This document shows, in pieces, positions 1 through 64,000 of a stretch of DNA of 64,000 bases. How positions within the stretch are numbered: the first letter of the stretch is position 1; every line of letters starts with the position of its first letter. The DNA is taken from positions 2,921,501-2,985,500 of the forward strand of contig NZ_CP150166.1 in NCBI RefSeq assembly GCF_037963765.1, written 5' to 3'. The notes under the pieces were generated by a model. It saw only the letters and a program-made list of their open reading frames with translations, was not told the DNA's origin and made no database searches. The position numbers and the translations under genes are program-made. Source of the DNA: Sporosarcina sp. FSL W8-0480 (lineage in GTDB: Bacteria; Bacillota; Bacilli; Bacillales_A; Planococcaceae).

Positions 1-204
1 GATAGGAGCATTCCAGCATGGGCACGGAATAGTGCATACGTCGCAAATGAACTTGGCATCATCCAAGGGGACGCCAATCGTAGATTCAACGCACAACAGC
101 ATCTGACAAGAGCTGAGGCATCCGCCATGCTCCAACGATTCGTCGACTTCCTTGAAGATAACTTGCAGAAAAACTATCGGGATGACGTCCTGAATTTGAA
201 CTAA
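1..204 (+). CDS. SLH-domain protein, C-terminal fragment (cut by window start)
   Basis: Frame 1 is open from the first base to a TAA at 202-204 and encodes 67 residues. The visible part contains an S-layer homology repeat: a W-A-x-x-x-A-Y pattern followed by GIIQGD and then the LTRAEASAMLQRF motif typical of the end of an SLH repeat. SLH repeats bind pyruvylated secondary cell wall polymer, so this is the anchoring end of a surface or secreted protein whose functional domain lies outside the window. A strong intrinsic terminator follows directly. No start can be given. Confidence 0.85.
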   Translation, partial: DRSIPAWARNSAYVANELGIIQGDANRRFNAQQHLTRAEASAMLQRFVDFLEDNLQKNYRDDVLNLN

Positions 205-231
205 ACCTCCTATTGTGGGAGGTTTTTTTTC
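204..231 (+). terminator. Rho-independent terminator after the SLH gene
   Basis: AACCTCC (204-210) pairs with GGAGGTT (218-224), followed by a run of eight Ts. It overlaps the stop codon of the upstream SLH gene. Confidence 0.85.
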
Positions 232-249
232 TTCTGTCTGAACGAATTA

Positions 250-258
250 TGGTACAAT
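250..258 (+). promoter_or_regulatory. Extended -10 promoter placing +1 on the ATG (leaderless candidate)
   Basis: TGGTACAAT is an extended -10 element (TG at 250-251, TACAAT at 253-258). A transcription start about 7 bases downstream would fall on the A of the ATG at 265. No Shine-Dalgarno sequence lies between. No convincing -35 is seen, which is common with extended -10 promoters. Confidence 0.45.
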
Positions 259-264
259 TCATGT

Positions 265-750
265 ATGAAAAAAATAGCAGCGTTTTTAATTATCATTGGA
301 ATTCTATTTGTCTCTTCCGGTCAAACCTATGAACAACAATCACTTATCCCATCTCTAAGAAAATGGCTTCCCAACCAACCAATGTACTCCTTACTTGAAA
401 AACTTCAAATCCCTTATTGGGGCAGGATCATTTCAATAGAAGAAAGGGGCTATTATCATTTTGTCGAATTTCTTCTTAGAAAAAGCGCACATTTCTTGAT
501 CTTCGGCTGCCTCGCTGTCGTAATTTATTGGATGCTGTCGAAAAAAGCATCCGGCGTACTCCGGTTTTTCTTAGCCCTTTTATGTACCGCACTTCTTGCA
601 GGTTTAGATGAATATCACCAATCCTTAACAGGAGGAAGAACACCTACCATGCAAGATGTTATTCTCGATTTATCAGGTGCATTTACTTTCCTACTTGTCG
701 TACAGATTTTTATTTTGATCAAAAGCAAATGGAAAAAGCATCGGACTTAA
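265..750 (+). CDS. VanZ-like family membrane protein
   Basis: 161 residues. The VanZ-like signature is visible: RKSAHF near residue 72, then DEYHQ near residue 115, GGRTPTMQD and DLSGA. There is an N-terminal hydrophobic segment and about three further membrane helices, the usual size for this family. VanZ of Enterococcus gives low-level teicoplanin resistance, but most chromosomal family members have no assigned role, so no resistance is claimed. The ATG at 265 has no Shine-Dalgarno sequence. It sits where transcription from an extended -10 would begin, so the mRNA may be leaderless. The gene is a single unit bounded by terminators on both sides. A distant second VanZ-like gene lies at 56743-57171. 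Confidence 0.85.
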   Translation: MKKIAAFLIIIGILFVSSGQTYEQQSLIPSLRKWLPNQPMYSLLEKLQIPYWGRIISIEERGYYHFVEFLLRKSAHFLIFGCLAVVIYWMLSKKASGVLRFFLALLCTALLAGLDEYHQSLTGGRTPTMQDVILDLSGAFTFLLVVQIFILIKSKWKKHRT

Positions 751-779
751 CTCCCTATGGATAGGGGGTTATTTTTTTA
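749..779 (+). terminator. Terminator after the VanZ-like gene
   Basis: AACTCCCTAT pairs with ATAGGGGGTT (one G-U pair), followed by ATTTTTTTA. Confidence 0.85.
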
Positions 780-796
780 TGTTAGCAGGACATATC

Positions 797-1125
797 AACG
801 AGAACTCTTCAATGATAAAGGAGAACTCCAGGCACTTTAACGAGAACTCTTCGAGGATAAAGGAGAACTCCAGGCGCTTTAACGAGAACTCTTCAATGAT
901 AAAGGAGAACTCCAGGCACTTTAACGAGAACTCTTCGAGGATAAAGGAGAACTCCAGGCACTTTAACGAGAACTCTTCGACGATAAAGGAGAACTCCAGG
1001 CAGTTTAACGAGAACTCTTCGAGGATAAAGGAGAACTCCAGGCACTTTAACGAGAACTCCTCAGCGATAAAGGAGAACTCCAGGCACTTTAACGAGAACT
1101 TCTTGATGCTAAAGGAGAACTCCCA
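797..1125 (+). repeat. Phased tandem array A: GAGAACTC every 21 bp, 16 units
   Basis: GAGAACTC (one copy GAGAACTT at 1094) occurs at 800, 821, 842 and so on to 1115: sixteen copies at exactly 21 bp spacing. Two spacer types alternate (…ttcnnngataaag and …caggcncttttaac style), making a 42 bp dimer. Because 21 is a multiple of three, an open frame of repeated NENSS/KENSR units runs through, but it begins in the U-tract of the preceding terminator, has no ribosome binding site and overlaps the M20 gene, so I treat the array as non-coding. It lies between two facing genes, bracketed by their terminators. Confidence 0.9.
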
Positions 1126-1136
1126 CGCCCCCTCAA

Positions 1137-1176
1137 TAAAAAAAAGATTCCAAGAGCAATTCCCCCTCTTAGAATC
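1137..1176 (-). terminator. Terminator of the M20 peptidase gene
   Basis: On the minus strand GATTCTAAGAG pairs with CTCTTGGAATC, followed by a run of nine Ts. Confidence 0.85.
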
Positions 1177-1187
1177 TCACAAAACAT

Positions 1188-2321
1188 TCATTCCCCCGCC
1201 GAGAGTCTACCAATCACTTCCGCCAACAAATGCGTTCTTTCGAGAAGTGATGGAATCTCCAAATATTCCTGGTCACTATGAGCATTTCCACCGATAGGTC
1301 CTAACCCATCGATTGTCGGAATCCCCATCGCTGAAGTGAAGGATGCATCCGATCCGCCGCCTGTTGAGACATCGGTGATTTCAATTCCCAACCCGGCACC
1401 TGTTTCCTTTATGATTTCCAACAACTCAATCGTTTGCTCATTTTTCACCATTGGAGGACGATTAATGCCGCCTTCAAGGGTAATAGTAGTTCCGGGAACA
1501 TCAGAAGTTGTACAGATTTCCCGAATCATTGCGTCGATTACTTCGGCTTGCTCAGCATATCTGATTCGCACATCGACATGTCCAGCAGCGGTCGGAGCAA
1601 CCGTGTTCACCGATTCGCCCCCCTCAATAATACCGACGCTAACGCTGACTCCCTCGTCATGATTTGTCAGTGCATGCAGTTTAATGATTTTATGGGCTAA
1701 CTCGCCTATCGCGCTAATCCCATTTTGAGGTTCAATTCCTGAGTGTGCGGCTTTTCCTGTGACGTAAACGGAATAACGCCCCACTCCACGCCTCGCAGTT
1801 ACTAACGAGCCATCTTTTCGGGCAGGCTCCATGATTAACGCATACTTCTTCCCCTCGGCACACTTCTCAATTATCGGCCGTGACGTTTCGGATCCGGTTT
1901 CTTCATCACCATTCAACACTATCTGAACACTCTCAAGTGCCCTAAGATTCTTTTCTTTCAGCGCCTTCATCGCGTACAAAAGTGCGACTTGGCTACCTTT
2001 CATATCAATGACCCCAGGTCCATATGCCTTGTCTCCTTCTATCTTGAACGGCCGTTCTTTCGCAGTGCCAACACGGAAAACGGTATCCATGTGCGCTACA
2101 AGGAGGATGGATGGATTTTCTCCATATGTGATTACCATATTATTTCCACTCGTAGACTCTTCAACTACCTCTGTGGAAAACCCTAATTCTTCATAGAGCT
2201 CTTTCAATATCCCGCCCACTTCATCGATTCCTTCTTTATGAGTTGAGCCGGAGTCAATATTCACAAGCCGTTCAAGCAGTCCTATCATTTCATCCTTCTT
2301 CGTTTGCAAAAATCCCTTCAC
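1188..2321 (-). CDS. M20 family metallopeptidase (carboxypeptidase G2-like)
   Basis: Predicted cytoplasmic zinc hydrolase of the M20 family, closest in motif pattern to glutamate carboxypeptidase/CPG2-like enzymes that release amino acids from peptides or acyl conjugates. Metal-site motifs are intact: VAHMDT, the bridging aspartate in GVIDMKGS, the catalytic pair in NGDEETGS, EPA after it, and the late His in GGNAHSDQ. The dimerisation domain sits between them. Length of 377 residues is normal. The frame opens at a TTG at 2330, but the AAGGGA site fits the GTG at 2321 better (spacing about 9), so I use that. Single gene with its own terminator. Substrate cannot be deduced. Confidence 0.88.
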   Translation of the reverse strand: MKGFLQTKKDEMIGLLERLVNIDSGSTHKEGIDEVGGILKELYEELGFSTEVVEESTSGNNMVITYGENPSILLVAHMDTVFRVGTAKERPFKIEGDKAYGPGVIDMKGSQVALLYAMKALKEKNLRALESVQIVLNGDEETGSETSRPIIEKCAEGKKYALIMEPARKDGSLVTARRGVGRYSVYVTGKAAHSGIEPQNGISAIGELAHKIIKLHALTNHDEGVSVSVGIIEGGESVNTVAPTAAGHVDVRIRYAEQAEVIDAMIREICTTSDVPGTTITLEGGINRPPMVKNEQTIELLEIIKETGAGLGIEITDVSTGGGSDASFTSAMGIPTIDGLGPIGGNAHSDQEYLEIPSLLERTHLLAEVIGRLSAGE

Positions 2322-2548
2322 GTTCCCCAATCCCTTCCCTGCCTAAGTTGCCACTATTTAAAGGATAGTGGCAAGCGGTATAATGTCCTTCTTCTATTTC
2401 TATTCCTACAAACACCCAATTCCCTATTGGGCGAATTATATCAAATTGTAACTGAATCGTCAGAATTGCACAATGTCTATTATTTGAATATAGTTAATCG
2501 TCTTAACTAATCTATAATCATAGTTTTTTCATCAGAAAACTTACAAAG

Positions 2549-2656
2549 ACGCATAAAACCATAAAAAGAAGCATAATTCACCCCCAAAACGCATAATCCC
2601 TTCTAAAAACGCATAAACACACGCAAATGTCCATAAATCGCCAGAATGACGCATAA
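2549..2656. repeat. Phased tandem array B: CGCATAA every 20 bp
   Basis: GCATAA or CCATAA cores begin at 2551, 2571, 2591, 2611, 2631 and 2651, exactly 20 bp apart. One extra CCATAA lies at 2559. The core is usually preceded by A-rich sequence ending in AC (AAAACGCATAA). Spacers differ in sequence. The array lies downstream of the double-nuclease terminator and upstream of the M20 gene. Confidence 0.8.
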
Positions 2657-2678
2657 ACCGCATTTTTCCCGCAAACAC

Positions 2679-2720
2679 CAAAAAAACAGCCCAAGGAAGT
2701 CACCTCCCCGGGCCGTTTTC
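2679..2720 (-). terminator. Terminator of the double-nuclease gene
   Basis: Minus strand: AACGGCCC (2717-2710) pairs with GGGCTGTT (2692-2685), followed by a T run. Confidence 0.8.
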
Positions 2721-2721
2721 A

Positions 2722-5700
2722 TCAAGAAGCTCTTCTTATATTATTTTCCGAGTTAGTACTATCTTTTTTCCAAATCAATTTCACCCACTCCGGATGGTCG
2801 ATGAAAGGATTGCGGTTGCCCTGCCATTGTTCGATTACATTATTGCGGTTCATCTCAAACGCATCGACTGGATCCATTTCATGCCATTCTAACAGAACCG
2901 ATAGTTTACCGTGGTATGGGTTGCTGCCGTTATTCAACAGTTCATTCAGTTCTAAATCCACACGGTCGCCTGCTTCATAACGGGTTGCCATGTAGAACAG
3001 CATCCGTGCTACATCACCTTTTACTCGATCGGGCGGCTCCCATGAATTTGCTGTTCTAAAACAGCCATCACAGCCTTTCACTGCACTCCCGCCATAGTCG
3101 AAATCGAGATTGCCGCGTGAACTGTTCACCTGGACATCAGTAGGACGTAAATGATGGATATCCGTTCCGGGTCCTTTGCTCGTACCGAAATTCCCATGCG
3201 ATTTTGCCCAAACATGCTCCCTGTTCCAATCGCCGACATTTCCTCCGTTACGATCCTTTGAACGTGATTCGCCTGAATAGAACAGGATAACATTGTCCGG
3301 ATTGTTCGGATCCTTGTCGGTTTCCTTTAACGCCTCCCAAACTTCCGCATAGGAAAGCTGGCGATGATTTGAAATGATTTCATGAAGAGCATCTTTCAGT
3401 GCCTGCCCTTCCTTTCCGATTGCATTCTTGTAATAACCGTCACCCGGAATGTCAACGTCCGCTTTAGTAACAGTCACTGTAAAGCTTGCCGTAACCGACT
3501 TATTTCCATCCGTTGCAGTTACCCCAACGATATGGCTTCCTTCTTCAAGTGTCAGTGTAAGGTCGCCTTTATTCACTGTCCCTTTTGTTGCAGTATACGT
3601 TAGCTTGTCGCCATCAGGGTCGCTGAAATGCTCAGAGAGGGCGATTGAAATCGTCTCGCCAGCTTTCACTTCCATGTTCGAGATTGGCTTAGAAATTACT
3701 GGAGCATTATTCTCGGTTGGAACGCCGATTCGCTTCCCTTTTGAGTTGTAAAATATGACTTCAGTAGGGTCAGCCCCTTTAATAAATTCAATTCGCCCGA
3801 TGTTTTCGGCGCCTCTTATCTCGAGTGGGTGTTTGCCCTCCACAATGACATGTCCCATCTTGGTGCCTTTCATATCTACAATTAGACCCTTTTTCTTCGG
3901 CTGTAAGATAACGGTATTCGTCTTGAACCCTTCACCCGTTAACTCTGCATAGTCCCCTTTCAAGTATATGCCATCTTTCAATGATGACTGTCCATCCATA
4001 TAAACCGCAACACTTGGTTCCGCAATCATCACTTGCTTTTTATGATAATTAACAAGGTTATACACTTTTTTAATTGGAACTGGCTCCCAAACTACCGGGG
4101 CAACGAAACCGATCTGTACCATGACTGGATCATGATCGCTTGCACGTCCCGCCATATCCGTGAAGTCCGCATTGATGTGTAAAATATCTATTTCTGTTTC
4201 ATCAACCAAATTATTCGACACTAAAATATGATCTAACACTTGCGAGTTACCTTGGTACACGTATGAGTATCTGTCTGCCAAATCGACATGATTGATCATA
4301 TTCGTCATAAGATCGCCTTCATGGATTTTCAATGCTGCTGTAAATTGGAAGTCATTGAAATCGCCAAGGGAAACGATATTCGCATCGGGATTATCGGTCT
4401 TAATGTCAGAGATGAAATCATATACAAGCTTCGCGATTTGTTTGCGTTGCACTTCGCTTCCATAGACCGGCGGCTGCTTTGAACCGAATAGTGGTGTATC
4501 CCCCGTTTTTGAGTTCCAATGGTTCGCAATCACGACAATGGACTCCCCTTGGAAATCAAATTGTGCCGCCAACGGTTTACGGCTACTTTCGAATGCCGGG
4601 TCAGTCGGGGAAATCCGTCCAGGATTCAGCGTCAATTTGCCGTTTTCATATCCCACAGCTGTCGTCGCATCTCCATACGGAATTCCTTCCGTCAATGAAA
4701 CCCTTGCTGGATTATATAGGAATCCAACTCGGATATTCGCATTCGGCTGTCCTCCGTCATCATTATTCACCGGGTCGATATTGACGTATTCATATCGAAC
4801 ACCTCCTGCATCGACAATTGCTTGGATCAGACGCTCATAACTTTGATTCGCCTTCGAATCACCTGCATCTGGCCCATTATTATCTTGCACTTCCGTCACA
4901 CCGATAATATCTGGACTCTGCATATCGATTGCGAATGCTCGTGCCAGTTTTTTCGCTTTATCATTCGAAGTGGTTTTTGTATTGTTCGAGAAGTTTTCCA
5001 AGTTATACGAAGCGATTGTTAACTTGTCCTCTGCTTTCACAATCGTAGTCTTCTCAGGAACCGCATCCCCTTTTGTATGCCTTTGCTGCATGTCATTCAA
5101 GGAAACGTAGATTTTATAGTTTTGGAATGAATAGCCGACAACACCTGTTATTGGACCATCGAATCGATCGCCCGTCGCTACTTCAAAATCACGTGCGGGC
5201 CCGTTCGGTTCCAACCGGAATTGAACTCGGTCCGCGTTCCCGTCATCTTCTGTTAATAAAACCCCACCATTAATTGTGTCTGTCGTTGCATGTTCAAATA
5301 CCGTAACAAGGTCACCATGTTCCTGAGGTCCGACTGTTTTTACATTGCCAACTTGGACAAGCATTGCTTCACGGCTTTCCCAGAAATCGGCAGCATATGT
5401 CACAGGATCGAATTCTTCGAACTGGTAGCTTGCGATTTTCTCGTTCGGTAAATTCTTTTCATTAATAATGAAAGGAGTTGGAAGCGGAACGTTGCGCTCA
5501 AGAATCTTCACTTTGCCGCCTTGGTCATCACGCACATTTATCTGTGTCGTTTTCAAGTCCGTTTCCTGGCGGTCAGCATACCCGTCAATCGCATACTCAC
5601 TTACTTTTCCAGTGACTGAAACCAAATCCCCGATTGAAAGATTCCAGGCATCTCTCCCGCTGTAAAGGACAATCGCTTCTGACGTGTTCAAATTGCCATC

Positions 5701-7254
5701 GCGTTTTTCATCCGGTGTTTGGATATGGTAATAGGTCGATCCATTCAATTCATATTTATACGTGACAATCCCTTCAATTCCTTCCACGACTTGACCGTCA
5801 AAAGGTGATACATGCCCCTCTCCTTGAATATCATGGATTTGTAAACTTTCCGTAATGGTGTAATTGAAAGTCGCCACATTACCATACCGGCCGTCGCTCG
5901 TTTTCACGACAGCTTTGATCGTCACGTCTTCCCTTACATCAATTGGCGTAGCGTATGTTGCACCATTTTCAATCGGATTCATGCCGTTTAGTGTATATAG
6001 AATTTCAGAATCAGGCGTTCCTGTAGACAATGAAACCTTCACACCACCAACAAATGTACCACTGCTCGGATTCGCAATCACTGGCTGAATGACTGAACTG
6101 TCAACGATGATATCCATCGTCGAGCGGGGGATGATCTGGTAATCATTATCGAATTGCTGAACGATACCTGTAATCGAGTCATACGTTGTCCCGACAATCA
6201 GTCCAAGTGATGCCGTTTCATCACGAACGATGAATTCATGCCCATCTGTTGCTAAATAATTTGCCCAGCCACTTCCGGCTTGAACATCCGACAGGATTGC
6301 ATTATGCACAGTGACAAGCTGTGATTCTACCTCTTCACCAACTTCAGCCCCTGTAATCACTTTAGGTGCCGGGTCTCCTGCCATTTTATTTATTTCGACG
6401 ACGGATGCGCCATCCAACTGCAATAATCCCCGATAATCGGCAAGGGTTCCTTTCAATGTCACTTCATCGCCAATTGAAACAGGCAAACTTGTTGGACGAA
6501 CTGCAATTCCACCCGTTTCGTCCTGAATTGAAATGGTGTTTTTCAAGTTGGCAGCAACGATGCCTTTAATTGTAACCGTCTGACCAAGAGCCTTGGAACG
6601 CGCGTCTGCAATTGTTAAAATATCCTTAGGCTCTTCAGGATTTCCGGGTTCACCCGGGTTCGTGCCATCCATTTCATGTGACCCTAAATAATCGAATGTG
6701 TCCTTCGGGTAAACGTTCCATTCATCATCCCGATTAAATGCATCATTCGGAACCGAATCCCCGCTTGAAATCGTAGCTTTTCGGACGAGTGTAACATCTG
6801 TTCCCCAGTTGCTCCGTATCCCAACTTGTCCGAAAGAATCAATAACCTTATCCTCTTTTTTAAGTACAAGCGCATCATCGCCATTGAAATTGATGACGCT
6901 CGTATTTTCAAGATTACCCTTATCTTTAATTTTAGCTGCTGCGTCTTTATGATATAAGACAAACGTTTCATCTGAAGCCAATGTCCCCGATAACACTAAC
7001 TTTGAAGTCGCTACGGTTGCTCCATTTGCGTAAAGTTCCAGTGAATACTTACTTAAGTCCACGGTCTGTCCTGTTCCATTATAAAGCTCAACAGCCTTAT
7101 TAAAACTGCTGCCTTCAACGTACTCTGATATGAACAAATCGGACACAGTCGGCTCCGCTTTTGCAATTGTCGGTAGTGATGGCACTAACATACTTACCAC
7201 CAATCCAACTGCAAAAAAACTATTCAAACGCTTTCTCCATCTCTTACTTCGCAT
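2722..7254 (-). CDS. Secreted multidomain nuclease: exonuclease/phosphatase domain plus endonuclease I
   Basis: 1510 residues with a signal peptide (basic start, hydrophobic core, cleavage near AKA-EP). Domains in order: lamin-tail-like domain (about 36-190); OB-fold-like segment (about 210-340); chitobiase/FN3-like segment (about 398-465); second OB-like segment; endonuclease/exonuclease/phosphatase domain (about 745-1045) with YNLENF, EVQDNNG, NHWNSKTGD, LGDFNDF and the final SDHDPVM; a cadherin-like domain (about 1190-1270); then a complete endonuclease I domain (about 1275-1500) with NREHVWAKSHG and DIHHLRPTD. Both catalytic sites look intact. The EEP half resembles ExeM/NucH-type extracellular DNases and the end resembles the Bacillus endonuclease I family. 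A role in extracellular DNA breakdown is inferred. No sorting signal or SLH repeat is seen. AGGAGA precedes the ATG. Confidence 0.88.
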   Translation of the reverse strand: MRSKRWRKRLNSFFAVGLVVSMLVPSLPTIAKAEPTVSDLFISEYVEGSSFNKAVELYNGTGQTVDLSKYSLELYANGATVATSKLVLSGTLASDETFVLYHKDAAAKIKDKGNLENTSVINFNGDDALVLKKEDKVIDSFGQVGIRSNWGTDVTLVRKATISSGDSVPNDAFNRDDEWNVYPKDTFDYLGSHEMDGTNPGEPGNPEEPKDILTIADARSKALGQTVTIKGIVAANLKNTISIQDETGGIAVRPTSLPVSIGDEVTLKGTLADYRGLLQLDGASVVEINKMAGDPAPKVITGAEVGEEVESQLVTVHNAILSDVQAGSGWANYLATDGHEFIVRDETASLGLIVGTTYDSITGIVQQFDNDYQIIPRSTMDIIVDSSVIQPVIANPSSGTFVGGVKVSLSTGTPDSEILYTLNGMNPIENGATYATPIDVREDVTIKAVVKTSDGRYGNVATFNYTITESLQIHDIQGEGHVSPFDGQVVEGIEGIVTYKYELNGSTYYHIQTPDEKRDGNLNTSEAIVLYSGRDAWNLSIGDLVSVTGKVSEYAIDGYADRQETDLKTTQINVRDDQGGKVKILERNVPLPTPFIINEKNLPNEKIASYQFEEFDPVTYAADFWESREAMLVQVGNVKTVGPQEHGDLVTVFEHATTDTINGGVLLTEDDGNADRVQFRLEPNGPARDFEVATGDRFDGPITGVVGYSFQNYKIYVSLNDMQQRHTKGDAVPEKTTIVKAEDKLTIASYNLENFSNNTKTTSNDKAKKLARAFAIDMQSPDIIGVTEVQDNNGPDAGDSKANQSYERLIQAIVDAGGVRYEYVNIDPVNNDDGGQPNANIRVGFLYNPARVSLTEGIPYGDATTAVGYENGKLTLNPGRISPTDPAFESSRKPLAAQFDFQGESIVVIANHWNSKTGDTPLFGSKQPPVYGSEVQRKQIAKLVYDFISDIKTDNPDANIVSLGDFNDFQFTAALKIHEGDLMTNMINHVDLADRYSYVYQGNSQVLDHILVSNNLVDETEIDILHINADFTDMAGRASDHDPVMVQIGFVAPVVWEPVPIKKVYNLVNYHKKQVMIAEPSVAVYMDGQSSLKDGIYLKGDYAELTGEGFKTNTVILQPKKKGLIVDMKGTKMGHVIVEGKHPLEIRGAENIGRIEFIKGADPTEVIFYNSKGKRIGVPTENNAPVISKPISNMEVKAGETISIALSEHFSDPDGDKLTYTATKGTVNKGDLTLTLEEGSHIVGVTATDGNKSVTASFTVTVTKADVDIPGDGYYKNAIGKEGQALKDALHEIISNHRQLSYAEVWEALKETDKDPNNPDNVILFYSGESRSKDRNGGNVGDWNREHVWAKSHGNFGTSKGPGTDIHHLRPTDVQVNSSRGNLDFDYGGSAVKGCDGCFRTANSWEPPDRVKGDVARMLFYMATRYEAGDRVDLELNELLNNGSNPYHGKLSVLLEWHEMDPVDAFEMNRNNVIEQWQGNRNPFIDHPEWVKLIWKKDSTNSENNIRRAS

Positions 7255-7471
7255 GATACCATTCTCCTCTCATCGTTAGAAATTATGGTGCTGCGCGTCA
7301 TAGATCGTAAGAAAACCGCTCCTTCCACGAGATTAATAGAATTGCATATTCATACTAACATTGCCTACAACCAATGGCTATGAGACTTTTTGTAATATTT
7401 TGCTACTACTATGTATTGCTTTCGAAGTATTTTTTTCCAATGAAAGAGTGAGGTTGGTTGCAGAGAGAATA

Positions 7472-7499
7472 TAAAAACACCCCCATTTTGGGAGTGTTA
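7472..7499 (-). terminator. Terminator of the FtsH-like gene
   Basis: Minus strand: AACACTCCC, loop AAAAT, then GGGGGTGTT and TTTA. Confidence 0.8.
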
Positions 7500-7515
7500 A
7501 TGTTAATCTATCCAA

Positions 7516-9252
7516 TTATACGACGACTAACTCTTCAAGTTGAACAACTTTGCCGTCCACGATATTTTGCACTTCAGTTCCATCCAAAGTTTCTTTCTGG
7601 AATAAAACATCGACCAACTCTTCAAATTGTGCAGCATTTTCTTGGATGAGCATTTCAGTTTTTTGCAACGCTTCACCGAAAATCTCCTGCATTTTCATTT
7701 CTTTCTCGCTTTTATTGAACGTCAATGTGAAGCTATCTTGGTACAAGCCAGTGTCCACCATTCGTTCAATGATGTCCTTCGCTTGTTGAACATCCCCACT
7801 GACACCGATGCTATGCTCACCAAGGTATAGTCGCTCGGCAACACCGCCCGCAAGGATCATACTCACTTGGTCCATCAATTCACTTGCTGTCTGCAAATGA
7901 AGTTCCTTCTGGATCGGAGCTACATAACCAAGTGCTTGCCCGCGTGGAATGATTGTCGCTTTACGGACGGATCCAGGTTTTGTTAACGCGGCAATCAGCG
8001 CGTGTCCTGATTCATGGATTGCAACTCTTCTTTTTGTGTCGATATCATTCAAAGCGCGTGACGTACTTCCAAGGATTGTACGGTCTATCGCAAAATCGAG
8101 ATCGCCTTTGTCAATTTGTTGACGGCCGTCACGAACCGCACGTTTACTTGCCGTTTCGAATAAAGAACTAAGTTCCGCACCCGAAAATCCGGAAGTGCTT
8201 TCTGCCAATACATCAAGTGATGCATACACTTCGTCAGCAAGAAGACGGCCTTTCGTATGGATATCAATGATTTCGCGGCGGCCATTCGTATCCGGCAGCG
8301 GCACATTGAAAGTATAGTCAATACGGCCCGGACGAAGGAATGCTTCATCCAACATATCTTTACGGTTCGTCGCAGCGATGAAAAGAATTCCTTCATTATC
8401 ATTGCCGCCATCCAATTGAACAAGCAGCTCCGTCAATGTTTTCTCCGATTCTTCCCCGCCATGCTCTTTTCGTTTACCCGCAAGTGCATCGACTTCATCG
8501 ATGAAAATGACTGCCGGACGATGTTTCCGCGCATTTTGGAATAAAGTACGTACACGGGATGCACCGACACCTACAAATAACTCCGTGAACGCTGAACCGC
8601 TTGATGAATAGAAAGTCGCTCCGATTTCATGCGCAATCGCTTGAGCAAGCAATGTTTTACCAGTTCCGGGAGGTCCGTACAATAAAAGCCCTTTTGGTGC
8701 CTGAATCCCTAATTGTTTGGCACGCACCGGATCTTTAATAATCGACAATGTTTGGTGAATTTCATCTTTCATTTCCTCAGGAAGTCCACCGATATCATCC
8801 AATGTAATGTCCGGAAGAGGGGTAGCTTTTGACGTCCCATTCTTCATTGAAGAAATGCCTGCACCTAACTTCCCTTTTTTATGAAGGATCAACAGCGTGA
8901 AGAAGGCGACGATGATCAAACCACCAATAATCACTCCACTGTATTGGCTATTATCTACAAATTTATATGAAAGGTTATATTGTTCCACTAATTGTTCAGC
9001 AAGTTGGCTTTGCGGACGAACTTGTGTAACGAACAGTCCGGCATCTGTTTGCAAATACAATGTACCATCAGCCTTTTCCCTTAAAGCCAACTGTTGGCCA
9101 TCTTGGGCCTGGATCGTCTTCTCAAATTCCGAAAACGATACGTTCATCCCCTTATTTGCACCCGAAATATAAAATCCGACACTTGTTACAATCCCAATGG
9201 CTAAGACGACAAGGACGACAATCTTCGTTGCAAATTTCGAAATAGGCTTCAA
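7516..9252 (-). CDS. FtsH-like membrane AAA+ zinc metalloprotease
   Basis: 578 residues. Two membrane helices (about 9-29 and 105-124) flank a short external domain. Then comes an AAA+ module with Walker A GPPGTGKT (193-200), Walker B IFIDEVDA (249-256) and the second region of homology with ATNRKDMLDEAFLRPGR. The M41 peptidase domain carries HESGH (413-417) and the third zinc ligand region SGDVQQAKD. It is shorter at the C-terminus than housekeeping FtsH (usually about 630-670 residues) and more divergent, so it is probably a paralogue. It would degrade membrane or regulatory proteins, but the substrate is unknown. Start is TTG at 9252 with AAGGAG about 11 bases upstream; no better start is available in frame. 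Confidence 0.88.
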   Translation of the reverse strand: MKPISKFATKIVVLVVLAIGIVTSVGFYISGANKGMNVSFSEFEKTIQAQDGQQLALREKADGTLYLQTDAGLFVTQVRPQSQLAEQLVEQYNLSYKFVDNSQYSGVIIGGLIIVAFFTLLILHKKGKLGAGISSMKNGTSKATPLPDITLDDIGGLPEEMKDEIHQTLSIIKDPVRAKQLGIQAPKGLLLYGPPGTGKTLLAQAIAHEIGATFYSSSGSAFTELFVGVGASRVRTLFQNARKHRPAVIFIDEVDALAGKRKEHGGEESEKTLTELLVQLDGGNDNEGILFIAATNRKDMLDEAFLRPGRIDYTFNVPLPDTNGRREIIDIHTKGRLLADEVYASLDVLAESTSGFSGAELSSLFETASKRAVRDGRQQIDKGDLDFAIDRTILGSTSRALNDIDTKRRVAIHESGHALIAALTKPGSVRKATIIPRGQALGYVAPIQKELHLQTASELMDQVSMILAGGVAERLYLGEHSIGVSGDVQQAKDIIERMVDTGLYQDSFTLTFNKSEKEMKMQEIFGEALQKTEMLIQENAAQFEELVDVLFQKETLDGTEVQNIVDGKVVQLEELVVV

Positions 9253-9443
9253 GCCATCCCCAACTCCTTCAGTAAGATGTTATTATTATATAATAAAAAA
9301 CAGGATATGAACAGGTAGAAATAATGACAATTGTATTTCGCTAACTTACTATCTTGTAAGCTTTTTATTGTATTTACAGTTCTACCAAAAAATGTTTTCA
9401 GAATGAAAAATTTAATAACTTTCTGTCGGGACTTCCATACCCC

Positions 9444-9472
9444 TTGCTTCTGACAAAGTTCTATGCTATAGT
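9444..9472 (+). promoter_or_regulatory. Candidate sigma-A promoter for a non-coding RNA
   Basis: TTGCTT (9444-9449), 17 bp spacer, then an extended -10 TGCTATAGT ending at 9472. It points into a region with no plus-strand gene but with strong RNA secondary structure. Confidence 0.4.
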
Positions 9473-9539
9473 AAATCAGTTAACAAACGTAGTAACTTTT
9501 GACTTGGCATTCTACGTACTGTTTTTGAGGACACTTATT

Positions 9540-9750
9540 CACACTGGCGCGGCTAAAGGGTCGCAAGGACGCAAGAGTCGGTAGGGCTTGCGTTGCTTAA
9601 GGATAGAAGACATCCAGTGGAAAATGACCGCGGCATTGATCATTTTCACTAAGATTCGAATCACGAATTTATAAGATGAACACTAACATAAAAAAAGTTA
9701 CTATAATTCAAAGGGTTGCTTCCAAATACGGGAGCAACCCTTATCCAATT
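9540..9750 (+). ncRNA. Candidate structured non-coding RNA
   Basis: CACTGG (9542-9547) can pair with CCAGTG (9614-9619), closing a domain that contains a second stem, GACGCAAG (9568-9575) with CTTGCGTT (9587-9594), and a small GUC/GAC hairpin with a GCAAG loop. Two more hairpins follow: GAAAATGA/TCATTTTC (9620-9647) and a 10 bp stem AAGGGTTGCT/AGCAACCCTT (about 9711-9743). No plus-strand gene follows within reach, and the next gene is on the other strand, so a cis riboswitch is unlikely in this orientation. The GGACGCAAGAG stretch recalls the core of cyclic-di-GMP-I aptamers, but the rest of that consensus is not met. I do not assign a family. Confidence 0.35.
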
Positions 9751-9759
9751 TCTTCGAAC

Positions 9760-9800
9760 AAAAAAACGGCCGAATGGACCTTAACGCCCATTCAGCCGCT
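9760..9800 (-). terminator. Terminator containing the stop codon of the 43-residue gene
   Basis: Minus strand: CGGCTGAATGG (9798-9788) pairs with CCATTCGGCCG (9777-9767), followed by a T run. The stop codon of the small gene lies in the loop. Confidence 0.75.
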
Positions 9801-9912
9801 TTTCTTCTTCCTTCATTGCCTCTATCTTAATCTTCCCGTTTGATTTGCGAATCGTCTCTGCATTTCTTCTATGCTCATCCGCAGTACCTAACATATAGAT
9901 GACTTGAATCAT
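9781..9912 (-). CDS. Small hypothetical protein, 43 residues
   Basis: A short frame beginning at ATG 9912, preceded at good distance by GGAGGG on the minus strand. A longer in-frame start upstream at 9978 lacks a ribosome binding site and is rejected. The product is hydrophilic and charged (KIKIEAMKEEEKRLNGR end), with a short hydrophobic start. No family recognised. A strong terminator overlapping the stop supports real expression. Confidence 0.55.
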   Translation of the reverse strand: MIQVIYMLGTADEHRRNAETIRKSNGKIKIEAMKEEEKRLNGR

Positions 9913-10220
9913 TGTGTAATCCCTCCAATCCTTGTTGCTCCTTATATAGTATGTACTGAAAAAAGAAAGGATACACATTGATTAAATATAATACTTTTCT
10001 GAAATTGTGGATAATTGCAATGAGTCGAACTTGTTGATTTACCCTTATTTCCTCTATGTAACTCTCCTGTAATATATTTGTAATTTAATTGCCCCCGTCC
10101 TGTAATGTTTAGTCTTTACAATAAACAATGTGATCAAAACAAAAGCGAAAGGCGTCTGTAGCCTCGACGTCATATATAAAAATAAAAAGCCATATAGATC
10201 AGTGGTAGATAGGGGAAAGC

Positions 10221-10898
10221 ATGAAGAAAGTTGCTTTATCGTTAATCGTAGCAGGTTCATTGGCATTTGGAATTACAACTGGAGATGCAGAAGCAAGTTC
10301 GCCAGCATCCCAATCCGTATCAGTAAATAATGGCACGTATACAACAGCATATAATGTAAATATTCGTTCCGAAGCAGGAACTAAGAGTAAAATTGTTTTA
10401 TTAGCGAAAAAAGGTACGAAAGTTTCCGTCGTTGGACAAAAGAATGTTGGAAAAGAAGTTTGGTATAACGTTAAAGTGAATGGCAAAACAGGCTGGGCAC
10501 TTAGCACGTTATTAACAAAAAACAGTGTAGCTGCAAAAACAGCAAGCAATGAAAAAGTTGTTCAAAAAGCAAAGGCATTGACAGGCATTCCTTACCGATT
10601 CGGGGGCACATCCACGAAAGGATTCGATTGCAGCGGGTTTGTCCAATACGTCTACAAACAATCCGGCAAATCGGTTGCCCGTGATACGTTGGGTCAATTT
10701 GCACAATCTAAAAAAGTGAGTGAACCAAAACCTGGCGACTTGGTATTCTTCCAAAATACATACCGCAAAGGCATTTCACATGTCGGTATTTATGTCGGTA
10801 ACAACAAATTCGTTCATGCTGGCGGTAAACAATCACAAATCGTAAGTTTGAGCAATAGTTACTGGAAGTCAAAATTCCATAGTTTCAAAAGATTGTAA
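10221..10898 (+). CDS. Secreted SH3b-NlpC/P60 peptidoglycan endopeptidase
   Basis: 225 residues. A signal peptide of about 25 residues (cleavage near AEA-SS) is followed by one bacterial SH3 domain (about 38-98, with YNVNIRSEAGT and GWALSTLL) and an NlpC/P60 domain. Catalytic residues are visible: Cys137 in FDCSGF, His187 in SHVGIY and His199 in VHAGG. Family enzymes cut the D-Glu to diamino acid bond in wall stem peptides (DL-endopeptidase, as LytF/CwlS). Expected outside the cytoplasmic membrane in wall turnover. AGGGGA precedes the ATG. Monocistronic, converging on the patatin gene with a shared terminator. Confidence 0.9.
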   Translation: MKKVALSLIVAGSLAFGITTGDAEASSPASQSVSVNNGTYTTAYNVNIRSEAGTKSKIVLLAKKGTKVSVVGQKNVGKEVWYNVKVNGKTGWALSTLLTKNSVAAKTASNEKVVQKAKALTGIPYRFGGTSTKGFDCSGFVQYVYKQSGKSVARDTLGQFAQSKKVSEPKPGDLVFFQNTYRKGISHVGIYVGNNKFVHAGGKQSQIVSLSNSYWKSKFHSFKRL

Positions 10899-10926
10899 GA
10901 ACACACCCGAAAAAAAGATGTAAATG

Positions 10927-10964
10927 AAAAACGCCGGTACGCAATTTGTACCAGGCGTTTTTAT
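10927..10964. terminator. Bidirectional terminator
   Basis: AAAAACGCC and GGCGTTTTT arms with inner GGTAC/GTACC pairing lie between two convergent genes, with T runs on both strands. Confidence 0.85.
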
Positions 10965-11881
10965 TATACGATTCGAAAGTTCCTCTTGCTACGATTGGCA
11001 TGTGGCCAGGTTTGCAGAAATTGATTCGTCCGTGATCTTCCTATTTCCATGAGAGCGTCTTTTTGTTCGTCCTCCATATTGAACTGTGTGGCACTGTATT
11101 GTTCAACAGGGATGAAAATAATATCTTTCTCGTGTTTACGTGAGATGTATCGTTCGTCATGTGCGTTTTTCATTGTGGAGAACAGTGCTTCAAATAAGTT
11201 GAGTGCATTTGTAATTTCCTTGCCACCCATTTCTTTACTGTTAGAGCTCAATTTCATACCGATCAGCGGCCGTTCCCTCTTCCCTTCCGCGTTGTCAAAA
11301 ATCCACATCGGGAAATTGCTGAGAACTCCGCCATCCACAACGATTGTTTCGCCTGACGGTGCCCTGAAACGTACTGGCTCGAAAAAAAATGGGATATTGC
11401 AACTCATTCGAAGTGCTCTTGCAATTGGAAACATCCCTGGTTCTATCCCATAATGCACGAGATCATCCGGCAAAACGATCATCTTGCCATGCGTTAAATC
11501 CGATGCAACCAATTTTAGTGATCCAGGAGGCAAATCTGAAAACGTATAAAGCCCTTTCTCCGAAAGCTTATCGAAAAACCAATCCTCTAAAGCTTTTCCT
11601 TGATATAGTCCCATGCGCCGATACAATCCTATCCATTTCATGAACGGGAATGGAATGATCGTCTTACGCGGATCCAACAGAGACTCTAAATTTTCCTCCT
11701 GCATCATCACCTCAATTTCCTTGCCCGTATACCCTGCCGCGATGAAACTTGCAATGATCGCACCGGCACTCGTTCCCGCCACCCGCTTAAAACGATAACC
11801 TTGCTCTTCCAACACTTGGTACGCACCGACCAAAGCGAAACCCTTCAATCCGCCACCAGCAAACACCCCATCTATAAACAC
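10964..11881 (-). CDS. Patatin-like phospholipase (RssA/YlbK type)
   Basis: 305 residues. The oxyanion loop GGGLKG is near the N-terminus, the nucleophile Ser38 sits in GTSAG, and the dyad aspartate is in VVDGG (Asp183). This Ser-Asp dyad defines patatin-like lipid acyl hydrolases. No signal peptide or membrane helix is seen, so a cytoplasmic enzyme of membrane lipid turnover is inferred. Start is GTG at 11881 with GGGAGGG 7 bases upstream. Single gene; its stop falls at the edge of the shared terminator. Confidence 0.9.
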   Translation of the reverse strand: MFIDGVFAGGGLKGFALVGAYQVLEEQGYRFKRVAGTSAGAIIASFIAAGYTGKEIEVMMQEENLESLLDPRKTIIPFPFMKWIGLYRRMGLYQGKALEDWFFDKLSEKGLYTFSDLPPGSLKLVASDLTHGKMIVLPDDLVHYGIEPGMFPIARALRMSCNIPFFFEPVRFRAPSGETIVVDGGVLSNFPMWIFDNAEGKRERPLIGMKLSSNSKEMGGKEITNALNLFEALFSTMKNAHDERYISRKHEKDIIFIPVEQYSATQFNMEDEQKDALMEIGRSRTNQFLQTWPHANRSKRNFRIV

Positions 11882-12022
11882 AGCATCCCTCCCACGGCGT
11901 TGTTACACTATAATATTCAGAAGCGTAATGTATAAGTTCCTATTCGATGAATCGGGGCAACAACTGATAAGGAAATCCATACTATTTAGAGCTAATATGC
12001 CCTATTACTATTAGCAAAAAAT

Positions 12023-12048
12023 GTTTTCATATTTTCCAATACGGGTAT
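12023..12048 (+). promoter_or_regulatory. Sigma-B-type promoter of the long stress protein
   Basis: GTTTTC (12023-12028), 14 bp spacer, GGGTAT (12043-12048). This matches the Bacillus sigma-B consensus GTTT-N12-15-GGGTAT. It lies 36 bases before the ATG of a general-stress-family gene. Confidence 0.8.
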
Positions 12049-12084
12049 TTGATTAATCATCACGGACAAAAGGAGGCAATCTAC

Positions 12085-13074
12085 ATGATGGATAAGAAAT
12101 TTGTAGGTATGTACCATGATGACTCGGAATTATTGGAGAAGATAGATCAATTGAAATCCCAAGGTTTCGAAGGCGAGAACATTTACGTGATAGCTGTGGA
12201 CAATAATGATGTAAGGATGTTTCAAGGGATGAAATACGGTGATGTAAAAACAACGCCAGATTCTTGGTTCAATCGTTTCATCGATTTCCTTACTGGTGAG
12301 GATCATGTCCGAAGCATGCTCCAAGAGGTCGGTGTTTCCGAAGGAGAAATGGATAATTATTATACTGAAATTAAGGCCGGCGGGAAGTTGCTTTACGTTG
12401 ACCAAGGCGAAGTGAATCTTTTCAATACACATCATGCCCGTAACAGTTTCGGTGTATCGGATGCAGGAGCAGATCCTAATTTAGGGGCAAATCGGGTTTC
12501 AGATTTCGAATCGAATGAATTGTATTCGAATAACTATTCATCTGGAGCTTTCCAGGATTCGTTTTTATACGAAGGAACGGATACGAATTTTGGACGTGTA
12601 GGCGGTGAAGCGGTGAACAGCAATTGGGACACCGAGAACGAGATACAAAAAGAGAAGATGCGTCTACGCGAAGAACGACTTACCGTAGATAAGGAAGAAG
12701 TTGAAAGAGGCGAGGTTTCCCTTCATAAAGATGTCGTGGAGGAGGAACAATCCTTTGATGTGCCTGTAGAGCGCGAAGAAGTTTTTGTCGAACGCCGCCC
12801 TGTCAATGAATACGATACGAATGAAAGTGACTTCAAAATGATGCAGGACGATCAAACGATCCGTGTTCCAATTTCGGAAGAAAGACTTGAAGTGACTAAA
12901 AAACCATATGTTACTGAGGAAATTGTAATCGGAAAACGGAAAGTCGAAGATACTGAAACTGTCAACGAAACACTCAAACGCGAGGAAGCACATTTTGAAA
13001 AAGATTTAGAATTTGATATACAAGAAGAGTTTATTGACGAACCTACATTGCGAAGTAAAAGAGATTTTGAATAA
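12085..13074 (+). CDS. General stress protein with YsnF/AvaK-type (DUF2382) C-terminal domain
   Basis: 329 residues from the ATG at 12085, which has AAAGGAGG at ideal distance; the in-frame ATG at 12049 lies on the promoter and is rejected. The N-terminal 110 residues match the 17M/YflT-type stress domain (FVGMY, then FNRFIDFLTGEDHVRSML) and are clearly paralogous to the gene at 17251. A low-complexity linker follows, then a DUF2382 domain rich in charged residues (EERLTVDKEEVERGEV, VPVEREEVFVERRPV, ISEERLEVTKKPYV). Biochemical role unknown. Its sigma-B-type promoter supports a general stress role. Possible alternative start at 12088. Confidence 0.85.
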   Translation: MMDKKFVGMYHDDSELLEKIDQLKSQGFEGENIYVIAVDNNDVRMFQGMKYGDVKTTPDSWFNRFIDFLTGEDHVRSMLQEVGVSEGEMDNYYTEIKAGGKLLYVDQGEVNLFNTHHARNSFGVSDAGADPNLGANRVSDFESNELYSNNYSSGAFQDSFLYEGTDTNFGRVGGEAVNSNWDTENEIQKEKMRLREERLTVDKEEVERGEVSLHKDVVEEEQSFDVPVEREEVFVERRPVNEYDTNESDFKMMQDDQTIRVPISEERLEVTKKPYVTEEIVIGKRKVEDTETVNETLKREEAHFEKDLEFDIQEEFIDEPTLRSKRDFE

Positions 13075-13080
13075 TAATTG

Positions 13081-13120
13081 AAAGACCCGCAAGGCTGGAC
13101 ACTGCTTTGCGGGTCTTTTC
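13081..13120 (+). terminator. Terminator of the stress protein gene
   Basis: AAAGACCCGCAA pairs with TTGCGGGTCTTT, ending in TTTTC. Confidence 0.85.
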
Positions 13121-13253
13121 ACACTCTGTCCGTTGGGGTGAGACAGAGATGACATATTAAGGAAAAGGGTGAATTTGCTTTGATAGCGTAATAGATTGCG
13201 AAATTGTACATTGCTAGTGGTAGATGAATTTCAGATATTTTTACGATATAACT

Positions 13254-13281
13254 TTGACAAGTTGACACGTTCAATTATAAG
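13254..13281 (+). promoter_or_regulatory. Candidate sigma-A promoter of a small RNA
   Basis: Perfect -35 TTGACA (13254-13259), 16 bp spacer, TATAAG (13276-13281). No ORF with a ribosome binding site follows, but a hairpin-terminator arrangement does. Confidence 0.5.
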
Positions 13282-13287
13282 AATGAA

Positions 13288-13383
13288 GGGATTGAGCTGA
13301 CTGGATGCTATCTCAGCCCGGGTTTTTCGGATTTCATAATTCAAATAGAGAGATTTTATTGCTGTCTGCGACGACAGTTTTTT
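13288..13383 (+). ncRNA. Candidate small RNA of about 95 nt
   Basis: Begins 7 bases after the -10 at 13276-13281. It contains a hairpin (GGG-TGAG with CTCA-CCC, about 13288-13319) and ends in CTGTC/GACAG followed by TTTTTT (13362-13383), a plausible intrinsic terminator. There is no coding potential with a ribosome binding site. Prediction rests only on promoter plus terminator geometry. Confidence 0.4.
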
Positions 13384-13753
13384 AGGGATTTTTATATGGG
13401 TTGCCTGTCCATGGCAAGTCCCTAAAACGCCTAAAAAGTAATTTGGGAGGTGCTGTTGTAGTCAACAATGGGTGTTGCTCCGATTAGTGTCGTGTATTTT
13501 TTCATATTAAATTATGATTGATGGAACTTATCAGCTGCTATTTTATGTCACCTGAGTGGTGGTGGCAATGTCAATTACAACCCGCAAATGTGTTCATTGT
13601 TTGTCCTAGTCGTAGTACCTATAAGTTAGTTCACCCGATTCCTTAAAAACCCCTTCGATAAAGGGTTCTCTATACAATATTACAGAGATCAATCGGTGTT
13701 TAGGTTAGCGCCACGGTTGTCCAGAAAATAATTTATTAATTGCGATGAAAAAC
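13384..13753. other. Gene-free stretch with hairpins
   Basis: No supportable ORF on either strand. It holds a hairpin closed by AGGGA/TCCCT with inner TTGCC/GGCAA (13383-13424) and a small AACCCCTT/AAGGGTT hairpin (13648-13667). Nothing else recognised. Confidence 0.4.
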
Positions 13754-13873
13754 GCATAAAACGAACGAAAGACGCATAAAGTTCCTCTAATTGCTCATAA
13801 ATCTGTCCAAAAACGCATAAAAAATTTTTATGAGCTTTTGAAAGAATTTATGCGTGATTCTGCTATTTTATGC
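13754..13873. repeat. Phased array C: inverted GCATAA array, 20 bp spacing
   Basis: Forward cores GCATAA (or TCATAA) begin at 13754, 13774, 13795 and 13815. Reverse cores TTATGA or TTATGC begin at 13828, 13848 and 13868. Spacing is 20 or 21 bp within each arm. The arms meet head to head around AAAAAATTTTT at about 13822, so the whole forms an imperfect palindrome. Same core as array B. It lies between two convergent genes. Confidence 0.8.
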
Positions 13874-13886
13874 GCTTTTTGAAACG

Positions 13887-13917
13887 AAAAAAGCAAGCCA
13901 AGCTACAAGCCTGCTTT
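13887..13917 (-). terminator. Terminator of the coiled-coil protein gene
   Basis: Minus strand: AGCAGGC pairs with GCTTGCT (one G-U), followed by a T run. Confidence 0.7.
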
Positions 13918-13929
13918 TTCCTTGGGCCT

Positions 13930-14646
13930 TTACCACTGAATGGCATCTAATTCTGCAATCGCAACTGACACGACACCCGTTTCAGCTGTAAAAAATGCGA
14001 CTTCTTTCTTTTCGTCCACATTCAACAAATTTACGACCGGCATAACTTTGCCGTCTACAACGATTTCCTTAACTGGATACTGAGGCGGCAATTTTGAAAG
14101 CAATCTGCCGATACTTTTCTTCGCATGCAATATTTTCTCCACAGATTTCTCTACTGAGTCCACTTCTTGCAACTGATGGATTTCCTGTGTCTCCAACTTC
14201 CCAATAACCTTGGCGTTATCCGATTCAATCCGATTGAGCATGTCCAGAATCTCATGCATATCATCATACTGATTCAGAGTGAAGTCCCTCATGGACATCC
14301 GATGATTTTGCAGGCTTTTTCGTATACGGAACACCGCCTCCCCTTGCTTGCCCAACTCTTCACGAATCGTATCTTGCTTTACCGAATCAGAATGCAACTT
14401 CTCCTGCACTTCCCATATCCGATCGCGCAAATGAAAGTAACGATTTCGATGGCTATTCTGTTGGCGACTGACAATATCAAGAAGTCTGCCACATACCTGT
14501 TCCAACCGGTTGACGACAATGACGAGATGCTCATTCGTTTCCCGCTGTTCTTTCATGAATGCCATATACGGAGTCCAAACGAATCGGTTTTGATTTGTCA
14601 AATAATCATCAAACCAGCCATTCAAGTGAACTTTTGATTCTCCCAA
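13930..14646 (-). CDS. Hypothetical coiled-coil protein
   Basis: 238 residues. Residues about 25-175 are heptad-rich and predicted coiled coil (RLEQVCGRLLDIV, IREELGKQGEAVFRIRKSL, MLNRIESDNAKVIGKLE). The C-terminal 65 residues look like a small beta domain (KEIVVDGKVMPVVNLL, ETGVVSVAIAELDAIQW). No signal peptide or transmembrane helix. I do not recognise the family. The frame opens at TTG 14652, but AGAGGAG fits the second TTG at 14646 (spacing about 8). The membrane protein gene upstream (14715-15281) is on the same strand 68 bases away, so co-transcription is possible. Confidence 0.7.
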   Translation of the reverse strand: MGESKVHLNGWFDDYLTNQNRFVWTPYMAFMKEQRETNEHLVIVVNRLEQVCGRLLDIVSRQQNSHRNRYFHLRDRIWEVQEKLHSDSVKQDTIREELGKQGEAVFRIRKSLQNHRMSMRDFTLNQYDDMHEILDMLNRIESDNAKVIGKLETQEIHQLQEVDSVEKSVEKILHAKKSIGRLLSKLPPQYPVKEIVVDGKVMPVVNLLNVDEKKEVAFFTAETGVVSVAIAELDAIQW

Positions 14647-14714
14647 TTTCAAACTCCTCTATAAAGTCTTCCCCCTATTGTATGTCGATTTTCCTGTCGC
14701 GTGTTCGCCTAATC

Positions 14715-15281
14715 TCAGGTTAAAAACTTCCTTAACCTGCGGATTAAAAACAAGCCGAATTCAATCCATACAAAGCTGTAAATTAATGAAAATCCGAAAA
14801 TCACCATGACCGTTAACCAGCTAAATGAAGTAACACCGGGGCCAAACACCGGGAATCCTAAAATGTAAAGCGGAATGCAAATGCCAATGAACAACATGAT
14901 GCCGCCAATGAAAACCGCATTCAAGCGGCTCGCTTGAGTACGTATTGCCCAACCAACTGCAATACCTAATACACCCGTTGTAAACGGGAATATCATTAAT
15001 TCGCTCGGTTGAATCAAAACCAACAACAAAATGGTCAATAAATAGGAGATGCTTCCCCATCGAAAAGAAATGAGAGTAGCCATGAATATCGGGGCAGTTG
15101 CAAAGGGACTTATGAAAAATCCTACTCCAGGTAAAAAACCACCGGCCGATTGAAACACTGCCGCAAGGGCCGACAGTAACGCAACGAACATCATTTTTTC
15201 ACTTGGCGACCATTTCAACGTTATTGATCTATGAACAGCCCTTGGGAAAAAGGGCAAGGATTTACGAATACGAAACACCAT
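14715..15281 (-). CDS. Multi-spanning membrane protein, possibly ECF S-component-like
   Basis: 188 residues with a basic N-terminus and about five or six hydrophobic segments starting near residue 30 (MMFVALLSALAAVFQSAGGF, FATAPIFMATLISFRWGS). The size and the pattern of a short Lys/Arg-rich start, small-residue helices and a TTGVLGIAVGW loop recall S-components of energy-coupling factor vitamin transporters, but no ligand-binding signature is recognised and no ECF ATPase is nearby. AAGGAGG lies directly before the ATG, so initiation at the adjacent GTG (15278) is also possible. Function unassigned. Confidence 0.7.
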   Translation of the reverse strand: MVFRIRKSLPFFPRAVHRSITLKWSPSEKMMFVALLSALAAVFQSAGGFLPGVGFFISPFATAPIFMATLISFRWGSISYLLTILLLVLIQPSELMIFPFTTGVLGIAVGWAIRTQASRLNAVFIGGIMLFIGICIPLYILGFPVFGPGVTSFSWLTVMVIFGFSLIYSFVWIEFGLFLIRRLRKFLT

Positions 15282-15379
15282 TCCTCCTTCTGCCTTCTTC
15301 CTCTACTATATTCCCCAACAGCAGGTACCTGTTACCCGATTCTTGAATAGATTGATAGAGGTAGAAAGGGAGGCATTGC

Positions 15380-16702
15380 GTGTTGATTAACAAGGAAATG
15401 ACTACTAATTCATTGTCCCGTAAGCTGAATCCGGAAGATATTTTAGTACCCACAGGTTTTGAAATAGATGTGTTTGCGGCGGACTTAACGACACCCATCA
15501 ACATCACTTTCACGGAAAATGGCGAGATGCTTGTCGCTGATTCTGGAATTGCAGATGGGAATGGAAAGGTATTAAAACAGACGGAGAATGGCTTTACGGT
15601 CATTGCTGATGGATTCAACCCGCCTTTAACGGGAATTACAGTGTATCAGGGCAATATTTACGTTGCCCACAGACGTTATGTGACGATGATCCTGCCTGAC
15701 GGGTCGAAAAAGGACATAATCGATTGTCTGCCAAGCAATGGAGATCATCATAATAACCGTGTGGTGTTTGGCCGGGATGGAAAAATGTATTTCGGCCAAG
15801 GGACTGCGACCAATAGCGGGGTTGTCGGATTGGACAATGGCTGGGTGAAAGAGCATCCGTTTTTTCATGATTACGCAGGTAACGATGTAACATTAAAAGG
15901 GCAAAACTTTTCGACTACGACATTTTTGGAGGGCAATCAAGAAGTCGATACGGGTGCATACTCGCCTTTCGGGGTTCCAAGCTATCCCGGGGAAAAGGTG
16001 AACGGCATCGTTCGAGCAAGCGGCAGCATTCTGCGGGCAAATTCAGATGGCACAGATTTAGAGCTTGTCGCATGGGGGTTGCGGAATCCATTTAGAATCC
16101 AGTTCGATAGTTATGATCGGCTATTCGCCGCGAACCACGGAATGGATGTCCGCGGAAGTCGCCCCGTCGCCAATTCCCCGGATGAATTCCAATGGATCCG
16201 TCCAGGAATGTGGTATGGATTCCCTGATTATACGGGCGGGCTTCCTCTGACAATGCCGCAATTCAAGCCGGAGAACGGAGAGCAGCCCGAATTCCTATTG
16301 GCGGAGCACCCGATGCAACCACCGATGCCAGTAACCGTATTCCCACCACACTCCGCCACAATGGGGTTCAGTTTCAATGAAAAGTTAGCATTCGGCCCGA
16401 TCGGAGATGTGTATATCGCCGAGTTCGGGGCAGACGATCCAATAACAACTGGTGGAAGATTGCTTCCCCTTGTCGGACATCGCGTTTCTCGAATCGATAT
16501 GCGAACAGGCGAAATTTTTCCATTCGCCATTAACCAAAGTGGCGTTCCAGCCTCCCTATCTAATGGCGGCGGTTTCGAACGACCGATCGATGCGGTTTTC
16601 GGCGCGGAAGATGTTCTCTACGTGGCAGATTTCGGACTGTTTTCAGACGAAATGGCAATTCCTAAAACAGGCGTGATTTGGAGGATAAGAAAAACGGGTT
16701 GA
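15380..16702 (+). CDS. PQQ-type sugar dehydrogenase-like beta-propeller protein
   Basis: 440 residues, GTG start at 15380 with AGGGAGG 6 bases upstream. The sequence shows propeller blades of the soluble glucose/L-sorbosone dehydrogenase fold: NITFTENGEMLVADSG, GITVYQGNIYVAHR, NNRVVFGRDGKMYFGQG, WGLRNPFRIQFDSYDRLFAANHGMD and GPIGDVYIAEFG. The WGLRNPF and HG motifs are typical of the family. No signal peptide is evident, unlike most homologues. Whether it binds PQQ is unknown; I see no PQQ synthesis genes in the window. No clear terminator follows; repeat array D starts 10 bases after the stop. Confidence 0.8.
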   Translation: MLINKEMTTNSLSRKLNPEDILVPTGFEIDVFAADLTTPINITFTENGEMLVADSGIADGNGKVLKQTENGFTVIADGFNPPLTGITVYQGNIYVAHRRYVTMILPDGSKKDIIDCLPSNGDHHNNRVVFGRDGKMYFGQGTATNSGVVGLDNGWVKEHPFFHDYAGNDVTLKGQNFSTTTFLEGNQEVDTGAYSPFGVPSYPGEKVNGIVRASGSILRANSDGTDLELVAWGLRNPFRIQFDSYDRLFAANHGMDVRGSRPVANSPDEFQWIRPGMWYGFPDYTGGLPLTMPQFKPENGEQPEFLLAEHPMQPPMPVTVFPPHSATMGFSFNEKLAFGPIGDVYIAEFGADDPITTGGRLLPLVGHRVSRIDMRTGEIFPFAINQSGVPASLSNGGGFERPIDAVFGAEDVLYVADFGLFSDEMAIPKTGVIWRIRKTG

Positions 16703-16712
16703 GTAAGGACGT

Positions 16713-17146
16713 GATACGGCGTATCACAATGTAGATACGCCGTATCACAACGTAGTTGTGGCGTATCACAACGTAACTCGCTCGCATCACAACGTAACAC
16801 GCTCGCATCACAACGTAAACGCCGCATCACAACGTAACTCGCTCGCATCACAACGTAACTCGCTCGTATCACAATGTAACTCACTCGTATCACAACGTAA
16901 ACCGTTCGTATCACAACGTAAACGCCGCATCACAACGTAACTCGCTCGCATCACAACGTAACTCGCTCGCATCACAACGTAACTCGTTCGTATCACAACG
17001 TAACACGCTCGCATCACAACGTAAACGCCGTATCACAACGTAACTCGCTCGTATCACAACGTAACTCACTCGCATCACAACGTAAAGACGTATCACAACG
17101 TAACTCACTCGTATCACAACGTAAACCGCTCGCATCACAACGTAAC
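16713..17146 (+). repeat. Tandem array D: YATCACAACGTAA, 21 units
   Basis: Twenty-one copies of (T/C)ATCACAACGTAA with variable 5-8 base tails (CTCGCTCG, ACGCCG, CACGCTCG), giving periods of 21 or 19 bp, once 18. The first unit is preceded by an inverted half, so the array opens with the palindrome GTGATACGGCGTATCAC (16712-16728). It runs from 10 bases after the sugar dehydrogenase stop to about 45 bases before a sigma-B promoter. Open frames across it (VYVVIRR-type on the minus strand) are by-products of the period and have no ribosome binding sites. Confidence 0.9.
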
Positions 17147-17190
17147 TCTTTTTAGTCTGCCCCAATTATTAAATAAAAACGAATCATTTT

Positions 17191-17216
17191 GTTTCCTTTT
17201 CCGTCAATAAGGGTAT
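17191..17216 (+). promoter_or_regulatory. Sigma-B-type promoter of the short stress protein
   Basis: GTTTCC (17191-17196), 14 bp spacer, GGGTAT (17211-17216), the same geometry as the promoter at 12023-12048. Confidence 0.8.
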
Positions 17217-17250
17217 TTCCGAAAACAACGATGGACAAGGAGGTTGAACT

Positions 17251-17673
17251 ATGAGAAAAACATTCATTGGCAGTTTTCCGAATCAGGAGCGCCTTATTTA
17301 CAAAATTCAAGAACTGACGGACGAAGGCGTTGAAGAACAGGATTTGTATATCGTCATGAAAGACGAAATAGCGGTGGATGAACTCAGGCGTCACGCAACT
17401 CTCGTAGACGCAGATTCCCCCTTTAATCTGTTCAATCGTTTCATGGGATTTCTTGCAGGGGAAAAAAATGTCCGAAGCATGTTGCATGATTCCGGATTCA
17501 CTGATGACGAGGCAAAAACATATTTCAATGCCGTTCAGGAAGGCGCGCTGTTACTTTACATGAATGGAAAATTCGAAAAGGTACGGAATGCGGATCGCCC
17601 GCCGATAGAACCTAATTATGAAGGCTACGGACTGATCCCTTTAGATGAATCAGAAGCGGGACTCGAAAATTGA
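17251..17673 (+). CDS. General stress protein, 17M/YflT type
   Basis: 140 residues. AAGGAGG precedes ATG 17251. It aligns along its length with the N-terminal domain of the gene at 12085: F-x-G at the start, a KI-x-x-L helix, then FNRFMGFLAGEKNVRSML and a closing LLLYMNGKFE strand. It lacks the DUF2382 tail. Cytoplasmic, no enzymatic motif. The sigma-B-type promoter 35 bases upstream supports induction under general stress. Converges with the winged-helix-like gene over a shared terminator. Confidence 0.85.
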   Translation: MRKTFIGSFPNQERLIYKIQELTDEGVEEQDLYIVMKDEIAVDELRRHATLVDADSPFNLFNRFMGFLAGEKNVRSMLHDSGFTDDEAKTYFNAVQEGALLLYMNGKFEKVRNADRPPIEPNYEGYGLIPLDESEAGLEN

Positions 17674-17679
17674 ATGAGT

Positions 17680-17716
17680 AAAACACCCAATGGTTTCAGT
17701 TCTCCATGGGTGTTTT
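17680..17716. terminator. Bidirectional terminator
   Basis: AAAACACCCA (17680-17689) pairs with TGGGTGTTTT (17707-17716) between convergent genes. Confidence 0.85.
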
Positions 17717-17724
17717 CCATTCTC

Positions 17725-18468
17725 CTATCCCTTTACATACCTTTCACGCCATTCCGCAAGTTCCTTCTCCATCACCTGCATTTCAAGCGTTTCATCCCAA
17801 CGATCAGTCATCGTATTCCAAATTCTTGCAAAAAATCTATCCTTGGCAGTTTGGTGTAAATGAAATTCGAGACAAGGCACCGAAATCCTTTGTAGTTCGT
17901 TAACAGACAAAATGGCCTGTACAACCTTTTGCGCGTCCCCTTCTGCTGAAGTTACATTTAACTGATCAAGTGCCTCCCGCCATTCGCCTTCACTAATTTT
18001 ATTCACATGACGGAATTCCTCGGCATATCTGTATGCCTTTCCTTCCTCCTCTTCCGGCGCACCCGTCAAAAACAGGTTATGCGAGGGACTATAATAGACT
18101 GTCGCGTCCTCTATTTCAGGAGATTCGACAAAAATCCCGGCATCCAACTGTTGCCTTCCGGCTGCCGTCAAAGAAAAGACACCGCCATTTTTCACAATCA
18201 ATCCGGCACGGCTCATTCGATCGATAACGTCTTGAACGAATAATGGCTCCACGACCAATATGTCGCCCACATCTTCGACAGATGAAAACTCTGAAGTCCG
18301 AAATGCGATTAACAACATCTTCATTAGGACATCCATCTTCGTCCGCTTCACCGTTTCGAATTCAACATCGACCACTTGAATCGGCAATGTCCATTTTTCT
18401 GTGGCAAGCAGTTTTACGTTCGGGTCTTTTAGTATTTCATCCCGAAGACGTCTTTCCAAACTGTCCAT
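17725..18468 (-). CDS. Helicase-operon partner, winged-helix-like hypothetical protein
   Basis: 247 residues. Residues about 40-110 read like a winged-helix fold (DVLMKMLLIAFRTSEFSSVEDVGDILVV, then VQDVIDRMSRAGLIVKNGGVFSLTAAGRQQL, with a G-x-F-x-L-T wing). The remainder is acidic with no recognised domain. The ATG at 18468 abuts the stop of the helicase gene (TAA-ATG), so the two are one operon and translationally coupled. A regulatory or adaptor role for the helicase is an inference from context only. The gene ends at a shared bidirectional terminator. Confidence 0.75.
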   Translation of the reverse strand: MDSLERRLRDEILKDPNVKLLATEKWTLPIQVVDVEFETVKRTKMDVLMKMLLIAFRTSEFSSVEDVGDILVVEPLFVQDVIDRMSRAGLIVKNGGVFSLTAAGRQQLDAGIFVESPEIEDATVYYSPSHNLFLTGAPEEEEGKAYRYAEEFRHVNKISEGEWREALDQLNVTSAEGDAQKVVQAILSVNELQRISVPCLEFHLHQTAKDRFFARIWNTMTDRWDETLEMQVMEKELAEWRERYVKG

Positions 18469-21400
18469 TTACCCATTCCTTTCCAATGCCAAATCGAACT
18501 CCCTGAATCCCCCGCCTAACTTCACCTTTTCCACCAATCTTGTATACATCGTTTTCGTTTCTGCCTTTTTCGGCCGGGTCATGAACATATCCGAACTGCC
18601 AACGATGATCAACAATTCCCTCGCGCGTGATAATGCAACATTCAACCGTCGGTAATCCTCAGCAAACCCAATTGTCCCACTTGGCTGATGATGGTTCCGA
18701 ACGAAGCTCAAAATGATAATATCCATTTCCATCCCTTGGAATTTATCAACGGAACCGGTCCTACAATGTAAATGCTTTGGCATGATTTCCTGTTCAATGA
18801 GCCGGTCAATCCGCTTCACCTGTTCACCATAGAAACTGATCACACCAACGCTTTTCTTCGCATCCGAACTTATACGCCCTTCACGCTTAGCAAGTTCAGT
18901 CGCTTCCTCAATTTCAAGAAGCAGGTCCCTAACCTTTTGCAACTCCGCTTCATTATAAAGGCTCGTTCCGCCCTTCATTTGCGCTTCAAAATAGGAAGGT
19001 TCGTTTGGCATGTCAAACCACAACAGATGGTCATCACGCTTTATGAACCTTGACGAAAGCAGATGATCACGGGCATTGTCAGAGTCCTCTAACCCGCATT
19101 GCAGCCGATAATTCCCATCCACATAAAACGGGGTAATCGTCTCCATGATCTTCTCATGCATCCGATATTGAATACCTAACATCGTCTTATTTTGCTTCGG
19201 CAAGCTTCTGAATAAACGCTCAAAAAGCGATTCCTTCAGCATGCCACGCAATTGATTTTTCTCTTCGATATCTTTAATTTCCTCAATGAATTCATCCATC
19301 GTCTCCCGACCGACAAGTGGCGGCAACTGATGATGATCGCCGACAAGGACAATCTTCTTCCCTTTCAGCATCGGCAACAGGAGCTCGGGAGGCGTCGCCT
19401 TCGATACCTCATCGATGATGACGACGTCGAAATTCGGATAGTCTTCCATGAAATCACGTCGAGCTGAAGCGACACAAGTCGTTCCGATGACATTCGCATG
19501 CTTCACATACAGTTTTCGGATTTCATCCAAGTCATATTCACTCGCACTTGAAAGCAGTTCACTCCATTCATCCTGCAAAACTCCCACAACGGGCAATTGC
19601 GCAAGCTCTTTTTGTAAATCGATAGTTACTGCTTGTTTTGCTTCAATTTCTACACCGATTTCCTGTTTACGCTTTTCAGGTTCAGATTTAATGATTTCTT
19701 GGAGAGCATGAATCCGCTCCTTGTACGTTTGAATCTCATTTTCCACCTCAGATTCATCCTTACTCAATGCCTCCAAGGTTTCCCTTATAATCGACAATTG
19801 ATTGGTCGTAGACTCCCTGATTTCGATTCTTTCCTTTAAAGCAAGTTCAGCCTTTTGAAATAAATCCTTCCGCTTCTCAAATTCAGCAAGACCCTTTTCA
19901 AGTTCTACAATCCTTTTTTCAACATCATCCCGATGGATATGCTCGTCCACAAGATCGGCAAGTGCCGAAATTTCTTCCTTTAAGCCGCGAAGCTGTTCCA
20001 TATGATTCCTGATTTTCCGGTCCGCTTTCTCCTCTTCAGTCGTCAACTCAGCAAGCTTGGACTTCATTTCGTCCATGATATCTGATTTCAACGTAGAAAA
20101 TCTTGTGACAGCTTCACGATCGGAAGTCGCCTTTATACTTACCGCATGCCTTTTGACTTCCTCCGACTTTCCATACAAATAAGCTAAATTCTCAGCAAGC
20201 CGATGTAATAAAGCTGCTTTTTCCGGACTCGCAGGCATTGCCAAAGTTCTTATAGTCGCCGGTAATACAAAGAAACGGCTTATTTTATCAAGCATTTCAT
20301 GCATCTCTTCAGGAGTCTTGTATTTGTCATTCTGTTTGCTGTGGATTTCCTCAATGGGATAATAAAACTTTTTAAGAATCTTCTCCGCGTATTCAATCCC
20401 GTTCGACAAACGTTCCGCAACTTCATTCCATTCAAGTAGAGCATATGGATACGTTCCATTAATAATTTCCACTCGCAATCGTTCGAGTGCATTGATTTCA
20501 AGTTTTACTGGAAGAGATGGCTCTACTTGATGAATTGCATACAATTCCTTTAACTCCTCGAGCTTCCTCACTTCAGACAGTTGTTCCAAAAAACGAGTCA
20601 ACGGCAGCCGTTTCCCTGCATTGATGCCGGACTCCTCTTTCAATCTGCGAACAGCTATTTCTGCGTAATCAATCGCTTCGACAGTTTGGAAATAGCGAAG
20701 CATTTTCCTCTGTGCCATTAGGCTACGCTCTGCATCTGTCATTTCCCCTTCTAACTCAGGACTGATTTCAGCGTCAGCAATGGCCCTTTCACTATCTCTT
20801 AATTCATCGGAAAGTTTATCTAACACTTGGGATAAATCTGCTTGTTGCGCTACAACCTTTATCCGTTTTTTGGATAGTTCGCTCTCCCTTTGACACAACG
20901 TTTCAAGCCGCTTAGACAACTCCCCCGCTTCCAATTCAGCTGCATGTTTTTCGACTATCTGACGTTCTGCAACTTCCATCTCCGCTTGAAGACGCTCGAT
21001 TTCTACTTGAATACCTTCCATTTCAAATTCGATTTGCCGCTTTCGGTCTTCGCGTTTTTCCCGCTGTTCATTCACCGCGGCCAATGTTTCATCACGCCAA
21101 TGAATCGCGACGTTTTCCTCGATAAACCGCTTCCCTTCCTCCTCGATGCTTTCCGTTCGTCCATACCGCAATATCCTGATCTTAGGATCGGACAGCAACC
21201 TTCCAAGAGCGTTATCGACAGCTAAATTCGACTGGGAAGCGACAAGCGTCCGCTGCCCCGCCTTCATCAACTGATGGCAAAGTTCCGAGATCACCGTCGT
21301 CTTCCCTGTTCCGGGAGGCCCTTGAATGACATATAAGTCATTCGCTGACATTGCACCAATGACCGCCTCTTTTTGGAATTCATTCAACGGATGATGGAAC

Positions 21401-22317
21401 TCAAGCTCAAGCCGCTTGTTCGTAATTTGGACAACTGGGCGTTCTTCAAACAAGATTTTCTCCAAGTTCGGATTTGCCGCAAATCCATCCTGCAGATCCT
21501 TGAACCCTTTCCGCAGACGCCTGATCTGACTTAGCTCCGCAAAATTGCTGAAGACGACTTCCCGTGCATCTTTTGGCAATAACGAACCTCGCCGTGCGAC
21601 CGCTTGATACTTCCGGTTTAACTCGATTTTAACGGTCCGTTTTCCACGATTCACATCAATCACTTGTCCAAGGTCATCACTTGAACCTTTCAGCTTCGCA
21701 CTGAAACCCGTGATGGAACCCCAGTCTTTCGCTTCAAGTCCACTACATGTGATCGTCAGCTGGTTAAAGGACTCATTAACATGCGCCTGCGTAAAATGAG
21801 CGGTAATATCGTCAATGTCTGCATTCTTCTCCTCAATACGCAAGTATCCTTCCCAACTCTTAATCCGTTTTTCGACATACTCCGACCGTTCCTGTGCAAT
21901 AGGCAATTCTCGTAGACTTGTATACAACTCTATCGGCATCGAACTGCCTGAACGCTGGTTAACCAAGAATTTCAGGCGAACTCCAAGTCGGCGATTCGTC
22001 CGAACAGGCTCTTTTCGCCCTTTCACCCGGAAACTTGTTGCAAGAAACCCTTCATTTTTGTAGACGCACTCCATCACCGCCACCCGATCTTTCAGGTGGT
22101 TAGCAAGTTGGGAATTTGCGCCCGGATCGAAATAGAAGGAGAATGTCATATTGTCTTGTTTGGCGGGGAGTTTTTCAATGTAGATAGCGAAATGATCCTG
22201 CATCGCAAAGAGCTCATTCTCGTCAATTGCCCAATTCCCGATTTCCTTCCGCGCCCGATGTGTCATATCAAGTCGACATTTCATCACTTCATTCATTACA
22301 TCATTATTTCTCACCAC
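18469..22317 (-). CDS. Superfamily 1 (Upf1/Dna2-like) helicase with long coiled-coil insertion
   Basis: About 1282 residues. An N-terminal region of 300 residues of unknown fold precedes Walker A GPPGTGKTT near residue 340 (motif I), with the Q-motif-like LNEFQKEAV before it. A coiled-coil insertion of about 480 residues follows. Then come motif II VVIIDEVSKA, motif III VGDHHQLPP, motif IV IQYRMHE, motif V VDKFQGMEMDIIILS and motif VI RRLNVALSRAR. All helicase motifs are intact; the AAA_11/AAA_12 arrangement is the Upf1-like SF1B type. The frame opens at TTG 22338, but GGAAAGGAGGG lies within it and fits the GTG at 22317 or 22314. Substrate (DNA or RNA) unknown. Coupled to the partner gene. 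Confidence 0.87.
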   Translation of the reverse strand: MVRNNDVMNEVMKCRLDMTHRARKEIGNWAIDENELFAMQDHFAIYIEKLPAKQDNMTFSFYFDPGANSQLANHLKDRVAVMECVYKNEGFLATSFRVKGRKEPVRTNRRLGVRLKFLVNQRSGSSMPIELYTSLRELPIAQERSEYVEKRIKSWEGYLRIEEKNADIDDITAHFTQAHVNESFNQLTITCSGLEAKDWGSITGFSAKLKGSSDDLGQVIDVNRGKRTVKIELNRKYQAVARRGSLLPKDAREVVFSNFAELSQIRRLRKGFKDLQDGFAANPNLEKILFEERPVVQITNKRLELEFHHPLNEFQKEAVIGAMSANDLYVIQGPPGTGKTTVISELCHQLMKAGQRTLVASQSNLAVDNALGRLLSDPKIRILRYGRTESIEEEGKRFIEENVAIHWRDETLAAVNEQREKREDRKRQIEFEMEGIQVEIERLQAEMEVAERQIVEKHAAELEAGELSKRLETLCQRESELSKKRIKVVAQQADLSQVLDKLSDELRDSERAIADAEISPELEGEMTDAERSLMAQRKMLRYFQTVEAIDYAEIAVRRLKEESGINAGKRLPLTRFLEQLSEVRKLEELKELYAIHQVEPSLPVKLEINALERLRVEIINGTYPYALLEWNEVAERLSNGIEYAEKILKKFYYPIEEIHSKQNDKYKTPEEMHEMLDKISRFFVLPATIRTLAMPASPEKAALLHRLAENLAYLYGKSEEVKRHAVSIKATSDREAVTRFSTLKSDIMDEMKSKLAELTTEEEKADRKIRNHMEQLRGLKEEISALADLVDEHIHRDDVEKRIVELEKGLAEFEKRKDLFQKAELALKERIEIRESTTNQLSIIRETLEALSKDESEVENEIQTYKERIHALQEIIKSEPEKRKQEIGVEIEAKQAVTIDLQKELAQLPVVGVLQDEWSELLSSASEYDLDEIRKLYVKHANVIGTTCVASARRDFMEDYPNFDVVIIDEVSKATPPELLLPMLKGKKIVLVGDHHQLPPLVGRETMDEFIEEIKDIEEKNQLRGMLKESLFERLFRSLPKQNKTMLGIQYRMHEKIMETITPFYVDGNYRLQCGLEDSDNARDHLLSSRFIKRDDHLLWFDMPNEPSYFEAQMKGGTSLYNEAELQKVRDLLLEIEEATELAKREGRISSDAKKSVGVISFYGEQVKRIDRLIEQEIMPKHLHCRTGSVDKFQGMEMDIIILSFVRNHHQPSGTIGFAEDYRRLNVALSRARELLIIVGSSDMFMTRPKKAETKTMYTRLVEKVKLGGGFREFDLALERNG

Positions 22318-22493
22318 GACACCCTCCTTTCCGTTCAACTCTTTTCCGAAATAAAACCATACGTTCTATCATACAACAAAATCCTGTTCGGATTAATTAA
22401 AAAATCGCGGGTTCTCTCGCATTCTATTTACTTTTCCGATATACTAATTAATGTTTTAAAATAGGTATAATAAATAAGTGGAGGCTTGAAGCT

Positions 22494-23471
22494 TTGAAAG
22501 TATGGTTATCGGTAATTGTTGGATTGTTGCTTATTCTTTCAGGATGCGTTAATGCATCGGATATAGATACAAATGAAAAATCAGCTATTGAAACTGTTAG
22601 TCAGGAAACACCCCAAGATAATAAATCTACAGAAGAAACGTCAAAAGATGATATTTCAAAAGTAGATGGTTCAAAAGATAAAACAAAAGAGACTGAATCA
22701 GAGGTCACAAAAAACAATACTCCAACTGTCGCTCCAAGCGAAAAAAAGGAGTCCGTTGTTAAAACGGCTCCCGTAAAGAAGACTGAAACGGCTGGTACAA
22801 CTGCGCATATTCCAGTTCAGTTAGTTAAAACAATCGATGGAGATACGATTAAAATTCTTTATAACGGCCAAGAAGTAAATGTCCGATATTTATTGATCGA
22901 CACGCCTGAAACGAGCCATCCGCGGTTAGGCAAGCAACCGTTTGGCGAGGAAGCGAAAGAGCGTAATCGGCAATTGGTGAACAGCGGTGCATTATCAATC
23001 GAATTCGATGTCGGTGAACGGTATGATAAATACGACAGATTGCTTGCTTACGTCTATGTCGATGGGAAAAGTGTTCAGGAGACATTGCTTTCGGAAGGAT
23101 TGGCTCGGGTTGCTTATGTATATCCGCCCAACACGCGTCATTTGACACCTTACGAAGAAGCACAAGCAGTAGCAAAGAAAAAAAGACTGGGCATCTGGTC
23201 GGTTGAAGACTATGCCACAGATTCCGGATTTAATAGTGACGCGGCTAATACAGCAACAAAAGTCCCAACGGCAACTAGTGGATCCACTTCTAAACCTGCA
23301 GCATCTACAAGTAAGCCCGACACAACGACTAGCACTTCTTCCGGGAATAAGGAGTTTTTCCAAAACTGTACAGAGTTACGGAAGAAGTATCCTAATGGCG
23401 TCCCGCAAAGCCATCCCGCTTACCAGCCAAAAATGGACCGTGATAAAGATGGCTTTGCATGTGAAAAATAA
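22494..23471 (+). CDS. Lipoprotein thermonuclease (SNase-like) with excalibur domain
   Basis: 325 residues, TTG start at 22494 with GGAGG 9 bases upstream. A lipoprotein signal (LLLILSGC) gives an acylated Cys near residue 18. A Thr/Ser/Lys-rich linker leads to the nuclease domain (about 105-240) with VKTIDGDTIKI, the first Arg in VRYLLIDTPE, the catalytic Glu region FGEEAKERN and Arg in YDKYDRLLAYVYVDG. These match micrococcal-type nuclease active sites (as B. subtilis YncB). The C-terminus is an excalibur calcium-binding motif (DRDKDGFACE). A surface-tethered calcium-dependent nuclease for extracellular nucleic acid is inferred. Confidence 0.9.
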   Translation: MKVWLSVIVGLLLILSGCVNASDIDTNEKSAIETVSQETPQDNKSTEETSKDDISKVDGSKDKTKETESEVTKNNTPTVAPSEKKESVVKTAPVKKTETAGTTAHIPVQLVKTIDGDTIKILYNGQEVNVRYLLIDTPETSHPRLGKQPFGEEAKERNRQLVNSGALSIEFDVGERYDKYDRLLAYVYVDGKSVQETLLSEGLARVAYVYPPNTRHLTPYEEAQAVAKKKRLGIWSVEDYATDSGFNSDAANTATKVPTATSGSTSKPAASTSKPDTTTSTSSGNKEFFQNCTELRKKYPNGVPQSHPAYQPKMDRDKDGFACEK

Positions 23472-23481
23472 AATTCAGCTA

Positions 23482-23514
23482 AACCGGGAGAGATTCATTT
23501 CTCCCGGTTCTTTC
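23482..23514 (+). terminator. Terminator of the thermonuclease gene
   Basis: AACCGGGAGA pairs with TCTCCCGGTT, followed by CTTTC. Confidence 0.8.
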
Positions 23515-23656
23515 ATTCCCATTTGTCGCATTTTGTCTAAATCCATCATTTTAAGTCCGGCATGAATTCCATTTGAAGAGGGAAAGGTATAAAAACACCG
23601 ATTTCTCATTTCCCAAGAAATAATGTAGAAAATTGTAAGTGAAGGAGAACTATCCA

Positions 23657-23890
23657 ATGCAGGAATTTAAAATAACGTATTTCTTTGATGAAGAACATTA
23701 TATTAGACGTTTCATACATACCGACTCAATGGAAAGTGCCCAACTATTTGTACAAAACGAACGGGATCAATATATTTCATTCACAGACAGCCGTGGAATT
23801 TATCATGAGCTGCATACAGGGAAAGTCCAAGTTGTACAAGTTTCCGAATACCATCGGGCAGAAAAAAATAAAAACAACAAGAAGCTTTGA
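23657..23890 (+). CDS. Small hypothetical protein, 77 residues
   Basis: The ATG at 23657 has AAGGAGA at normal distance; the upstream in-frame GTG at 23639 overlaps that site and is rejected. The protein looks like a compact alpha-beta fold (FKITYFFDEEHYIRRFIHTD, SAQLFVQNERDQYISFTDS) with a Lys-Asn tail. No family recognised. The stop lies inside the following bidirectional terminator. Confidence 0.65.
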   Translation: MQEFKITYFFDEEHYIRRFIHTDSMESAQLFVQNERDQYISFTDSRGIYHELHTGKVQVVQVSEYHRAEKNKNNKKL

Positions 23891-23919
23891 AAGAAAACAT
23901 CAAGGCTTCTTGTCTTTTA
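23877..23919. terminator. Bidirectional terminator
   Basis: ACAAGAAGC pairs with GCTTCTTGT, with TCTTTTAT downstream and an A-rich run upstream. It contains the TGA of the 77-residue gene and is shared with the convergent regulator. Confidence 0.75.
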
Positions 23920-24459
23920 TCCCCCCCTCACTTCTGAGGAAACACAAAGCAGTCTGACCTCTTTGTCCGTATAGTTGTACCAGTAATGCGGACGAGTGGA
24001 GTCCATCATGATCGATTCGGAAGGACCTAATTCGTATACTTGATCTTCAAGACGTACTGTGAGAGTTCCCTCAATGACATAGAGAAATTCCTGTCCGGGA
24101 TGCGTTATAAGATTCCCCTCAATTTGCCCCGGCTTCAAGACAACGTATAACGGTGCAAAATCCCGCTTTGAAAGCGCCGTTCCAAGGTCTTTGTAGTAAA
24201 TATGGTGAGCATCCATCCGCTGTTCCATTATCAAAGGACGATCTGAATCTGCCTCTTCCTCCTCGAAAAAGTAACTTGGATTCACTCCAAATACGACTGA
24301 AATCTTCTTCAAGGATTCCAATGTTGCGGAACTTTTTCCTCTTTCCAACTGGGAAAGAAAACTAATGGAAAAGCCCGTTTTTTCCGCAAGTACCTTGAGT
24401 GTCATCCCTCTTTTTAATCTGATTTCTTTAATCTTTTTCCCCAATTGTTCAATTGCCAT
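23917..24459 (-). CDS. XRE-family regulator with C-terminal cupin sensor
   Basis: 180 residues. An N-terminal Cro/CI helix-turn-helix (about 8-62: IKEIRLKRGMTLKVLAEKTG, ISFLSQLERGKSSATLESL) is joined to a cupin_2 domain (about 105-175: LYVVLKPGQIEGN, HPGQEFLYVIEGTLTV, LGPSESIMMDS, RPHYWYN). This SgrR/PuuR-like layout is typical of regulators sensing amines, amino acids or their derivatives. It is divergent from the MFS transporter, and two identical-type palindromes lie in the shared upstream region, one exactly within the transporter promoter. Repression of the transporter operon and autoregulation are inferred. Confidence 0.88.
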   Translation of the reverse strand: MAIEQLGKKIKEIRLKRGMTLKVLAEKTGFSISFLSQLERGKSSATLESLKKISVVFGVNPSYFFEEEEADSDRPLIMEQRMDAHHIYYKDLGTALSKRDFAPLYVVLKPGQIEGNLITHPGQEFLYVIEGTLTVRLEDQVYELGPSESIMMDSTRPHYWYNYTDKEVRLLCVSSEVRGG

Positions 24460-24525
24460 TTTCGATTCTCCTAAATAATTCTATTGACAGAATATTATTA
24501 TGAAACTATGATAGGCTTAATGTTA

Positions 24526-24542
24526 TTGAAGTGGCACTTCAA
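24526..24542. promoter_or_regulatory. Operator palindrome O1 of the XRE-cupin regulator
   Basis: TTGAAGTGGCACTTCAA, a perfect 17 bp palindrome with one central base, on the regulator side of the divergent region. Confidence 0.75.
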
Positions 24543-24578
24543 TTTAAAAAGTTAAGCGCTTTCATTTATTTTTTTTGT

Positions 24579-24608
24579 TTGACTTTGAAGTACTGCTTCA
24601 ATTATATC
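24579..24608 (+). promoter_or_regulatory. Transporter promoter with operator O2 filling the spacer
   Basis: -35 TTGACT (24579-24584), 18 bp spacer, -10 TATATC (24603-24608). The spacer holds TTGAAGTACTGCTTCAA (24585-24601), which shares TTGAAG-N5-CTTCAA with O1. A protein bound there would occlude RNA polymerase. Confidence 0.75.
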
Positions 24609-24624
24609 AAAGGAGGAATGGGTT

Positions 24625-25902
24625 GTGGAGAAAAAAAAGTTAAACAGGGTATTGATTGCAAGTCTCGTAGGTAGTTCCATAGAATGGTTCGACTACTTCC
24701 TATATGGAACGGTAGCCGCATTAGTGTTCAACCAAATGTTTTTTGTCAATGAAGACCCGACAATCAGCTTATTATTGGCATATGCGTCATTCGCCCTTGC
24801 GTTCTTTATCCGACCGTTCGGTGGAATTATCTTTAGTCATATCGGCGACCGGATCGGAAGGAAAAAGACACTTGTTTTGACATTAAGCATAATGGGGATT
24901 GCAACATTTGGTATGGGGCTTTTGCCTACGTATCAAGCAATCGGGATTTGGGCACCAATTCTATTGATAACATTGAGACTTATTCAAGGCTTAGGTATTG
25001 GTGGAGAATGGGGAGGCGCGCTACTACTTGCGGTTGAATATGCGCCGCCTGAAAAACGTGGTTTCTTTGGATCCGTGCCACAAATGGGGATTACAATCGG
25101 TATGATGCTTGGAACACTGGCATTGTCTATCATGACTTTGCTGCCTGAAGGTTCATTTATGACATGGGGCTGGCGTGTACCATTCATTCTGAGTGCATTG
25201 CTTGTTGTTTTCGGATTATGGATTCGTAAAGGAATTGATGAGACACCTTCATTCAAGGAAGTCCAAGAGCGTGGAGAAATTCCTAAAGTTCCACTTATTA
25301 CAACACTAAAAACACATTGGCGTGAAGTCCTTATTGCAATTGGAGCCAAAGTTGTTGAAACAGCTCCGTTCTACATTTTCAGTACATTTATCGTTTCATA
25401 CGCAACTACTCAACTTGATTTCTCAAGAACAGCGACGTTGAATTCAGTCATGGTTGCTACAATCGTTACAACGATTTTGATACCGATCATGGGTAAACTC
25501 TCTGACAAAGTCGGCCGTAAACCACTTTACGTATGGGGATCTGTCGCTATGATTCTGTTCGCATTCCCATACTTCTGGATGATTAAGCAAGGCTCAGTTG
25601 CCCTTCTTGTAATTGCTACCATTATTGGATTGGGAATTATTTGGGCACCAATTACAGCAGTTCTTGGAACGATGTTCTCGGAAATCTTCTCTGCTGAAGT
25701 ACGTTATACGGGAATTTCTCTTGGCTATCAAATTGGGGCAGCTGTTGCCGGAGGTACTGCACCACTTGTTGCGACTGCATTACTTGCCAAATTCAACAAT
25801 TCCTATGTGCCGGTTGCTCTATACATCATTTTCACGGCGGTCGTTTCACTTATTGCCATCTGGGCAGTAAAAGACCGGAAAAACGAAGCGTTAGATCTAT
25901 AA
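24625..25902 (+). CDS. MFS transporter, metabolite:H+ symporter (ProP/ShiA-like) family
   Basis: 425 residues, GTG start with AAAGGAGG upstream. Twelve membrane segments can be counted. Family marks are SSIEWFDYFLYG in helix 1, RPFGGIIFSHIGDRIGRKKTL in the helix 2-3 loop, RLIQGLGIGGEWGGA in helix 4 and GKLSDKVGRKPL in the central repeat. The MHS family imports organic acids or betaine-like solutes with protons. The downstream ornithine cyclodeaminase-family enzyme, 48 bases later, suggests the imported compound is an amino acid derivative. Controlled by the divergent XRE-cupin regulator (inferred). Confidence 0.88.
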   Translation: MEKKKLNRVLIASLVGSSIEWFDYFLYGTVAALVFNQMFFVNEDPTISLLLAYASFALAFFIRPFGGIIFSHIGDRIGRKKTLVLTLSIMGIATFGMGLLPTYQAIGIWAPILLITLRLIQGLGIGGEWGGALLLAVEYAPPEKRGFFGSVPQMGITIGMMLGTLALSIMTLLPEGSFMTWGWRVPFILSALLVVFGLWIRKGIDETPSFKEVQERGEIPKVPLITTLKTHWREVLIAIGAKVVETAPFYIFSTFIVSYATTQLDFSRTATLNSVMVATIVTTILIPIMGKLSDKVGRKPLYVWGSVAMILFAFPYFWMIKQGSVALLVIATIIGLGIIWAPITAVLGTMFSEIFSAEVRYTGISLGYQIGAAVAGGTAPLVATALLAKFNNSYVPVALYIIFTAVVSLIAIWAVKDRKNEALDL

Positions 25903-25950
25903 GCTATAACTCCGAACAGTGTGCAATATAATTCCAAGGGGGAGATTTTA

Positions 25951-26940
25951 GTGCTGATCATCAATGAAAAAGAAATTCAAACTACTTATGGCATGAAAGA
26001 AGCCCTTCAAGACGTCGAGCATATATTACGTTCAAAGGCAGAAGAGAAGATCTTAAACCCACATAGAACGATCATCGAATTCCCGGCGCATAACGCATCG
26101 GTACTCTATATGCCAAGTTCCGACCTAACAAATGAACTCACTACGATAAAAACAGTGTCAATCTTTCCTGAAAACCCAGCCGTCGGCAAACCGACGACGC
26201 AAGGTGTCATCCTTGTAACCGATGCACAGAACGGCGAACATCTTGCGCTGATGAATGCTTCCTATTTAACAAGACTACGGACTGGTGCAATAAGCGGCCT
26301 TGCGACAGACCGCCTAGCAAGAAAGGATGCGAAGGTGCTTACCGTTATCGGGACAGGTGGAATGGCTTTTGAACAAGTCATCGGCGTCCTTGAAGTTCGC
26401 CGAATTGAAAAAATGCTTTTAGTCAATCCGACCATCTCAAAAGCAGAACGTTTCAAAGAGAGACTTGTGGAGTTCGGTATCGATGACAACATTCAGATTG
26501 AAATTGTGTCAGACGTTTCTGCAGCTGTTCGCCAAGCGGATATCATCTGCTGCAGCACCCGTTCCAATACACCCGTTTTTGACGGAAATGATGTAAAAGC
26601 AGGTACACATGTCAATGGCGTCGGCTCTTACTTGCCTCATATGAGGGAAGTGGATCACACGTTCATCAAACGATGCAGTAAAATTGTCATTGATGACGAA
26701 ACGGGTGTCAAAGAAGAAGCTGGTGAACTAATCTACGCCAATGAACAACCCGATTGGTCCTATGATGAGTTACATGGTGAATTGATGGATCTTGTTGTAG
26801 GTACAATCGATGGAAGAGAAAATACAGAGGAAATTACTTTCTTCAAATCTGTTGGTGCCTCGTATTTCGACCTTGCCGTCGCACAGGGAGTCTATCGAAA
26901 GGCTGCTGAGTTGGGCATAGGCGTTGAGGTACAAGTTTAA
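25951..26940 (+). CDS. Ornithine cyclodeaminase / mu-crystallin family enzyme
   Basis: 329 residues from the GTG at 25951, which has AAGGGGGAG upstream; the earlier in-frame GTG at 25921 has none. Family features: substrate-binding RTIIEF and K in [29 protein letters not shown], then the NAD(P) Rossmann motif VIGTGGMA (about 136-143), and [13 protein letters not shown]. The family includes ornithine cyclodeaminase, alanine dehydrogenase and imine reductases; the specific substrate cannot be read from sequence. Likely co-transcribed with the MFS transporter. Confidence 0.88.
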
Positions 26941-26960
26941 TCAAGTTTAATAAATCACTG

Positions 26961-26992
26961 AACGGCAGACTATATTTTAGTTTGCCGTTTTT
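26961..26992. terminator. Bidirectional terminator
   Basis: AACGGCA and TGCCGTT arms with further ACTA/TAGT pairing inside; T run on the plus strand. Lies between the cyclodeaminase-family gene and a convergent small gene. Confidence 0.8.
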
Positions 26993-27003
26993 CATTTCCC
27001 AAA

Positions 27004-27198
27004 TTACTTGTTGACTTGTCCTATCAGTTCCTCTCTCACCTCCTCTATCTGAACGAGTTGGACATCGCTTTTATGTTGTACATATTGCTTTTCGAATGAA
27101 GCAAGTATCTCCACAGCAGGTTTGACTCCCGCGTAAATTGCAAAACTGAGTGTTACGACAGAAACAGCAAAGACTAATGCCACTATCTTCTTGGCCAC
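27004..27198 (-). CDS. Small membrane-anchored hypothetical protein
   Basis: 64 residues. AAGGAGG on the minus strand lies only one base before an ATG (27204) but 7 bases before an in-frame GTG at 27198, which is the likelier start. One N-terminal hydrophobic segment (KKIVALVFAVSVVTLSFAIYAGV) is followed by a charged tail of about 40 residues. No family recognised. Confidence 0.6.
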   Translation of the reverse strand: MAKKIVALVFAVSVVTLSFAIYAGVKPAVEILASFEKQYVQHKSDVQLVQIEEVREELIGQVNK

Positions 27199-27204
27199 GG
27201 TCAT

Positions 27205-27588
27205 TCCTCCTTATAGGAATCTTTTCACTAACTATACGACGTTTATACCTTTTAGAAAATCAAATATTTCTGATAAAATACGCCATTCACCCATGATTAT
27301 CGTCAGTAAACGAATAGAAATTCCCCCCATCGACAGTTTATGCTGTCGGATGCTGATAAAGAATAGGGAAACATTCATTTTTCGCAGCTTGCACGACATT
27401 CAAATTACAATGTTCGTTAAATACGTCAAAACTCAACAAGAATGTAACTTTTATAGACATATTAAGTAATTTATGTACGATATAGTGTAATATTGGGAAT
27501 CAATCAATTACTTTCTTCAATTTTATTATTCTTTAGAAAATTTACATGTTATAATACAGAAGACTTATGTAAAAAGGAGGATTCGTTT
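27205..27588. promoter_or_regulatory. AT-rich control region before the ComK-like gene
   Basis: No gene seen. It contains a CGACAG/CTGTCG hairpin (27331-27348) and, close to the gene, an extended -10 TGTTATAAT (27547-27555) about 20 bases before AAAAAGGAGG. Several A-run/T-run pairs are present that could be ComK-type AT boxes, but I cannot define one with confidence. Confidence 0.4.
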
Positions 27589-28041
27589 ATGTACTGTAAA
27601 AGTATGACTCTTGATGCAGATGCACTTGCATTAAGATGGGCAAACTCGAATGGTAGCGTTTCGGAGATCATCACACCCGAAGGAATTTTTCTTTCCGAGC
27701 AAACCCCTTTAGAACTACTTGGTCATTCCCAGAAAAGGGGATCCCCTTTGCAAGGAGGATTTTACCCAGCCAACTACCAATCGGCTAATAGAGCATTCAT
27801 CCAAACGGCTGCGTCTAATATTGGAGACTGTGTTTGGATTCTAAGCGATTGTTTCACATCAAAAGCCTTGGAGAAAAATAGAACAAAAGTCTATTTCAAA
27901 AATGGAATGTCGATAACTGTCGGCGCATCCAAGGAATTCATGGAACGCAAACGTAAGCGTATACATAGATACTTTCAATCCACTTATCAATTAAATTACA
28001 TACTTCCTGGTATAAAAGAATTTAATCAGAAGTATTTTTAG
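27589..28041 (+). CDS. ComK-like competence transcription factor
   Basis: 150 residues from the ATG at 27589 with AAAAAGGAGG upstream; the longer frame from 27493 has no such site. The pattern follows ComK: a central SPLQGGFYPANYQSANRAF where ComK has its SSYAGRKAG block, then NIGDCVWILSD matching CGWISH, then TKVYFKNGMSITVGASKEFMERKRKRIHRYF matching the FSNG…S-F-x-x-Q-x-x-R-x block. The match is patchy, so the family call is probable rather than certain. ComK proteins activate DNA uptake genes by binding AT boxes in the minor groove. Its terminator hairpin has been split by the IS insertion just downstream. Confidence 0.6.
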   Translation: MYCKSMTLDADALALRWANSNGSVSEIITPEGIFLSEQTPLELLGHSQKRGSPLQGGFYPANYQSANRAFIQTAASNIGDCVWILSDCFTSKALEKNRTKVYFKNGMSITVGASKEFMERKRKRIHRYFQSTYQLNYILPGIKEFNQKYF

Positions 28042-28056
28042 TTTTTTAGACATAAA

Positions 28057-28077
28057 AGCAGCCTCAGATAGGCTGCT
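28057..28077 (+). repeat. Left target-site duplication (21 bp terminator hairpin)
   Basis: Hairpin AGCAGCCT-CAGAT-AGGCTGCT, identical and in the same orientation at 28915-28935. It flanks the IS-like element exactly. Confidence 0.85.
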
Positions 28078-28155
28078 CAGACTGTAGACAAACACCCTAA
28101 TTTTTGGTATTGCCTACAGTCTGTTTTCATTTAAAACAGAGATAAAGCTATAAAT

Positions 28156-28282
28156 GTTGATTTCCGCTGCGAGCGGACGCTTTCCGCGGGCACGGCTTCA
28201 GCCGCTTCCTTCGCTGCGCTCAGTCCAGGGTCTTCAGCTCGCGCTGTTCCCGCAGGAGTCGCCGCTCTCCGCTCCAATCAAC
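28156..28282. repeat. GC-rich dispersed repeat, left copy
   Basis: Starts GTTGATTTCCGCTGCGAGCG and ends CTCCAATCAAC. An inverted relative of different length lies at 28664-28836. It is markedly GC-rich compared with its surroundings. Repeats of this look are scattered in bacilli beside IS1182-type transposases. Confidence 0.7.
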
Positions 28283-28309
28283 GGTGTTGCCTATTAAATG
28301 AATGAGTAG

Positions 28310-28567
28310 ATGGATATGATGACGAAGAATCAAATCAATGAACGAGACCAGTTGGAAATACTGACCATAGAACAGTTGGTTCCTCAAGACCATCTGGCGC
28401 GCAAACTGGATGCTGCGATTGATTTTTCCTTTATCTATCCATTAGTTGAAGACCTTTATTCAACCATTGGGAGACCCAGCATTGATCCTGTAGTACTAAT
28501 CAAAATGACATTTATCCAATATACATTTGGCATTCGCTCAATGCGTCAGACATGCAGGCGATGCTGA
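28310..28567 (+). pseudogene. IS1182-family transposase, N-terminal remnant
   Basis: About 85 residues. The segment EQLVPQDHLARKLDAAIDF, then YPLVEDLYSTIGRPSIDPVVLIKM and QYTFGIRSMRQT is the conserved start of IS1182 transposases. It then breaks at about 28550 into unrelated frame and stops. Full proteins are about 450-500 residues, so the DDE catalytic core is absent. Confidence 0.85.
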
Positions 28568-28653
28568 CTTTTGCTGCCATAAATTTGAAGAAGCTGGCCA
28601 GTTGGACATGGAGAGCGCCGGCTATGGAGGCTGAAATGATGCCCCTGTCTTAA
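28561..28653 (+). pseudogene. Transposase C-terminal remnant
   Basis: MLTFAAINLKKLASW in a frame different from the N-terminal remnant matches the usual last residues of the same transposase family. The deletion junction therefore lies at about 28548-28562 and removed several hundred codons. Confidence 0.65.
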
Positions 28654-28663
28654 AGGATCTCCA

Positions 28664-28836
28664 GTTGATTGGAGTGCAGGGCGGCGACTCCTGGGGGATC
28701 AGCGCAGCGTGAAGACCCCGCAGGAAAAACCGTTACGAAGAACGGCTTTTGCGACCAAAAGCGAAGCGTTGGGAGCACATCCGAGGAGGCTGAGGGCAAG
28801 CCCCCCGGAAAGCGTCCGCCCGGAACGGAAATCAAC
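28664..28836. repeat. GC-rich dispersed repeat, right copy (inverted)
   Basis: Begins GTTGATTGGAGTGCAGGGCG and ends GGAAATCAAC; its complement starts GTTGATTTCCG like the left copy. It is about 46 bp longer, with an extra hairpin (AAAACCGTT/AACGGCTTTT) in the middle. Confidence 0.7.
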
Positions 28837-28914
28837 GTTATGTCAGCTACTAATAGTTAAAATGTAGAAAAGGGTTGGAAATCTATGATTTCCAACCCTT
28901 TTGTCTACAGTCTG

Positions 28915-28935
28915 AGCAGCCTCAGATAGGCTGCT
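28915..28935 (+). repeat. Right target-site duplication (21 bp terminator hairpin)
   Basis: Exact copy of 28057-28077. This copy keeps the original plus-strand T run (TTTTTAA) while the left copy keeps the A run, so joining them restores one bidirectional terminator AAAA-hairpin-TTTTT. Confidence 0.85.
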
Positions 28936-28943
28936 TTTTAATT

Positions 28944-29843
28944 TTATTCCTTTAAATCCTCAATCGAGTCAATGTCCATATATTCAGGGACAACTAATCC
29001 GATTTTAACGCCTTCCATATTAATGCCAAGTTCCTCGAATTGACCGTCGAATTTGTCGGCATAAGTTTTATGCGTTACTGGCAACCATGCTGCAAGTGAT
29101 GCATCTGCACTTCCGTCAGCAATTGCGGACCATAGCGGACCAGCCTCAACTTGCGTCAATGTTACATCATAGCCCACCTCTTCAAGGACAAGCTTCATAA
29201 CATTATGACTGGCGATCTCACTATCCCAAGCAACGTATGCAAGATTGATTTTATCACCACTAACCTTGTCGACTCCGTCCGTCCATTCCGCTACTTTTTC
29301 TGCATTCGCATCAATCCAGTTTTGTGCAGCGACTTCCTCTTTTTCACCTTCTTGGATGGCTACCATCACTTCACCCATATCCGCTTCTGACCAGTTGAAG
29401 TTCGAAAGGATTTGGTGGGCTTCAGGAAGGTCAGCCGCAAGTCCCGTTCTTGCAATTGTACGGATTTGTTCTTCCCCACCATAAGACCCTTTTGGATCAT
29501 CCAAGTATTTCAGATCGAATTTCGCGAACTTCCAATGTGGCGTCCAACCAGTGATGATAATCGGCTTTTCAGCATCATACGCTTTTTTCAATGCCGCGGT
29601 CATTGTTGCACCGGAACCAGTTGTCACTTCCCATTTATCAAGGCCATAATCCTCAATCGCTCTGTCGGTCGCTTCCATAATACCTGCACCTGGGTCAATC
29701 CCTGTGATTTTATAGTCAAGAGACTCACCTACTGAATCTGAGCTGCTGCCCGTACCAGCTTTATCATCATTTCCACAAGCGGCAAGACCTACGGCCAGTA
29801 GTGCTGCTGCTCCAAATCCAAATAGTTTCTTTTTAAAATCCAT
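28944..29843 (-). CDS. opuAC: Glycine betaine ABC transporter, substrate-binding lipoprotein
   Basis: 299 residues. A lipoprotein signal ends in AVGLAAC with Cys near residue 23. The mature part is an OpuAC/ProX-type domain with GIDPGAGIMEATDRAIEDYGL, TGWTPHWKFAKFDLKYLDDPKG and the late AAWLPVTHK segment. Aromatic residues in the TGW-PHW stretch are those that form the betaine cage in this family. It captures compatible solutes outside the membrane. Last gene of a three-gene operon; its ATG overlaps the permease stop by one base (TAATG). Its terminator is the hairpin now disrupted by the IS insertion. Confidence 0.93.
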   Translation of the reverse strand: MDFKKKLFGFGAAALLAVGLAACGNDDKAGTGSSSDSVGESLDYKITGIDPGAGIMEATDRAIEDYGLDKWEVTTGSGATMTAALKKAYDAEKPIIITGWTPHWKFAKFDLKYLDDPKGSYGGEEQIRTIARTGLAADLPEAHQILSNFNWSEADMGEVMVAIQEGEKEEVAAQNWIDANAEKVAEWTDGVDKVSGDKINLAYVAWDSEIASHNVMKLVLEEVGYDVTLTQVEAGPLWSAIADGSADASLAAWLPVTHKTYADKFDGQFEELGINMEGVKIGLVVPEYMDIDSIEDLKE

Positions 29844-30691
29844 TATAATGTTCCCCCTTGTTTTTTCTTACCTGCGTACTGAGTGATCCGGTCAAGAATG
29901 ATAGCTACGATGACAATTGATAGGCCAGTTTCAAATCCAACGCCTGTTTTCAATTGTGTCACCGCCCTATACACTTCCACGCCGAGCCCTGGTGCACCGA
30001 CCATCGACGCAATAACGACCATGGATAGCGATAGCATGATACTTTGGTTGACCCCTGCCATAATCGTCGGCTTCGCAAGTGGGATTTGCACTTTCACCAA
30101 ACGTTGCCATGTCGTCGATCCGAATGCTTCTGTCGCTTCGATCAAATCTTTCGGTACTTGTTCGATTCCAAGCATTGTCAATCGGATTGTCGGCGGCATC
30201 GAGAAGATGACTGATGCTACTACGCCAGGCACGACTCCGATATTGAAAAAGAATATCGCTGGCAATAAATAAACGAATGCCGGCATCGTCTGCATCAAGT
30301 CCAATATCGGATTGATGACCCTCTTCACCGTAGGCTGTTGGGATCCCAAAATACCTAACGGGATACCTATAAGAAGCGCAATCATAACGGACGCTATAAC
30401 AAGCGCAAGCATTTGAAGCATCGGATACCAGTAGCCAAGGTAGTCAATGAACAACAGTCCGACGAGAGTAAATATCGCAATTCCTCGAGTGGAAAGGAAC
30501 CATGCAAGCAATGCGAATATGACGGCAAGCAAAATGGAAGGCACCATAGTTAGCAAATCTACCGAACCTTCAACAATGCCTTTTAGAAAGCCTGATATTC
30601 CATCGAATACAGAGCCGAATTGAGTAACAAGCCAATCAATGCCAGTATCAATCCAACTGGCGAACGGCAAACGAGGCAATAAATTATCCAA
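29843..30691 (-). CDS. opuAB: Glycine betaine ABC transporter permease
   Basis: 282 residues with about six membrane helices. The permease loop for ATPase contact is EAFGSTTWQRLVKVQIPLAKPTIMAG. The sequence DTGIDWLVTQFGSVFDGISGFLKGIVEGSVDLL at the N-terminus and MPAFVYLLPAIFFFNIGVVPGV are typical of OpuAB/ProW. It starts inside the end of the ATPase gene (8 base overlap). Confidence 0.93.
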   Translation of the reverse strand: MDNLLPRLPFASWIDTGIDWLVTQFGSVFDGISGFLKGIVEGSVDLLTMVPSILLAVIFALLAWFLSTRGIAIFTLVGLLFIDYLGYWYPMLQMLALVIASVMIALLIGIPLGILGSQQPTVKRVINPILDLMQTMPAFVYLLPAIFFFNIGVVPGVVASVIFSMPPTIRLTMLGIEQVPKDLIEATEAFGSTTWQRLVKVQIPLAKPTIMAGVNQSIMLSLSMVVIASMVGAPGLGVEVYRAVTQLKTGVGFETGLSIVIVAIILDRITQYAGKKKQGGTL

Positions 30692-31946
30692 TGTTGCTCA
30701 CCTCGTTTTCTTCCATAATTTCTTCCGCAGTATCAGAATCAGTACTGCTATTTATAAACTGCCCGTCGCCTGCCAAAGCGCCGATCAGTGCACCACGAAT
30801 AATAATGCCTAACAAATGATGTTGCTCATTCACAACCGCCACCGGAATGGCAGTCGTCGAAACAGTATCGAACAAATCTGTTAACACCGTATCCGGAGAA
30901 ATTGTAGGGATGTCTTTAATAAGGACTTCTTCAAGAGTTTTCCCGGACTCTGTTGCCCCCACAGCATCCTGTGCCGTTACGGCACCAACAAGCCGATTCC
31001 CTTTATCCACTACGTAGATAGATGAAATTCTGAGCCTTTTCATAAGGCGCAAGGCAACTCTTGGTCCCCTGTCGATTTGAACCATATCTGCCTTTTTCAT
31101 AATCTGTCCAGCTGTCAACACTTTCGCAAGATCGACATCTTCTACAAACCGTTCTACGTATTTATTGGATGGGTTCATCAGTATTTCTTCCGGCGTGCCG
31201 ATTTGAACGACGTCGCCATCCTTCATTAAAGCGATACGGTCACCAATCCGAAGCGCCTCATCCAAGTCATGGGTAATGAAGATAATTGTTTTCCCCATGT
31301 CGTGGTGAAGTTGCAGCAATTCATCCTGCATATCTTTTCGGATCAAAGGATCAAGGGCACTAAACGCTTCATCCATTAATAGAACGTCCGGATCGTTTGC
31401 AAGCGCTCTCGCCAAACCGACACGTTGCTGCATCCCGCCACTCAACTGGCTTGGGTATTGATCTTCATACCCTGATAATCCAACGAGTTCCAACGATTTC
31501 TTAGCTTTTTCCTTCCGTTCAGCTTTCGCAATCCCTTGAATCTCAAGTCCATATTCAGTATTCTCAAGAATCGTCTTATGTGGGAATAGGGCAAAATTCT
31601 GGAATACCATCCCAATTTTCTTCCTTCTCACTTCACGAAGCTGCTCTTTATTCATCTTGACAATATCTTCACCATCGATGAGCACAGACCCCATTGTCGG
31701 GTCGATCAAACGATTTAACATCCGTACTAATGTAGATTTCCCACTTCCTGACAGCCCCATAATGACAAATATCTCACCATCATAGACATCGAAAGTAGCG
31801 TCTTTCACACCTACCGTCGCCCCGGTAGATTTCAAGATTTCACTCTTCGATTTCCCCTCATTCAATAGCTGGGCTGCACGCCTGCTATGTTTACCAAAGA
31901 TTTTTGTTGTGTTGATCACTTCGATTTTCTTTTTCTGATGATCCAT
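30684..31946 (-). CDS. opuAA: Glycine betaine ABC transporter ATP-binding protein with CBS domains
   Basis: 420 residues from the ATG at 31946, which follows AAGGAGTG; the longer frame to 32012 runs into the promoter. Walker A MGLSGSGKSTL, signature LSGGMQQRVGLARAL and Walker B VLLMDEAFSALDP are intact, with the H-loop FITHDLDEAL. Two CBS domains follow (about 280-400), which in OpuA-type importers sense ionic strength. First gene of the operon. Its promoter is beside a 30 bp palindrome and divergent from a GbsR-type regulator. Confidence 0.93.
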   Translation of the reverse strand: MDHQKKKIEVINTTKIFGKHSRRAAQLLNEGKSKSEILKSTGATVGVKDATFDVYDGEIFVIMGLSGSGKSTLVRMLNRLIDPTMGSVLIDGEDIVKMNKEQLREVRRKKIGMVFQNFALFPHKTILENTEYGLEIQGIAKAERKEKAKKSLELVGLSGYEDQYPSQLSGGMQQRVGLARALANDPDVLLMDEAFSALDPLIRKDMQDELLQLHHDMGKTIIFITHDLDEALRIGDRIALMKDGDVVQIGTPEEILMNPSNKYVERFVEDVDLAKVLTAGQIMKKADMVQIDRGPRVALRLMKRLRISSIYVVDKGNRLVGAVTAQDAVGATESGKTLEEVLIKDIPTISPDTVLTDLFDTVSTTAIPVAVVNEQHHLLGIIIRGALIGALAGDGQFINSSTDSDTAEEIMEENEVSNIG

Positions 31947-31983
31947 CCTTACACTCCTTAATCCGCAAAACTTAATATCTAAT

Positions 31984-32012
31984 AGTATAGTCGTAACAAT
32001 TTTGTAATACAA
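31984..32012 (-). promoter_or_regulatory. opuA operon promoter
   Basis: Minus strand TTGTAT (32012-32007), 17 bp spacer, TATACT (31989-31984). About 38 bases before the opuAA start. Confidence 0.65.
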
Positions 32013-32030
32013 CCGTTTTTACCAAATAAA

Positions 32031-32060
32031 TTGTTTGTACAGTAAAAACTGTATAAACAA
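32031..32060. promoter_or_regulatory. 30 bp palindrome, probable GbsR/OpcR-type operator
   Basis: TTGTTTGTACAGT, four As, ACTGTATAAACAA: 12 of 13 arm positions are complementary. It lies just upstream of the opuA -35 and between opuA and the regulator gene. Confidence 0.65.
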
Positions 32061-32152
32061 TACTTGTATCATTGCTTTTTAAAAGTGGGTATAATACGCT
32101 AAGAGAGTGATCGAATCTCGATTCCTATGATATACTGCGGAGGGAATGCATA

Positions 32153-32686
32153 ATGGACGGTAAAGAAACACTTCTAAAGGCACGCGAGCGGATTATTGAA
32201 ACGATTGCTCAAAATATACATCTATACGGCCTAACACCTTCTGCCGGCAGACAGTACGGCACGATGTTTTTCCACAATGAACCGCTAACCCTGGATGATA
32301 TGACGGAAGAACTTGGGATGAGCAAAACGAGCATGAGCACCTCTGTAAGAGCGTTAGCTGATTTGAAATTAGTGGAACGCGCATGGATACGCGGTGTCAG
32401 AAAAGATCTTTATCAAGTGAAAGACGATTGGTATCAGAGTTTCATCGATTTATTTTCGATTAAATGGCGCAGATCCATTTCACTCCACACGGTTGCCATC
32501 AGGAAATCGCTTAGTGAGCTTGAGGAGTTGAAGAACGACCCCGAAATCAGTGATGAATTAAAAGATATCGTGGAAACAGATATTGCAAAACTTGAATACA
32601 TCCGAGACTACTATGAATGGCTTGACCGTTTAGTAGATGCTTTCGAGGAGCATGAAATCTTTAAGCTTGTTCCGCCAAACGCCTAA
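32153..32686 (+). CDS. GbsR/OpcR-family (MarR-like) repressor
   Basis: 177 residues. A winged helix (about 25-100) has LTPSAGRQYGTMFFHNEPLTLDDMTEELGMSKTSMSTSVRALADLKLVERAW, highly characteristic of GbsR-type regulators, followed by a helical sensor region. In B. subtilis, GbsR and OpcR control choline and betaine uptake and conversion genes. Position opposite opuA with the shared palindrome suggests it controls opuA and itself. The choline-converting genes gbsAB are not in the window, so OpcR-like is the nearer analogue. GGAGGG precedes the ATG. Confidence 0.85.
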   Translation: MDGKETLLKARERIIETIAQNIHLYGLTPSAGRQYGTMFFHNEPLTLDDMTEELGMSKTSMSTSVRALADLKLVERAWIRGVRKDLYQVKDDWYQSFIDLFSIKWRRSISLHTVAIRKSLSELEELKNDPEISDELKDIVETDIAKLEYIRDYYEWLDRLVDAFEEHEIFKLVPPNA

Positions 32687-32740
32687 TTAGATGAATATAA
32701 ATAAATGAACAAATATAGTTCGTAAAGAGGTGTCAACCTA

Positions 32741-32929
32741 ATGTCGTCAAAAATGCCAATCTTACTGATTCTGTTAATAATTGGCAGTGTGTGTCTTGTT
32801 CTATCATTGACACTTTCATTATCGGAAGGGTTAAAGATGACCTTGCTGATTATCGCAGTTATTTTCAATATTACAAGCTCGGTTGGGCTGATGATTATTG
32901 GAGCCAAAAAAACGAGAGAATCATTGTAA
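32741..32929 (+). CDS. Small two-helix membrane protein
   Basis: 62 residues. AGAGGTG precedes ATG 32741. Two hydrophobic segments (PILLILLIIGSVCLVLSLTLSL and TLLIIAVIFNITSSVGLMIIGA). It lies 54 bases after the GbsR-like gene and ahead of a strong terminator, so it is probably in the same transcript. No family recognised. Confidence 0.6.
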   Translation: MSSKMPILLILLIIGSVCLVLSLTLSLSEGLKMTLLIIAVIFNITSSVGLMIIGAKKTRESL

Positions 32930-32934
32930 GTATA

Positions 32935-32979
32935 AAAAAGCTGTTTTGAGGTCAATTTCCGACATCAAAACAGCTTTTT
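32935..32979 (+). terminator. Terminator of the regulator transcript
   Basis: AAAAAGCTGTTTTGA pairs with TCAAAACAGCTTTTT, with inner GTC/GAC. Confidence 0.9.
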
Positions 32980-33057
32980 CGCGCTTTAGCCTATCCTCCC
33001 CAATACGCAAACCATATAGATATTGAATAGATACATTCGGATGCGGGGGGTATTATT

Positions 33058-33600
33058 TTGTTATTGATCACCATTATTGCCATCGGTGTGGCAGCAAATA
33101 TTGATAATTTAGGAATCAGTATGGCGTTCGGCTTGCGTTCCAACCGCATTCCAGTCCGTTACAATCTGATCATCTCCATCATATCCATGGCAGCTGCATA
33201 TGTATCGATCATAATCGGAAAAATCTTATCCAACTATTTGACGCTATCATTCTCCAACCTTACGGGAGGCATTCTTTTAATCGGACTCGGCTTATGGGTT
33301 AGCTTGAAACCATCTGAATGTGCTGGGGATGCCAAACAACTAACCTCTATCCGCTGGAAGGAATCAGTCGTCTTAGGGTTCATTTTAGCCCTCAATTGCC
33401 TTTCAATTGGCTTCAGCGCAGGCATTACCGGCGCTCTCCCATTACCTACAGCAATTTCCGTCGGTTTCTTTTCATTCATTTCCATTGCAATTGGCGTCAG
33501 GCTTGGCCATTCGATTGGAAATACATTTTTCGGTAAACATGCAGAACGTATTGGAGGATTATTGTTAATACTGATCGGCATATTTGAAATTTTTATGTGA
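33058..33600 (+). CDS. ytaF: MntP/YtaF-family membrane protein
   Basis: 180 residues in about six membrane helices. The two internal halves each carry the MntP-type N-x-D or N-x-x-S motif: VAANIDNLGISMAFGL in helix 1 and LALNCLSIGFSAGITG in helix 4. The absence of extra loops and the short LKPSECAGD loop fit the sporulation-associated YtaF branch. MntP relatives export Mn2+; YtaF's role is not known. TTG start preceded by GGGGGG. Monocistronic. Confidence 0.8.
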   Translation: MLLITIIAIGVAANIDNLGISMAFGLRSNRIPVRYNLIISIISMAAAYVSIIIGKILSNYLTLSFSNLTGGILLIGLGLWVSLKPSECAGDAKQLTSIRWKESVVLGFILALNCLSIGFSAGITGALPLPTAISVGFFSFISIAIGVRLGHSIGNTFFGKHAERIGGLLLILIGIFEIFM

Positions 33601-33627
33601 GGTGAAATTCTACACCCCATGACATTA

Positions 33628-33670
33628 AAAAGGTGAAACGGGATTTATTTGCGAAATCCGTTTCACCTTT
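33628..33670. terminator. Bidirectional terminator
   Basis: AAAGGTGAAACGG pairs with CCGTTTCACCTTT, with inner ATT/AAT. It lies between ytaF and a convergent small gene. Confidence 0.85.
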
Positions 33671-33687
33671 CCTACTTTTTATTCAAT

Positions 33688-33849
33688 TTACATATCCAAT
33701 GTGTTAGTCAACTCATGATAGTCAACCGTTTTCAGGAACCCCTTCGATTGCATGTTCTTTACAAATTGTAGTAGTTCCATTTTCATCTCCATGAGTTCGA
33801 TGTCTAGGAATTCTGCTGTATTCTCATTTTCTGTAGGCATAATCATCAT
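33688..33849 (-). CDS. Small hypothetical protein, 53 residues (weakly Spo0E-like)
   Basis: Minus-strand ATG at 33849 (a second ATG follows directly) with GAGGAGTG and AAGG upstream; open for 53 codons to TAA at 33688. Composition is helical and acidic (IELMEMKMELLQFVKNMQSKGF, then YHELTNTLD). The length and the helix-G-helix-LD layout resemble Spo0E-like phosphatase peptides, but the diagnostic SQELD is replaced by HELTNTLD, so I do not claim the family. It is divergent from the TPR regulator, which may be a functional link. Confidence 0.5.
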   Translation of the reverse strand: MMIMPTENENTAEFLDIELMEMKMELLQFVKNMQSKGFLKTVDYHELTNTLDM

Positions 33850-34158
33850 ATTCCTTCACACTCCTCTTTAATCGTCTCAATTCTGATGTTACGTATATTA
33901 GACCCAGATACATTTGCGGCAGCCAAAATCCACAAAAACTGTAAGTAATAAGTCCTTATTAGGATACCCTTCAATCTTGCTGTATTAAACATAACACGAT
34001 TGGATTACAGTTTGAAGTTTTTCCTGTTGGGACATTTTTTTTGGAAAAGCCTATTTTTTTGCCGATTTCAATAAATATTTCTCAAATTGATTTTTCAAAT
34101 TGATTTGATTTGGTTTATACTGATAATGTACTATGATAATAGAGAGAGGGGTAGGCAT
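33850..34158. promoter_or_regulatory. Divergent control region of the TPR regulator
   Basis: Very AT-rich and gene-free. It holds a probable promoter for the regulator: TTGATT (34100-34105), 16 bp, GATAAT (34122-34127). I could not define an operator palindrome. Confidence 0.45.
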
Positions 34159-35460
34159 ATGAAAATAGGTCATTTGATTCGTGCTGAACGTGTACGTCAA
34201 GATATGAAACAAATAGTCCTTGCAAAAGGCATTTGCACTCCTTCATACCTATCTAAGATTGAGCGGAATTTAATTGAGCCGAGTGAGGATATTGCGGAGT
34301 TATTATTCCAACGCTTGGGAATAGATTCGGGGAAATTGCAGAAGAAGGATACTAAAACTGAAAAAGAATTCAAGGAATTGCTACTCTCAACATATAAATT
34401 AGTGATTACTTCAAGAAGTGTTGAACTTACAGCTGAAAAATTAGAATATCTGGAGAGAAATAGTCTGTTATTTGAAAATGACTCCCTATATTATACATAT
34501 TTATTGATTACCTTACGATTTAGAATTATTTTAGGTAAAAACTTCGAAGAGATAAGAAGGGAGATTGAAGCTTTAAGTGATTCCGTTGATAGTTTTGATG
34601 CTTATCAAAACTTTTTATTTCTATTAAACCAGGTATTGTATTACTATAATTCCGGAAAACGAAAAAATTCTATTTCCTACCTCGAGGAAATTGTTGAAAA
34701 ACTAGAAACCATCCCACTCGCTGAATGGGAAAAAGCGGAGTTCTATTATATGTTTGCGATTATCTACACTGCGGAGGAAAATATATATTTTGCAATCGAT
34801 TATATTCGAAAAGCTCTTGATTATTTCATGGAAACTTTACAGATGAATCGTGTATCAGAATGCTATATTATCATCGGGGTTAATAGAAAGTTAAATGAGC
34901 AGTTCCAAGAAGCCTTGGAAGCATACTCGAAGGCAATGCAGATTTGTGAGGAATTTCATCTTGATAGCCAAAAAGGTATTATCTATCACAATATTGGCAC
35001 TCTTAATGGTATAATGGGGAATAGTGATCAAGCCATTCACTATTTTGAAAAAAGTTTAAGTAGAAAAACTCTCGAAAGTGTTAGTGAAAACTTAGGTTCC
35101 ATTTACTGCTTGATAATGGAATACTCTAAGCTTAGTAATAAAGAGGCTGTTCGGAAATGGACAGATGAAGGTCTACACATATTACGGAAATCCAATGATG
35201 AACGACTGCTTTCTTTTATTCATCACTTTAATTTTTATAAATCCCTCCATAGTGAACAGGGGCTATCTGAAGAAATAGCTTTGGACACAATTCAGTACTT
35301 TAAGGAAATTCAAGAGTTTAAGTTAATTCATAAGTATTGCATTGCTTTAGCGGACTGGTACCATTACAATAGGAAATATAAACTAGCATCTATTTATTAC
35401 CGTGAAGCTAATAAATACGGTAATATTTATAGAAAAATAGAAAAATGGGAGGATTTGTAA
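34159..35460 (+). CDS. RRNPP-type regulator: XRE helix-turn-helix plus TPR repeats
   Basis: 433 residues from the ATG at 34159, preceded by AGAGAGGGG. The N-terminal HTH (about 1-60: IGHLIRAERVRQDMKQIVLA, SYLSKIERNLIEPSEDIAELL) is followed by a long helical region with TPR-like pairs (FYYMFAIIYTAEENIYFAIDYIRKALDYF, ECYIIIGVNRKLNEQFQEALEAYSKAM, IIYHNIGTLNGIMGNSDQAIHYFEKSL, DWYHYNRKYKLASIYYREANKY). This is the PlcR/NprR/AimR architecture, in which a re-imported peptide binds the TPR domain and changes DNA binding. The next gene, overlapping its stop, encodes a secreted small peptide precursor, strongly supporting that class. AT-rich codon use sets it apart from its neighbours. Confidence 0.82.
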   Translation: MKIGHLIRAERVRQDMKQIVLAKGICTPSYLSKIERNLIEPSEDIAELLFQRLGIDSGKLQKKDTKTEKEFKELLLSTYKLVITSRSVELTAEKLEYLERNSLLFENDSLYYTYLLITLRFRIILGKNFEEIRREIEALSDSVDSFDAYQNFLFLLNQVLYYYNSGKRKNSISYLEEIVEKLETIPLAEWEKAEFYYMFAIIYTAEENIYFAIDYIRKALDYFMETLQMNRVSECYIIIGVNRKLNEQFQEALEAYSKAMQICEEFHLDSQKGIIYHNIGTLNGIMGNSDQAIHYFEKSLSRKTLESVSENLGSIYCLIMEYSKLSNKEAVRKWTDEGLHILRKSNDERLLSFIHHFNFYKSLHSEQGLSEEIALDTIQYFKEIQEFKLIHKYCIALADWYHYNRKYKLASIYYREANKYGNIYRKIEKWEDL

Positions 35461-35600
35461 TGAAGAAAATGCTATCTATTCTGTTACTGGCAATTGTCTT
35501 AGGGCTATCGATTCAATCTAATGCGTCTGCATCAGCAGGACAGACGTCAACAGGCGATCAAACGCCAAAGATCTTCAGTACCTTTTCCATCCAAGAATAA
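35460..35600 (+). CDS. Secreted pro-peptide, probable cognate signal of the TPR regulator
   Basis: 46 residues. The ATG overlaps the regulator stop (TAATG) and GGGAGG lies 7 bases upstream within the regulator's last codons. There is a classical Sec signal (KK, then a hydrophobic core LSILLLAIVLGLSI, then SNASASA as a cleavage site) followed by about 20 polar residues ending PKIFSTFSIQE. This is the layout of PapR, NprX and Phr precursors: export, trimming to a 5-10 residue C-terminal or internal peptide, re-import by an Opp-type permease. The mature form cannot be fixed from sequence. An intrinsic terminator follows directly. Confidence 0.75.
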   Translation: MKKMLSILLLAIVLGLSIQSNASASAGQTSTGDQTPKIFSTFSIQE

Positions 35601-35605
35601 CAAAC

Positions 35606-35644
35606 AAAAAGGAAGCGTGCCAAACATGGTCCGCTTCCTTTTTT
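35606..35644. terminator. Bidirectional terminator
   Basis: AAAAAGGAAGCG pairs with CGCTTCCTTTTT, between the pro-peptide gene and the convergent haem operon. Confidence 0.85.
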
Positions 35645-35648
35645 CATC

Positions 35649-36419
35649 CTATATCCCCACCGGAACTATATACATCCCCGCTTGCTCATCATGCTTAACG
35701 ACCACCTGCACGCCGTAGATCTCATTGATCGCGTCGGCAGTTATAATATCCACCGGAGCTCCCTTAGCAGCAATCTTGCCGTCTTTCATCGCGATGATCG
35801 TATCACTAAATTGGATTGCCTGGTTAATATCATGCAAGACCATGACAATTGTGATGCCGTGCTGTTTATTCAACGAGCGGATGAGTTCAAGCAGCTCGTA
35901 TTGGTAGTAAATATCGAGATACGTCGTTGGCTCATCCAAAAACAGATAGGGAGTCTTCTGGGTAAGCGCCATGGCAATCCAGACGCGTTGCATCTGCCCG
36001 CCGGATAGTTGGTCAATAGGTGTCCTTCGTTTATCTAACAAGTTGGTACTGGCGAGCGCCCATTCGACCGCTTCCTCATCTTCTTTGGTCGAGGAGGAGA
36101 AGAGATTTTTATAAGGGATCCTTCCGTAAGCCGTCAGCTTTTCCACAGTCATATCGGACGGGGCATTGTTTTGCTGATGGACGACGGCAAGCCGTTTTGC
36201 AAGTTCTTTTGGTTTGAAATCGGTCAGTGCCTTCCCATCTAATATCACTTCTCCGGTATTAGGCCTGTGATGATTCGACAGGACACCAAGCAAAGTCGAC
36301 TTTCCACAACCGTTTGGACCAATGATCGTCGTCACTTTCCCCTTTTCGATAGCGCCGTTCACAGCATGCAATGTATTCAACTTTTTATCGTAGGAAAACG
36401 TGACTTCTTTAATATCCAT
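35649..36419 (-). CDS. Haem/siderophore ABC transporter ATP-binding protein
   Basis: 256 residues from ATG 36419. Walker A GPNGCGKSTLLG, signature LSGGQMQRVWIAMAL and Walker B YLFLDEPTTYLD with H-loop VLHDINQA: the FhuC/FepC class. Last gene of the NEAT haem operon, overlapping the permease by 11 bases. It powers import of the ligand delivered by the IsdE-like protein. Some isd operons lack their own ATPase and borrow FhuC; here one is present. Confidence 0.9.
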   Translation of the reverse strand: MDIKEVTFSYDKKLNTLHAVNGAIEKGKVTTIIGPNGCGKSTLLGVLSNHHRPNTGEVILDGKALTDFKPKELAKRLAVVHQQNNAPSDMTVEKLTAYGRIPYKNLFSSSTKEDEEAVEWALASTNLLDKRRTPIDQLSGGQMQRVWIAMALTQKTPYLFLDEPTTYLDIYYQYELLELIRSLNKQHGITIVMVLHDINQAIQFSDTIIAMKDGKIAAKGAPVDIITADAINEIYGVQVVVKHDEQAGMYIVPVGI

Positions 36420-37422
36420 AAATACGATCACTCTTTCTCAACAAGAATATGAGGAATGGACCACCGATGACCGCGACGATAATCGATGCAGGGATTTCAT
36501 TCGGCGCAATCAATACTCTTCCAAGCGTATCTGCAAGTAGGATCAGAAGCGCTCCAGCCAATGCGGAAAATGGAATAAGTACTTTATGGTCGTTGCCGAC
36601 GAGTGTTCTACCAATATGCGGAACGAGCAGGCCGACAAACGCAAACATCCCCGCAACAGCTGTCGCGACTGATGCAAGCAGAACGGCTATCAACGAAATA
36701 ACAAACCTTGCGAGATTCACATTGACTCCCAAGCTCTTCGCGGTTTTATCCTCAAGCGCCAAGTAATTGCACCATTTATAGACAAAAAAGGAAAGGATGA
36801 TACCTATACTTCCATAGAGCATAATGACATCGACATCGCTCCACTTCTTCATCGTCAACGTCGAGGTTGTCACTTGGCTCATCGACTGCGTAAGTCCGCC
36901 CCCGCTAAATCCAATCGCCTGGCTAAGACCTGTGAACAGTGCATTAATTGCAATCCCGATTAAAATCATCCGTAGCGGATCCAGTCCCGATTTCCAAGAC
37001 AATGAATACACAAGCAAAAATGCTAACGCTCCGCCTAAAAACGCAAATAATGGAACGAAAAAAAACATTGTCGGGAAAATCGCAATCAGTAAAATGGACA
37101 TGAAACTCGCTCCTGCAGACACTCCGATAATCCCGGGATCTGCAAGCGGATTGCGCATGACCGCTTGCAGCAGCGCCCCAGCTACCGACAAAGCCGCCCC
37201 CGCAAACACCGCAATCAGGATCCTTGGGAATCGAAGATCCTTTATGATTTCAACGTCATCATTCGTACCCGTCAGCAATCCGTGGATCAATTCAAACGGC
37301 GTCACCGTAATGCTACCCGTCAATGCAGACTTCACGAACACAACTGCCAACAGCACGATAACGACTATAAAACTGGTCCTTCTTTTAGTTATCCAAGACA
37401 TAGTTCTACCTGCCTTCTTCAT
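36409..37422 (-). CDS. isdF: FecCD/IsdF-type haem permease
   Basis: 337 residues, about nine to ten membrane helices. FecCD family marks: RFPRILIAVFAGAALSVAGALLQAVMRNPLADPGIIGVSAGAS, and later GLLVPHIGRTLVG with the LPHI-type loop. The ATG at 37422 overlaps the isdE stop (ATGA); an alternative start at 37401 has a better ribosome site (AGGCAGGT). Membrane channel for haem import in this operon; assignment to haem rests on the NEAT neighbours. Confidence 0.87.
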   Translation of the reverse strand: MKKAGRTMSWITKRRTSFIVVIVLLAVVFVKSALTGSITVTPFELIHGLLTGTNDDVEIIKDLRFPRILIAVFAGAALSVAGALLQAVMRNPLADPGIIGVSAGASFMSILLIAIFPTMFFFVPLFAFLGGALAFLLVYSLSWKSGLDPLRMILIGIAINALFTGLSQAIGFSGGGLTQSMSQVTTSTLTMKKWSDVDVIMLYGSIGIILSFFVYKWCNYLALEDKTAKSLGVNVNLARFVISLIAVLLASVATAVAGMFAFVGLLVPHIGRTLVGNDHKVLIPFSALAGALLILLADTLGRVLIAPNEIPASIIVAVIGGPFLIFLLRKSDRIYGY

Positions 37423-38297
37423 TCAGGAAAAAGCATTTTTTGCAATTCACCAAGTGCTTCCACCGCCGCCAAGTTGCCTGTTGTACCGAATAATTGCTCT
37501 TCGAGGTCGTAAACTCGACCATTCTTCACGGCATTGAAATGCTTCCAAACATCATTCGTTTTGAATTCCTTATCGAACATTTCCACAACCTGTTCTGGCA
37601 TTCCATGTGCAGCCCTTAAAATGATGTCAGGATTCGCCTGCTGCAAGTATTCCGTATTGGAGGATAAAAACTCTACATCCTCGCCAGTGATCACATTCAC
37701 GCCGCCTGCGCGCTTCACAAGGTCACCAATATAGGAATGCTCTGTTGCAACCAAATAACTCCCTGGAATCCCAAGTAGAATCAAAACAGTCGGCTTCTCT
37801 TTCCCTTCAGCAGCCGCTTCGATTTCAGCAACCTTCTCTTCGAACTGAGCAACCAAAGCTTCAGCCTGCTGCAAGCGGTCATATTTCTCACCAATACGCA
37901 AGATTTCTTCATGCATTGCGTCGATACTTTCTAAATTCGCATACGTCATATTGATACCGCGTTCATCAAACATCTCTTGCAAATCATATTTCAACGTCGT
38001 CACTGAGTAGATTTCCGTCGGCTTCAACGAAAGAAGAGTCTCCATATCAGGGCTCATCGGATTGCCGACTTCTTTCGCATCTGCATATCGTTCAGGCAAG
38101 TCTTTATAGCTTGAAGGCACGCCGACTAAATCAATCTCAAGCGCATCCATAATTTCAGTCAATGCAACGGTCGTTGCAACAATCCGATCGCCATCCCCCA
38201 CGTCCGCCGTCTGTCCGACGACTTTATCGTCGTTAGAAGAACAGCCCATAAGCATTACAAGGAACAACAATCCGATAAAGCCTATTACCTTTTTCAT
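37419..38297 (-). CDS. isdE: Haem-binding lipoprotein of an ABC importer
   Basis: 292 residues from the ATG at 38297 with AAGGAG upstream; eight further codons in frame upstream lack a site. Lipoprotein signal LLFLVMLMGC. A class III substrate-binding fold: DRIVATTVALTEIMDALEIDLVGVP at the first lobe, NPMSPDMETLLSLKPTEIYSV, then VLILLGIPGSYLVATEHSYIGDLVKRAGGVNV. The Met in NPMSPD lies where IsdE has its axial haem Met, and His in ATEHSY where it has its His ligand. It receives haem from NEAT proteins at the membrane face. Confidence 0.87.
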   Translation of the reverse strand: MKKVIGFIGLLFLVMLMGCSSNDDKVVGQTADVGDGDRIVATTVALTEIMDALEIDLVGVPSSYKDLPERYADAKEVGNPMSPDMETLLSLKPTEIYSVTTLKYDLQEMFDERGINMTYANLESIDAMHEEILRIGEKYDRLQQAEALVAQFEEKVAEIEAAAEGKEKPTVLILLGIPGSYLVATEHSYIGDLVKRAGGVNVITGEDVEFLSSNTEYLQQANPDIILRAAHGMPEQVVEMFDKEFKTNDVWKHFNAVKNGRVYDLEEQLFGTTGNLAAVEALGELQKMLFPE

Positions 38298-38321
38298 ATT
38301 TGTACAACTCCTTGTGCGCAC

Positions 38322-39254
38322 TTATTTACGAGCACGTTTCTTCATAACGGCAAACGTGATGCCGCCTGCTACAACTACAAAGACCATTGCAAGTACGATG
38401 AATAAGGTCGTGTTCGAACTTTCCTTTTCATCCGCAACCTCATCTGCAACGGCTTCTTCTTGAGTGGTTTCCTCTATTTCCGTCTCAACTTCATCCTCTG
38501 CAGCTTCTTCCACGTCTTGTTCCGAAGCAATGAGTTCACTTTCATCATCATTCAATACATCATCGGTTTCATCCGTACCGACTTCCGATTCCTTAGTAGT
38601 TGGCTTTTCAGCTTCCTCATCCTTTTCAGACTCGGTTTTGCTTGCGGACTCGGTTTTATTAACAGCCACTTCACTCTTTGAAATTTCTTTTTTCTCGGCC
38701 GGTTTTTCAGTCTTCTGTTCAGCAGGCTTTTGTACCGGTTTCACCTCAGGCTTAACTTCCGGCTTCGTCTCCTTCGCCGGCGGTGTCACCGGTTTTTCAA
38801 CAGGAGGCGCCGGAATTGAAGATGTGTTGAAAACAAGTCGAATATCGTACGTATTGTCATATTCGAAACCTGGTATTCCTGTTACGATGATATGAATCTT
38901 GGCATTAACTGGTTGAGATATGTCTACAACGTCAAATTTGACGATTCGTTTATCGTTCGCTTCACTTACAACCTGTACGTCTTTCCCTTGAACCTTGAAG
39001 TATTGCCACCAAGAACTATTATTCAATGTTACAGTTACAGTAGCCTTGTCATTCTGCATTTTCACTTTTGCGGGACTCACCATATATTCCACAGTCGCCG
39101 ATTCTTCATTCGAATTCGCCTTTAAGACGGAGAACGGAACGGTATAATCACCATCAGCGTGTGTTGAACCTGCTGCATGCATTTGACCCGAAATAGGTAT
39201 AAATAATGCAAGTAACATCGCCATTACCATCGAAAAGAGTATTTTCGTTTTCAT
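38322..39254 (-). CDS. NEAT-domain haem protein with C-terminal membrane anchor
   Basis: 310 residues. Signal peptide to about residue 28, one NEAT domain (about 38-155) with a helix region NNSSWWQYFKV and the haem motif YDNTYDIRL (intact YxxxY). A long Pro/Lys/Glu-rich wall-spanning stretch (about 160-280) precedes one transmembrane helix and an MKKRARK tail. No LPXTG or NPQTN sorting motif is seen, so it is membrane-anchored rather than sortase-linked. AAGGAGTCC lies before the ATG. IsdC-like role of passing haem to IsdE is inferred. Confidence 0.88.
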   Translation of the reverse strand: MKTKILFSMVMAMLLALFIPISGQMHAAGSTHADGDYTVPFSVLKANSNEESATVEYMVSPAKVKMQNDKATVTVTLNNSSWWQYFKVQGKDVQVVSEANDKRIVKFDVVDISQPVNAKIHIIVTGIPGFEYDNTYDIRLVFNTSSIPAPPVEKPVTPPAKETKPEVKPEVKPVQKPAEQKTEKPAEKKEISKSEVAVNKTESASKTESEKDEEAEKPTTKESEVGTDETDDVLNDDESELIASEQDVEEAAEDEVETEIEETTQEEAVADEVADEKESSNTTLFIVLAMVFVVVAGGITFAVMKKRARK

Positions 39255-39283
39255 CTTGGACTCCTTTATTCATATACAGACAA

Positions 39284-39314
39284 CGCCGGCTGTCACTGTA
39301 GATGCGACGCCGGC
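39284..39314 (-). other. Intercistronic hairpin in the haem operon
   Basis: CGCCGGC at 39284-39290 and 39308-39314 can pair across a 17 base loop in the gap between the NEAT-SLH gene and the next NEAT gene. There is no T run, so it more likely affects mRNA stability or processing than termination. Confidence 0.5.
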
Positions 39315-39328
39315 AATTGAATGTGAAT

Positions 39329-40789
39329 TTATTTAATTACTTCAAGCATGTTGTAAACCATTTTAGATGCATGTGCACGAGTCGCGCTATCTTTAGGTTG
39401 GAACACTTTCTTGCCGTCTACAGTGCTTCCGTCGATGATGCCAAGACCTGAAGCTTGCGCTACCGCTGTTTTAGCATAGGCATTGATGCGACCAGCGTCA
39501 GAGAATACTACATCAGTTTTAATGCCTTTAAGAACCGATGCATTTTTGTATTCGATTGCGCGGATGATCATTGCTGCCATTTGTTCGCGTGTAATTTCTT
39601 CGTTTGGACTAAATTTACCGTCATTTTTCCCTAACACGATGCCCGCACGGTTTGCGGCTTCAATTTCTTGAACAATCGTTTTCATATCTTTCGTAACATC
39701 AGAGAATGTACCTGTAGCTTCTTGTTTCGGTAATTCCAATGCACGTGCAATTACCATTGCAAATTGCGCTCTTGTAATCTTATCGTCCGGAGCAAATGTG
39801 TCGGATGTTTTTCCTTTTAGGATTTCCTTTTCAGCAAGAGCAACGATATATTCTTTTGCAAAAGAATTATTGATGTCTTTGAATGAAACAGGCGCTTTCT
39901 CAGCCGCAACTGGTGCGATTGTCTTTGTATCAAATGATAGGCGAACTACATGATTGCCAGTATAATTTGCTGAAGCAACATGAACAGTCACTTTCGCATT
40001 CATAATTTCACTAAGGTTAGCCACTTCAAATGAAACCGTGCGGCTGTTTGCTTCTTCATCTACAGCTTCAACTTTTGCGTCAACGAATTCACCGTTTTGT
40101 TCTACTTGGAATGCTGTAACCTGTTCATTGTTCGTCAATTTAACAGTAACAAGATTCTTACCGTCTTTCACAGTCAATGCTGCAGTCGTTTCCATATGTC
40201 TTGCCATGCTTGAAGCTTTGTCTTCCTTTTCATGCAATGGCGTGAAGTCGATTGTATAGTTTCCATCTTTTACAGTTACTGGTTTACCTGTTTCTTCACC
40301 TTTTGACTCATCCTCTTTATCAGCAGGAACATTGCTTCCTTCAAACTGGAAACGGATGTCATGCACTGTGTCATATGTGCCCATTCCTGGAATTCCTGTA
40401 ACGATAATATGGGCTTTGGCACTCAATATCTTTTTAACATCTTTAATCTCAAACTTAACAAGTCTTGTTTTTGCTTCTTCATCTTCACTTACTACCTCAA
40501 CAGCGACAAAATCAGTGCCGTCTTGGATTTTCATAGATTGCCAGTACTGGCTATTAAGCAATGTCATATATACGATATTCTTACCGTTTTCAACTTTGAC
40601 TTGCGCGGGGCTTTTCACATGTTGCCCAGCAGCCGATACTTCATCACTATCTGCTTTTAGCACTTTAAATGGAAGTTCATAAGTCTGCTGTTCTTGCGCA
40701 TTCACTTCTGCAGCAGCTGATGGAAGTGCAGGAACCGCTGTAAACAACACAAGAATAGCTGTTAAAAGCATCATCAAATTTTTCTTCAT
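39329..40789 (-). CDS. S-layer-anchored double NEAT haem protein
   Basis: 486 residues. Signal peptide (about 1-27), NEAT1 (about 35-150), NEAT2 (about 175-290) and three SLH repeats (about 300-485: FKDINNSFAKEYIVALAEKEIL, FSDVTKDMKTIVQEIEAANRAGIV, FSDAGRINAYAKTAVAQASGLGII). In both NEAT domains the second Tyr of YxxxY is replaced by His (YDTVH and YTGNH). It resembles the BslK type of B. anthracis, an SLH-anchored haem-binding NEAT protein. Acts on the outer wall surface to take haem from the medium. AAAGGAG precedes the ATG and overlaps the previous stop. Confidence 0.9.
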   Translation of the reverse strand: MKKNLMMLLTAILVLFTAVPALPSAAAEVNAQEQQTYELPFKVLKADSDEVSAAGQHVKSPAQVKVENGKNIVYMTLLNSQYWQSMKIQDGTDFVAVEVVSEDEEAKTRLVKFEIKDVKKILSAKAHIIVTGIPGMGTYDTVHDIRFQFEGSNVPADKEDESKGEETGKPVTVKDGNYTIDFTPLHEKEDKASSMARHMETTAALTVKDGKNLVTVKLTNNEQVTAFQVEQNGEFVDAKVEAVDEEANSRTVSFEVANLSEIMNAKVTVHVASANYTGNHVVRLSFDTKTIAPVAAEKAPVSFKDINNSFAKEYIVALAEKEILKGKTSDTFAPDDKITRAQFAMVIARALELPKQEATGTFSDVTKDMKTIVQEIEAANRAGIVLGKNDGKFSPNEEITREQMAAMIIRAIEYKNASVLKGIKTDVVFSDAGRINAYAKTAVAQASGLGIIDGSTVDGKKVFQPKDSATRAHASKMVYNMLEVIK

Positions 40790-40792
40790 TCT

Positions 40793-41395
40793 TTAACTCT
40801 CCTTTGAGTTCTTTTTCTTGGATCGCATTAGCCGGAATGCCAAAACAGCAACCGCTACGATCGCTATGTAAATAAAAGTATTTCCGGTAGTACCTTCAGA
40901 CTCGGGTTCCCCTAACCAACCCGTTTCTGTCACTTCAGCGGAATCCAGATTAAGAGCAGCTCGGACTGTATAGGAATGATCGTAAGCCGGCTCCATCTCC
41001 TCAATTGCGACACGCATTTTAAGTGGAAATGGTTCTGAAAGATCACTGTCCACCTTGAACTCGACGACTCGTATATCCGCTTCGTCATCCCATCCGATCA
41101 CGCTAACATCTACGAATTCATCGCCAATCTGCGCTTTTAACTCTTTCACCCAGTTGCTATGATTCACGGTTAACTGCATATATGCATCTCCGTCCTGCAC
41201 TTTAAGCAACGCAGGTTTTTCAAAATAATCATTCGCAATGGAAACGGAATCACCGTCACCTTGTAGCAGCTCATACTCCACCGTATAAAGGCCATCATCT
41301 AAAGAAGCCGCATCTGCTCCCGTTCCATTCACTATAAAAAAGAAACTAAGCAGTAATACAACCGCCAATCCCTTCAATACTCCCCGATTCGCCAA
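40793..41395 (-). CDS. NEAT-domain protein with C-terminal membrane anchor, first gene of the haem operon
   Basis: 200 residues from the TTG at 41395, preceded by GAGGTGAGGGG; this start gives a clean signal peptide (ANRGVLKGLAVVLLLSFFF). Longer in-frame starts run through the Fur-like box and are rejected. One NEAT domain (about 32-150; NHSNWVKELKA helix and YDHSYTVRA, intact YxxxY) then one transmembrane helix and a KKKNSKES tail. No sorting motif. It opens an operon continuing with five more genes down to 35649. Confidence 0.85.
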   Translation of the reverse strand: MANRGVLKGLAVVLLLSFFFIVNGTGADAASLDDGLYTVEYELLQGDGDSVSIANDYFEKPALLKVQDGDAYMQLTVNHSNWVKELKAQIGDEFVDVSVIGWDDEADIRVVEFKVDSDLSEPFPLKMRVAIEEMEPAYDHSYTVRAALNLDSAEVTETGWLGEPESEGTTGNTFIYIAIVAVAVLAFRLMRSKKKNSKES

Positions 41396-41412
41396 CCCCT
41401 CACCTCTTCCAA

Positions 41413-41427
41413 TGAGAACAGTTATCA
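41413..41427 (-). promoter_or_regulatory. Fur-like box controlling the haem operon
   Basis: Minus strand TGATAACTGTTCTCA against the 7-1-7 Bacillus Fur consensus TGATAATNATTATCA: 12 of 15 positions agree counting the free central base. It lies just upstream of the TTG start and next to a TATTAT -10-like hexamer, a normal place for iron repression. Confidence 0.7.
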
Positions 41428-41545
41428 TTCCCCCCCAATAATATCTTACAAACTTGTAATTTAACAGACCTTTTCTCAACCTTCACATATCGTTCACAAA
41501 ATAGTGACAAAGAATTGAAGCACAAGGTCTTCTGTTTGCAATATA

Positions 41546-41590
41546 AAAAGGCGATATTCCGTTCAATTTCGAACGAAACATCACCTTTAT
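41546..41590. terminator. Terminator-like hairpin of the peptide transporter operon
   Basis: AAAGGCGAT/ATC-CCTTT arms with inner CGTTC/GAACG. Minus-strand T run after CCTTT supports use by the peptide transporter operon. Confidence 0.7.
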
Positions 41591-41608
41591 AATTAATGAT
41601 TACTTCCA

Positions 41609-42640
41609 TTAAAATACAGCCTCTTCAAAACCTTCTGCTTGTAGTGCACCACTCTCAATTTCCTCTATGAAATGGCAGGCCGCTTGATGACCGTCAATCA
41701 TGGAATCATGTGTCATCAACTTCGGCTCTTCAAGTTTACATTTATCTTGGGCAAACGGGCATCGTGTGTGGAAACGACAGCCAGTCGGAGGATCGATTGG
41801 AGAAGGGACATCACCTGTTAAGACGATATGCTTTTTCTCCCGTGTCGGGTCCGGAACCGGAATTGCTGATAATAAAGCCCTTGAATACGGATGCTTAGGA
41901 TTCTCGAAAATAGAATACTTGTCACCAATTTCAACGATTTTTCCAAGGTACATGACGATGACCCGGTCCGAAATATGTCGGACAACACCTAAATCATGCG
42001 AAATGAATAAATACGTTAATTTAAACTCTTCCTGAAGATCCTTTAACAAATTCAGAACTTGCGCCTGAATGGATACGTCCAAAGCAGAGACTGCCTCGTC
42101 ACATATGATCAGCCTTGGATTAACAGACAATGCCCGGGCAATTCCAATCCGTTGCCTTTGCCCACCTGAAAATTCATGTGGATACCGATCCGCCTGGTAT
42201 TCATTCAATCCTACTGTTTCAAGCAACTCGATTATGCGAGCCCGGCGTTCCCTCGCAGGGACCACCTTCTGAATGGTCATCGCTTCATTGAGCAGGTTTG
42301 CGACAGTTTGACGCGGGTTAATGGATGCATAAGGGTCTTGGAAAATGATTTGCAAATCCTTCCTCAACTTCCTCATTTCCCGTTTCGATAAAGACGTCAA
42401 TTCATGGCCGTCAAAAGTGATTGAACCTTCCGTTGGCTCTTCCAATCGAAGGATTGCGCGCCCCGTAGTCGACTTTCCACAGCCGGATTCTCCTACGATA
42501 CTGACCGTCTCGCCTTCGTAAATTGTAAAGCTGATGTCATCTACAGCTTTTACATGATTGACTGTCCGGCCCATCATTCCGCCTTTAATCGGAAAGTATT
42601 GTTTCAGTCCCTCGACCTTCAGCAATTCTTTTTTCGCCAT
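41609..42640 (-). CDS. Oligo/dipeptide ABC transporter ATPase (OppF/DppF type)
   Basis: 343 residues from the ATG at 42640 with GGAGGTGAT upstream. Walker [16 protein letters not shown], signature [15 protein letters not shown], Walker [19 protein letters not shown]. The C-terminal oligopeptide-transporter extension is present with its cysteine cluster ([14 protein letters not shown]), which in this family binds a 4Fe-4S cluster. Overlaps oppD-like gene. Pairs with it to energise peptide import. Confidence 0.92.
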
Positions 42641-43637
42641 AGACAATCACCTCCGATTCGCCTTCCCATTTTTCACTATATATCCAGCAACGCACGTCAT
42701 TTCCTTCACTATCCTTCATTAATTCCGGCATTTCCTGTCTACAAAGATCCGTTGCTGCCGGGCATCTTGGTGCAAACCGGCATCCAGTCGGCATTTCCTT
42801 CGGATTCGGTACATTGCCTTGTATCGACTCCAACTTTTCAACTTCAACATCATGTCTCGGCAATGAATTCATCAATCCGATCGTATATGGATGTTTCGGT
42901 TTTTGGAACAGCGTCACGACATCCGAATACTCGACAACTTGCCCTGCATACATGACCGCCACATAATCGCATGTTTCCGCAACGACACCAAGATCATGTG
43001 TAATCATGATCACCGACATCCCAAGCCGTGTCTGCAAATCACGGATCAGCCTAAGAATCTGCGCTTGAATCGTCACATCGAGAGCTGTCGTCGGTTCGTC
43101 CGCAATCAGGATTTCCGGATTGCATGCCAACGCCATCGCAATCATGACCCGCTGGCGCATTCCACCGGATAATTCATACGGATATTGCTTGACCCGCTTA
43201 TCAGGGGACGGGATTCCTACAAGCTTCAGCAATTCGACAGATTTGACTAAAGCTACTTTTTTCGACAAGTTCTGATGCTTCATGATCGATTCGCTAATTT
43301 GCTGGCCAACCGTAAAAACTGGGTTCAAAGACGTCATCGGTTCCTGAAAGATCATTGAAATGGCATTTCCACGGATATCACGCATCTGTTTATCAGAATA
43401 GGTGAGGAGATCCTTCCCTTTGTAATGGATTTCTCCGCCCACAATCTTTCCATTATCAGCTATGAGTTTTAATATCGATAGCGCCGTTATGCTTTTACCT
43501 GAGCCGGATTCACCTACAATCCCAAGGGTCTTCCCTTTCGGCAGAACGAAGCTGACGCCATCAACCGCTTTCAATTCCCCGTCATCTGTAAAAAAGGATG
43601 TACGAAGATCTTGTACTTCCAATAAATTCGTTTCCAT
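42585..43637 (-). CDS. Oligo/dipeptide ABC transporter ATPase (OppD/DppD type)
   Basis: 350 residues from the ATG at 43637 preceded by AGAGAGGTG. Walker [16 protein letters not shown], signature [15 protein letters not shown], Walker [19 protein letters not shown], and the C-terminal cysteine segment [15 protein letters not shown]. The gene's 3-prime end overlaps the OppF-type gene by about 56 bases. Confidence 0.92.
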
Positions 43638-43664
43638 TCCGGACACCTCTCTTTCAACCATGGG

Positions 43665-44606
43665 TCAATTCAAGTCAATTCGCTTATTCAGGAAGCGGTA
43701 GGATATATCGACAAGCAAGTTTACTAAGACGAACAGGAATGAAATGATCAATACCGTTCCTTGTACAATCGGAAAATCCCGTGTCCGGATGGCGTCAATC
43801 GTAAGTCGTCCCATTCCGTTGATCGCAAATATCGTTTCAGTCAATACGGCTCCGCCAAGGAACCCCCCGAACTCAAGTCCAACAACCGTAATGACAGGAA
43901 TCAATGCATTCTTCAGAGCATGTCGATAGACGACAACCCGCTCGCCCATCCCTTTTGCCCGAGCCGTACGAATATAATCTTGTCCGATAACTTCAAGCAT
44001 CGATGCCCGGGTCATGCGCGCAATAATTGCGGCGCCACCCGTTCCAAGTGTGATGACAGGCAATAAAAGCTGTCTCCAACTATCACCCCATCCAGATGCC
44101 CTCATTTTCAAGAAATCAGGCAACCAATCGGGACCGATTGCAAACCATTGGATCAGCATAAGCCCAAGCCAGAAGTTCGGCATCGACAAACCGAAAAGCG
44201 CAACGATCATAATTGAAACGTCCGACCATGTATAATGCCGCACCGCCGATATTATTCCGGCTATTAAACCAAGGAACACAGCAAGAATGGTCGCATAAAA
44301 GGACAGCTCCACCGTCGTCCAGAATCGTGCCTTTATTTCATCCATGACTGGTCTGTTGCTACGGATCGAGTTTCCAAGATCGCCTTGGACGACATTCTTC
44401 ATATACTTGAGGTATTGCACGGGTGCAGGTTCATTCAACCCTAATTTCTCGCGGATTTGTTCCACCGTTTGTGGAGAGGCACCTTCACCCGCAATGATCT
44501 GTGCCGGATCCCCAGGAATTAAATACATCAATGAGAATACAAGTACCGAAACGCCAATTAAGACTGGAATCGTCTGGAGTAGGCGCCTTATCACAAATTT
44601 TGTCAT
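43665..44606 (-). CDS. Peptide ABC transporter permease (DppB type)
   Basis: 313 residues, six membrane helices. Typical N-terminus KFVIRRLLQTIPVLIGVSVLVFSLMYLIPGDPA, and ATPase-contact loop IRTARAKGMGERVVVYRHALKNALIPVIT. GGAGGAGG precedes the ATG. The DppB/AppB/GsiC group includes dipeptide, oligopeptide and glutathione permeases; the substrate is not decided by sequence. Confidence 0.92.
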   Translation of the reverse strand: MTKFVIRRLLQTIPVLIGVSVLVFSLMYLIPGDPAQIIAGEGASPQTVEQIREKLGLNEPAPVQYLKYMKNVVQGDLGNSIRSNRPVMDEIKARFWTTVELSFYATILAVFLGLIAGIISAVRHYTWSDVSIMIVALFGLSMPNFWLGLMLIQWFAIGPDWLPDFLKMRASGWGDSWRQLLLPVITLGTGGAAIIARMTRASMLEVIGQDYIRTARAKGMGERVVVYRHALKNALIPVITVVGLEFGGFLGGAVLTETIFAINGMGRLTIDAIRTRDFPIVQGTVLIISFLFVLVNLLVDISYRFLNKRIDLN

Positions 44607-44622
44607 CTGTTTGCCTCCTCCA

Positions 44623-45516
44623 TCATTTTTTCATCTTCGGATCGAGTGCATCGCGCAAACCATCCCCAAAGATATTGAAAGCCAATACGACGATCACGAT
44701 AGCTACTCCTGGGAATAAAACAAGATGAGGTGCTTGTTGCATATATGCACGCCCTTCACTTAGCATGACACCCCATTCAGGAGTCGGTGGTTTCGCACCT
44801 AAGCCTAAGAAAGCAAGACCACTTGCAGTCAAAACTGCCGTTGCTATCCGCAATGTCAATTGAACAATGATCGGCGACATGACGTTCGGTAAAATATGCT
44901 TAAATATAATCCGCGCATCACTTGCCCCAAGCGCTTTTACCGCATCAATATATTCCAGTTTTCGTACCGATAAAGTTGATCCACGTACAATCCTTGCAAA
45001 TGCAGGAACGGAGAACACCCCAACCGCAATGATCATGTTCTGCACGCTTCCACCTAAAACGGAAACAATCGCAAGGGCAAGTAGGATTCCCGGGAATGCA
45101 AGGAGAACATCCATTAGTCTCATAATGACCGTGTCAAGTTTCCCGCCATAATAACCCGAGATGATACCAAGAAGGACACCGATGACACCTCCAAGGGTAA
45201 CGGAAAAAAATCCGACTTTCATCGTAATGGCCATTCCGTAGATAATACGGGTAAAGATGTCCCTTCCATAGTTATCCGTACCAAACCAATGTTCCGCGGA
45301 AGGTGGCTTCAGTTTATTCGAAATTTGAGTCTCGTATGGATCAAGAGTTGTAAAAAGTGGTCCGAAAAAGCTTGTTAAAATAAAAAATAGGATTAAAACT
45401 CCTCCCACAACTGCTGCCTTGTTTTTACCAAGCCTACGCCAAAAGGCTTTGTAGGCTTCGACTCTTGGGTTAGTTCGTTTCTGCCTGATTTCCGCAACAG
45501 GAGTATGTTGAACCAT
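44623..45516 (-). CDS. Peptide ABC transporter permease (DppC type)
   Basis: 297 residues from the ATG at 45516 with AAGGTG 8 bases upstream; 34 further in-frame codons upstream lack a site and overlap a CodY-like box. N-terminal cytosolic stretch, then helix AAVVGGVLILFFILTSFF, the HWFGTDNYGRDIFTRIIYG motif and contact loop YIDAVKALGASDARIIFKHILPN. First gene of a four-gene operon (C, B, D, F order). Confidence 0.92.
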   Translation of the reverse strand: MVQHTPVAEIRQKRTNPRVEAYKAFWRRLGKNKAAVVGGVLILFFILTSFFGPLFTTLDPYETQISNKLKPPSAEHWFGTDNYGRDIFTRIIYGMAITMKVGFFSVTLGGVIGVLLGIISGYYGGKLDTVIMRLMDVLLAFPGILLALAIVSVLGGSVQNMIIAVGVFSVPAFARIVRGSTLSVRKLEYIDAVKALGASDARIIFKHILPNVMSPIIVQLTLRIATAVLTASGLAFLGLGAKPPTPEWGVMLSEGRAYMQQAPHLVLFPGVAIVIVVLAFNIFGDGLRDALDPKMKK

Positions 45517-45538
45517 GTTTTGAACACCTTCCCCTATT

Positions 45539-45553
45539 AATTTATTGAAAATT
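45539..45553. promoter_or_regulatory. CodY-like box before the peptide permease operon
   Basis: Complement reads AATTTTCAATAAATT, 13 of 15 matches to the CodY consensus AATTTTCWGAAAATT. It lies about 23 bases before the DppC-type start. Confidence 0.6.
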
Positions 45554-45745
45554 GGTATATTGACAGTAGCATAACATGAATACGGCATTTGCGGAATGCT
45601 TTTTATCATTGTTTTCATTTAATTTAAAATAATATAATTTAAAAATCAATTTACTATATAAAGCATAGCAATGAAGGCGAATTTCATCTCACAATTATTT
45701 TATTGGTTCGAACTTAATATTTAATTTTAATATTAGACAATGCAA

Positions 45746-45760
45746 ATTATTCTGAAATTG
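45746..45760. promoter_or_regulatory. Second CodY-like box, before the binding-protein gene
   Basis: ATTATTCTGAAATTG, 11 of 15 matches to AATTTTCWGAAAATT, about 100 bases before the binding-protein ATG. The rest of the 345 base divergent region is AT-rich with no gene. Confidence 0.4.
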
Positions 45761-45861
45761 ATTGTTTGTTTTTAGGTTATATGCTATATTGCAACTAACT
45801 ATTGCATTTTCTATTACTCTAATAGAGATGCAGTAGGGAATAACATACGGGGGGAACAAAT

Positions 45862-47481
45862 ATGAAGAAAAATGGCAAAGTGAAGTGGCTGTTTGTACTT
45901 GCTCTGGCCTTGTCAATGATTCTTGCTGCATGTTCTGGGGGTGGCGGTTCATCTTCGGATAAGGGATCGGGGAATGACATTGATGAAGGAAAAGGGAAAG
46001 GGATCGAAGGCGGGGACCTGGTCCTTGCAGTTCTATCGGATGCATCTTCTTTGGATCCAGCTGGCTCCAACGACGTGCCATCTTCAGTAGTTCAAGCAAA
46101 TATTTACGAAACACTTGTTAACCGCGATGATGACAATAGTATTATCCCTGGCCTTGCAGAAGACTGGGAAGCAATCGATGATACAACTTATGAATTCAAA
46201 CTACGAAAAGGCGTCAAGTTCCATGATGGCGAGCCTTTCAATGCGGAAGCAGTTAAAGCGAACCTTGACCGTATCCGCGATAAGGATGTTGCGTCACCAC
46301 GTTACTTCCTATTTGAAATGATTACAGATGTTATCGTAAAAGATGAACATACTGTACAGATTAAAACTGAATATCCATTCGCGCCTTTGTTAGCTCACCT
46401 TTCACATAACGGTGGCGGCATGGTGAGCCCGAAGTCCATTGAGGCTGATTATGCGGCAATGACTGGCGACGTGAAAGCCGGATCTGTCATTTCTATCAAT
46501 CCGGTCGGAACAGGATACTTCAAATTTGAAAGCTGGACTCCAGGCGATCAAATCAAACTTGTCCGCAATGATGACTATTGGGGCGACAAAGCGCATGTAG
46601 ACACAGTTACATTCAAGGTTATCCCTGAAAGTGCTGTACGGAATGCTGATCTTCAAACAGGTCACGTTCACATCGCTGATCCAATCCAGCCGAACGAAGT
46701 TGCTGGCATCAACTCTGACAGCTATGCAAAAGTAAATCAAAAGGCTTCATCCAGCCTTGCATACCTTGGCTTTAACACGGAAAAAGAACCATTCAACGAT
46801 CCAAAAGTTCGTAGAGCAATTTCCATGTTGATCAATAAAGAAGATATCAGTGAAGGGGTATACGACGGATTCGGCGTACTTGCAAAAGGCCCTCTTGCAC
46901 CTGGAATCTTCGGTTTCAATGACGATGCGAAACCAATTGAGTACAATGTCGAAGAAGCGAAAAAGCTGTTGAAAGAGGCAGGCTATGAAAATGGCTTCAA
47001 ATCTTCAATCTGGACAAATGACAATCCGCAGCGTCAACAAATCGCAGTTCTTGTTCAAAACGAGCTAAAAAAAGTAAATGTCGAAGTGGACATCGAAGTA
47101 ATGGAATTCGGTGCTTACCTCGAAAAGACTGCAAATGGAGAGCATGACATGTTCATCCTTGGCTGGTCCAACCCGACTGGCGACGCGGACTACGGAATGT
47201 ACGCATTATTCCACTCCTCACAAAAGGGGAACCCAGGAAACCGTTCATTCTATGAGAACTCAGAAGTCGACAAACTTCTTGAGCAAGGCCGCCGCGAATC
47301 CGATCCGGATGAGCGTATCAAGATTTACAATAAAATTCAGGAACACCTAATCGAAGACGCCCCAATGGCATACTTAATCCACACTGAGTATCTAACAGGC
47401 GTCAGCAACAAAATCCGTGGCTTCTCCATCGGTACAGATGGTATTTATAAGTTGAAAAATGTACAGTTTGTAGAGGAGTAA
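45862..47481 (+). CDS. Peptide-binding lipoprotein (family 5 solute-binding protein)
   Basis: 539 residues. Lipoprotein signal LALSMILAAC with Cys near 24 and a Gly/Ser spacer. SBP family 5 signature: IIPGLAEDWEAIDDTTYEFKLRKGVKFHDGEPFNAEAVKANLDRI, then PVGTGYFKFESW and DPKVRRAISMLINKEDI. Divergent from the permease/ATPase operon, so this system is split into two transcripts reading away from a shared control region. GGGGGGAA precedes the ATG. It could also serve re-import of signalling peptides (inference). Confidence 0.92.
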   Translation: MKKNGKVKWLFVLALALSMILAACSGGGGSSSDKGSGNDIDEGKGKGIEGGDLVLAVLSDASSLDPAGSNDVPSSVVQANIYETLVNRDDDNSIIPGLAEDWEAIDDTTYEFKLRKGVKFHDGEPFNAEAVKANLDRIRDKDVASPRYFLFEMITDVIVKDEHTVQIKTEYPFAPLLAHLSHNGGGMVSPKSIEADYAAMTGDVKAGSVISINPVGTGYFKFESWTPGDQIKLVRNDDYWGDKAHVDTVTFKVIPESAVRNADLQTGHVHIADPIQPNEVAGINSDSYAKVNQKASSSLAYLGFNTEKEPFNDPKVRRAISMLINKEDISEGVYDGFGVLAKGPLAPGIFGFNDDAKPIEYNVEEAKKLLKEAGYENGFKSSIWTNDNPQRQQIAVLVQNELKKVNVEVDIEVMEFGAYLEKTANGEHDMFILGWSNPTGDADYGMYALFHSSQKGNPGNRSFYENSEVDKLLEQGRRESDPDERIKIYNKIQEHLIEDAPMAYLIHTEYLTGVSNKIRGFSIGTDGIYKLKNVQFVEE

Positions 47482-47490
47482 GATGGATCG

Positions 47491-47524
47491 AAAGAATGCC
47501 GCCCGCGGGCGGCATTCTTTTTTT
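47491..47524 (+). terminator. Terminator of the binding-protein gene
   Basis: AAAGAATGCCGCCC pairs with GGGCGGCATTCTTT, followed by TTTTT. Confidence 0.9.
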
Positions 47525-47537
47525 GTTGTTGGCGATG

Positions 47538-47921
47538 TATCGCAATGTAATTCGCTCGCATCACAACGTAAACACGGCGTATCGCAACGTAACTCGATCG
47601 TATCGCAACGTAAACGGCGTATCACAATGTAACTCGCTCGTATCGCAACGTAAACGGCGTATCACAACGTAAAACGATCGCATCACAACGTAACTCGCTC
47701 GTATCACAACGTAAACGGCGTATCACAACGTAAAACGAACGTATCGCAACGTAACTCGCTCGTATCACAACGTAAACGGCGTATCACAACGTAAACCATC
47801 GTATCACAACGTAAAACGCCCGCATCACAACGTAACTCGCTCGTATCACAACGTAAAACGCCCGCATCACAACGTAACTCGCTCGTATCGCAACGTAAAA
47901 CGCCCGCATCACAACGTAAAC
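47538..47921 (+). repeat. Tandem array E: YATCRCAACGTAA, 19 units
   Basis: Nineteen copies of (T/C)ATC(A/G)CAACGTAA with tails such as ACGGCG, CTCGCTCG and AACGCCCG, giving mostly 19 or 21 bp periods. It follows the terminator of the binding-protein gene. About a third of units carry TATCGC instead of TATCAC, a variant nearly absent from arrays D and F. Confidence 0.9.
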
Positions 47922-48027
47922 CTCTCTCCCAACAAATTTTAATTCACCCTACGCCGTCCAAATCGCATAATTCTCAATTCGTTGTATATAAATTAACTAA
48001 CACCAAAATCCAGGGAGTGAGGATAAA

Positions 48028-48195
48028 TTGAACTTTGAAAATTTACTCGATAAACTTTTAGGACAACGTGAGCTCATTCATGAAGTAGAATGTGCAGTAT
48101 GCGGCGGGTTTGAAGCTTATTACCGCGATCCGTTCACAAAGGAGAACTTGGGGCGGGCTTGTGAATTTTGCTGGGAAATTCAAACGTTTTATTAA
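48028..48195 (+). CDS. Small zinc-ribbon-like protein, 55 residues
   Basis: TTG start at 48028 with AGTGAGG upstream, stop at 48193-48195. Two CxxC pairs (CAVC at about 22-25 and CEFC at about 45-48) separated by 19 residues form a probable zinc ribbon. No family recognised; DNA, RNA or protein binding are all possible. It lies alone between repeat array E and the terminator of the protease gene. Confidence 0.6.
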   Translation: MNFENLLDKLLGQRELIHEVECAVCGGFEAYYRDPFTKENLGRACEFCWEIQTFY

Positions 48196-48223
48196 ACCAA
48201 AAACGCAATCCCGATAGGGGAAT

Positions 48224-48264
48224 AAAAAAGGGAGGTCATCCAAGTCGCGCCTGATTGACTTCCC
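48224..48264 (-). terminator. Terminator of the C-terminal processing protease gene
   Basis: Minus strand GGGAAGTCA pairs with TGACCTCCC (one mismatch), followed by TTTTTT. Confidence 0.7.
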
Positions 48265-48275
48265 ACTTTGAAACA

Positions 48276-49658
48276 CTATTCAACTGTGAATTTCAAATAG
48301 ATTCCTTTTCTCATCATAACCCCGGACTTATCCTTCCAAAGTGGATGTACGACGAACAGATACTCTTTACCCGAAATCAGCGGTGAAACGGGGGTCACCT
48401 CCAAAGTTCTATCATCCTTCACAGAGATGCGAACTCCAACCTCTTTTCCACCAAGCTCAACTAATTGAATTCCAGACTTGTCCATCCGGCTCCAATCCAT
48501 TTCCTTACTCATGCGGACTGTGAATGTCTTAGTCGTTTTCACATTTCCCATCTCTGGAAATGGTGTATACCCTGCAAATTTCGACAGAAGATGGTCATAA
48601 TGTGCAGCTTTCACTTCTTCATTTGGAGCTGTTACCACATCCGGCGTTACACCGACTTTATCAACCTCAATCCCCTTTGGTGAATAAAATCGCGCAGTAG
48701 TCAATTTCAAAACGCTTCCATCCTCGAAAGAGAACATTGATTGAGCCGTGCCTTTTCCATAAGAAGTATTCCCGTAAATCTTCGCAGCATTTTGTTCTTT
48801 CAAATTGACGGCAAGCATTTCCGACGCACTTGCACTGTATTCATTGATCAGCAATGAAACGGGGCTCTCAATCTTCGTTTCCTGATTCACAGAAGGGTAG
48901 ATTTTTGGTGTTTTATTTTTCTCACGAATTTGGAATGCCTGCTTTACACCTGGGAAAAACCCGGCAATTTCCTGTGCAGCTGTAATATAGCCTCCACCAT
49001 TATTCCGAATATCTAAAATTAATCCTTCGGCATCGCCAAAAGATCGAACCGCCTCTGCCATCTCCTTCGCGGAATTAGTCGCGAAGCTATTCAACCGGAT
49101 ATACCCAATATTTCCTCCAAGCATCTCCGACTCAACCGACGGCAAATGGATTTCCGCACGTTGAATCGTCTTAGTAAACAGATTATTATCGCGTTCAATC
49201 GTCAAAGTTACTGTCGTGTTTTCCTCCCCGCCAATCAACGGAATTGCAGCTTGGACAGATTTCCCTGACAATGATATGCCATCCACCTTTGTGATAATAT
49301 CACCCGGAAGCAGACCTGATTGGAAAGCGGGGCCATTCTTTATTACCGAAATCACCTTCACGCCCTTATCACTTTCCTCCAAAACAACACCAATCCCAAC
49401 GATACGCTGCTCGATTCCATTTATAAAAGCCTCATATTCCTGTTTCGTCATATAAACCGTATACGGATCCAATCCATCAACAATCTGTTTTGCTGAATTT
49501 TTCAAGAGTACTTCATCTGGGACCTCATCAACATAATATTCTTGTATCAACTGTCGAATCGCATCCAACGGCTCCGCCGCGGTTGCCGTAGTGAACGGCA
49601 TCATGACAAATAGAAGAGCGATTAATGCTATGAAAGGCTGCATATATCTTTTATTCAA
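48276..49658 (-). CDS. S41 C-terminal processing peptidase with PDZ and C-terminal Ig-like domain
   Basis: 460 residues from the TTG at 49658, which follows GAGG by 8 bases and gives a clean signal peptide (NKR, hydrophobic core, ATA-AEP). N-terminal helical region, PDZ domain (about 85-165: GIGVVLEESDKGVKVISV, GLLPGDIITKVDG) and S41 protease core with catalytic Ser in NEYSASASEM and Lys in SYGKGTAQSM (about 25 residues later). The last about 90 residues look like an SbsA-type Ig domain (FTVRMSKEMDWSRMDKSGIQLV…LEVTPVSPL), an unusual tail for a CtpA-type protease. Secreted or surface acting. Target unknown. Confidence 0.88.
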   Translation of the reverse strand: MNKRYMQPFIALIALLFVMMPFTTATAAEPLDAIRQLIQEYYVDEVPDEVLLKNSAKQIVDGLDPYTVYMTKQEYEAFINGIEQRIVGIGVVLEESDKGVKVISVIKNGPAFQSGLLPGDIITKVDGISLSGKSVQAAIPLIGGEENTTVTLTIERDNNLFTKTIQRAEIHLPSVESEMLGGNIGYIRLNSFATNSAKEMAEAVRSFGDAEGLILDIRNNGGGYITAAQEIAGFFPGVKQAFQIREKNKTPKIYPSVNQETKIESPVSLLINEYSASASEMLAVNLKEQNAAKIYGNTSYGKGTAQSMFSFEDGSVLKLTTARFYSPKGIEVDKVGVTPDVVTAPNEEVKAAHYDHLLSKFAGYTPFPEMGNVKTTKTFTVRMSKEMDWSRMDKSGIQLVELGGKEVGVRISVKDDRTLEVTPVSPLISGKEYLFVVHPLWKDKSGVMMRKGIYLKFTVE

Positions 49659-49728
49659 GTCAAAATCCTCATTTCCTGGTGATGTTCCTTTCATTATATC
49701 TTCTCTTACTAAAATTGGTAGACCGGTA

Positions 49729-49757
49729 GAAAAAAAGCCAACCAGAATAGGTCAGCT
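49729..49757 (-). terminator. Terminator of the S9 peptidase gene
   Basis: Minus strand AGCTGACC pairs with GGTTGGCT (two G-U pairs), followed by a T run. Confidence 0.65.
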
Positions 49758-49769
49758 CATCCAAATATG

Positions 49770-51569
49770 TTAATTAACTTTCAATCTTGCATTCAGATAT
49801 CGTTCAAAAAACTCAACCGTTTTCGTGTGCATCGTAATATGATTTTCAATCTTTTCCGTCTGATGGCCTTCATCTTCGAAAATGACCATTTCGACTTCCC
49901 GATTCATTTTCTTCAAATCCGCTACAATCTGCTCCGCTTCACTGACCGGAACACGTGAATCATTCCTTCCATGGAACACTAATAACGGCGCGGTGATTTT
50001 ATGCATTAGATTCATCGGTGCAGTTTCTTCAAAGAAATCGCGATGTTCTTTGAGTGATCCATACTCATACTCACGCAAATACCTTCTCCACTCCCCTGTG
50101 TTCTCAAGGAAAGTCCTCAAATTGGACATGCCGACGATATCGACACCCGCTGCCCATAGATCCGGATACTGAGTCAACGCAGACAACACCATGAACCCGC
50201 CGTAACTCCTACCCATGATGCCAATTTTATCTGGCAGTACTTGATGGGAATCGACTAATGCCCCCGCCAAACTCGCCAAATCCGCCACCGCATCAAGACG
50301 CTTGTCCGCATCATCCAATTTCAAATATGCCCTGCCATATCCATTGCTTCCCCGAATATTCGGAACAGCAACCGCAAATCCTTTATAGACAAGATATTGT
50401 AAAACTGGATTATACTCGGCTCTCGACTGCGCTTCAGGACCGCCATGCACGTAAATGACTGCCGGCTTCGACTGATCACAATCCTGGTTATAGAAGAAAT
50501 ATGGAACCTCCAAACCATCGAAAGATTTAAAGGTATGCAGTTCTGGCTCCCTCCAATAATTGCCGACAGTTTCCGATTGCCCGATGAACGTCTGGCGCTC
50601 CGCCTCTTTCGTCGTCAATGTATATTTCCAAATATCCCCCGGGTTCGTCGGAGTCTTCATTGTGAATAAAAACGAGTCATTCGACAGCCATGACATTGAA
50701 CCAATAACACCGTCAGGAAGTGTATCAATCAGTTCATAAGTATTCGTTTTTGGGTAATAAATCCCAAGTCTCGTGATGCCGCCTTCATTAAGAGTGAAGG
50801 ATAGCAAGTCACCATCCGGAGAAAGCGCAATTTCCTCCATGTCCCATTTTTCCCAATGGAGCAGTTTTTCAAGATGTCCGGGGTTGCCCAACGTGAAACT
50901 ACATAAGTGAACTGTATCTTCGTTCGTATCCGTAAGGACATAACCCTCGCCATTCCCCACCCTTGGCGAGTTCATTCGAGCAAGCACATTTTCATTCCCA
51001 AGGCGCACTTTTTCCTTTGTCCGGGTATTTACAAGATAAATGATTCGATCAATATTTGTCTCCATCATGCTGACAAAAAGGGATTCATTTTCAAACCATC
51101 CAAGCGGGGTGCAGTTCGCATCATGCGTAAATACTTGTTCCACTTCCCGGGTTTCTACATCGATGATAAACACATCGAACTGACCAGGATGACGACGGTT
51201 GCTGGAATAAGAAAGATAACGACCATCCTTTGACCAACCCCCGACGTAATGGAAATGGTCCTTTGATTCCACAAGCACCTCAAGATCCTTCCCGTTTGGC
51301 CCAACAATATAAAGTTGCTGCTTTTCATTCCCCTTACTGTCAATACCCACTACCGTCCGATCACCGGTTGGCGAATGATACACACTCAAAACACGGTCAT
51401 GTGTTTCGATAAATTGTATCGGTTCCCCACTTGGGTCCAACGTCCAAACTTGCGGAATTCCAGTAAGTTTCGATAAAAATGTAAACGTCCCCGTTCCCGG
51501 AATAACCTTCGCTTCATACGCAGAATTAACTTTCAGAAAATCCAACAATACCTTTTCTTCATCTGACAT
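49770..51569 (-). CDS. S9 family prolyl oligopeptidase-like peptidase
   Basis: 599 residues from the ATG at 51569 with GGGGGAG upstream. An N-terminal seven-bladed propeller with TolB-like blades (DRTVVGIDSKGNEKQQLY, GGWSKDGRYLSYSSNRR, LSPDGDLLSFTLNEGG) leads to an alpha/beta-hydrolase domain (about 350-599). Catalytic Ser in GRSYGGFMV, Asp in FHGRNDSRVPVSEAE and His in DEGHQ. No signal peptide, so a cytoplasmic peptidase acting on short peptides, perhaps those imported by the nearby transporter (inference). Confidence 0.9.
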   Translation of the reverse strand: MSDEEKVLLDFLKVNSAYEAKVIPGTGTFTFLSKLTGIPQVWTLDPSGEPIQFIETHDRVLSVYHSPTGDRTVVGIDSKGNEKQQLYIVGPNGKDLEVLVESKDHFHYVGGWSKDGRYLSYSSNRRHPGQFDVFIIDVETREVEQVFTHDANCTPLGWFENESLFVSMMETNIDRIIYLVNTRTKEKVRLGNENVLARMNSPRVGNGEGYVLTDTNEDTVHLCSFTLGNPGHLEKLLHWEKWDMEEIALSPDGDLLSFTLNEGGITRLGIYYPKTNTYELIDTLPDGVIGSMSWLSNDSFLFTMKTPTNPGDIWKYTLTTKEAERQTFIGQSETVGNYWREPELHTFKSFDGLEVPYFFYNQDCDQSKPAVIYVHGGPEAQSRAEYNPVLQYLVYKGFAVAVPNIRGSNGYGRAYLKLDDADKRLDAVADLASLAGALVDSHQVLPDKIGIMGRSYGGFMVLSALTQYPDLWAAGVDIVGMSNLRTFLENTGEWRRYLREYEYGSLKEHRDFFEETAPMNLMHKITAPLLVFHGRNDSRVPVSEAEQIVADLKKMNREVEMVIFEDEGHQTEKIENHITMHTKTVEFFERYLNARLKVN

Positions 51570-51728
51570 GAATACTCCCCCAATTTGATTTCTCAATAAT
51601 TTTAAGACTCTATCAATTCTATAATAGTTTACCATTCCCGAAGTTCCCTATCAAAAAAAGAGTTCCTATAGATATCACTAAAAATAAATCAATCCATGTT
51701 AGACTTACAATAAAAAGGAGGTTTTTAT

Positions 51729-52499
51729 ATGATCAATGAATTAATTCGAGCCATGTTGTTGACCATACGGAATTCGGATGAATATGACTTATTCCCCATT
51801 AAAGATAAGAAGAGACTTGAAGAAATTATGGCTTTCGTTGGTGGAGAAGAAGTGGACTTACTTATGAGCGGAATTATGGATATGGATGCACCTCATCAGC
51901 ATTATCAATTGAAAGTGACGTTAAAAGGATCGAAGCCCCCGATTTGGAGACGAATTGTCATCCCTGGATATTACACGTTCGAGGAGCTGCATCTTGTCAT
52001 ACAAGAAGCCATGGGGTGGGACAACTACCATTTATATCTATTCGAATACGGTGATTTTATTATCGATCCCGAAGCGGAAGATGACGACTCCTTTAACAGT
52101 TTCTTCGCACCTGCGCGTCCCAAATTGGATGCCACCGATACAATGATTGCTGAGCTCATGGTAAAGGAAGGCGATAAGTGCCAATATACGTACGATTTCG
52201 GGGATGATTGGCAACATACTATTGTACTTGAAAAGATCCTTCCGGCTGATGAAGAACGTCAGGTACCCGTCTGTTTGAAAGGAAAGCGTGCTTGTCCACC
52301 TGAAGATTGTGGCGGCATTTTAGGGTTCGAATCAATGTTGGCGACATTGGAAGGACCCGATACGGATGAAAAAACACATCTTTTGGATTGGCTTGGCGGA
52401 GAATTTGATAAAGAAGCATTCAATATCGATTATGTGAACGCTAACTTAAAAGAGCTTGGAAATGAAATTGAAGAAGAATTGGAAGACTATATGCTTTGA
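51729..52499 (+). CDS. Plasmid pRiA4b ORF-3-like family protein
   Basis: 256 residues. AAAAAGGAGG precedes the ATG. After about 55 residues the family domain begins: YQLKVTLKGSKPPIWRRIVIPGYYTFEELHLVIQEAMGWDNYHLYLFE, then KCQYTYDFGDDWQHTIVLE and CLKGKRACPPEDCGG. This is the diagnostic pattern of the PRiA4_ORF3 (TnpR-like, IS1096 passenger) family. The molecular function is unknown. The acidic C-terminus (EIEEELEDYML) is typical of the chromosomal forms. Confidence 0.9.
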   Translation: MINELIRAMLLTIRNSDEYDLFPIKDKKRLEEIMAFVGGEEVDLLMSGIMDMDAPHQHYQLKVTLKGSKPPIWRRIVIPGYYTFEELHLVIQEAMGWDNYHLYLFEYGDFIIDPEAEDDDSFNSFFAPARPKLDATDTMIAELMVKEGDKCQYTYDFGDDWQHTIVLEKILPADEERQVPVCLKGKRACPPEDCGGILGFESMLATLEGPDTDEKTHLLDWLGGEFDKEAFNIDYVNANLKELGNEIEEELEDYML

Positions 52500-52507
52500 A
52501 TTATCGC

Positions 52508-52538
52508 AGCGCCTGCCACCTATATAGGTGACAGGTGC
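52508..52538 (+). terminator. Hairpin after the pRiA4b-like gene
   Basis: GCGCCTGCCACCT pairs with AGGTGACAGGTGC with two mismatches. It lacks a good T run, so termination is uncertain. Repeat array F starts directly after it. Confidence 0.5.
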
Positions 52539-52541
52539 TTG

Positions 52542-53952
52542 TAACACAATGTAAATGCGGTGTATCACAACGTAAATGCGTCGTAACACAACGTAAACTC
52601 CGTATCACAACGTAAACGCGCCGTATCACAACGTAAACCCGACGTATCACAACATAAACTCCGTATCACAATGTAAATGCGCCGTATCACAACATAAACG
52701 CGTCGTATCACAACGTAAACGCGCTGTATCACAACGGAAACACCCCGTATCACAACGTAAACGCGTCGTATCACAACGTAAACGCGTCGTATCACAACGT
52801 AAACTCCGTATCACAACATAAACGCATCGTAACACAACATAAACTCCGTATCACAATGTAAACACCCCGTATCACAACGTAAACGTGTCGTATCACAACA
52901 TAAACTCCGTATCACAACGTAAACGTGTCGTATCACAACATAAACCCGCTGTATCACAACATTAACTCCGTATCACAACGTAAACACCCCGTATCACAAC
53001 GTAAACACCCCGTATCACAACGTAAACGCGCAGTATCACAATGTAAACACGTCATATCACAACATAAACTCCGTATCACAATGTAAACGCGTCGTATCAC
53101 AACGTAAACCCGACGTATCACAATGTAAATGCGTCGTATCACAACATTAACTCCGTATCACAACGTAAACCCTACGCATCACATCATAAACCCGCCGCAT
53201 CACAACATAAACCCGCCGCATCACAACGTAAACCCGACGTATCGCAACGTAAACGCGCAGTATCACAATGTAAACACGTCATATCACAACATAAACTCCG
53301 TATCACAATGTAAACGCGTCGTATCACAACGTAAACCCGACGTATCACAATGTAAATGCGTCGTATCACAACATTAACTCCGTATCACAACGTAAACACC
53401 CCGTATCACAACGTAAACGCGCAGTATCACAACATTAACTCCGTATCACAACATAAACTCCGTATCACAATGTAAACGCGTCGTATCACAACGTAAACGC
53501 GTCGTATCACAACGTAAACGCGTCGTATCACAACGTAAACGCGTCGTATCACAACGTAAACTCCGTATCACAACATAAACGCATCGTAACACAACATAAA
53601 CTCCGTATCACAATGTAAACACCCCGTATCACAACGTAAACGTGTCGTATCACAACATAAACCCGCTGTATCACAACATTAACTCCGTATCACAACGTAA
53701 ACACCCCGTATCACAACGTAAACGCGCAGTATCACAATGTAAACACGTCATATCACAACATAAACTCCGTATCACAATGTAAACGCGTCGTATCACAACG
53801 TAAACCCGACGTATCACAACGTAAACCCTACGCATCACATCATAAACCCGCCGCATCACAACATAAACCCGCCGCATCACATCATAAACCCGCCGCATCA
53901 CATCATAAACCCGCCGCATCACAACATAAACCCGCCGCATCACAACGTAAAC
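52542..53952 (+). repeat. Tandem array F: TATCACAACGTAAAC, about 1.4 kb
   Basis: Some 65-70 units of TATCACAACRTAAAC with short tails (GCGTCG, TCCG, ACCCCG, CCGACG), at 19 or 21 bp. Third-position drift (CAACGT, CAATGT, CAACAT) is common. Higher-order duplication is visible: a block of about 100-140 bp beginning GCGCAGTATCACAATGTAAA recurs near 53025, 53254 and 53721, and the ACGCATCACATCATAAACCC block recurs at about 53171 and 53828. No Shine-Dalgarno-linked ORF exists in it. Confidence 0.92.
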
Positions 53953-54117
53953 GCTTGGTGTCACAGCATTATTCTACAATTAACACTAACGTCTGACATA
54001 AACTATCAAAATACTTGCCCAACTCTAACTTAACTGATAGTCTATTATTAATTATCGAAAAACTAAACCCGAGAGGAATGAATAGCCATACACGAAAACC
54101 GTAAACCTCCGTTTGAA

Positions 54118-55098
54118 TTGTTTCAACTCGAACGACTGTTGGACAGGTTACCAATCAACCATCCGAAATATGAATCCATCAGCAAGAAATATCACCAAGC
54201 GAAGGCCGGGTATGCCGGCGAATTGTACGTAGATCGCGTGTTAAACGAAGTCTCCTATCCCCAAGGAGTCAACGTTCTAAAGGATGTTTCTTTAGAGATA
54301 AATCCCCATTTCCGTATACAGATAGACACCTTGATCATATCTCCCAATTTGATTTTCCTATTAGAGATTAAAAATTATGTCGGAACTGTACATTTTGACG
54401 AGGATACCGGCAAAACTACTAAAGTTTCATCTCATGGCCGTGTAGATAAGTACGATTGTATCATTCACCAAATTGACCGCGCGACGAATGGTTTGCTGGA
54501 ATGGCTTCGAAAGAGGAACATTAACATTCCCATTGAAGCGATTTTAGTCATGTCCAATACCCAAACTGATATTCCTGTTTTTCCGGAAAATGTCACTCTT
54601 AAGTACGCGAAACAGCTACCGAGATACATCCGAAATTTATTACCTCCAAGGGACCAACAGGACGAAAATCAAGTACGATCCATAGTGAATCAAATTAACA
54701 GTCAACGCATAAATTGGCCATCTATGCCTGCTTGCCATCGATATGCAATTGATCCCAATGACTTAAAAAGAGGGGTACATTGCACAACTTGCAATATTGC
54801 AATGGCACGTAAGCGTGGCCATTCCTGGGTATGCATGACGTGTAGAAAAAAAGATTCCAATGCTTTATGGAAATCAATCGAGGATTGGTTTATTTTAATA
54901 GAACCGAAAATAACTAATAAACAACTCAGGCTGTTTCTTGAATTAGCTTCTAATTCCTCCGCAAGTGTTATTTTCAGGGATTTAAAATTGCAAAGAAACG
55001 GAGTTCCTCCACATACTTTTTATACAATGGGTAACAGACAATTAGATTTGATGAAATCTGCCAACCATTTACATGATCTAAATAGTTTTGTCAGATGA
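54118..55098 (+). CDS. NERD-domain protein with zinc-ribbon-like C-terminal region (probable 5-prime frameshift)
   Basis: 326 residues from TTG 54118, but homology should extend upstream: family members start with about 20 residues ending in L-x-x-LLxRLPxxHPK. The NERD nuclease-related domain (about 30-140) has KAGYAGELYVDRVL, the D-x-n-E-I-K-N core (QIDTLIISPNLIFLLEIKNYVG) and the following GRVDKYDCIIHQ. A CxxC…CxxC region (CTTCNIA…CMTCRK, about 222-245) and a C-terminal helical domain follow. An ATG at 54078 with GAGAGG just upstream reads into a stop after eight codons; removing one A of the run at 54094-54097 would fuse it in frame. Confidence 0.78.
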   Translation: MFQLERLLDRLPINHPKYESISKKYHQAKAGYAGELYVDRVLNEVSYPQGVNVLKDVSLEINPHFRIQIDTLIISPNLIFLLEIKNYVGTVHFDEDTGKTTKVSSHGRVDKYDCIIHQIDRATNGLLEWLRKRNINIPIEAILVMSNTQTDIPVFPENVTLKYAKQLPRYIRNLLPPRDQQDENQVRSIVNQINSQRINWPSMPACHRYAIDPNDLKRGVHCTTCNIAMARKRGHSWVCMTCRKKDSNALWKSIEDWFILIEPKITNKQLRLFLELASNSSASVIFRDLKLQRNGVPPHTFYTMGNRQLDLMKSANHLHDLNSFVR

Positions 55099-55180
55099 TA
55101 TTATAATCCCAACAATTCACACTCCATCACTAAATTTTCATAATTGCATAAAACTGCGGGGTTGATTTCCTAAAATCATG

Positions 55181-55208
55181 AAAAACCCCTTGCCATCCGG
55201 CAAGGGGG
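55181..55208 (-). terminator. Terminator of the SLH-PPC gene
   Basis: Minus strand CCCCTTGCC, loop GGAT, GGCAAGGGG, TTTTT. Confidence 0.9.
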
Positions 55209-55216
55209 TGTCCTAC

Positions 55217-56560
55217 TTACTTTTTCAATTGCTCCACTCTGTGTATGAATATCGCCATATCCCCACGTGTGATGGAGTTGCTTGTCCCAAATTGTGTTTC
55301 ATTTATTCCCTGAGTGATTTTGTACTTCACGAGTGCCTTTACTGCCGCACTGTGTTTTTCCGAGACATCTTTAAATTCAATTGCTGTATCGGCTCCGTCA
55401 AGCTTGTAAGCTCTTGAAAGAATCAAGGCCATTTCGCCTCGTGTCAATTCGTCATTGATACCGAATTCCGTTTTCGATACGCCTTCCATGATACCTTTTT
55501 CAACAAGTATATTTACCGCGTTCGCTGCACGTGCCGGTACGTCTTTAAAGCCTGCATCTTTTACAAATGTCGTGTCTAAATTTAATGCTTTTACGACCAG
55601 GACTGCCGCATCCACTCGTTTAATTTTTGCATAGACCCCAAATTCAGTTTTGGAAAATCCTTGTGTAATTTTATTCGCCACAAGATAGTCGACTGCTGCT
55701 TTGTATCGATCCGCGACATCTAAAAATGCAGAAGGCTGTGTCGGCCCAACATTTTCATTTGGTTTAGGCTCATTATCAACAGTTCCAAACAATGCTTGGA
55801 GTGTATAAACTCCCGTGCTATCGCTATATCGAACCTGTTCTACTCCGATAAAATACGTTCCTTTTTCCAAGTTAGCAAGCTGACTCAGTTTCGCAGGTTC
55901 AGCATTCTTGCTGCCTTTAACCTGCTCACTGAACAATGCTTTTCCATTACTATCGAGCAACGAAATATTCACTTCATCTAAATATGAACTAAAATTCAAC
56001 TTCAGCTTACCTGCAGTTTTCAATTCAACCTTGAAGAAGTCTGCAGTATCATTCAAGCTAATGAACCCGCGAAGCGGCTCAACATCTAATTTTAGATCCT
56101 TTGCAAGTTCAATTGCATTATTCGGTTCAAGTTCCTGATTTTTCGCAGGGGTAAACTTATTCGTCACCGTAAAAATACCGGATTCTTTTTTGATATATGC
56201 ACCGTCACTAATTTTTAAAAGATAGGTTCCCTTCTCCAAATCGAGCGACCTGATCCAATTGGAAGCTTCAAGCATCGTTCCATCATACGATTTGTCTTGA
56301 TAAATCACATTTCCTAACATATCTTCAAGCGTAATTAACGTTGTACCAATACGCGAGTCAACGCTTAGTGTCAATGTCCCGGACTCCTCTAAAGGAAGCA
56401 AATAAGTACTCTCTTTACCACCAGGAACAATTTTCCCCGTTTCCGCGCTATTAGGGAGAAAAACAACTTGCTCATTCGCTTTTGCAATTTGGTTGGTCAA
56501 AAATGTCAGTATTAATACCGTCATTAAAAGCATCATCTTACGCAGAATTCTATTTTTCAT
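55217..56560 (-). CDS. SLH-anchored surface protein with two pre-peptidase C-like domains
   Basis: 447 residues. Signal peptide (about 1-28). Two beta-sandwich repeats of the PPC type (about 35-135 and 150-260) each end with LEKGTYLLKI or LEKGTYFIGVEQ, and the second starts after ELEPNNAIELAKDL, a standard PPC opening. Three SLH repeats (about 278-445: FLDVADRYKAAVDYLVANKIT, FKDVPARAANAVNILVEKGIM, FKDVSEKHSAAVKALVKYKIT). No enzymatic domain, so probably a structural or adhesive S-layer protein. AGAGGAGAAG precedes the ATG. Confidence 0.88.
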   Translation of the reverse strand: MKNRILRKMMLLMTVLILTFLTNQIAKANEQVVFLPNSAETGKIVPGGKESTYLLPLEESGTLTLSVDSRIGTTLITLEDMLGNVIYQDKSYDGTMLEASNWIRSLDLEKGTYLLKISDGAYIKKESGIFTVTNKFTPAKNQELEPNNAIELAKDLKLDVEPLRGFISLNDTADFFKVELKTAGKLKLNFSSYLDEVNISLLDSNGKALFSEQVKGSKNAEPAKLSQLANLEKGTYFIGVEQVRYSDSTGVYTLQALFGTVDNEPKPNENVGPTQPSAFLDVADRYKAAVDYLVANKITQGFSKTEFGVYAKIKRVDAAVLVVKALNLDTTFVKDAGFKDVPARAANAVNILVEKGIMEGVSKTEFGINDELTRGEMALILSRAYKLDGADTAIEFKDVSEKHSAAVKALVKYKITQGINETQFGTSNSITRGDMAIFIHRVEQLKK

Positions 56561-56660
56561 CTCTTCTCCTCTTTCTATTTAGTTATCTATTAATATAGTA
56601 TACCATCAAATAGTGTCGGAAATAGTAGAATTTTGAATGAAAAGGATACACACTCCCAAT

Positions 56661-56687
56661 AAAAAACCCCTTCATTTGCAGAAGGAG
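56661..56687 (-). terminator. Terminator of the second VanZ-like gene
   Basis: Minus strand CTCCTTC, loop TGCAAAT, GAAGGGG, TTTTTT. Confidence 0.75.
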
Positions 56688-56742
56688 TATCCATTTCACA
56701 TTATCCACCATGAAGTAGTGGGTTTTCTACTCAATAAAACAA

Positions 56743-57171
56743 TTACGCTTCACTCTGCCTACTAATAATTAAGCCCCGTAATAAATAATGACATACCATA
56801 TAACTGACAAAAATCCCGACAAAATCTATGCCGATATCATATAACCTTCCATTCCTACCGAAAAACAATTGCACGATTTCCGTAATCAATGCAAAAAGCA
56901 TACATATGATCAAGGCATTCTTTTCTTTTCGGATTGATCCTAAAAATAGTACATACATGATTCCGAAAGCAGTCATATGACCGAATTTCTGTTTCCAAAA
57001 GAACCTGCTCGTCCAATTAAAATCGGTCGTGATGAACAAGTCAGCGAAAGTCGGGTCAAGTTTTGGAGTGAAGTGAATAACTTGATCATACAAAAAAGCA
57101 TGTGCGCTATATGTACAGCCTGCGACTAATATGAAAAATACCCAGATCAGTGTAAGAGTCCGTGTGAACAC
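56743..57171 (-). CDS. VanZ-like family membrane protein
   Basis: 142 residues with about four membrane helices. VanZ-like marks: QKFGHMTAFGIMYVLFLG, then ITEIVQLFFGRNGRLYDIGIDFVGIFVSY. GTG start with AAGGTAGGT upstream. Shorter and only distantly like the gene at 265. Function not known. Confidence 0.75.
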   Translation of the reverse strand: MFTRTLTLIWVFFILVAGCTYSAHAFLYDQVIHFTPKLDPTFADLFITTDFNWTSRFFWKQKFGHMTAFGIMYVLFLGSIRKEKNALIICMLFALITEIVQLFFGRNGRLYDIGIDFVGIFVSYMVCHYLLRGLIISRQSEA

Positions 57172-57308
57172 GAAAAGTACCTACCTTTCAAAAATTACGT
57201 CGAAAACAGCATTGACCTATATTACATAAATATACTTAATTACTCCTACACGGGGATATTTAATGTGGTATATTATACCTTATGAATATATGAAAACAGG
57301 TGAAATTT

Positions 57309-57959
57309 TTGAGATACAATGGTCGGATCATTGCACTTAGCATCGTCGGTTTGTTTAACGTAATGCGTTATTTTTATTATCACCAGTATTTAGATGTTCC
57401 TTTTAAAGCGGATTTTTTTATTTTAACTTCATTTTTCTTAATCATAGCCTATTGGGGTGGTAAACAGTTTGATCGGGTGAAGTATTTCTCAGAAAAAGAT
57501 CCTTTAACGGATACATTCAATCGTCGGACAATCGAACGGTTTTTTCAAAAAACCACTAAAGTTTGTGATAAAAACGGTAAAAGTTTAGGAGTTATTTTAA
57601 TCGATATTAATGATTTTAAAGGTATCAATGATACATATGGTCACCATAAAGGCGATGAATTGTTGACCGAGATTGCTGCACGCTTGAAAAAATCGGTTGA
57701 GAAGAAGGATTTGGTCGCAAGATGGGGTGGTGATGAATTCCTAATTCTTGTACCAGATTGTACCGATCATTTTAGGGTGGAATATATTAATAATCTTCAC
57801 CAAGCTTTTGAGGAGAAATCTGACAGTTTTCCATCTATCAGTGCATCGATTGGCTTTTCAATCTATCCCGAAGACGGACTAAGTTTCCAAGGGTTAATAC
57901 AAAAAGCTGATGAGGCGATGTATAAGCATAAAAAAACACGGTGCACACAAGCGGGTTGA
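57309..57959 (+). CDS. Membrane-bound diguanylate cyclase (GGDEF)
   Basis: About 216 residues. Two N-terminal membrane helices (about 5-20 and 33-47) and a GGDEF domain starting at KDPLTDTFNRRTIERFF. The active motif WGGDEFLIL is intact, as is the metal/guanine segment LIDINDFKGINDTYGHHKGDELL. The inhibitory RxxD site before GGDEF reads EKKD, so product inhibition is probably lost. Makes cyclic di-GMP from two GTP at the membrane. The frame opens at GTG 57300; AGGTGA places the TTG at 57309 at a fair distance, and both remain possible. Followed 35 bases later by the SLH-DUF4855 gene, perhaps co-transcribed. Confidence 0.88.
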   Translation: MRYNGRIIALSIVGLFNVMRYFYYHQYLDVPFKADFFILTSFFLIIAYWGGKQFDRVKYFSEKDPLTDTFNRRTIERFFQKTTKVCDKNGKSLGVILIDINDFKGINDTYGHHKGDELLTEIAARLKKSVEKKDLVARWGGDEFLILVPDCTDHFRVEYINNLHQAFEEKSDSFPSISASIGFSIYPEDGLSFQGLIQKADEAMYKHKKTRCTQAG

Positions 57960-57994
57960 AATTATATAACATATGAACAAGAAAGGAAGAAACA

Positions 57995-59641
57995 ATGAAA
58001 TCACTAAAGTTTGTAACAGCATTCATACTCAGTTTCTTTTTATTGGCAAATACGGCAGCCGCACAAGGTTTTCAAGATGTCCCAACGGATCATTGGGCGC
58101 ATGATGAAATTCGTTTTTTGACGGACAAGCAGGTCATACGCGGATTTTCGGATGGTTCTTTCAAACCGCTTACTGTTTTAACGAGAAAAGACGCGGCTGT
58201 CATGCTTGTGCGTGCTCTTAAGCTGCCAACAATCCAACAACCTCAAGTAAAACCTACTGATTTGAAGCCGACTATGGGTGGATATTCAGAAATGATGATA
58301 GCTGCGAATAAAGGTTTCTTCACCGTTACAGGAAACCGTTTCAACCCGAATCAGCCACTCACTCGTGATGAGATGGCTAAGGCACTCGCCGTTGCATATG
58401 GCTACAACGGAAAAGGTACTTCTTCCTTTAAAGATGTGGCGAAGAGCAATCCGTATTACAAGTTTATCGATGGGATTGCGGAAAACGATATCACGACAGG
58501 ATATTCAGACGGTACATTCAAGCCGACTGTTGCTGTTAACCGCGCACAATTTTCTACATTCCTTAAACGCGTCTACGATAAACCACATGAATATAGTGTG
58601 AAAAAGGATGGACGCATATTAAAAACTTTCACGGATGAGACTGCTGCGATAACTTATGCAGTGAGCCAATCAGGTTCAACGGTTCATCCGGTCAGTAATT
58701 CACTCATGAGATATGAGCAAAAGCCCGCAAACTTAGGGGCTACAGGTATAAAAAATGGTGTCTTAATTTATAGCGGTTCAGAAAAAGCGGATTTCGACAA
58801 AGCGTTCTTCGCTCCTTACCTTGCCAAAGCAAATTCTACCTTTTTCGACACTTTCGTCGTTTTAGGTAGGCAATATCCAAATGGAGAATTTCAAGAAACC
58901 CCTAAAAACCTGGCGAATTACAGTGACTGGAAATGGTTTGCAGATAAGCTTTTCTCACCTTCTGGCCCATTACAGCCGCTGAATGGAGCTGCCGTGGAAG
59001 CAAATAGAAAGGCAAAAGTCTATATCGGAATTCCCTATCCGAAACGCAACGGGAACTTGATTGACCTTAACGGTAAAAAGTTGCCCAATACTCTTGCCGC
59101 TCGCAAGCAGATGGTGAACTGGTACATTTCAACAGTCGAGCAGCAATGGAAACGCTCAGGATTCACCAACTTAACATTTGCAGGCTATTACTGGGTAAAT
59201 GAAACGGTCATTCATGCGGAAGATGAACTGTTAGTTACGGATACGGCAGCAGCAATCCATAAACTGAATAAGAAATTCATATATGCGCCGCATGCTCGTA
59301 CGACTAATTTCGATAACTGGAAATACTATGGTTTCGACGGGGCTTATTTGCAGCCGAACACATTCCGACTAAACCTTGGTGATCCTAAAGCAAGGCTGCA
59401 CAAGGCTTTTCTCGAAGCGCAAATCAAAGGGAGCAGCATCACATTGGAAATCGACACCTATTCCCCACACCAAATGGCGGCTGGTCTACCAAACTTCGAA
59501 ACATATTTGGAGTTTGCAAAACTCTATGATTTACAAGGCTTCCTCCTTTACCAAGGAACGGAAATGGTTTATCGGATGGGCACAATGAAAGGTGATGCTT
59601 ATCAAAAAGCTTATGAGGGATTGTGGGATTTCATGAAGTAA
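57995..59641 (+). CDS. SLH-anchored DUF4855 protein
   Basis: 548 residues. AAAGGAAG precedes the ATG. Signal peptide (about 1-23) then three SLH repeats (about 25-190: FQDVPTDHWAHDEIRFLTDKQVIRGFSDGSF, and so on). The rest matches the DUF4855 pattern, a TIM-barrel-like domain related to glycoside hydrolases: GVLIYSGSEKADFDKAFF, FFDTFVVLGRQYPNG, KVYIGIPYPKRN, LTFAGYYWVNETVI, KKFIYAPHA, KYYGFDGAYLQPN. A polysaccharide-active surface protein is likely but unproven. Sits directly behind a diguanylate cyclase. Confidence 0.87.
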   Translation: MKSLKFVTAFILSFFLLANTAAAQGFQDVPTDHWAHDEIRFLTDKQVIRGFSDGSFKPLTVLTRKDAAVMLVRALKLPTIQQPQVKPTDLKPTMGGYSEMMIAANKGFFTVTGNRFNPNQPLTRDEMAKALAVAYGYNGKGTSSFKDVAKSNPYYKFIDGIAENDITTGYSDGTFKPTVAVNRAQFSTFLKRVYDKPHEYSVKKDGRILKTFTDETAAITYAVSQSGSTVHPVSNSLMRYEQKPANLGATGIKNGVLIYSGSEKADFDKAFFAPYLAKANSTFFDTFVVLGRQYPNGEFQETPKNLANYSDWKWFADKLFSPSGPLQPLNGAAVEANRKAKVYIGIPYPKRNGNLIDLNGKKLPNTLAARKQMVNWYISTVEQQWKRSGFTNLTFAGYYWVNETVIHAEDELLVTDTAAAIHKLNKKFIYAPHARTTNFDNWKYYGFDGAYLQPNTFRLNLGDPKARLHKAFLEAQIKGSSITLEIDTYSPHQMAAGLPNFETYLEFAKLYDLQGFLLYQGTEMVYRMGTMKGDAYQKAYEGLWDFMK

Positions 59642-59651
59642 AGATTCAATT

Positions 59652-59690
59652 GAAGTAGCCAATTTCCATTCGGAAACTTGGCTTCTTTTA
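59652..59690 (+). terminator. Terminator of the DUF4855 gene
   Basis: GAAGTAGCCAA pairs with TTGGCTTCTT (one bulge), with inner TCC/GGA; ends TTTTA. Confidence 0.75.
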
Positions 59691-59785
59691 TAATTTCGAC
59701 CGAACTTTCCCATAAATCGTTTCTATAGGATGAAGTGCGGCTGTTTGATATACTACATGTCAATGTAATGAAAGGAGTTTTGATT

Positions 59786-60502
59786 ATGCAAAATATATCT
59801 GGCAAAAATGCGATTATCACAGGAGCTGGGCGAGGAATCGGCCGTGCAACAGCAATAGCTTTCGCTAAGGAAGGCATAAACGTAGGACTAATCGGGAAAA
59901 CGGCTGCCAACCTTGAAAAGGTCGCTGAAGAACTTACTGAATATGGTGTGAAAGTTTCGTTTGCGGCTGCAGACGTGTCTGACAATGAATCCGTAATCGC
60001 TGCTGTCGAACAAGTAAAATCGGAATTAGGGCCAATTGATATTTTAATTAATAACGCCGGAATCGGTAAATTTGGCAAGTTCCTTGAACTCCCTCCTGAG
60101 GAATTCAAGCAAATAATCGATGTAAACCTGATGGGCATGTACTACGTCACACGCGCAGTGCTGCCAGAAATGATTGAACGACAAACAGGCGATATCATCA
60201 ATATCTCTTCAACCGCAGGACAAAAAGGCGCACCTGTAACAAGTGCATACAGTGCTTCGAAATTTGGTGTTTTAGGACTTACAGAATCACTTATGCTTGA
60301 AGTCAGAAAACACAACATCCGTGTGACTGCATTGACACCAAGTACAGTGGCAACCGACTTGGCGTTCGAAGAGAACCTCACTGATGGAAATCCTGAGAAA
60401 GTCATGCAACCGGAAGACCTTGCAGAAGTAATGGTCGCACAATTGAAGCTGCACCCACGGATCGTACTGAAGTCTGCTGGACTTTGGTCGACAAATCCTT
60501 AA
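59786..60502 (+). CDS. Short-chain dehydrogenase/reductase (FabG-like)
   Basis: 238 residues from the ATG at 59786 with AAAGGAG upstream; an earlier in-frame start at 59735 has none. Cofactor motif TGAGRGIG, then NNAGIG, the catalytic Ser in NISSTAG and YSASK (Tyr-x-x-x-Lys). [11 protein letters not shown] after the second strand lacks the acidic residue that favours NAD, so NADP is likelier. A 3-oxoacyl-ACP reductase-like enzyme; substrate not determinable. Single gene with terminator. Confidence 0.9.
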
Positions 60503-60510
60503 TTTACTGG

Positions 60511-60537
60511 AAAAAGACCCTGAATGGGTCTTTTTTT
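60511..60537 (+). terminator. Terminator of the SDR gene
   Basis: AAAAAGACCC, loop TGAAT, GGGTCTTTTTTT. Confidence 0.9.
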
Positions 60538-60705
60538 GTTTGGCGCTGATTGAAACTTTAAGATCTCCCATGGAATGCGCATGACTTCCCGTAGACGTAA
60601 TCTAACCAATGAAACTTTTTAATGTTAATTGCACTATAAGTCCGAAAAGTATGTTCATCCTTCTTTCTCAATGTTAGAATAAAGAATGGAAAAGGGGGAT
60701 TGAAT

Positions 60706-61326
60706 TTGAAAAAACAACTAGTATTCATGGCTGCCCTGCTTGCTTTCGTGTTTATCCTCAGCGGCTGCTCATCGGATAATAAAACGGTAGATACAAAAAC
60801 GGCCGAAGCAATCGATGTATCCAAGTATTTTCCGCCTATTGGCATGAGCCGGGTGTATATCCAATATGATACCGAGGGGCAAACGGCGGAATTAGCCGAT
60901 TCAGTGAATTTGGCATCTAACTCGGACGGCTCAGAATCGATTTACATTCATGAACAAAGTGGAAGTAATACAAAGTCGATAAAGGAATATGAAGTTAGTT
61001 CTGAAGAAGTTAAGCTCATCTACATAATCAATAGTATGAAGAGTGAGGAAACAGCCGTTTTGGAAATTGCGAATCAACCGAAATGGGACAAGAACGATGT
61101 GCATCAATCTGTCGGTATGATGACAGCGACTAACCTTACAATGGAAGTTCCTGCAGGTAAATATAATGAAGTGATTGAAATCACAAGCATTATTCCTGGC
61201 GACAAAGAAGGAAAAACGATCAATTACTATGCCCCTGAAGTGGGTCTTATCAAGACAGTATTCAGTTTCAAAGACGGTGAGGAATTCACTTTCAATGAAC
61301 TGAAGTCAGCGGAGAAAGTGGATTAA
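60706..61326 (+). CDS. Hypothetical lipoprotein
   Basis: 206 residues from the TTG at 60706, 7-8 bases after GGGGGA; the TTG at 60700 is too close to that site. Lipobox FVFILSGC. The mature part is rich in beta strands (SRVYIQYDTEGQTAELADSV, VKLIYIINSMKSEETAVLEI, MEVPAGKYNEVIEITSI, INYYAPEVGLIKTVFSF). The last segment, an acidic beta-rich YYAPEVGLIK block, is common in bacillar lipoproteins of unknown role. No enzyme motif. Confidence 0.75.
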   Translation: MKKQLVFMAALLAFVFILSGCSSDNKTVDTKTAEAIDVSKYFPPIGMSRVYIQYDTEGQTAELADSVNLASNSDGSESIYIHEQSGSNTKSIKEYEVSSEEVKLIYIINSMKSEETAVLEIANQPKWDKNDVHQSVGMMTATNLTMEVPAGKYNEVIEITSIIPGDKEGKTINYYAPEVGLIKTVFSFKDGEEFTFNELKSAEKVD

Positions 61327-61331
61327 TCGAT

Positions 61332-61371
61332 AAAAAGAAGCCGATCGGTCATTGACCAGATCGGCTTCTTC
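61332..61371. terminator. Bidirectional terminator
   Basis: AAGAAGCCGAT pairs with ATCGGCTTCTT, T runs on both strands, between convergent genes. Confidence 0.85.
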
Positions 61372-61382
61372 ATTACAATGCA

Positions 61383-64000
61383 TCACTGTACATTGATGTA
61401 CAATTTCCCACCAGCGAATGCTCTTGTTTCATTACCGTAAATGTCTTTCACTTTTACTTCGATGCGAGCACCAGCTGCAACTACGCCGGATGGAACAGTC
61501 CAGTAGCCTACGTAGTGGCCTGGGCTCACTTCTCTGATCGGCAGTTCAATCGCGTTTGCTGTCATGCCAAGGTTTGTAAGTGGCATGTGGATGGCGAATG
61601 TTGCAGCTAATCCTGCTTCGCTATCAAACTCGATTTTCACTGTTTGACCAACCCCAACATGAAGATCCGTTGCCGGAGTTAGGTTAGATATTTCAAGGTC
61701 TGAGAATTTCGCGAAAACAGTTACAGATTTCGTTTCTTCGTTTCCTGCAGCGTCTTTCGCAACTACAGTAATGACGTTCTCACCATCGTCAAGAAGAATA
61801 CGAGTTGAGTAAGTTCCATTAGCAGCAACGTTTGCCTTCTGTCCATTGACAGTTACTGTAGCTAAGTTGGCGTCTGAAACTTTACCTGTAACAGTTGCAA
61901 CTTCACTCTTCGTTTTAGTACCAGTTTTCGGGCTTGTGATGGACAATACAGGTTTCTTCGTATCCAATACAAACGTAACCGGTGCTGATTCGCCTGTCAC
62001 TCTGCCATTTTGAGTAGAAACGGCGGTAAATACGTTTTGACCTTCAGTCAGAACTACCGGGAAAGCAAATGCGCCATCTTCTCCGATTGTGACGGAACCA
62101 GCGTCTTTACCGTTGTTCTTCAAATTGATCATTGTTGTTGGAGATGCTTTACCTTCAATTACAACATTTGCATCGTTTGTTACTGTGCCTAAAGTTGTGA
62201 TTGAAGGACCATCTACTTCATAGTTTACACGTGCACGGATCATATAGTTTCCTTCTGCCTCAGGTGAAGGAGACCATGCGCCGCCAACGTACTGATAGCT
62301 TCTCTTAGCATTCGGACCGTCCTCATCCGTAGCCAGTCCAGGTGATGCCGTGTTAATTTGAGTTTGGATGTAAACCATGTAGAAATCACCGTCAACCGCG
62401 ATGTTGTGCTCCGCTAGGTCGACGACAGTCCAGCTGCCATCCCGTTTAGCATTCGCATCGATTGGACCTGCAAGCTTCTTGCCCGGTGCTCCATCTACAC
62501 CTTTCGCATCCCAAACTTCAACTGCGAATTTTGTTCCACCTGGTACTGGCCATTCAGCAGTCCAGAAATGGAAAATACCTTCGGATACGATACCGGAATT
62601 CTTACCTTCCGGAAGCGACATCTTGACAGCCCAGCCATTTCCAGCGTCATAGAATGCACGAGCATTGTCTGCTGTACCATCGTCATATCCAATTACCCCG
62701 CCAGGATATGTGAAGAATGGCTCAAGAATAATATCTTTGACGAGACCGTTGGATCCGATAGTAATAGACTCTTCCTTACTATGGAACCCTCTTGCAATGA
62801 TCTTCATCGTATACTCACCGGAGTATGCAGTAATCGAATAGCTTCCGTCAGCGTTAGACTCGACAGGAGTGATATTCGCATCTTCAATCAACATGATGAC
62901 TGCACCTTCAACTGGAATTCCATCAGCGTCAGTAACTTTACCAGTTACCGTCCCTTTCGAATTTTCCTCCAATGTGAAGTTAGCAGTAGTTGTTTGCCCG
63001 TCACTGATTGTGACTGTTTGTGCAGCAGATTGGAATCCATACGCTTCTGCTTTCACAGTGTAAGTTCCTTCGCCAAGCGTCATTGTGTATGATCCATCTG
63101 CCGGATTTGTAGTGGCAGTACGATTGTTTTCAAGAACTGTCACTTTCGCACCCAATGGCAATGCTGAAAGATTGTTTTTCATTTCCGTAGCCGGAGCCGA
63201 AGCAACAACTTCCTCTTTCGTCATATCAACTACAAGATCTTTTGGATCCATTGGTGTTTCAGTTGCTTCTTTTTCTTTCTCTGCCTCAAGCTCAGCGTCT
63301 GTCAATTTCACCGCCGGCTTAGCCATACCGATTGTAGCAGTTGCAGGTTGTGCAACATCAGTTAATGCTACATCATCGATATACCAACCTGGTCGTACGA
63401 CACTTCCATCAGAAAATGCATTAAAGCCGATATAGACGCGTTGACCGCTATATTCAGAAAGGTCAACCTGGCCATCAACCCAGCCATCTGAGATTCCTAC
63501 GATTTGCTGAAGTTGTGTCCATTGAACTCTGTCAGTCGAAATGACAATATGCCCATAATCCCAAGCTCTTCCACTCACAGTGGATTGCTCGAAGTTATGC
63601 CATTGCTTAAACTGCAAGTAGGAATTTCCTTCTGGCAAATCAACAGGAGGCATGACAAGTGTTGCATTCATATTGCTCATGTAATCGCCTGATAGGTTAG
63701 TAGCGTATACCTTTTCACCGGAAACGGCATTGCCTGGTCCTGATGTAGGTACTCCCCACTCCCAACTATCATTCGCTCCAAATGATTCCCAACCGATCGG
63801 AGTTTGTTCAAAATTCTCGAAATAGCCAACTGTGATACCTTGCTTAACAGCAACCGTATACTCCTCAGTTGTCACTTCATTGTTACCGAAATCATTAATT
63901 GTAAATTTATACTTGAATTCGTTGCCTGCAACAGTGTCGCCAGCAACCGTCACACCGTACACACCGGACTTATAGTCTCCGGATTTGCGTGTAGCTTCCG
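61383..64000 (-). CDS. C-terminal part of a large secreted protein (bacillopeptidase F-like), cut by window end
   Basis: Open from the window edge to the stop at 61383, 872 residues visible. Domains: a MAM/choice-of-anchor-J-like beta sandwich (first about 200 residues: YFENFEQTPIGWESFG, YLQFKQWHNFEQ, YIDDVALTDV); two carboxypeptidase-regulatory-like repeats (LGEGTYTVKAEAYGFQSAAQTV and GTVTGKVTDADGIPVEGAVI); a further beta domain (YDDGTADNARAFYDAGNGWAVKM); then Ig-like repeats for surface display (ASPTTMINLKNNGKDAG, VLSITSPKTGTKTKSEVATVTGKV). This tail layout is known from bacillopeptidase F-type subtilases. The protease domain itself would lie upstream, outside the window, so the activity is inferred. 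Confidence 0.75.
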   Translation of the reverse strand, partial: EATRKSGDYKSGVYGVTVAGDTVAGNEFKYKFTINDFGNNEVTTEEYTVAVKQGITVGYFENFEQTPIGWESFGANDSWEWGVPTSGPGNAVSGEKVYATNLSGDYMSNMNATLVMPPVDLPEGNSYLQFKQWHNFEQSTVSGRAWDYGHIVISTDRVQWTQLQQIVGISDGWVDGQVDLSEYSGQRVYIGFNAFSDGSVVRPGWYIDDVALTDVAQPATATIGMAKPAVKLTDAELEAEKEKEATETPMDPKDLVVDMTKEEVVASAPATEMKNNLSALPLGAKVTVLENNRTATTNPADGSYTMTLGEGTYTVKAEAYGFQSAAQTVTISDGQTTTANFTLEENSKGTVTGKVTDADGIPVEGAVIMLIEDANITPVESNADGSYSITAYSGEYTMKIIARGFHSKEESITIGSNGLVKDIILEPFFTYPGGVIGYDDGTADNARAFYDAGNGWAVKMSLPEGKNSGIVSEGIFHFWTAEWPVPGGTKFAVEVWDAKGVDGAPGKKLAGPIDANAKRDGSWTVVDLAEHNIAVDGDFYMVYIQTQINTASPGLATDEDGPNAKRSYQYVGGAWSPSPEAEGNYMIRARVNYEVDGPSITTLGTVTNDANVVIEGKASPTTMINLKNNGKDAGSVTIGEDGAFAFPVVLTEGQNVFTAVSTQNGRVTGESAPVTFVLDTKKPVLSITSPKTGTKTKSEVATVTGKVSDANLATVTVNGQKANVAANGTYSTRILLDDGENVITVVAKDAAGNEETKSVTVFAKFSDLEISNLTPATDLHVGVGQTVKIEFDSEAGLAATFAIHMPLTNLGMTANAIELPIREVSPGHYVGYWTVPSGVVAAGARIEVKVKDIYGNETRAFAGGKLYINVQ

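What the first reader, a model, noticed from the sequence alone, without database searches (positions are those of the whole stretch)
797..53952. Six non-coding tandem arrays in three families share a two-helical-turn period
Seen: arrays at 797-1125, 2549-2656, 13754-13873, 16713-17146, 47538-47921 and 52542-53952 have unrelated cores (GAGAACTC; GCATAA; TATCACAACGTAA) but all repeat at 19-21 bp, two turns of B-DNA, so each core faces the same side of the helix. All lie at gene 3-prime ends, usually right after a terminator. Independent sequences converging on one period and one genomic position suggest a shared role: binding of a nucleoid or transcription-blocking protein, a recombination substrate, or 3-prime RNA structures. 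Known tandem elements (CRISPR, REP/BIME, DR) do not fit. A role is inference.
Basis: partly seen in the sequence, partly recalled or inferred. Interest (0 to 1): 0.85.

Follow-up and report, generated by a model that had tools for sequence, protein, structure and literature searches.

The report
Two-turn tandem arrays at gene ends
A Sporosarcina-like bacterium carries over a hundred short tandem DNA arrays beside the ends of its genes, in about ten sequence versions that nearly all repeat every 20-21 bases, and some relatives carry other versions in the same places, which may be an undescribed system of protein landing strips on the chromosome.

Summary
All six arrays are present. In 872 kb of the same Sporosarcina-like genome I chained 109 arrays in five core families and saw about five more cores, nearly all with 19-21 bp steps. 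Spacing is exact: 188 of 201 GCATAA gaps are 20, 40 or 60 bp; 180 of 183 GAGAACTC gaps are multiples of 21. A few columns of the unit are fixed, the rest is near random. Arrays avoid divergent gaps (4 of 104) and thin out toward the terminus (0 of 76 regions in the last octile). In a relative, 21 of 21 non-coding arrays in 400 kb keep this period. Arrays persist in phase at orthologous places although spacers there are no more alike (49%) than in unrelated arrays (47%); at two places the core was swapped. In five genera the purH-purD gap holds arrays with differing cores and the same period. Best reading: cooperative DNA-binding sites packed every two helical turns. No binding protein or role was identified. 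CRISPR, REP/BIME and iteron decoys are not supported. The cores are not all unrelated, and only about half the arrays follow a detectable terminator.

The parts
797..1125 (+). F1 array, core GAGAACTC, about 16 units in 21-bp steps (42-bp higher-order unit)
750..779 (+). terminator-like hairpin plus T-run behind the plus-strand reading frame that ends near 749 (frame not called by my script), just before the F1 array
   Evidence: read by eye
2549..2656 (+). F2 array, core GCATAA, 20-bp steps (one degenerate unit), behind the 3-prime end of the minus-strand gene 2722-7227
13752..13875 (.). F2 head-to-head array: GCATAA units on + then on -, joined by an A/T hairpin-like centre
16709..17148 (+). 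F3 array, core ATCACAACRTAA, 21 units, mostly 21 and 19 bp steps
47494..47526 (+). intrinsic-terminator-like hairpin of the solute-binding protein gene (45862-47481), directly upstream of an F3 array
   Evidence: read by eye; gene domain
47537..47921 (+). F3 array, 19 units, mostly 21 and 19 bp steps
52508..52540 (+). hairpin behind the PRiA4_ORF3-domain gene (51729-52499); not scored as a terminator by my strict rule
   Evidence: read by eye; gene domain
52541..53954 (+). F3 array, 69 units, the one with most units; longer internal repeats visible by eye

Best explanation
The arrays are strings of binding sites for one or more sequence-specific DNA-binding proteins. Each protein unit covers one 20-21 bp site (two helical turns) and packs against its neighbour, so whole arrays are the working unit. 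SHOWN: exact spacing; a few fixed columns among near-random ones, including columns outside the word used for searching; arrays that persist in phase at orthologous places while their spacers have diverged; avoidance of divergent gaps; both orientations for F1, F2 and F5; different cores with the same spacing in related species. INFERRED: a trans-acting protein reads the core, side-by-side packing sets the period, and core changes follow changes in that protein. INFERRED, weaker: the bound strip works as a boundary beside transcription units (insulating, limiting read-through or anchoring the nucleoid), much as protein-site arrays behind eukaryotic rRNA genes do (recalled). The protein is not identified.
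For: Exact spacing with no 30-32 bp steps. F2: 218 distinct units among 226, yet an A outside the search word is kept in 94%; likewise AA in F1 (97 and 95%), CG in F3 (91 and 99%) and G in F4 (94%). In registers lying between the outer exact cores of F2 chains, core columns are 82-99% and most spacer columns 34-66% (178 registers; in G085 86-100% and 30-62%, 87 registers). Six orthologous G000/G085 F2 array pairs (four with both flanks matched, two with one) keep arrays in 20-bp phase while spacer identity is 0.490 (168 comparisons) against 0.471 in non-orthologous arrays (868); flanks 66-86%. GAGAACTC occurs mostly inside arrays (230 copies, 183 gaps of at most 70 bp). Context: co-directional 71, convergent 29, divergent 4 of 104, against 380, 92 and 88 of 560 gaps (divergent p 2e-4). 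21 of 21 non-coding arrays in 400 kb of G085 at lag 20, 21, 40, 42 or 60. Periodic purH-purD gaps in 14 of 78 loci, all 14 at 21, 41 or 42.
Against: No binding protein was found or tested. The core identity of 0.98 is largely built in, because units were picked by their core; flanks are mostly coding, so there is no neutral intergenic yardstick. Homogenisation by recombination rather than selection is not excluded. Operon-internal arrays (purF-purM, purN-purH here; purH-purD elsewhere) argue against a strong roadblock. Arrays are not universal: F1 and F3 triples occur only in the own genome among 151, and random 100-kb samples of four other same-genus genomes gave two weak 20-bp hits. F1, F3 and F4 have many identical units (distinct 177 of 252, 97 of 167, 108 of 178), as plain tandem expansion would give. 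No replication-strand bias was seen.
Confidence: 0.45

Rival explanations
1. Neutral minisatellites: replication slippage makes and loses arrays wherever they do no harm; the shared period comes from the duplication mechanism and the position from selection against insertions in genes and promoters.
For: Many identical units in F1, F3 and F4; gain and decay between species (purF-purM gap 225 bp here, 121 bp with what looks like a decayed F1 remnant in S. thermotolerans, 15-22 bp in three near relatives); avoidance of promoter gaps only.
Against: Fixed columns outside the search word among near-random neighbours; 218 of 226 F2 units distinct yet in exact phase; one core in 53 unlinked F2 arrays; phase kept at orthologous places with spacers at background identity.
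Confidence: 0.22
2. RNA-level elements: transcribed 3-prime tails or inter-cistronic linkers that stay unstructured and bind Rho or another RNA-binding protein.
For: F3 arrays are sense in 6 of 6 and F4 in 6 of 7 co-directional cases; F3 core-strand RNA is less structured than shuffles, mean z +2.7, 9 arrays; some arrays lie inside an operon.
Against: F1, F2 and F5 occur in both orientations (co-directional sense/antisense 5/9, 16/14, 3/2); about half the arrays lie beyond a predicted terminator; no Rfam match over the gathering score on the window arrays.
Confidence: 0.15
3. Selfish or decoy arrays: sites propagated by a core-recognising enzyme, or chromosomal copies of plasmid or phage iterons that soak up foreign replication proteins.
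For: Several cores per genome, gain, loss and core switching at one place; geometry like plasmid iterons (recalled).
Against: Viral-contig scans for F1, F2, F3, F4 and F7 gave 63, 22, 0, 14 and 16 stretches, which on inspection were coding repeats, isolated pairs or repeats of another kind; 7 of the 22 F2 stretches were not masked as coding (L433, L435, L437, L440, L441, L442, L445) but by eye have other, mostly near-identical units. No blastn hit of F1 or part of F3 in plasmids or of F1 in phages, though BLAST filters simple repeats. No Rep_3 domain in the genome. Many array neighbours look like housekeeping genes. F5, F6 and F8-F10 were not scanned.
Confidence: 0.1

Closest known systems
Plasmid iterons (direct repeats bound by Rep initiators; recalled)
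   Same: contiguous direct repeats of about 19-22 bp, one core per system, cooperative binding expected
   Different: dispersed over a chromosome at gene ends; no Rep_3 domain in the genome; no match of the arrays tried in plasmid or phage records
REP/BIME elements of enterobacteria (recalled)
   Same: many copies, near 3-prime ends of transcription units, depleted from promoter gaps
   Different: units not palindromic, core strand not folded in F2-F5, several cores in one genome
DNA uptake sequence dialects of Neisseriaceae (recalled)
   Same: lineage-specific versions of a short word, many per genome, often near gene ends
   Different: the word tested (GAGAACTC) occurs mainly in phased arrays, not singly
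Tandem terminator-protein sites behind eukaryotic rRNA genes (Sal boxes; recalled)
   Same: tandem protein sites just behind genes, fast-evolving sequence
   Different: bacterial chromosome, mixed orientation, no known protein
C. difficile TR6 and TR10 typing repeats (PMC2628660, passages seen)
   Same: 21- and 22-bp tandem units with variable sequence
   Different: two loci used for typing, TR6 within an ORF; no class of dispersed arrays in the passages seen

Membership tests
CRISPR array | repeats of roughly 24-47 bp with unique spacers of similar length (recalled) | tested here: not met
   conserved part 6-13 bp in a 20-21 bp unit
CRISPR array | adjacent cas genes | not tested
   neighbours were listed by sequence; Pfam was run on ten window proteins only, none a Cas family
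REP/BIME | palindromic units forming hairpins | tested here: not met
   core-strand fold mean z: F2 +0.36, F3 +2.68, F4 +0.52, F5 +1.00, F1 -1.14; opposite strand F1 -1.16, F2 -1.46, F3 -0.91, F4 -0.05, F5 -0.62. Head-to-head F2 centres look hairpin-like
REP/BIME | location away from promoter gaps, at ends of transcription units | tested here: met
   4 of 104 arrays in divergent gaps
Plasmid iterons | contiguous direct repeats of about 19-22 bp | tested here: met
Plasmid iterons | cognate Rep initiator | tested here: not met
   PF01051 absent from the genome; other Rep families not tested
DNA uptake sequences | word scattered as single or paired copies | tested here: not met
   GAGAACTC 230 copies, 183 consecutive gaps of at most 70 bp; other cores not tested this way
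DNA uptake sequences | promotes DNA uptake | not testable with these tools
   needs transformation assays
Neutral minisatellite | all columns of the unit evolve alike | tested here: not met
   F2 and F1 columns differ sharply, also outside the search word; registers were partly conditioned on exact cores; homogenisation not excluded
Rfam RNA families | match over gathering score on the arrays | tested here: not met
   window only; the one match is BsrC at 9519-9605

The most novel reading that the evidence does not exclude
A chromosome-wide system of this bacterial family in which DNA-binding proteins of shifting specificity co-evolve with many dispersed two-turn arrays at the ends of transcription units, with around ten parallel specificities in one genome and lineage-specific dialects across genera.
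Probability: 0.33. Interest if true: 0.9.

Novelty: categorically new. Interest (0 to 1): 0.78.

Why it matters
If the arrays are protein landing strips, these bacteria have a chromosome-organising or transcription-boundary system that my literature searches did not find described. Its motif differs between lineages while spacing and some positions are kept, which would make co-evolution of a DNA-binding protein with many sites directly measurable.

Tried and rejected
Plasmid or phage iteron decoys: five viral-contig scans (F1, F2, F3, F4, F7), blastn in plasmids (F1, part of F3) and phages (F1), and a Rep_3 search gave no support. RNA hairpins: not supported for F2-F5 core strands; F1 and the opposite strand of F2 are mildly structured, so not excluded there. 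Replication-fork polarity: no strand bias (F1 9 leading and 15 lagging, F2 29 and 24, F3 4 and 5). Terminator-orientation rule: only a weak trend (co-directional sense/antisense 23/8 with a terminator before the array, 13/18 without, p 0.02), not relied on. Literature: ten searches, of which I saw listings, and passages of one paper; none listed describes these arrays. Subscription journals are mostly not held. A gene common to array-rich genomes was not sought; whole proteomes were not at hand.

Caveats on controls: the backward pattern itself matched in several genomes (G026 9, G056 7, G069 7, G044 4), perhaps because AATACG-like arrays exist there, so that control is not clean; the control matched up to 5 times in a genome. 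In one search, 15 of the 23 positive genomes have one or two matches and may be chance; eight (own included) have at least four. In one search the random family samples gave 11 of 24 non-coding periodic hits at 20/21 multiples, only two or three with a clear core by eye; the outgroup gave 1 of 4 in about a third as much non-coding DNA, so that comparison is weak. In one search periodic places in coding-masked DNA (also often at 21 or 42, as codon multiples) were set aside, as. One search used six orthologous pairs; the 55730 site, the neighbour 438692 and the core-switch sites were left out. The origin-to-terminus count was first made on arrays found in fetched stretches (81 regions) and repeated on the uniform pair criterion (76 regions; my script recovers 154 of 161, 136 of 137 and 113 of 113 pairs); the report uses the second.
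Full report
WHAT IS THERE. The six arrays exist at the stated places. The window is bases 2,921,501-2,985,500 of a 3.25-Mb single contig. Its genome's purN protein is 88% identical to that of Sporosarcina thermotolerans, the best of 80 named loci kept, so the genus is probably Sporosarcina. I located pairs of the three cores in the whole genome (each listing is capped at 100, the rest lie in the contiguous stretch fetched at the sequence end) and took 56 stretches (872 kb with the window, mostly chosen because they hold arrays, so densities are not genome averages).

SPACING. Among consecutive GCATAA copies at most 70 bp apart, 149 are at 20, 35 at 40 and 4 at 60 bp (188 of 201). For GAGAACTC 136 are at 21, 42 at 42 and 2 at 63 (180 of 183). 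For ATCACAA 110 of 175 are at 21 and 27 at 19, with most of the rest at 40, 42, 61 or 63. Steps of 30-32 bp are absent in all three. Of seven control words only CATAAC (8 of 22 pairs at 40) and CAAGAACC (3 of 4 at 20) show small peaks, and both overlap array cores. Since 30-32 bp steps would also keep the helical face, the rule is contiguous 20-21 bp footprints rather than only 'same face'.

MORE FAMILIES. A 7-mer scan revealed two further families, F4 (CGCTCAAGAA, mostly 20 bp) and F5 (AAGAATGGACC, 20 and 21). In all, 109 arrays of F1-F5 with at least three units were chained (24, 53, 9, 13, 10). A scan free of any motif found 138 periodic places: 105 on F1-F5 arrays, 15 in coding DNA and 18 other non-coding. 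Of those 18, 14 are at lag 21, 41 or 42 (one, at 3,095,189, looks like chance). They give further cores: TTATCGATCATTTCCC (six places), TTTACCACCGA (three), AATGCGCTCTT (two), ATTCRATAGATAAA (one) and GGGAAGTCATCGG (one).

UNIT ANATOMY. F2 has 218 distinct units among 226; an A outside the search word is kept in 94%, about 10 bp from the core, with near-random positions between. F1, F3 and F4 have fewer distinct units (177 of 252, 97 of 167, 108 of 178). In registers between the outer exact cores of F2 chains, core columns are 82-99% and most spacer columns 34-66% (178 registers here; 87 in G085 with the same picture; partly conditioned on exact cores). Five F2 places are head-to-head; four of them have the same short A/T-rich hairpin-like centre, the one at 797,135 does not.

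PLACEMENT. Of 104 arrays with both neighbours called, 71 are in co-directional, 29 in convergent and 4 in divergent gaps; the background of 560 gaps of at least 20 bp is 380, 92 and 88 (divergent depleted p 2e-4, convergent enriched p 3e-3). A terminator lies between gene end and array in 47 of 99 cases, or 57 of 108 with a looser rule. Co-directional orientation, sense/antisense: F3 6/0, F4 6/1, F1 5/9, F2 16/14, F5 3/2. With dnaA at 445.5 kb, 76 F1-F3 array regions defined by the pair patterns fall 11, 16, 20, 11, 9, 6, 3, 0 in octiles from origin to terminus (p 3e-6; 3e-4 without the dense 3.19-3.25 Mb island). There is no bias by replication strand. Many neighbours look like housekeeping genes (names such as glyA, tuf, ftsZ, atpC and purF are mine from the sequence). 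Some arrays sit inside an operon: F1 between purF and purM, F5 between purN and purH.

RELATIVES. GCATAA triples occur in 23 of 151 family genomes, eight of them with at least four matches, with other spacer letters and 20- or 21-bp steps. F1 and F3 triples occur only here (1 of 151 each). In the genus, GCGCTCAA triples occur in 18 of 68 genomes and GATAA quadruples in 27 of 68, in versions such as GGTGATAA, ACCGATAA and TTCAATAGATAA. In the 80 named purN loci, 30 of 44 non-coding periodic places are at 20/21 multiples, with differing cores. The purH-purD gap is periodic in 14 of 78 loci, all at lag 21, 41 or 42, in records labelled Ureibacillus, Lysinibacillus, Metasolibacillus, Bhargavaea and Bacillus. 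The purN-purH gap is periodic in 7 of 79 (six at 21/41/42, one at 36), purF-purM in 0 of 79. Cores in the purH-purD gap grade into each other (TCGCAAGTAAA, CGCACATAAA, CGCCCATAAA, CGCAGATAA), some shared by two or three species; a few others (CGGACAAAA, GAATGTGAAGC) differ more. So the cores are not simply unrelated, and the units of an array mostly carry the same letters.

ORTHOLOGOUS ARRAYS. G085, a same-genus genome, has 21 non-coding periodic places in 400 kb, all 21 at lag 20, 21, 40, 42 or 60. Part of it is collinear (inverted) with this genome. In six orthologous F2 pairs (four matched on both flanks, two on one) the arrays keep the 20-bp phase while spacer identity is 0.490, no better than in non-orthologous arrays (0.471); flanks are 66-86% identical. 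The core identity of 0.98 in that comparison is largely built in, since units were picked by their core. At two places the core was exchanged: a GCATAA array in G085 stands where this genome has an F4 array (3,226,725), and likewise behind the glyA-like gene. Some G085 arrays have no counterpart here, for example 683,675, whose site lies in this window near 22,404-22,761. Arrays also come and go: purF-purM is 225 bp here, 121 bp with what looks like a decayed F1 remnant in S. thermotolerans, and 15-22 bp in S. highlanderae, S. koreensis and Sporosarcina sp. ACRSL. Random 100-kb samples of eight other family genomes gave few arrays, so density varies widely.

HOW IT MOST LIKELY WORKS. Fixed columns and phase beside free spacers, scarcity of the GAGAACTC word outside arrays, mixed orientation of three families and placement outside divergent gaps point to cooperative DNA-binding strips, one protein unit per two turns (inference). 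A boundary role beside transcription units is my pick among functions, held weakly because arrays also sit inside operons. RNA structure has little support: core-strand mean z F1 -1.14, F2 +0.36, F3 +2.68, F4 +0.52, F5 +1.00; opposite strand F1 -1.16, F2 -1.46, F3 -0.91, F4 -0.05, F5 -0.62. Iteron decoys found no support.

KNOWN RELATIVES. Iterons, REP/BIME, uptake-sequence dialects and eukaryotic terminator-protein arrays each share some features and fail others (membership table; their descriptions are recalled). The similar published case seen is the pair of C. difficile typing loci TR6 (21 bp, in an ORF) and TR10 (22 bp, non-coding) (PMC2628660, passages). Ten literature searches listed no description of this class. 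I call it categorically new as a system, with the caveat that tandem repeats as such are common and that no protein has been found.

Noticed in passing
window 9519-9605, minus strand: Rfam BsrC sRNA match (59.9 bits, gathering 38).
   Followed up: no
G000 3209630 and 3196038; L469, L471: A dispersed element like CCCCTAATTTGTCAAAACCATTnAGCGCGA lies near F2 arrays: two places in the G000 stretches, seven in G085 (two of these with the second half only).
   Followed up: partly
G000 contig ends (19-247 and 3249359-3249585): F4 arrays lie at both ends of the contig, so it was probably cut at a repeat.
   Followed up: no
G000 3191501-3249597: A 58-kb stretch with GC skew opposite to its neighbours and 16 arrays; part is collinear but inverted relative to G085 C1:340-460 kb.
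   Followed up: partly
G000 3071501-3191501: 120 kb of lower GC (0.39) without F1-F5 arrays, with weaker DnaA-family ATPase matches at 3118959 and 3148913; perhaps mobile DNA.
   Followed up: no
window 2722-7227, minus strand: 1501-aa protein combining lamin-tail, endonuclease/exonuclease/phosphatase and Endonuclease_1 domains, perhaps a secreted nuclease.
   Followed up: no
genomes G026, G044, G056, G069: The backward control word AATACG itself gave 4-9 phased triples, perhaps another array core.
   Followed up: no
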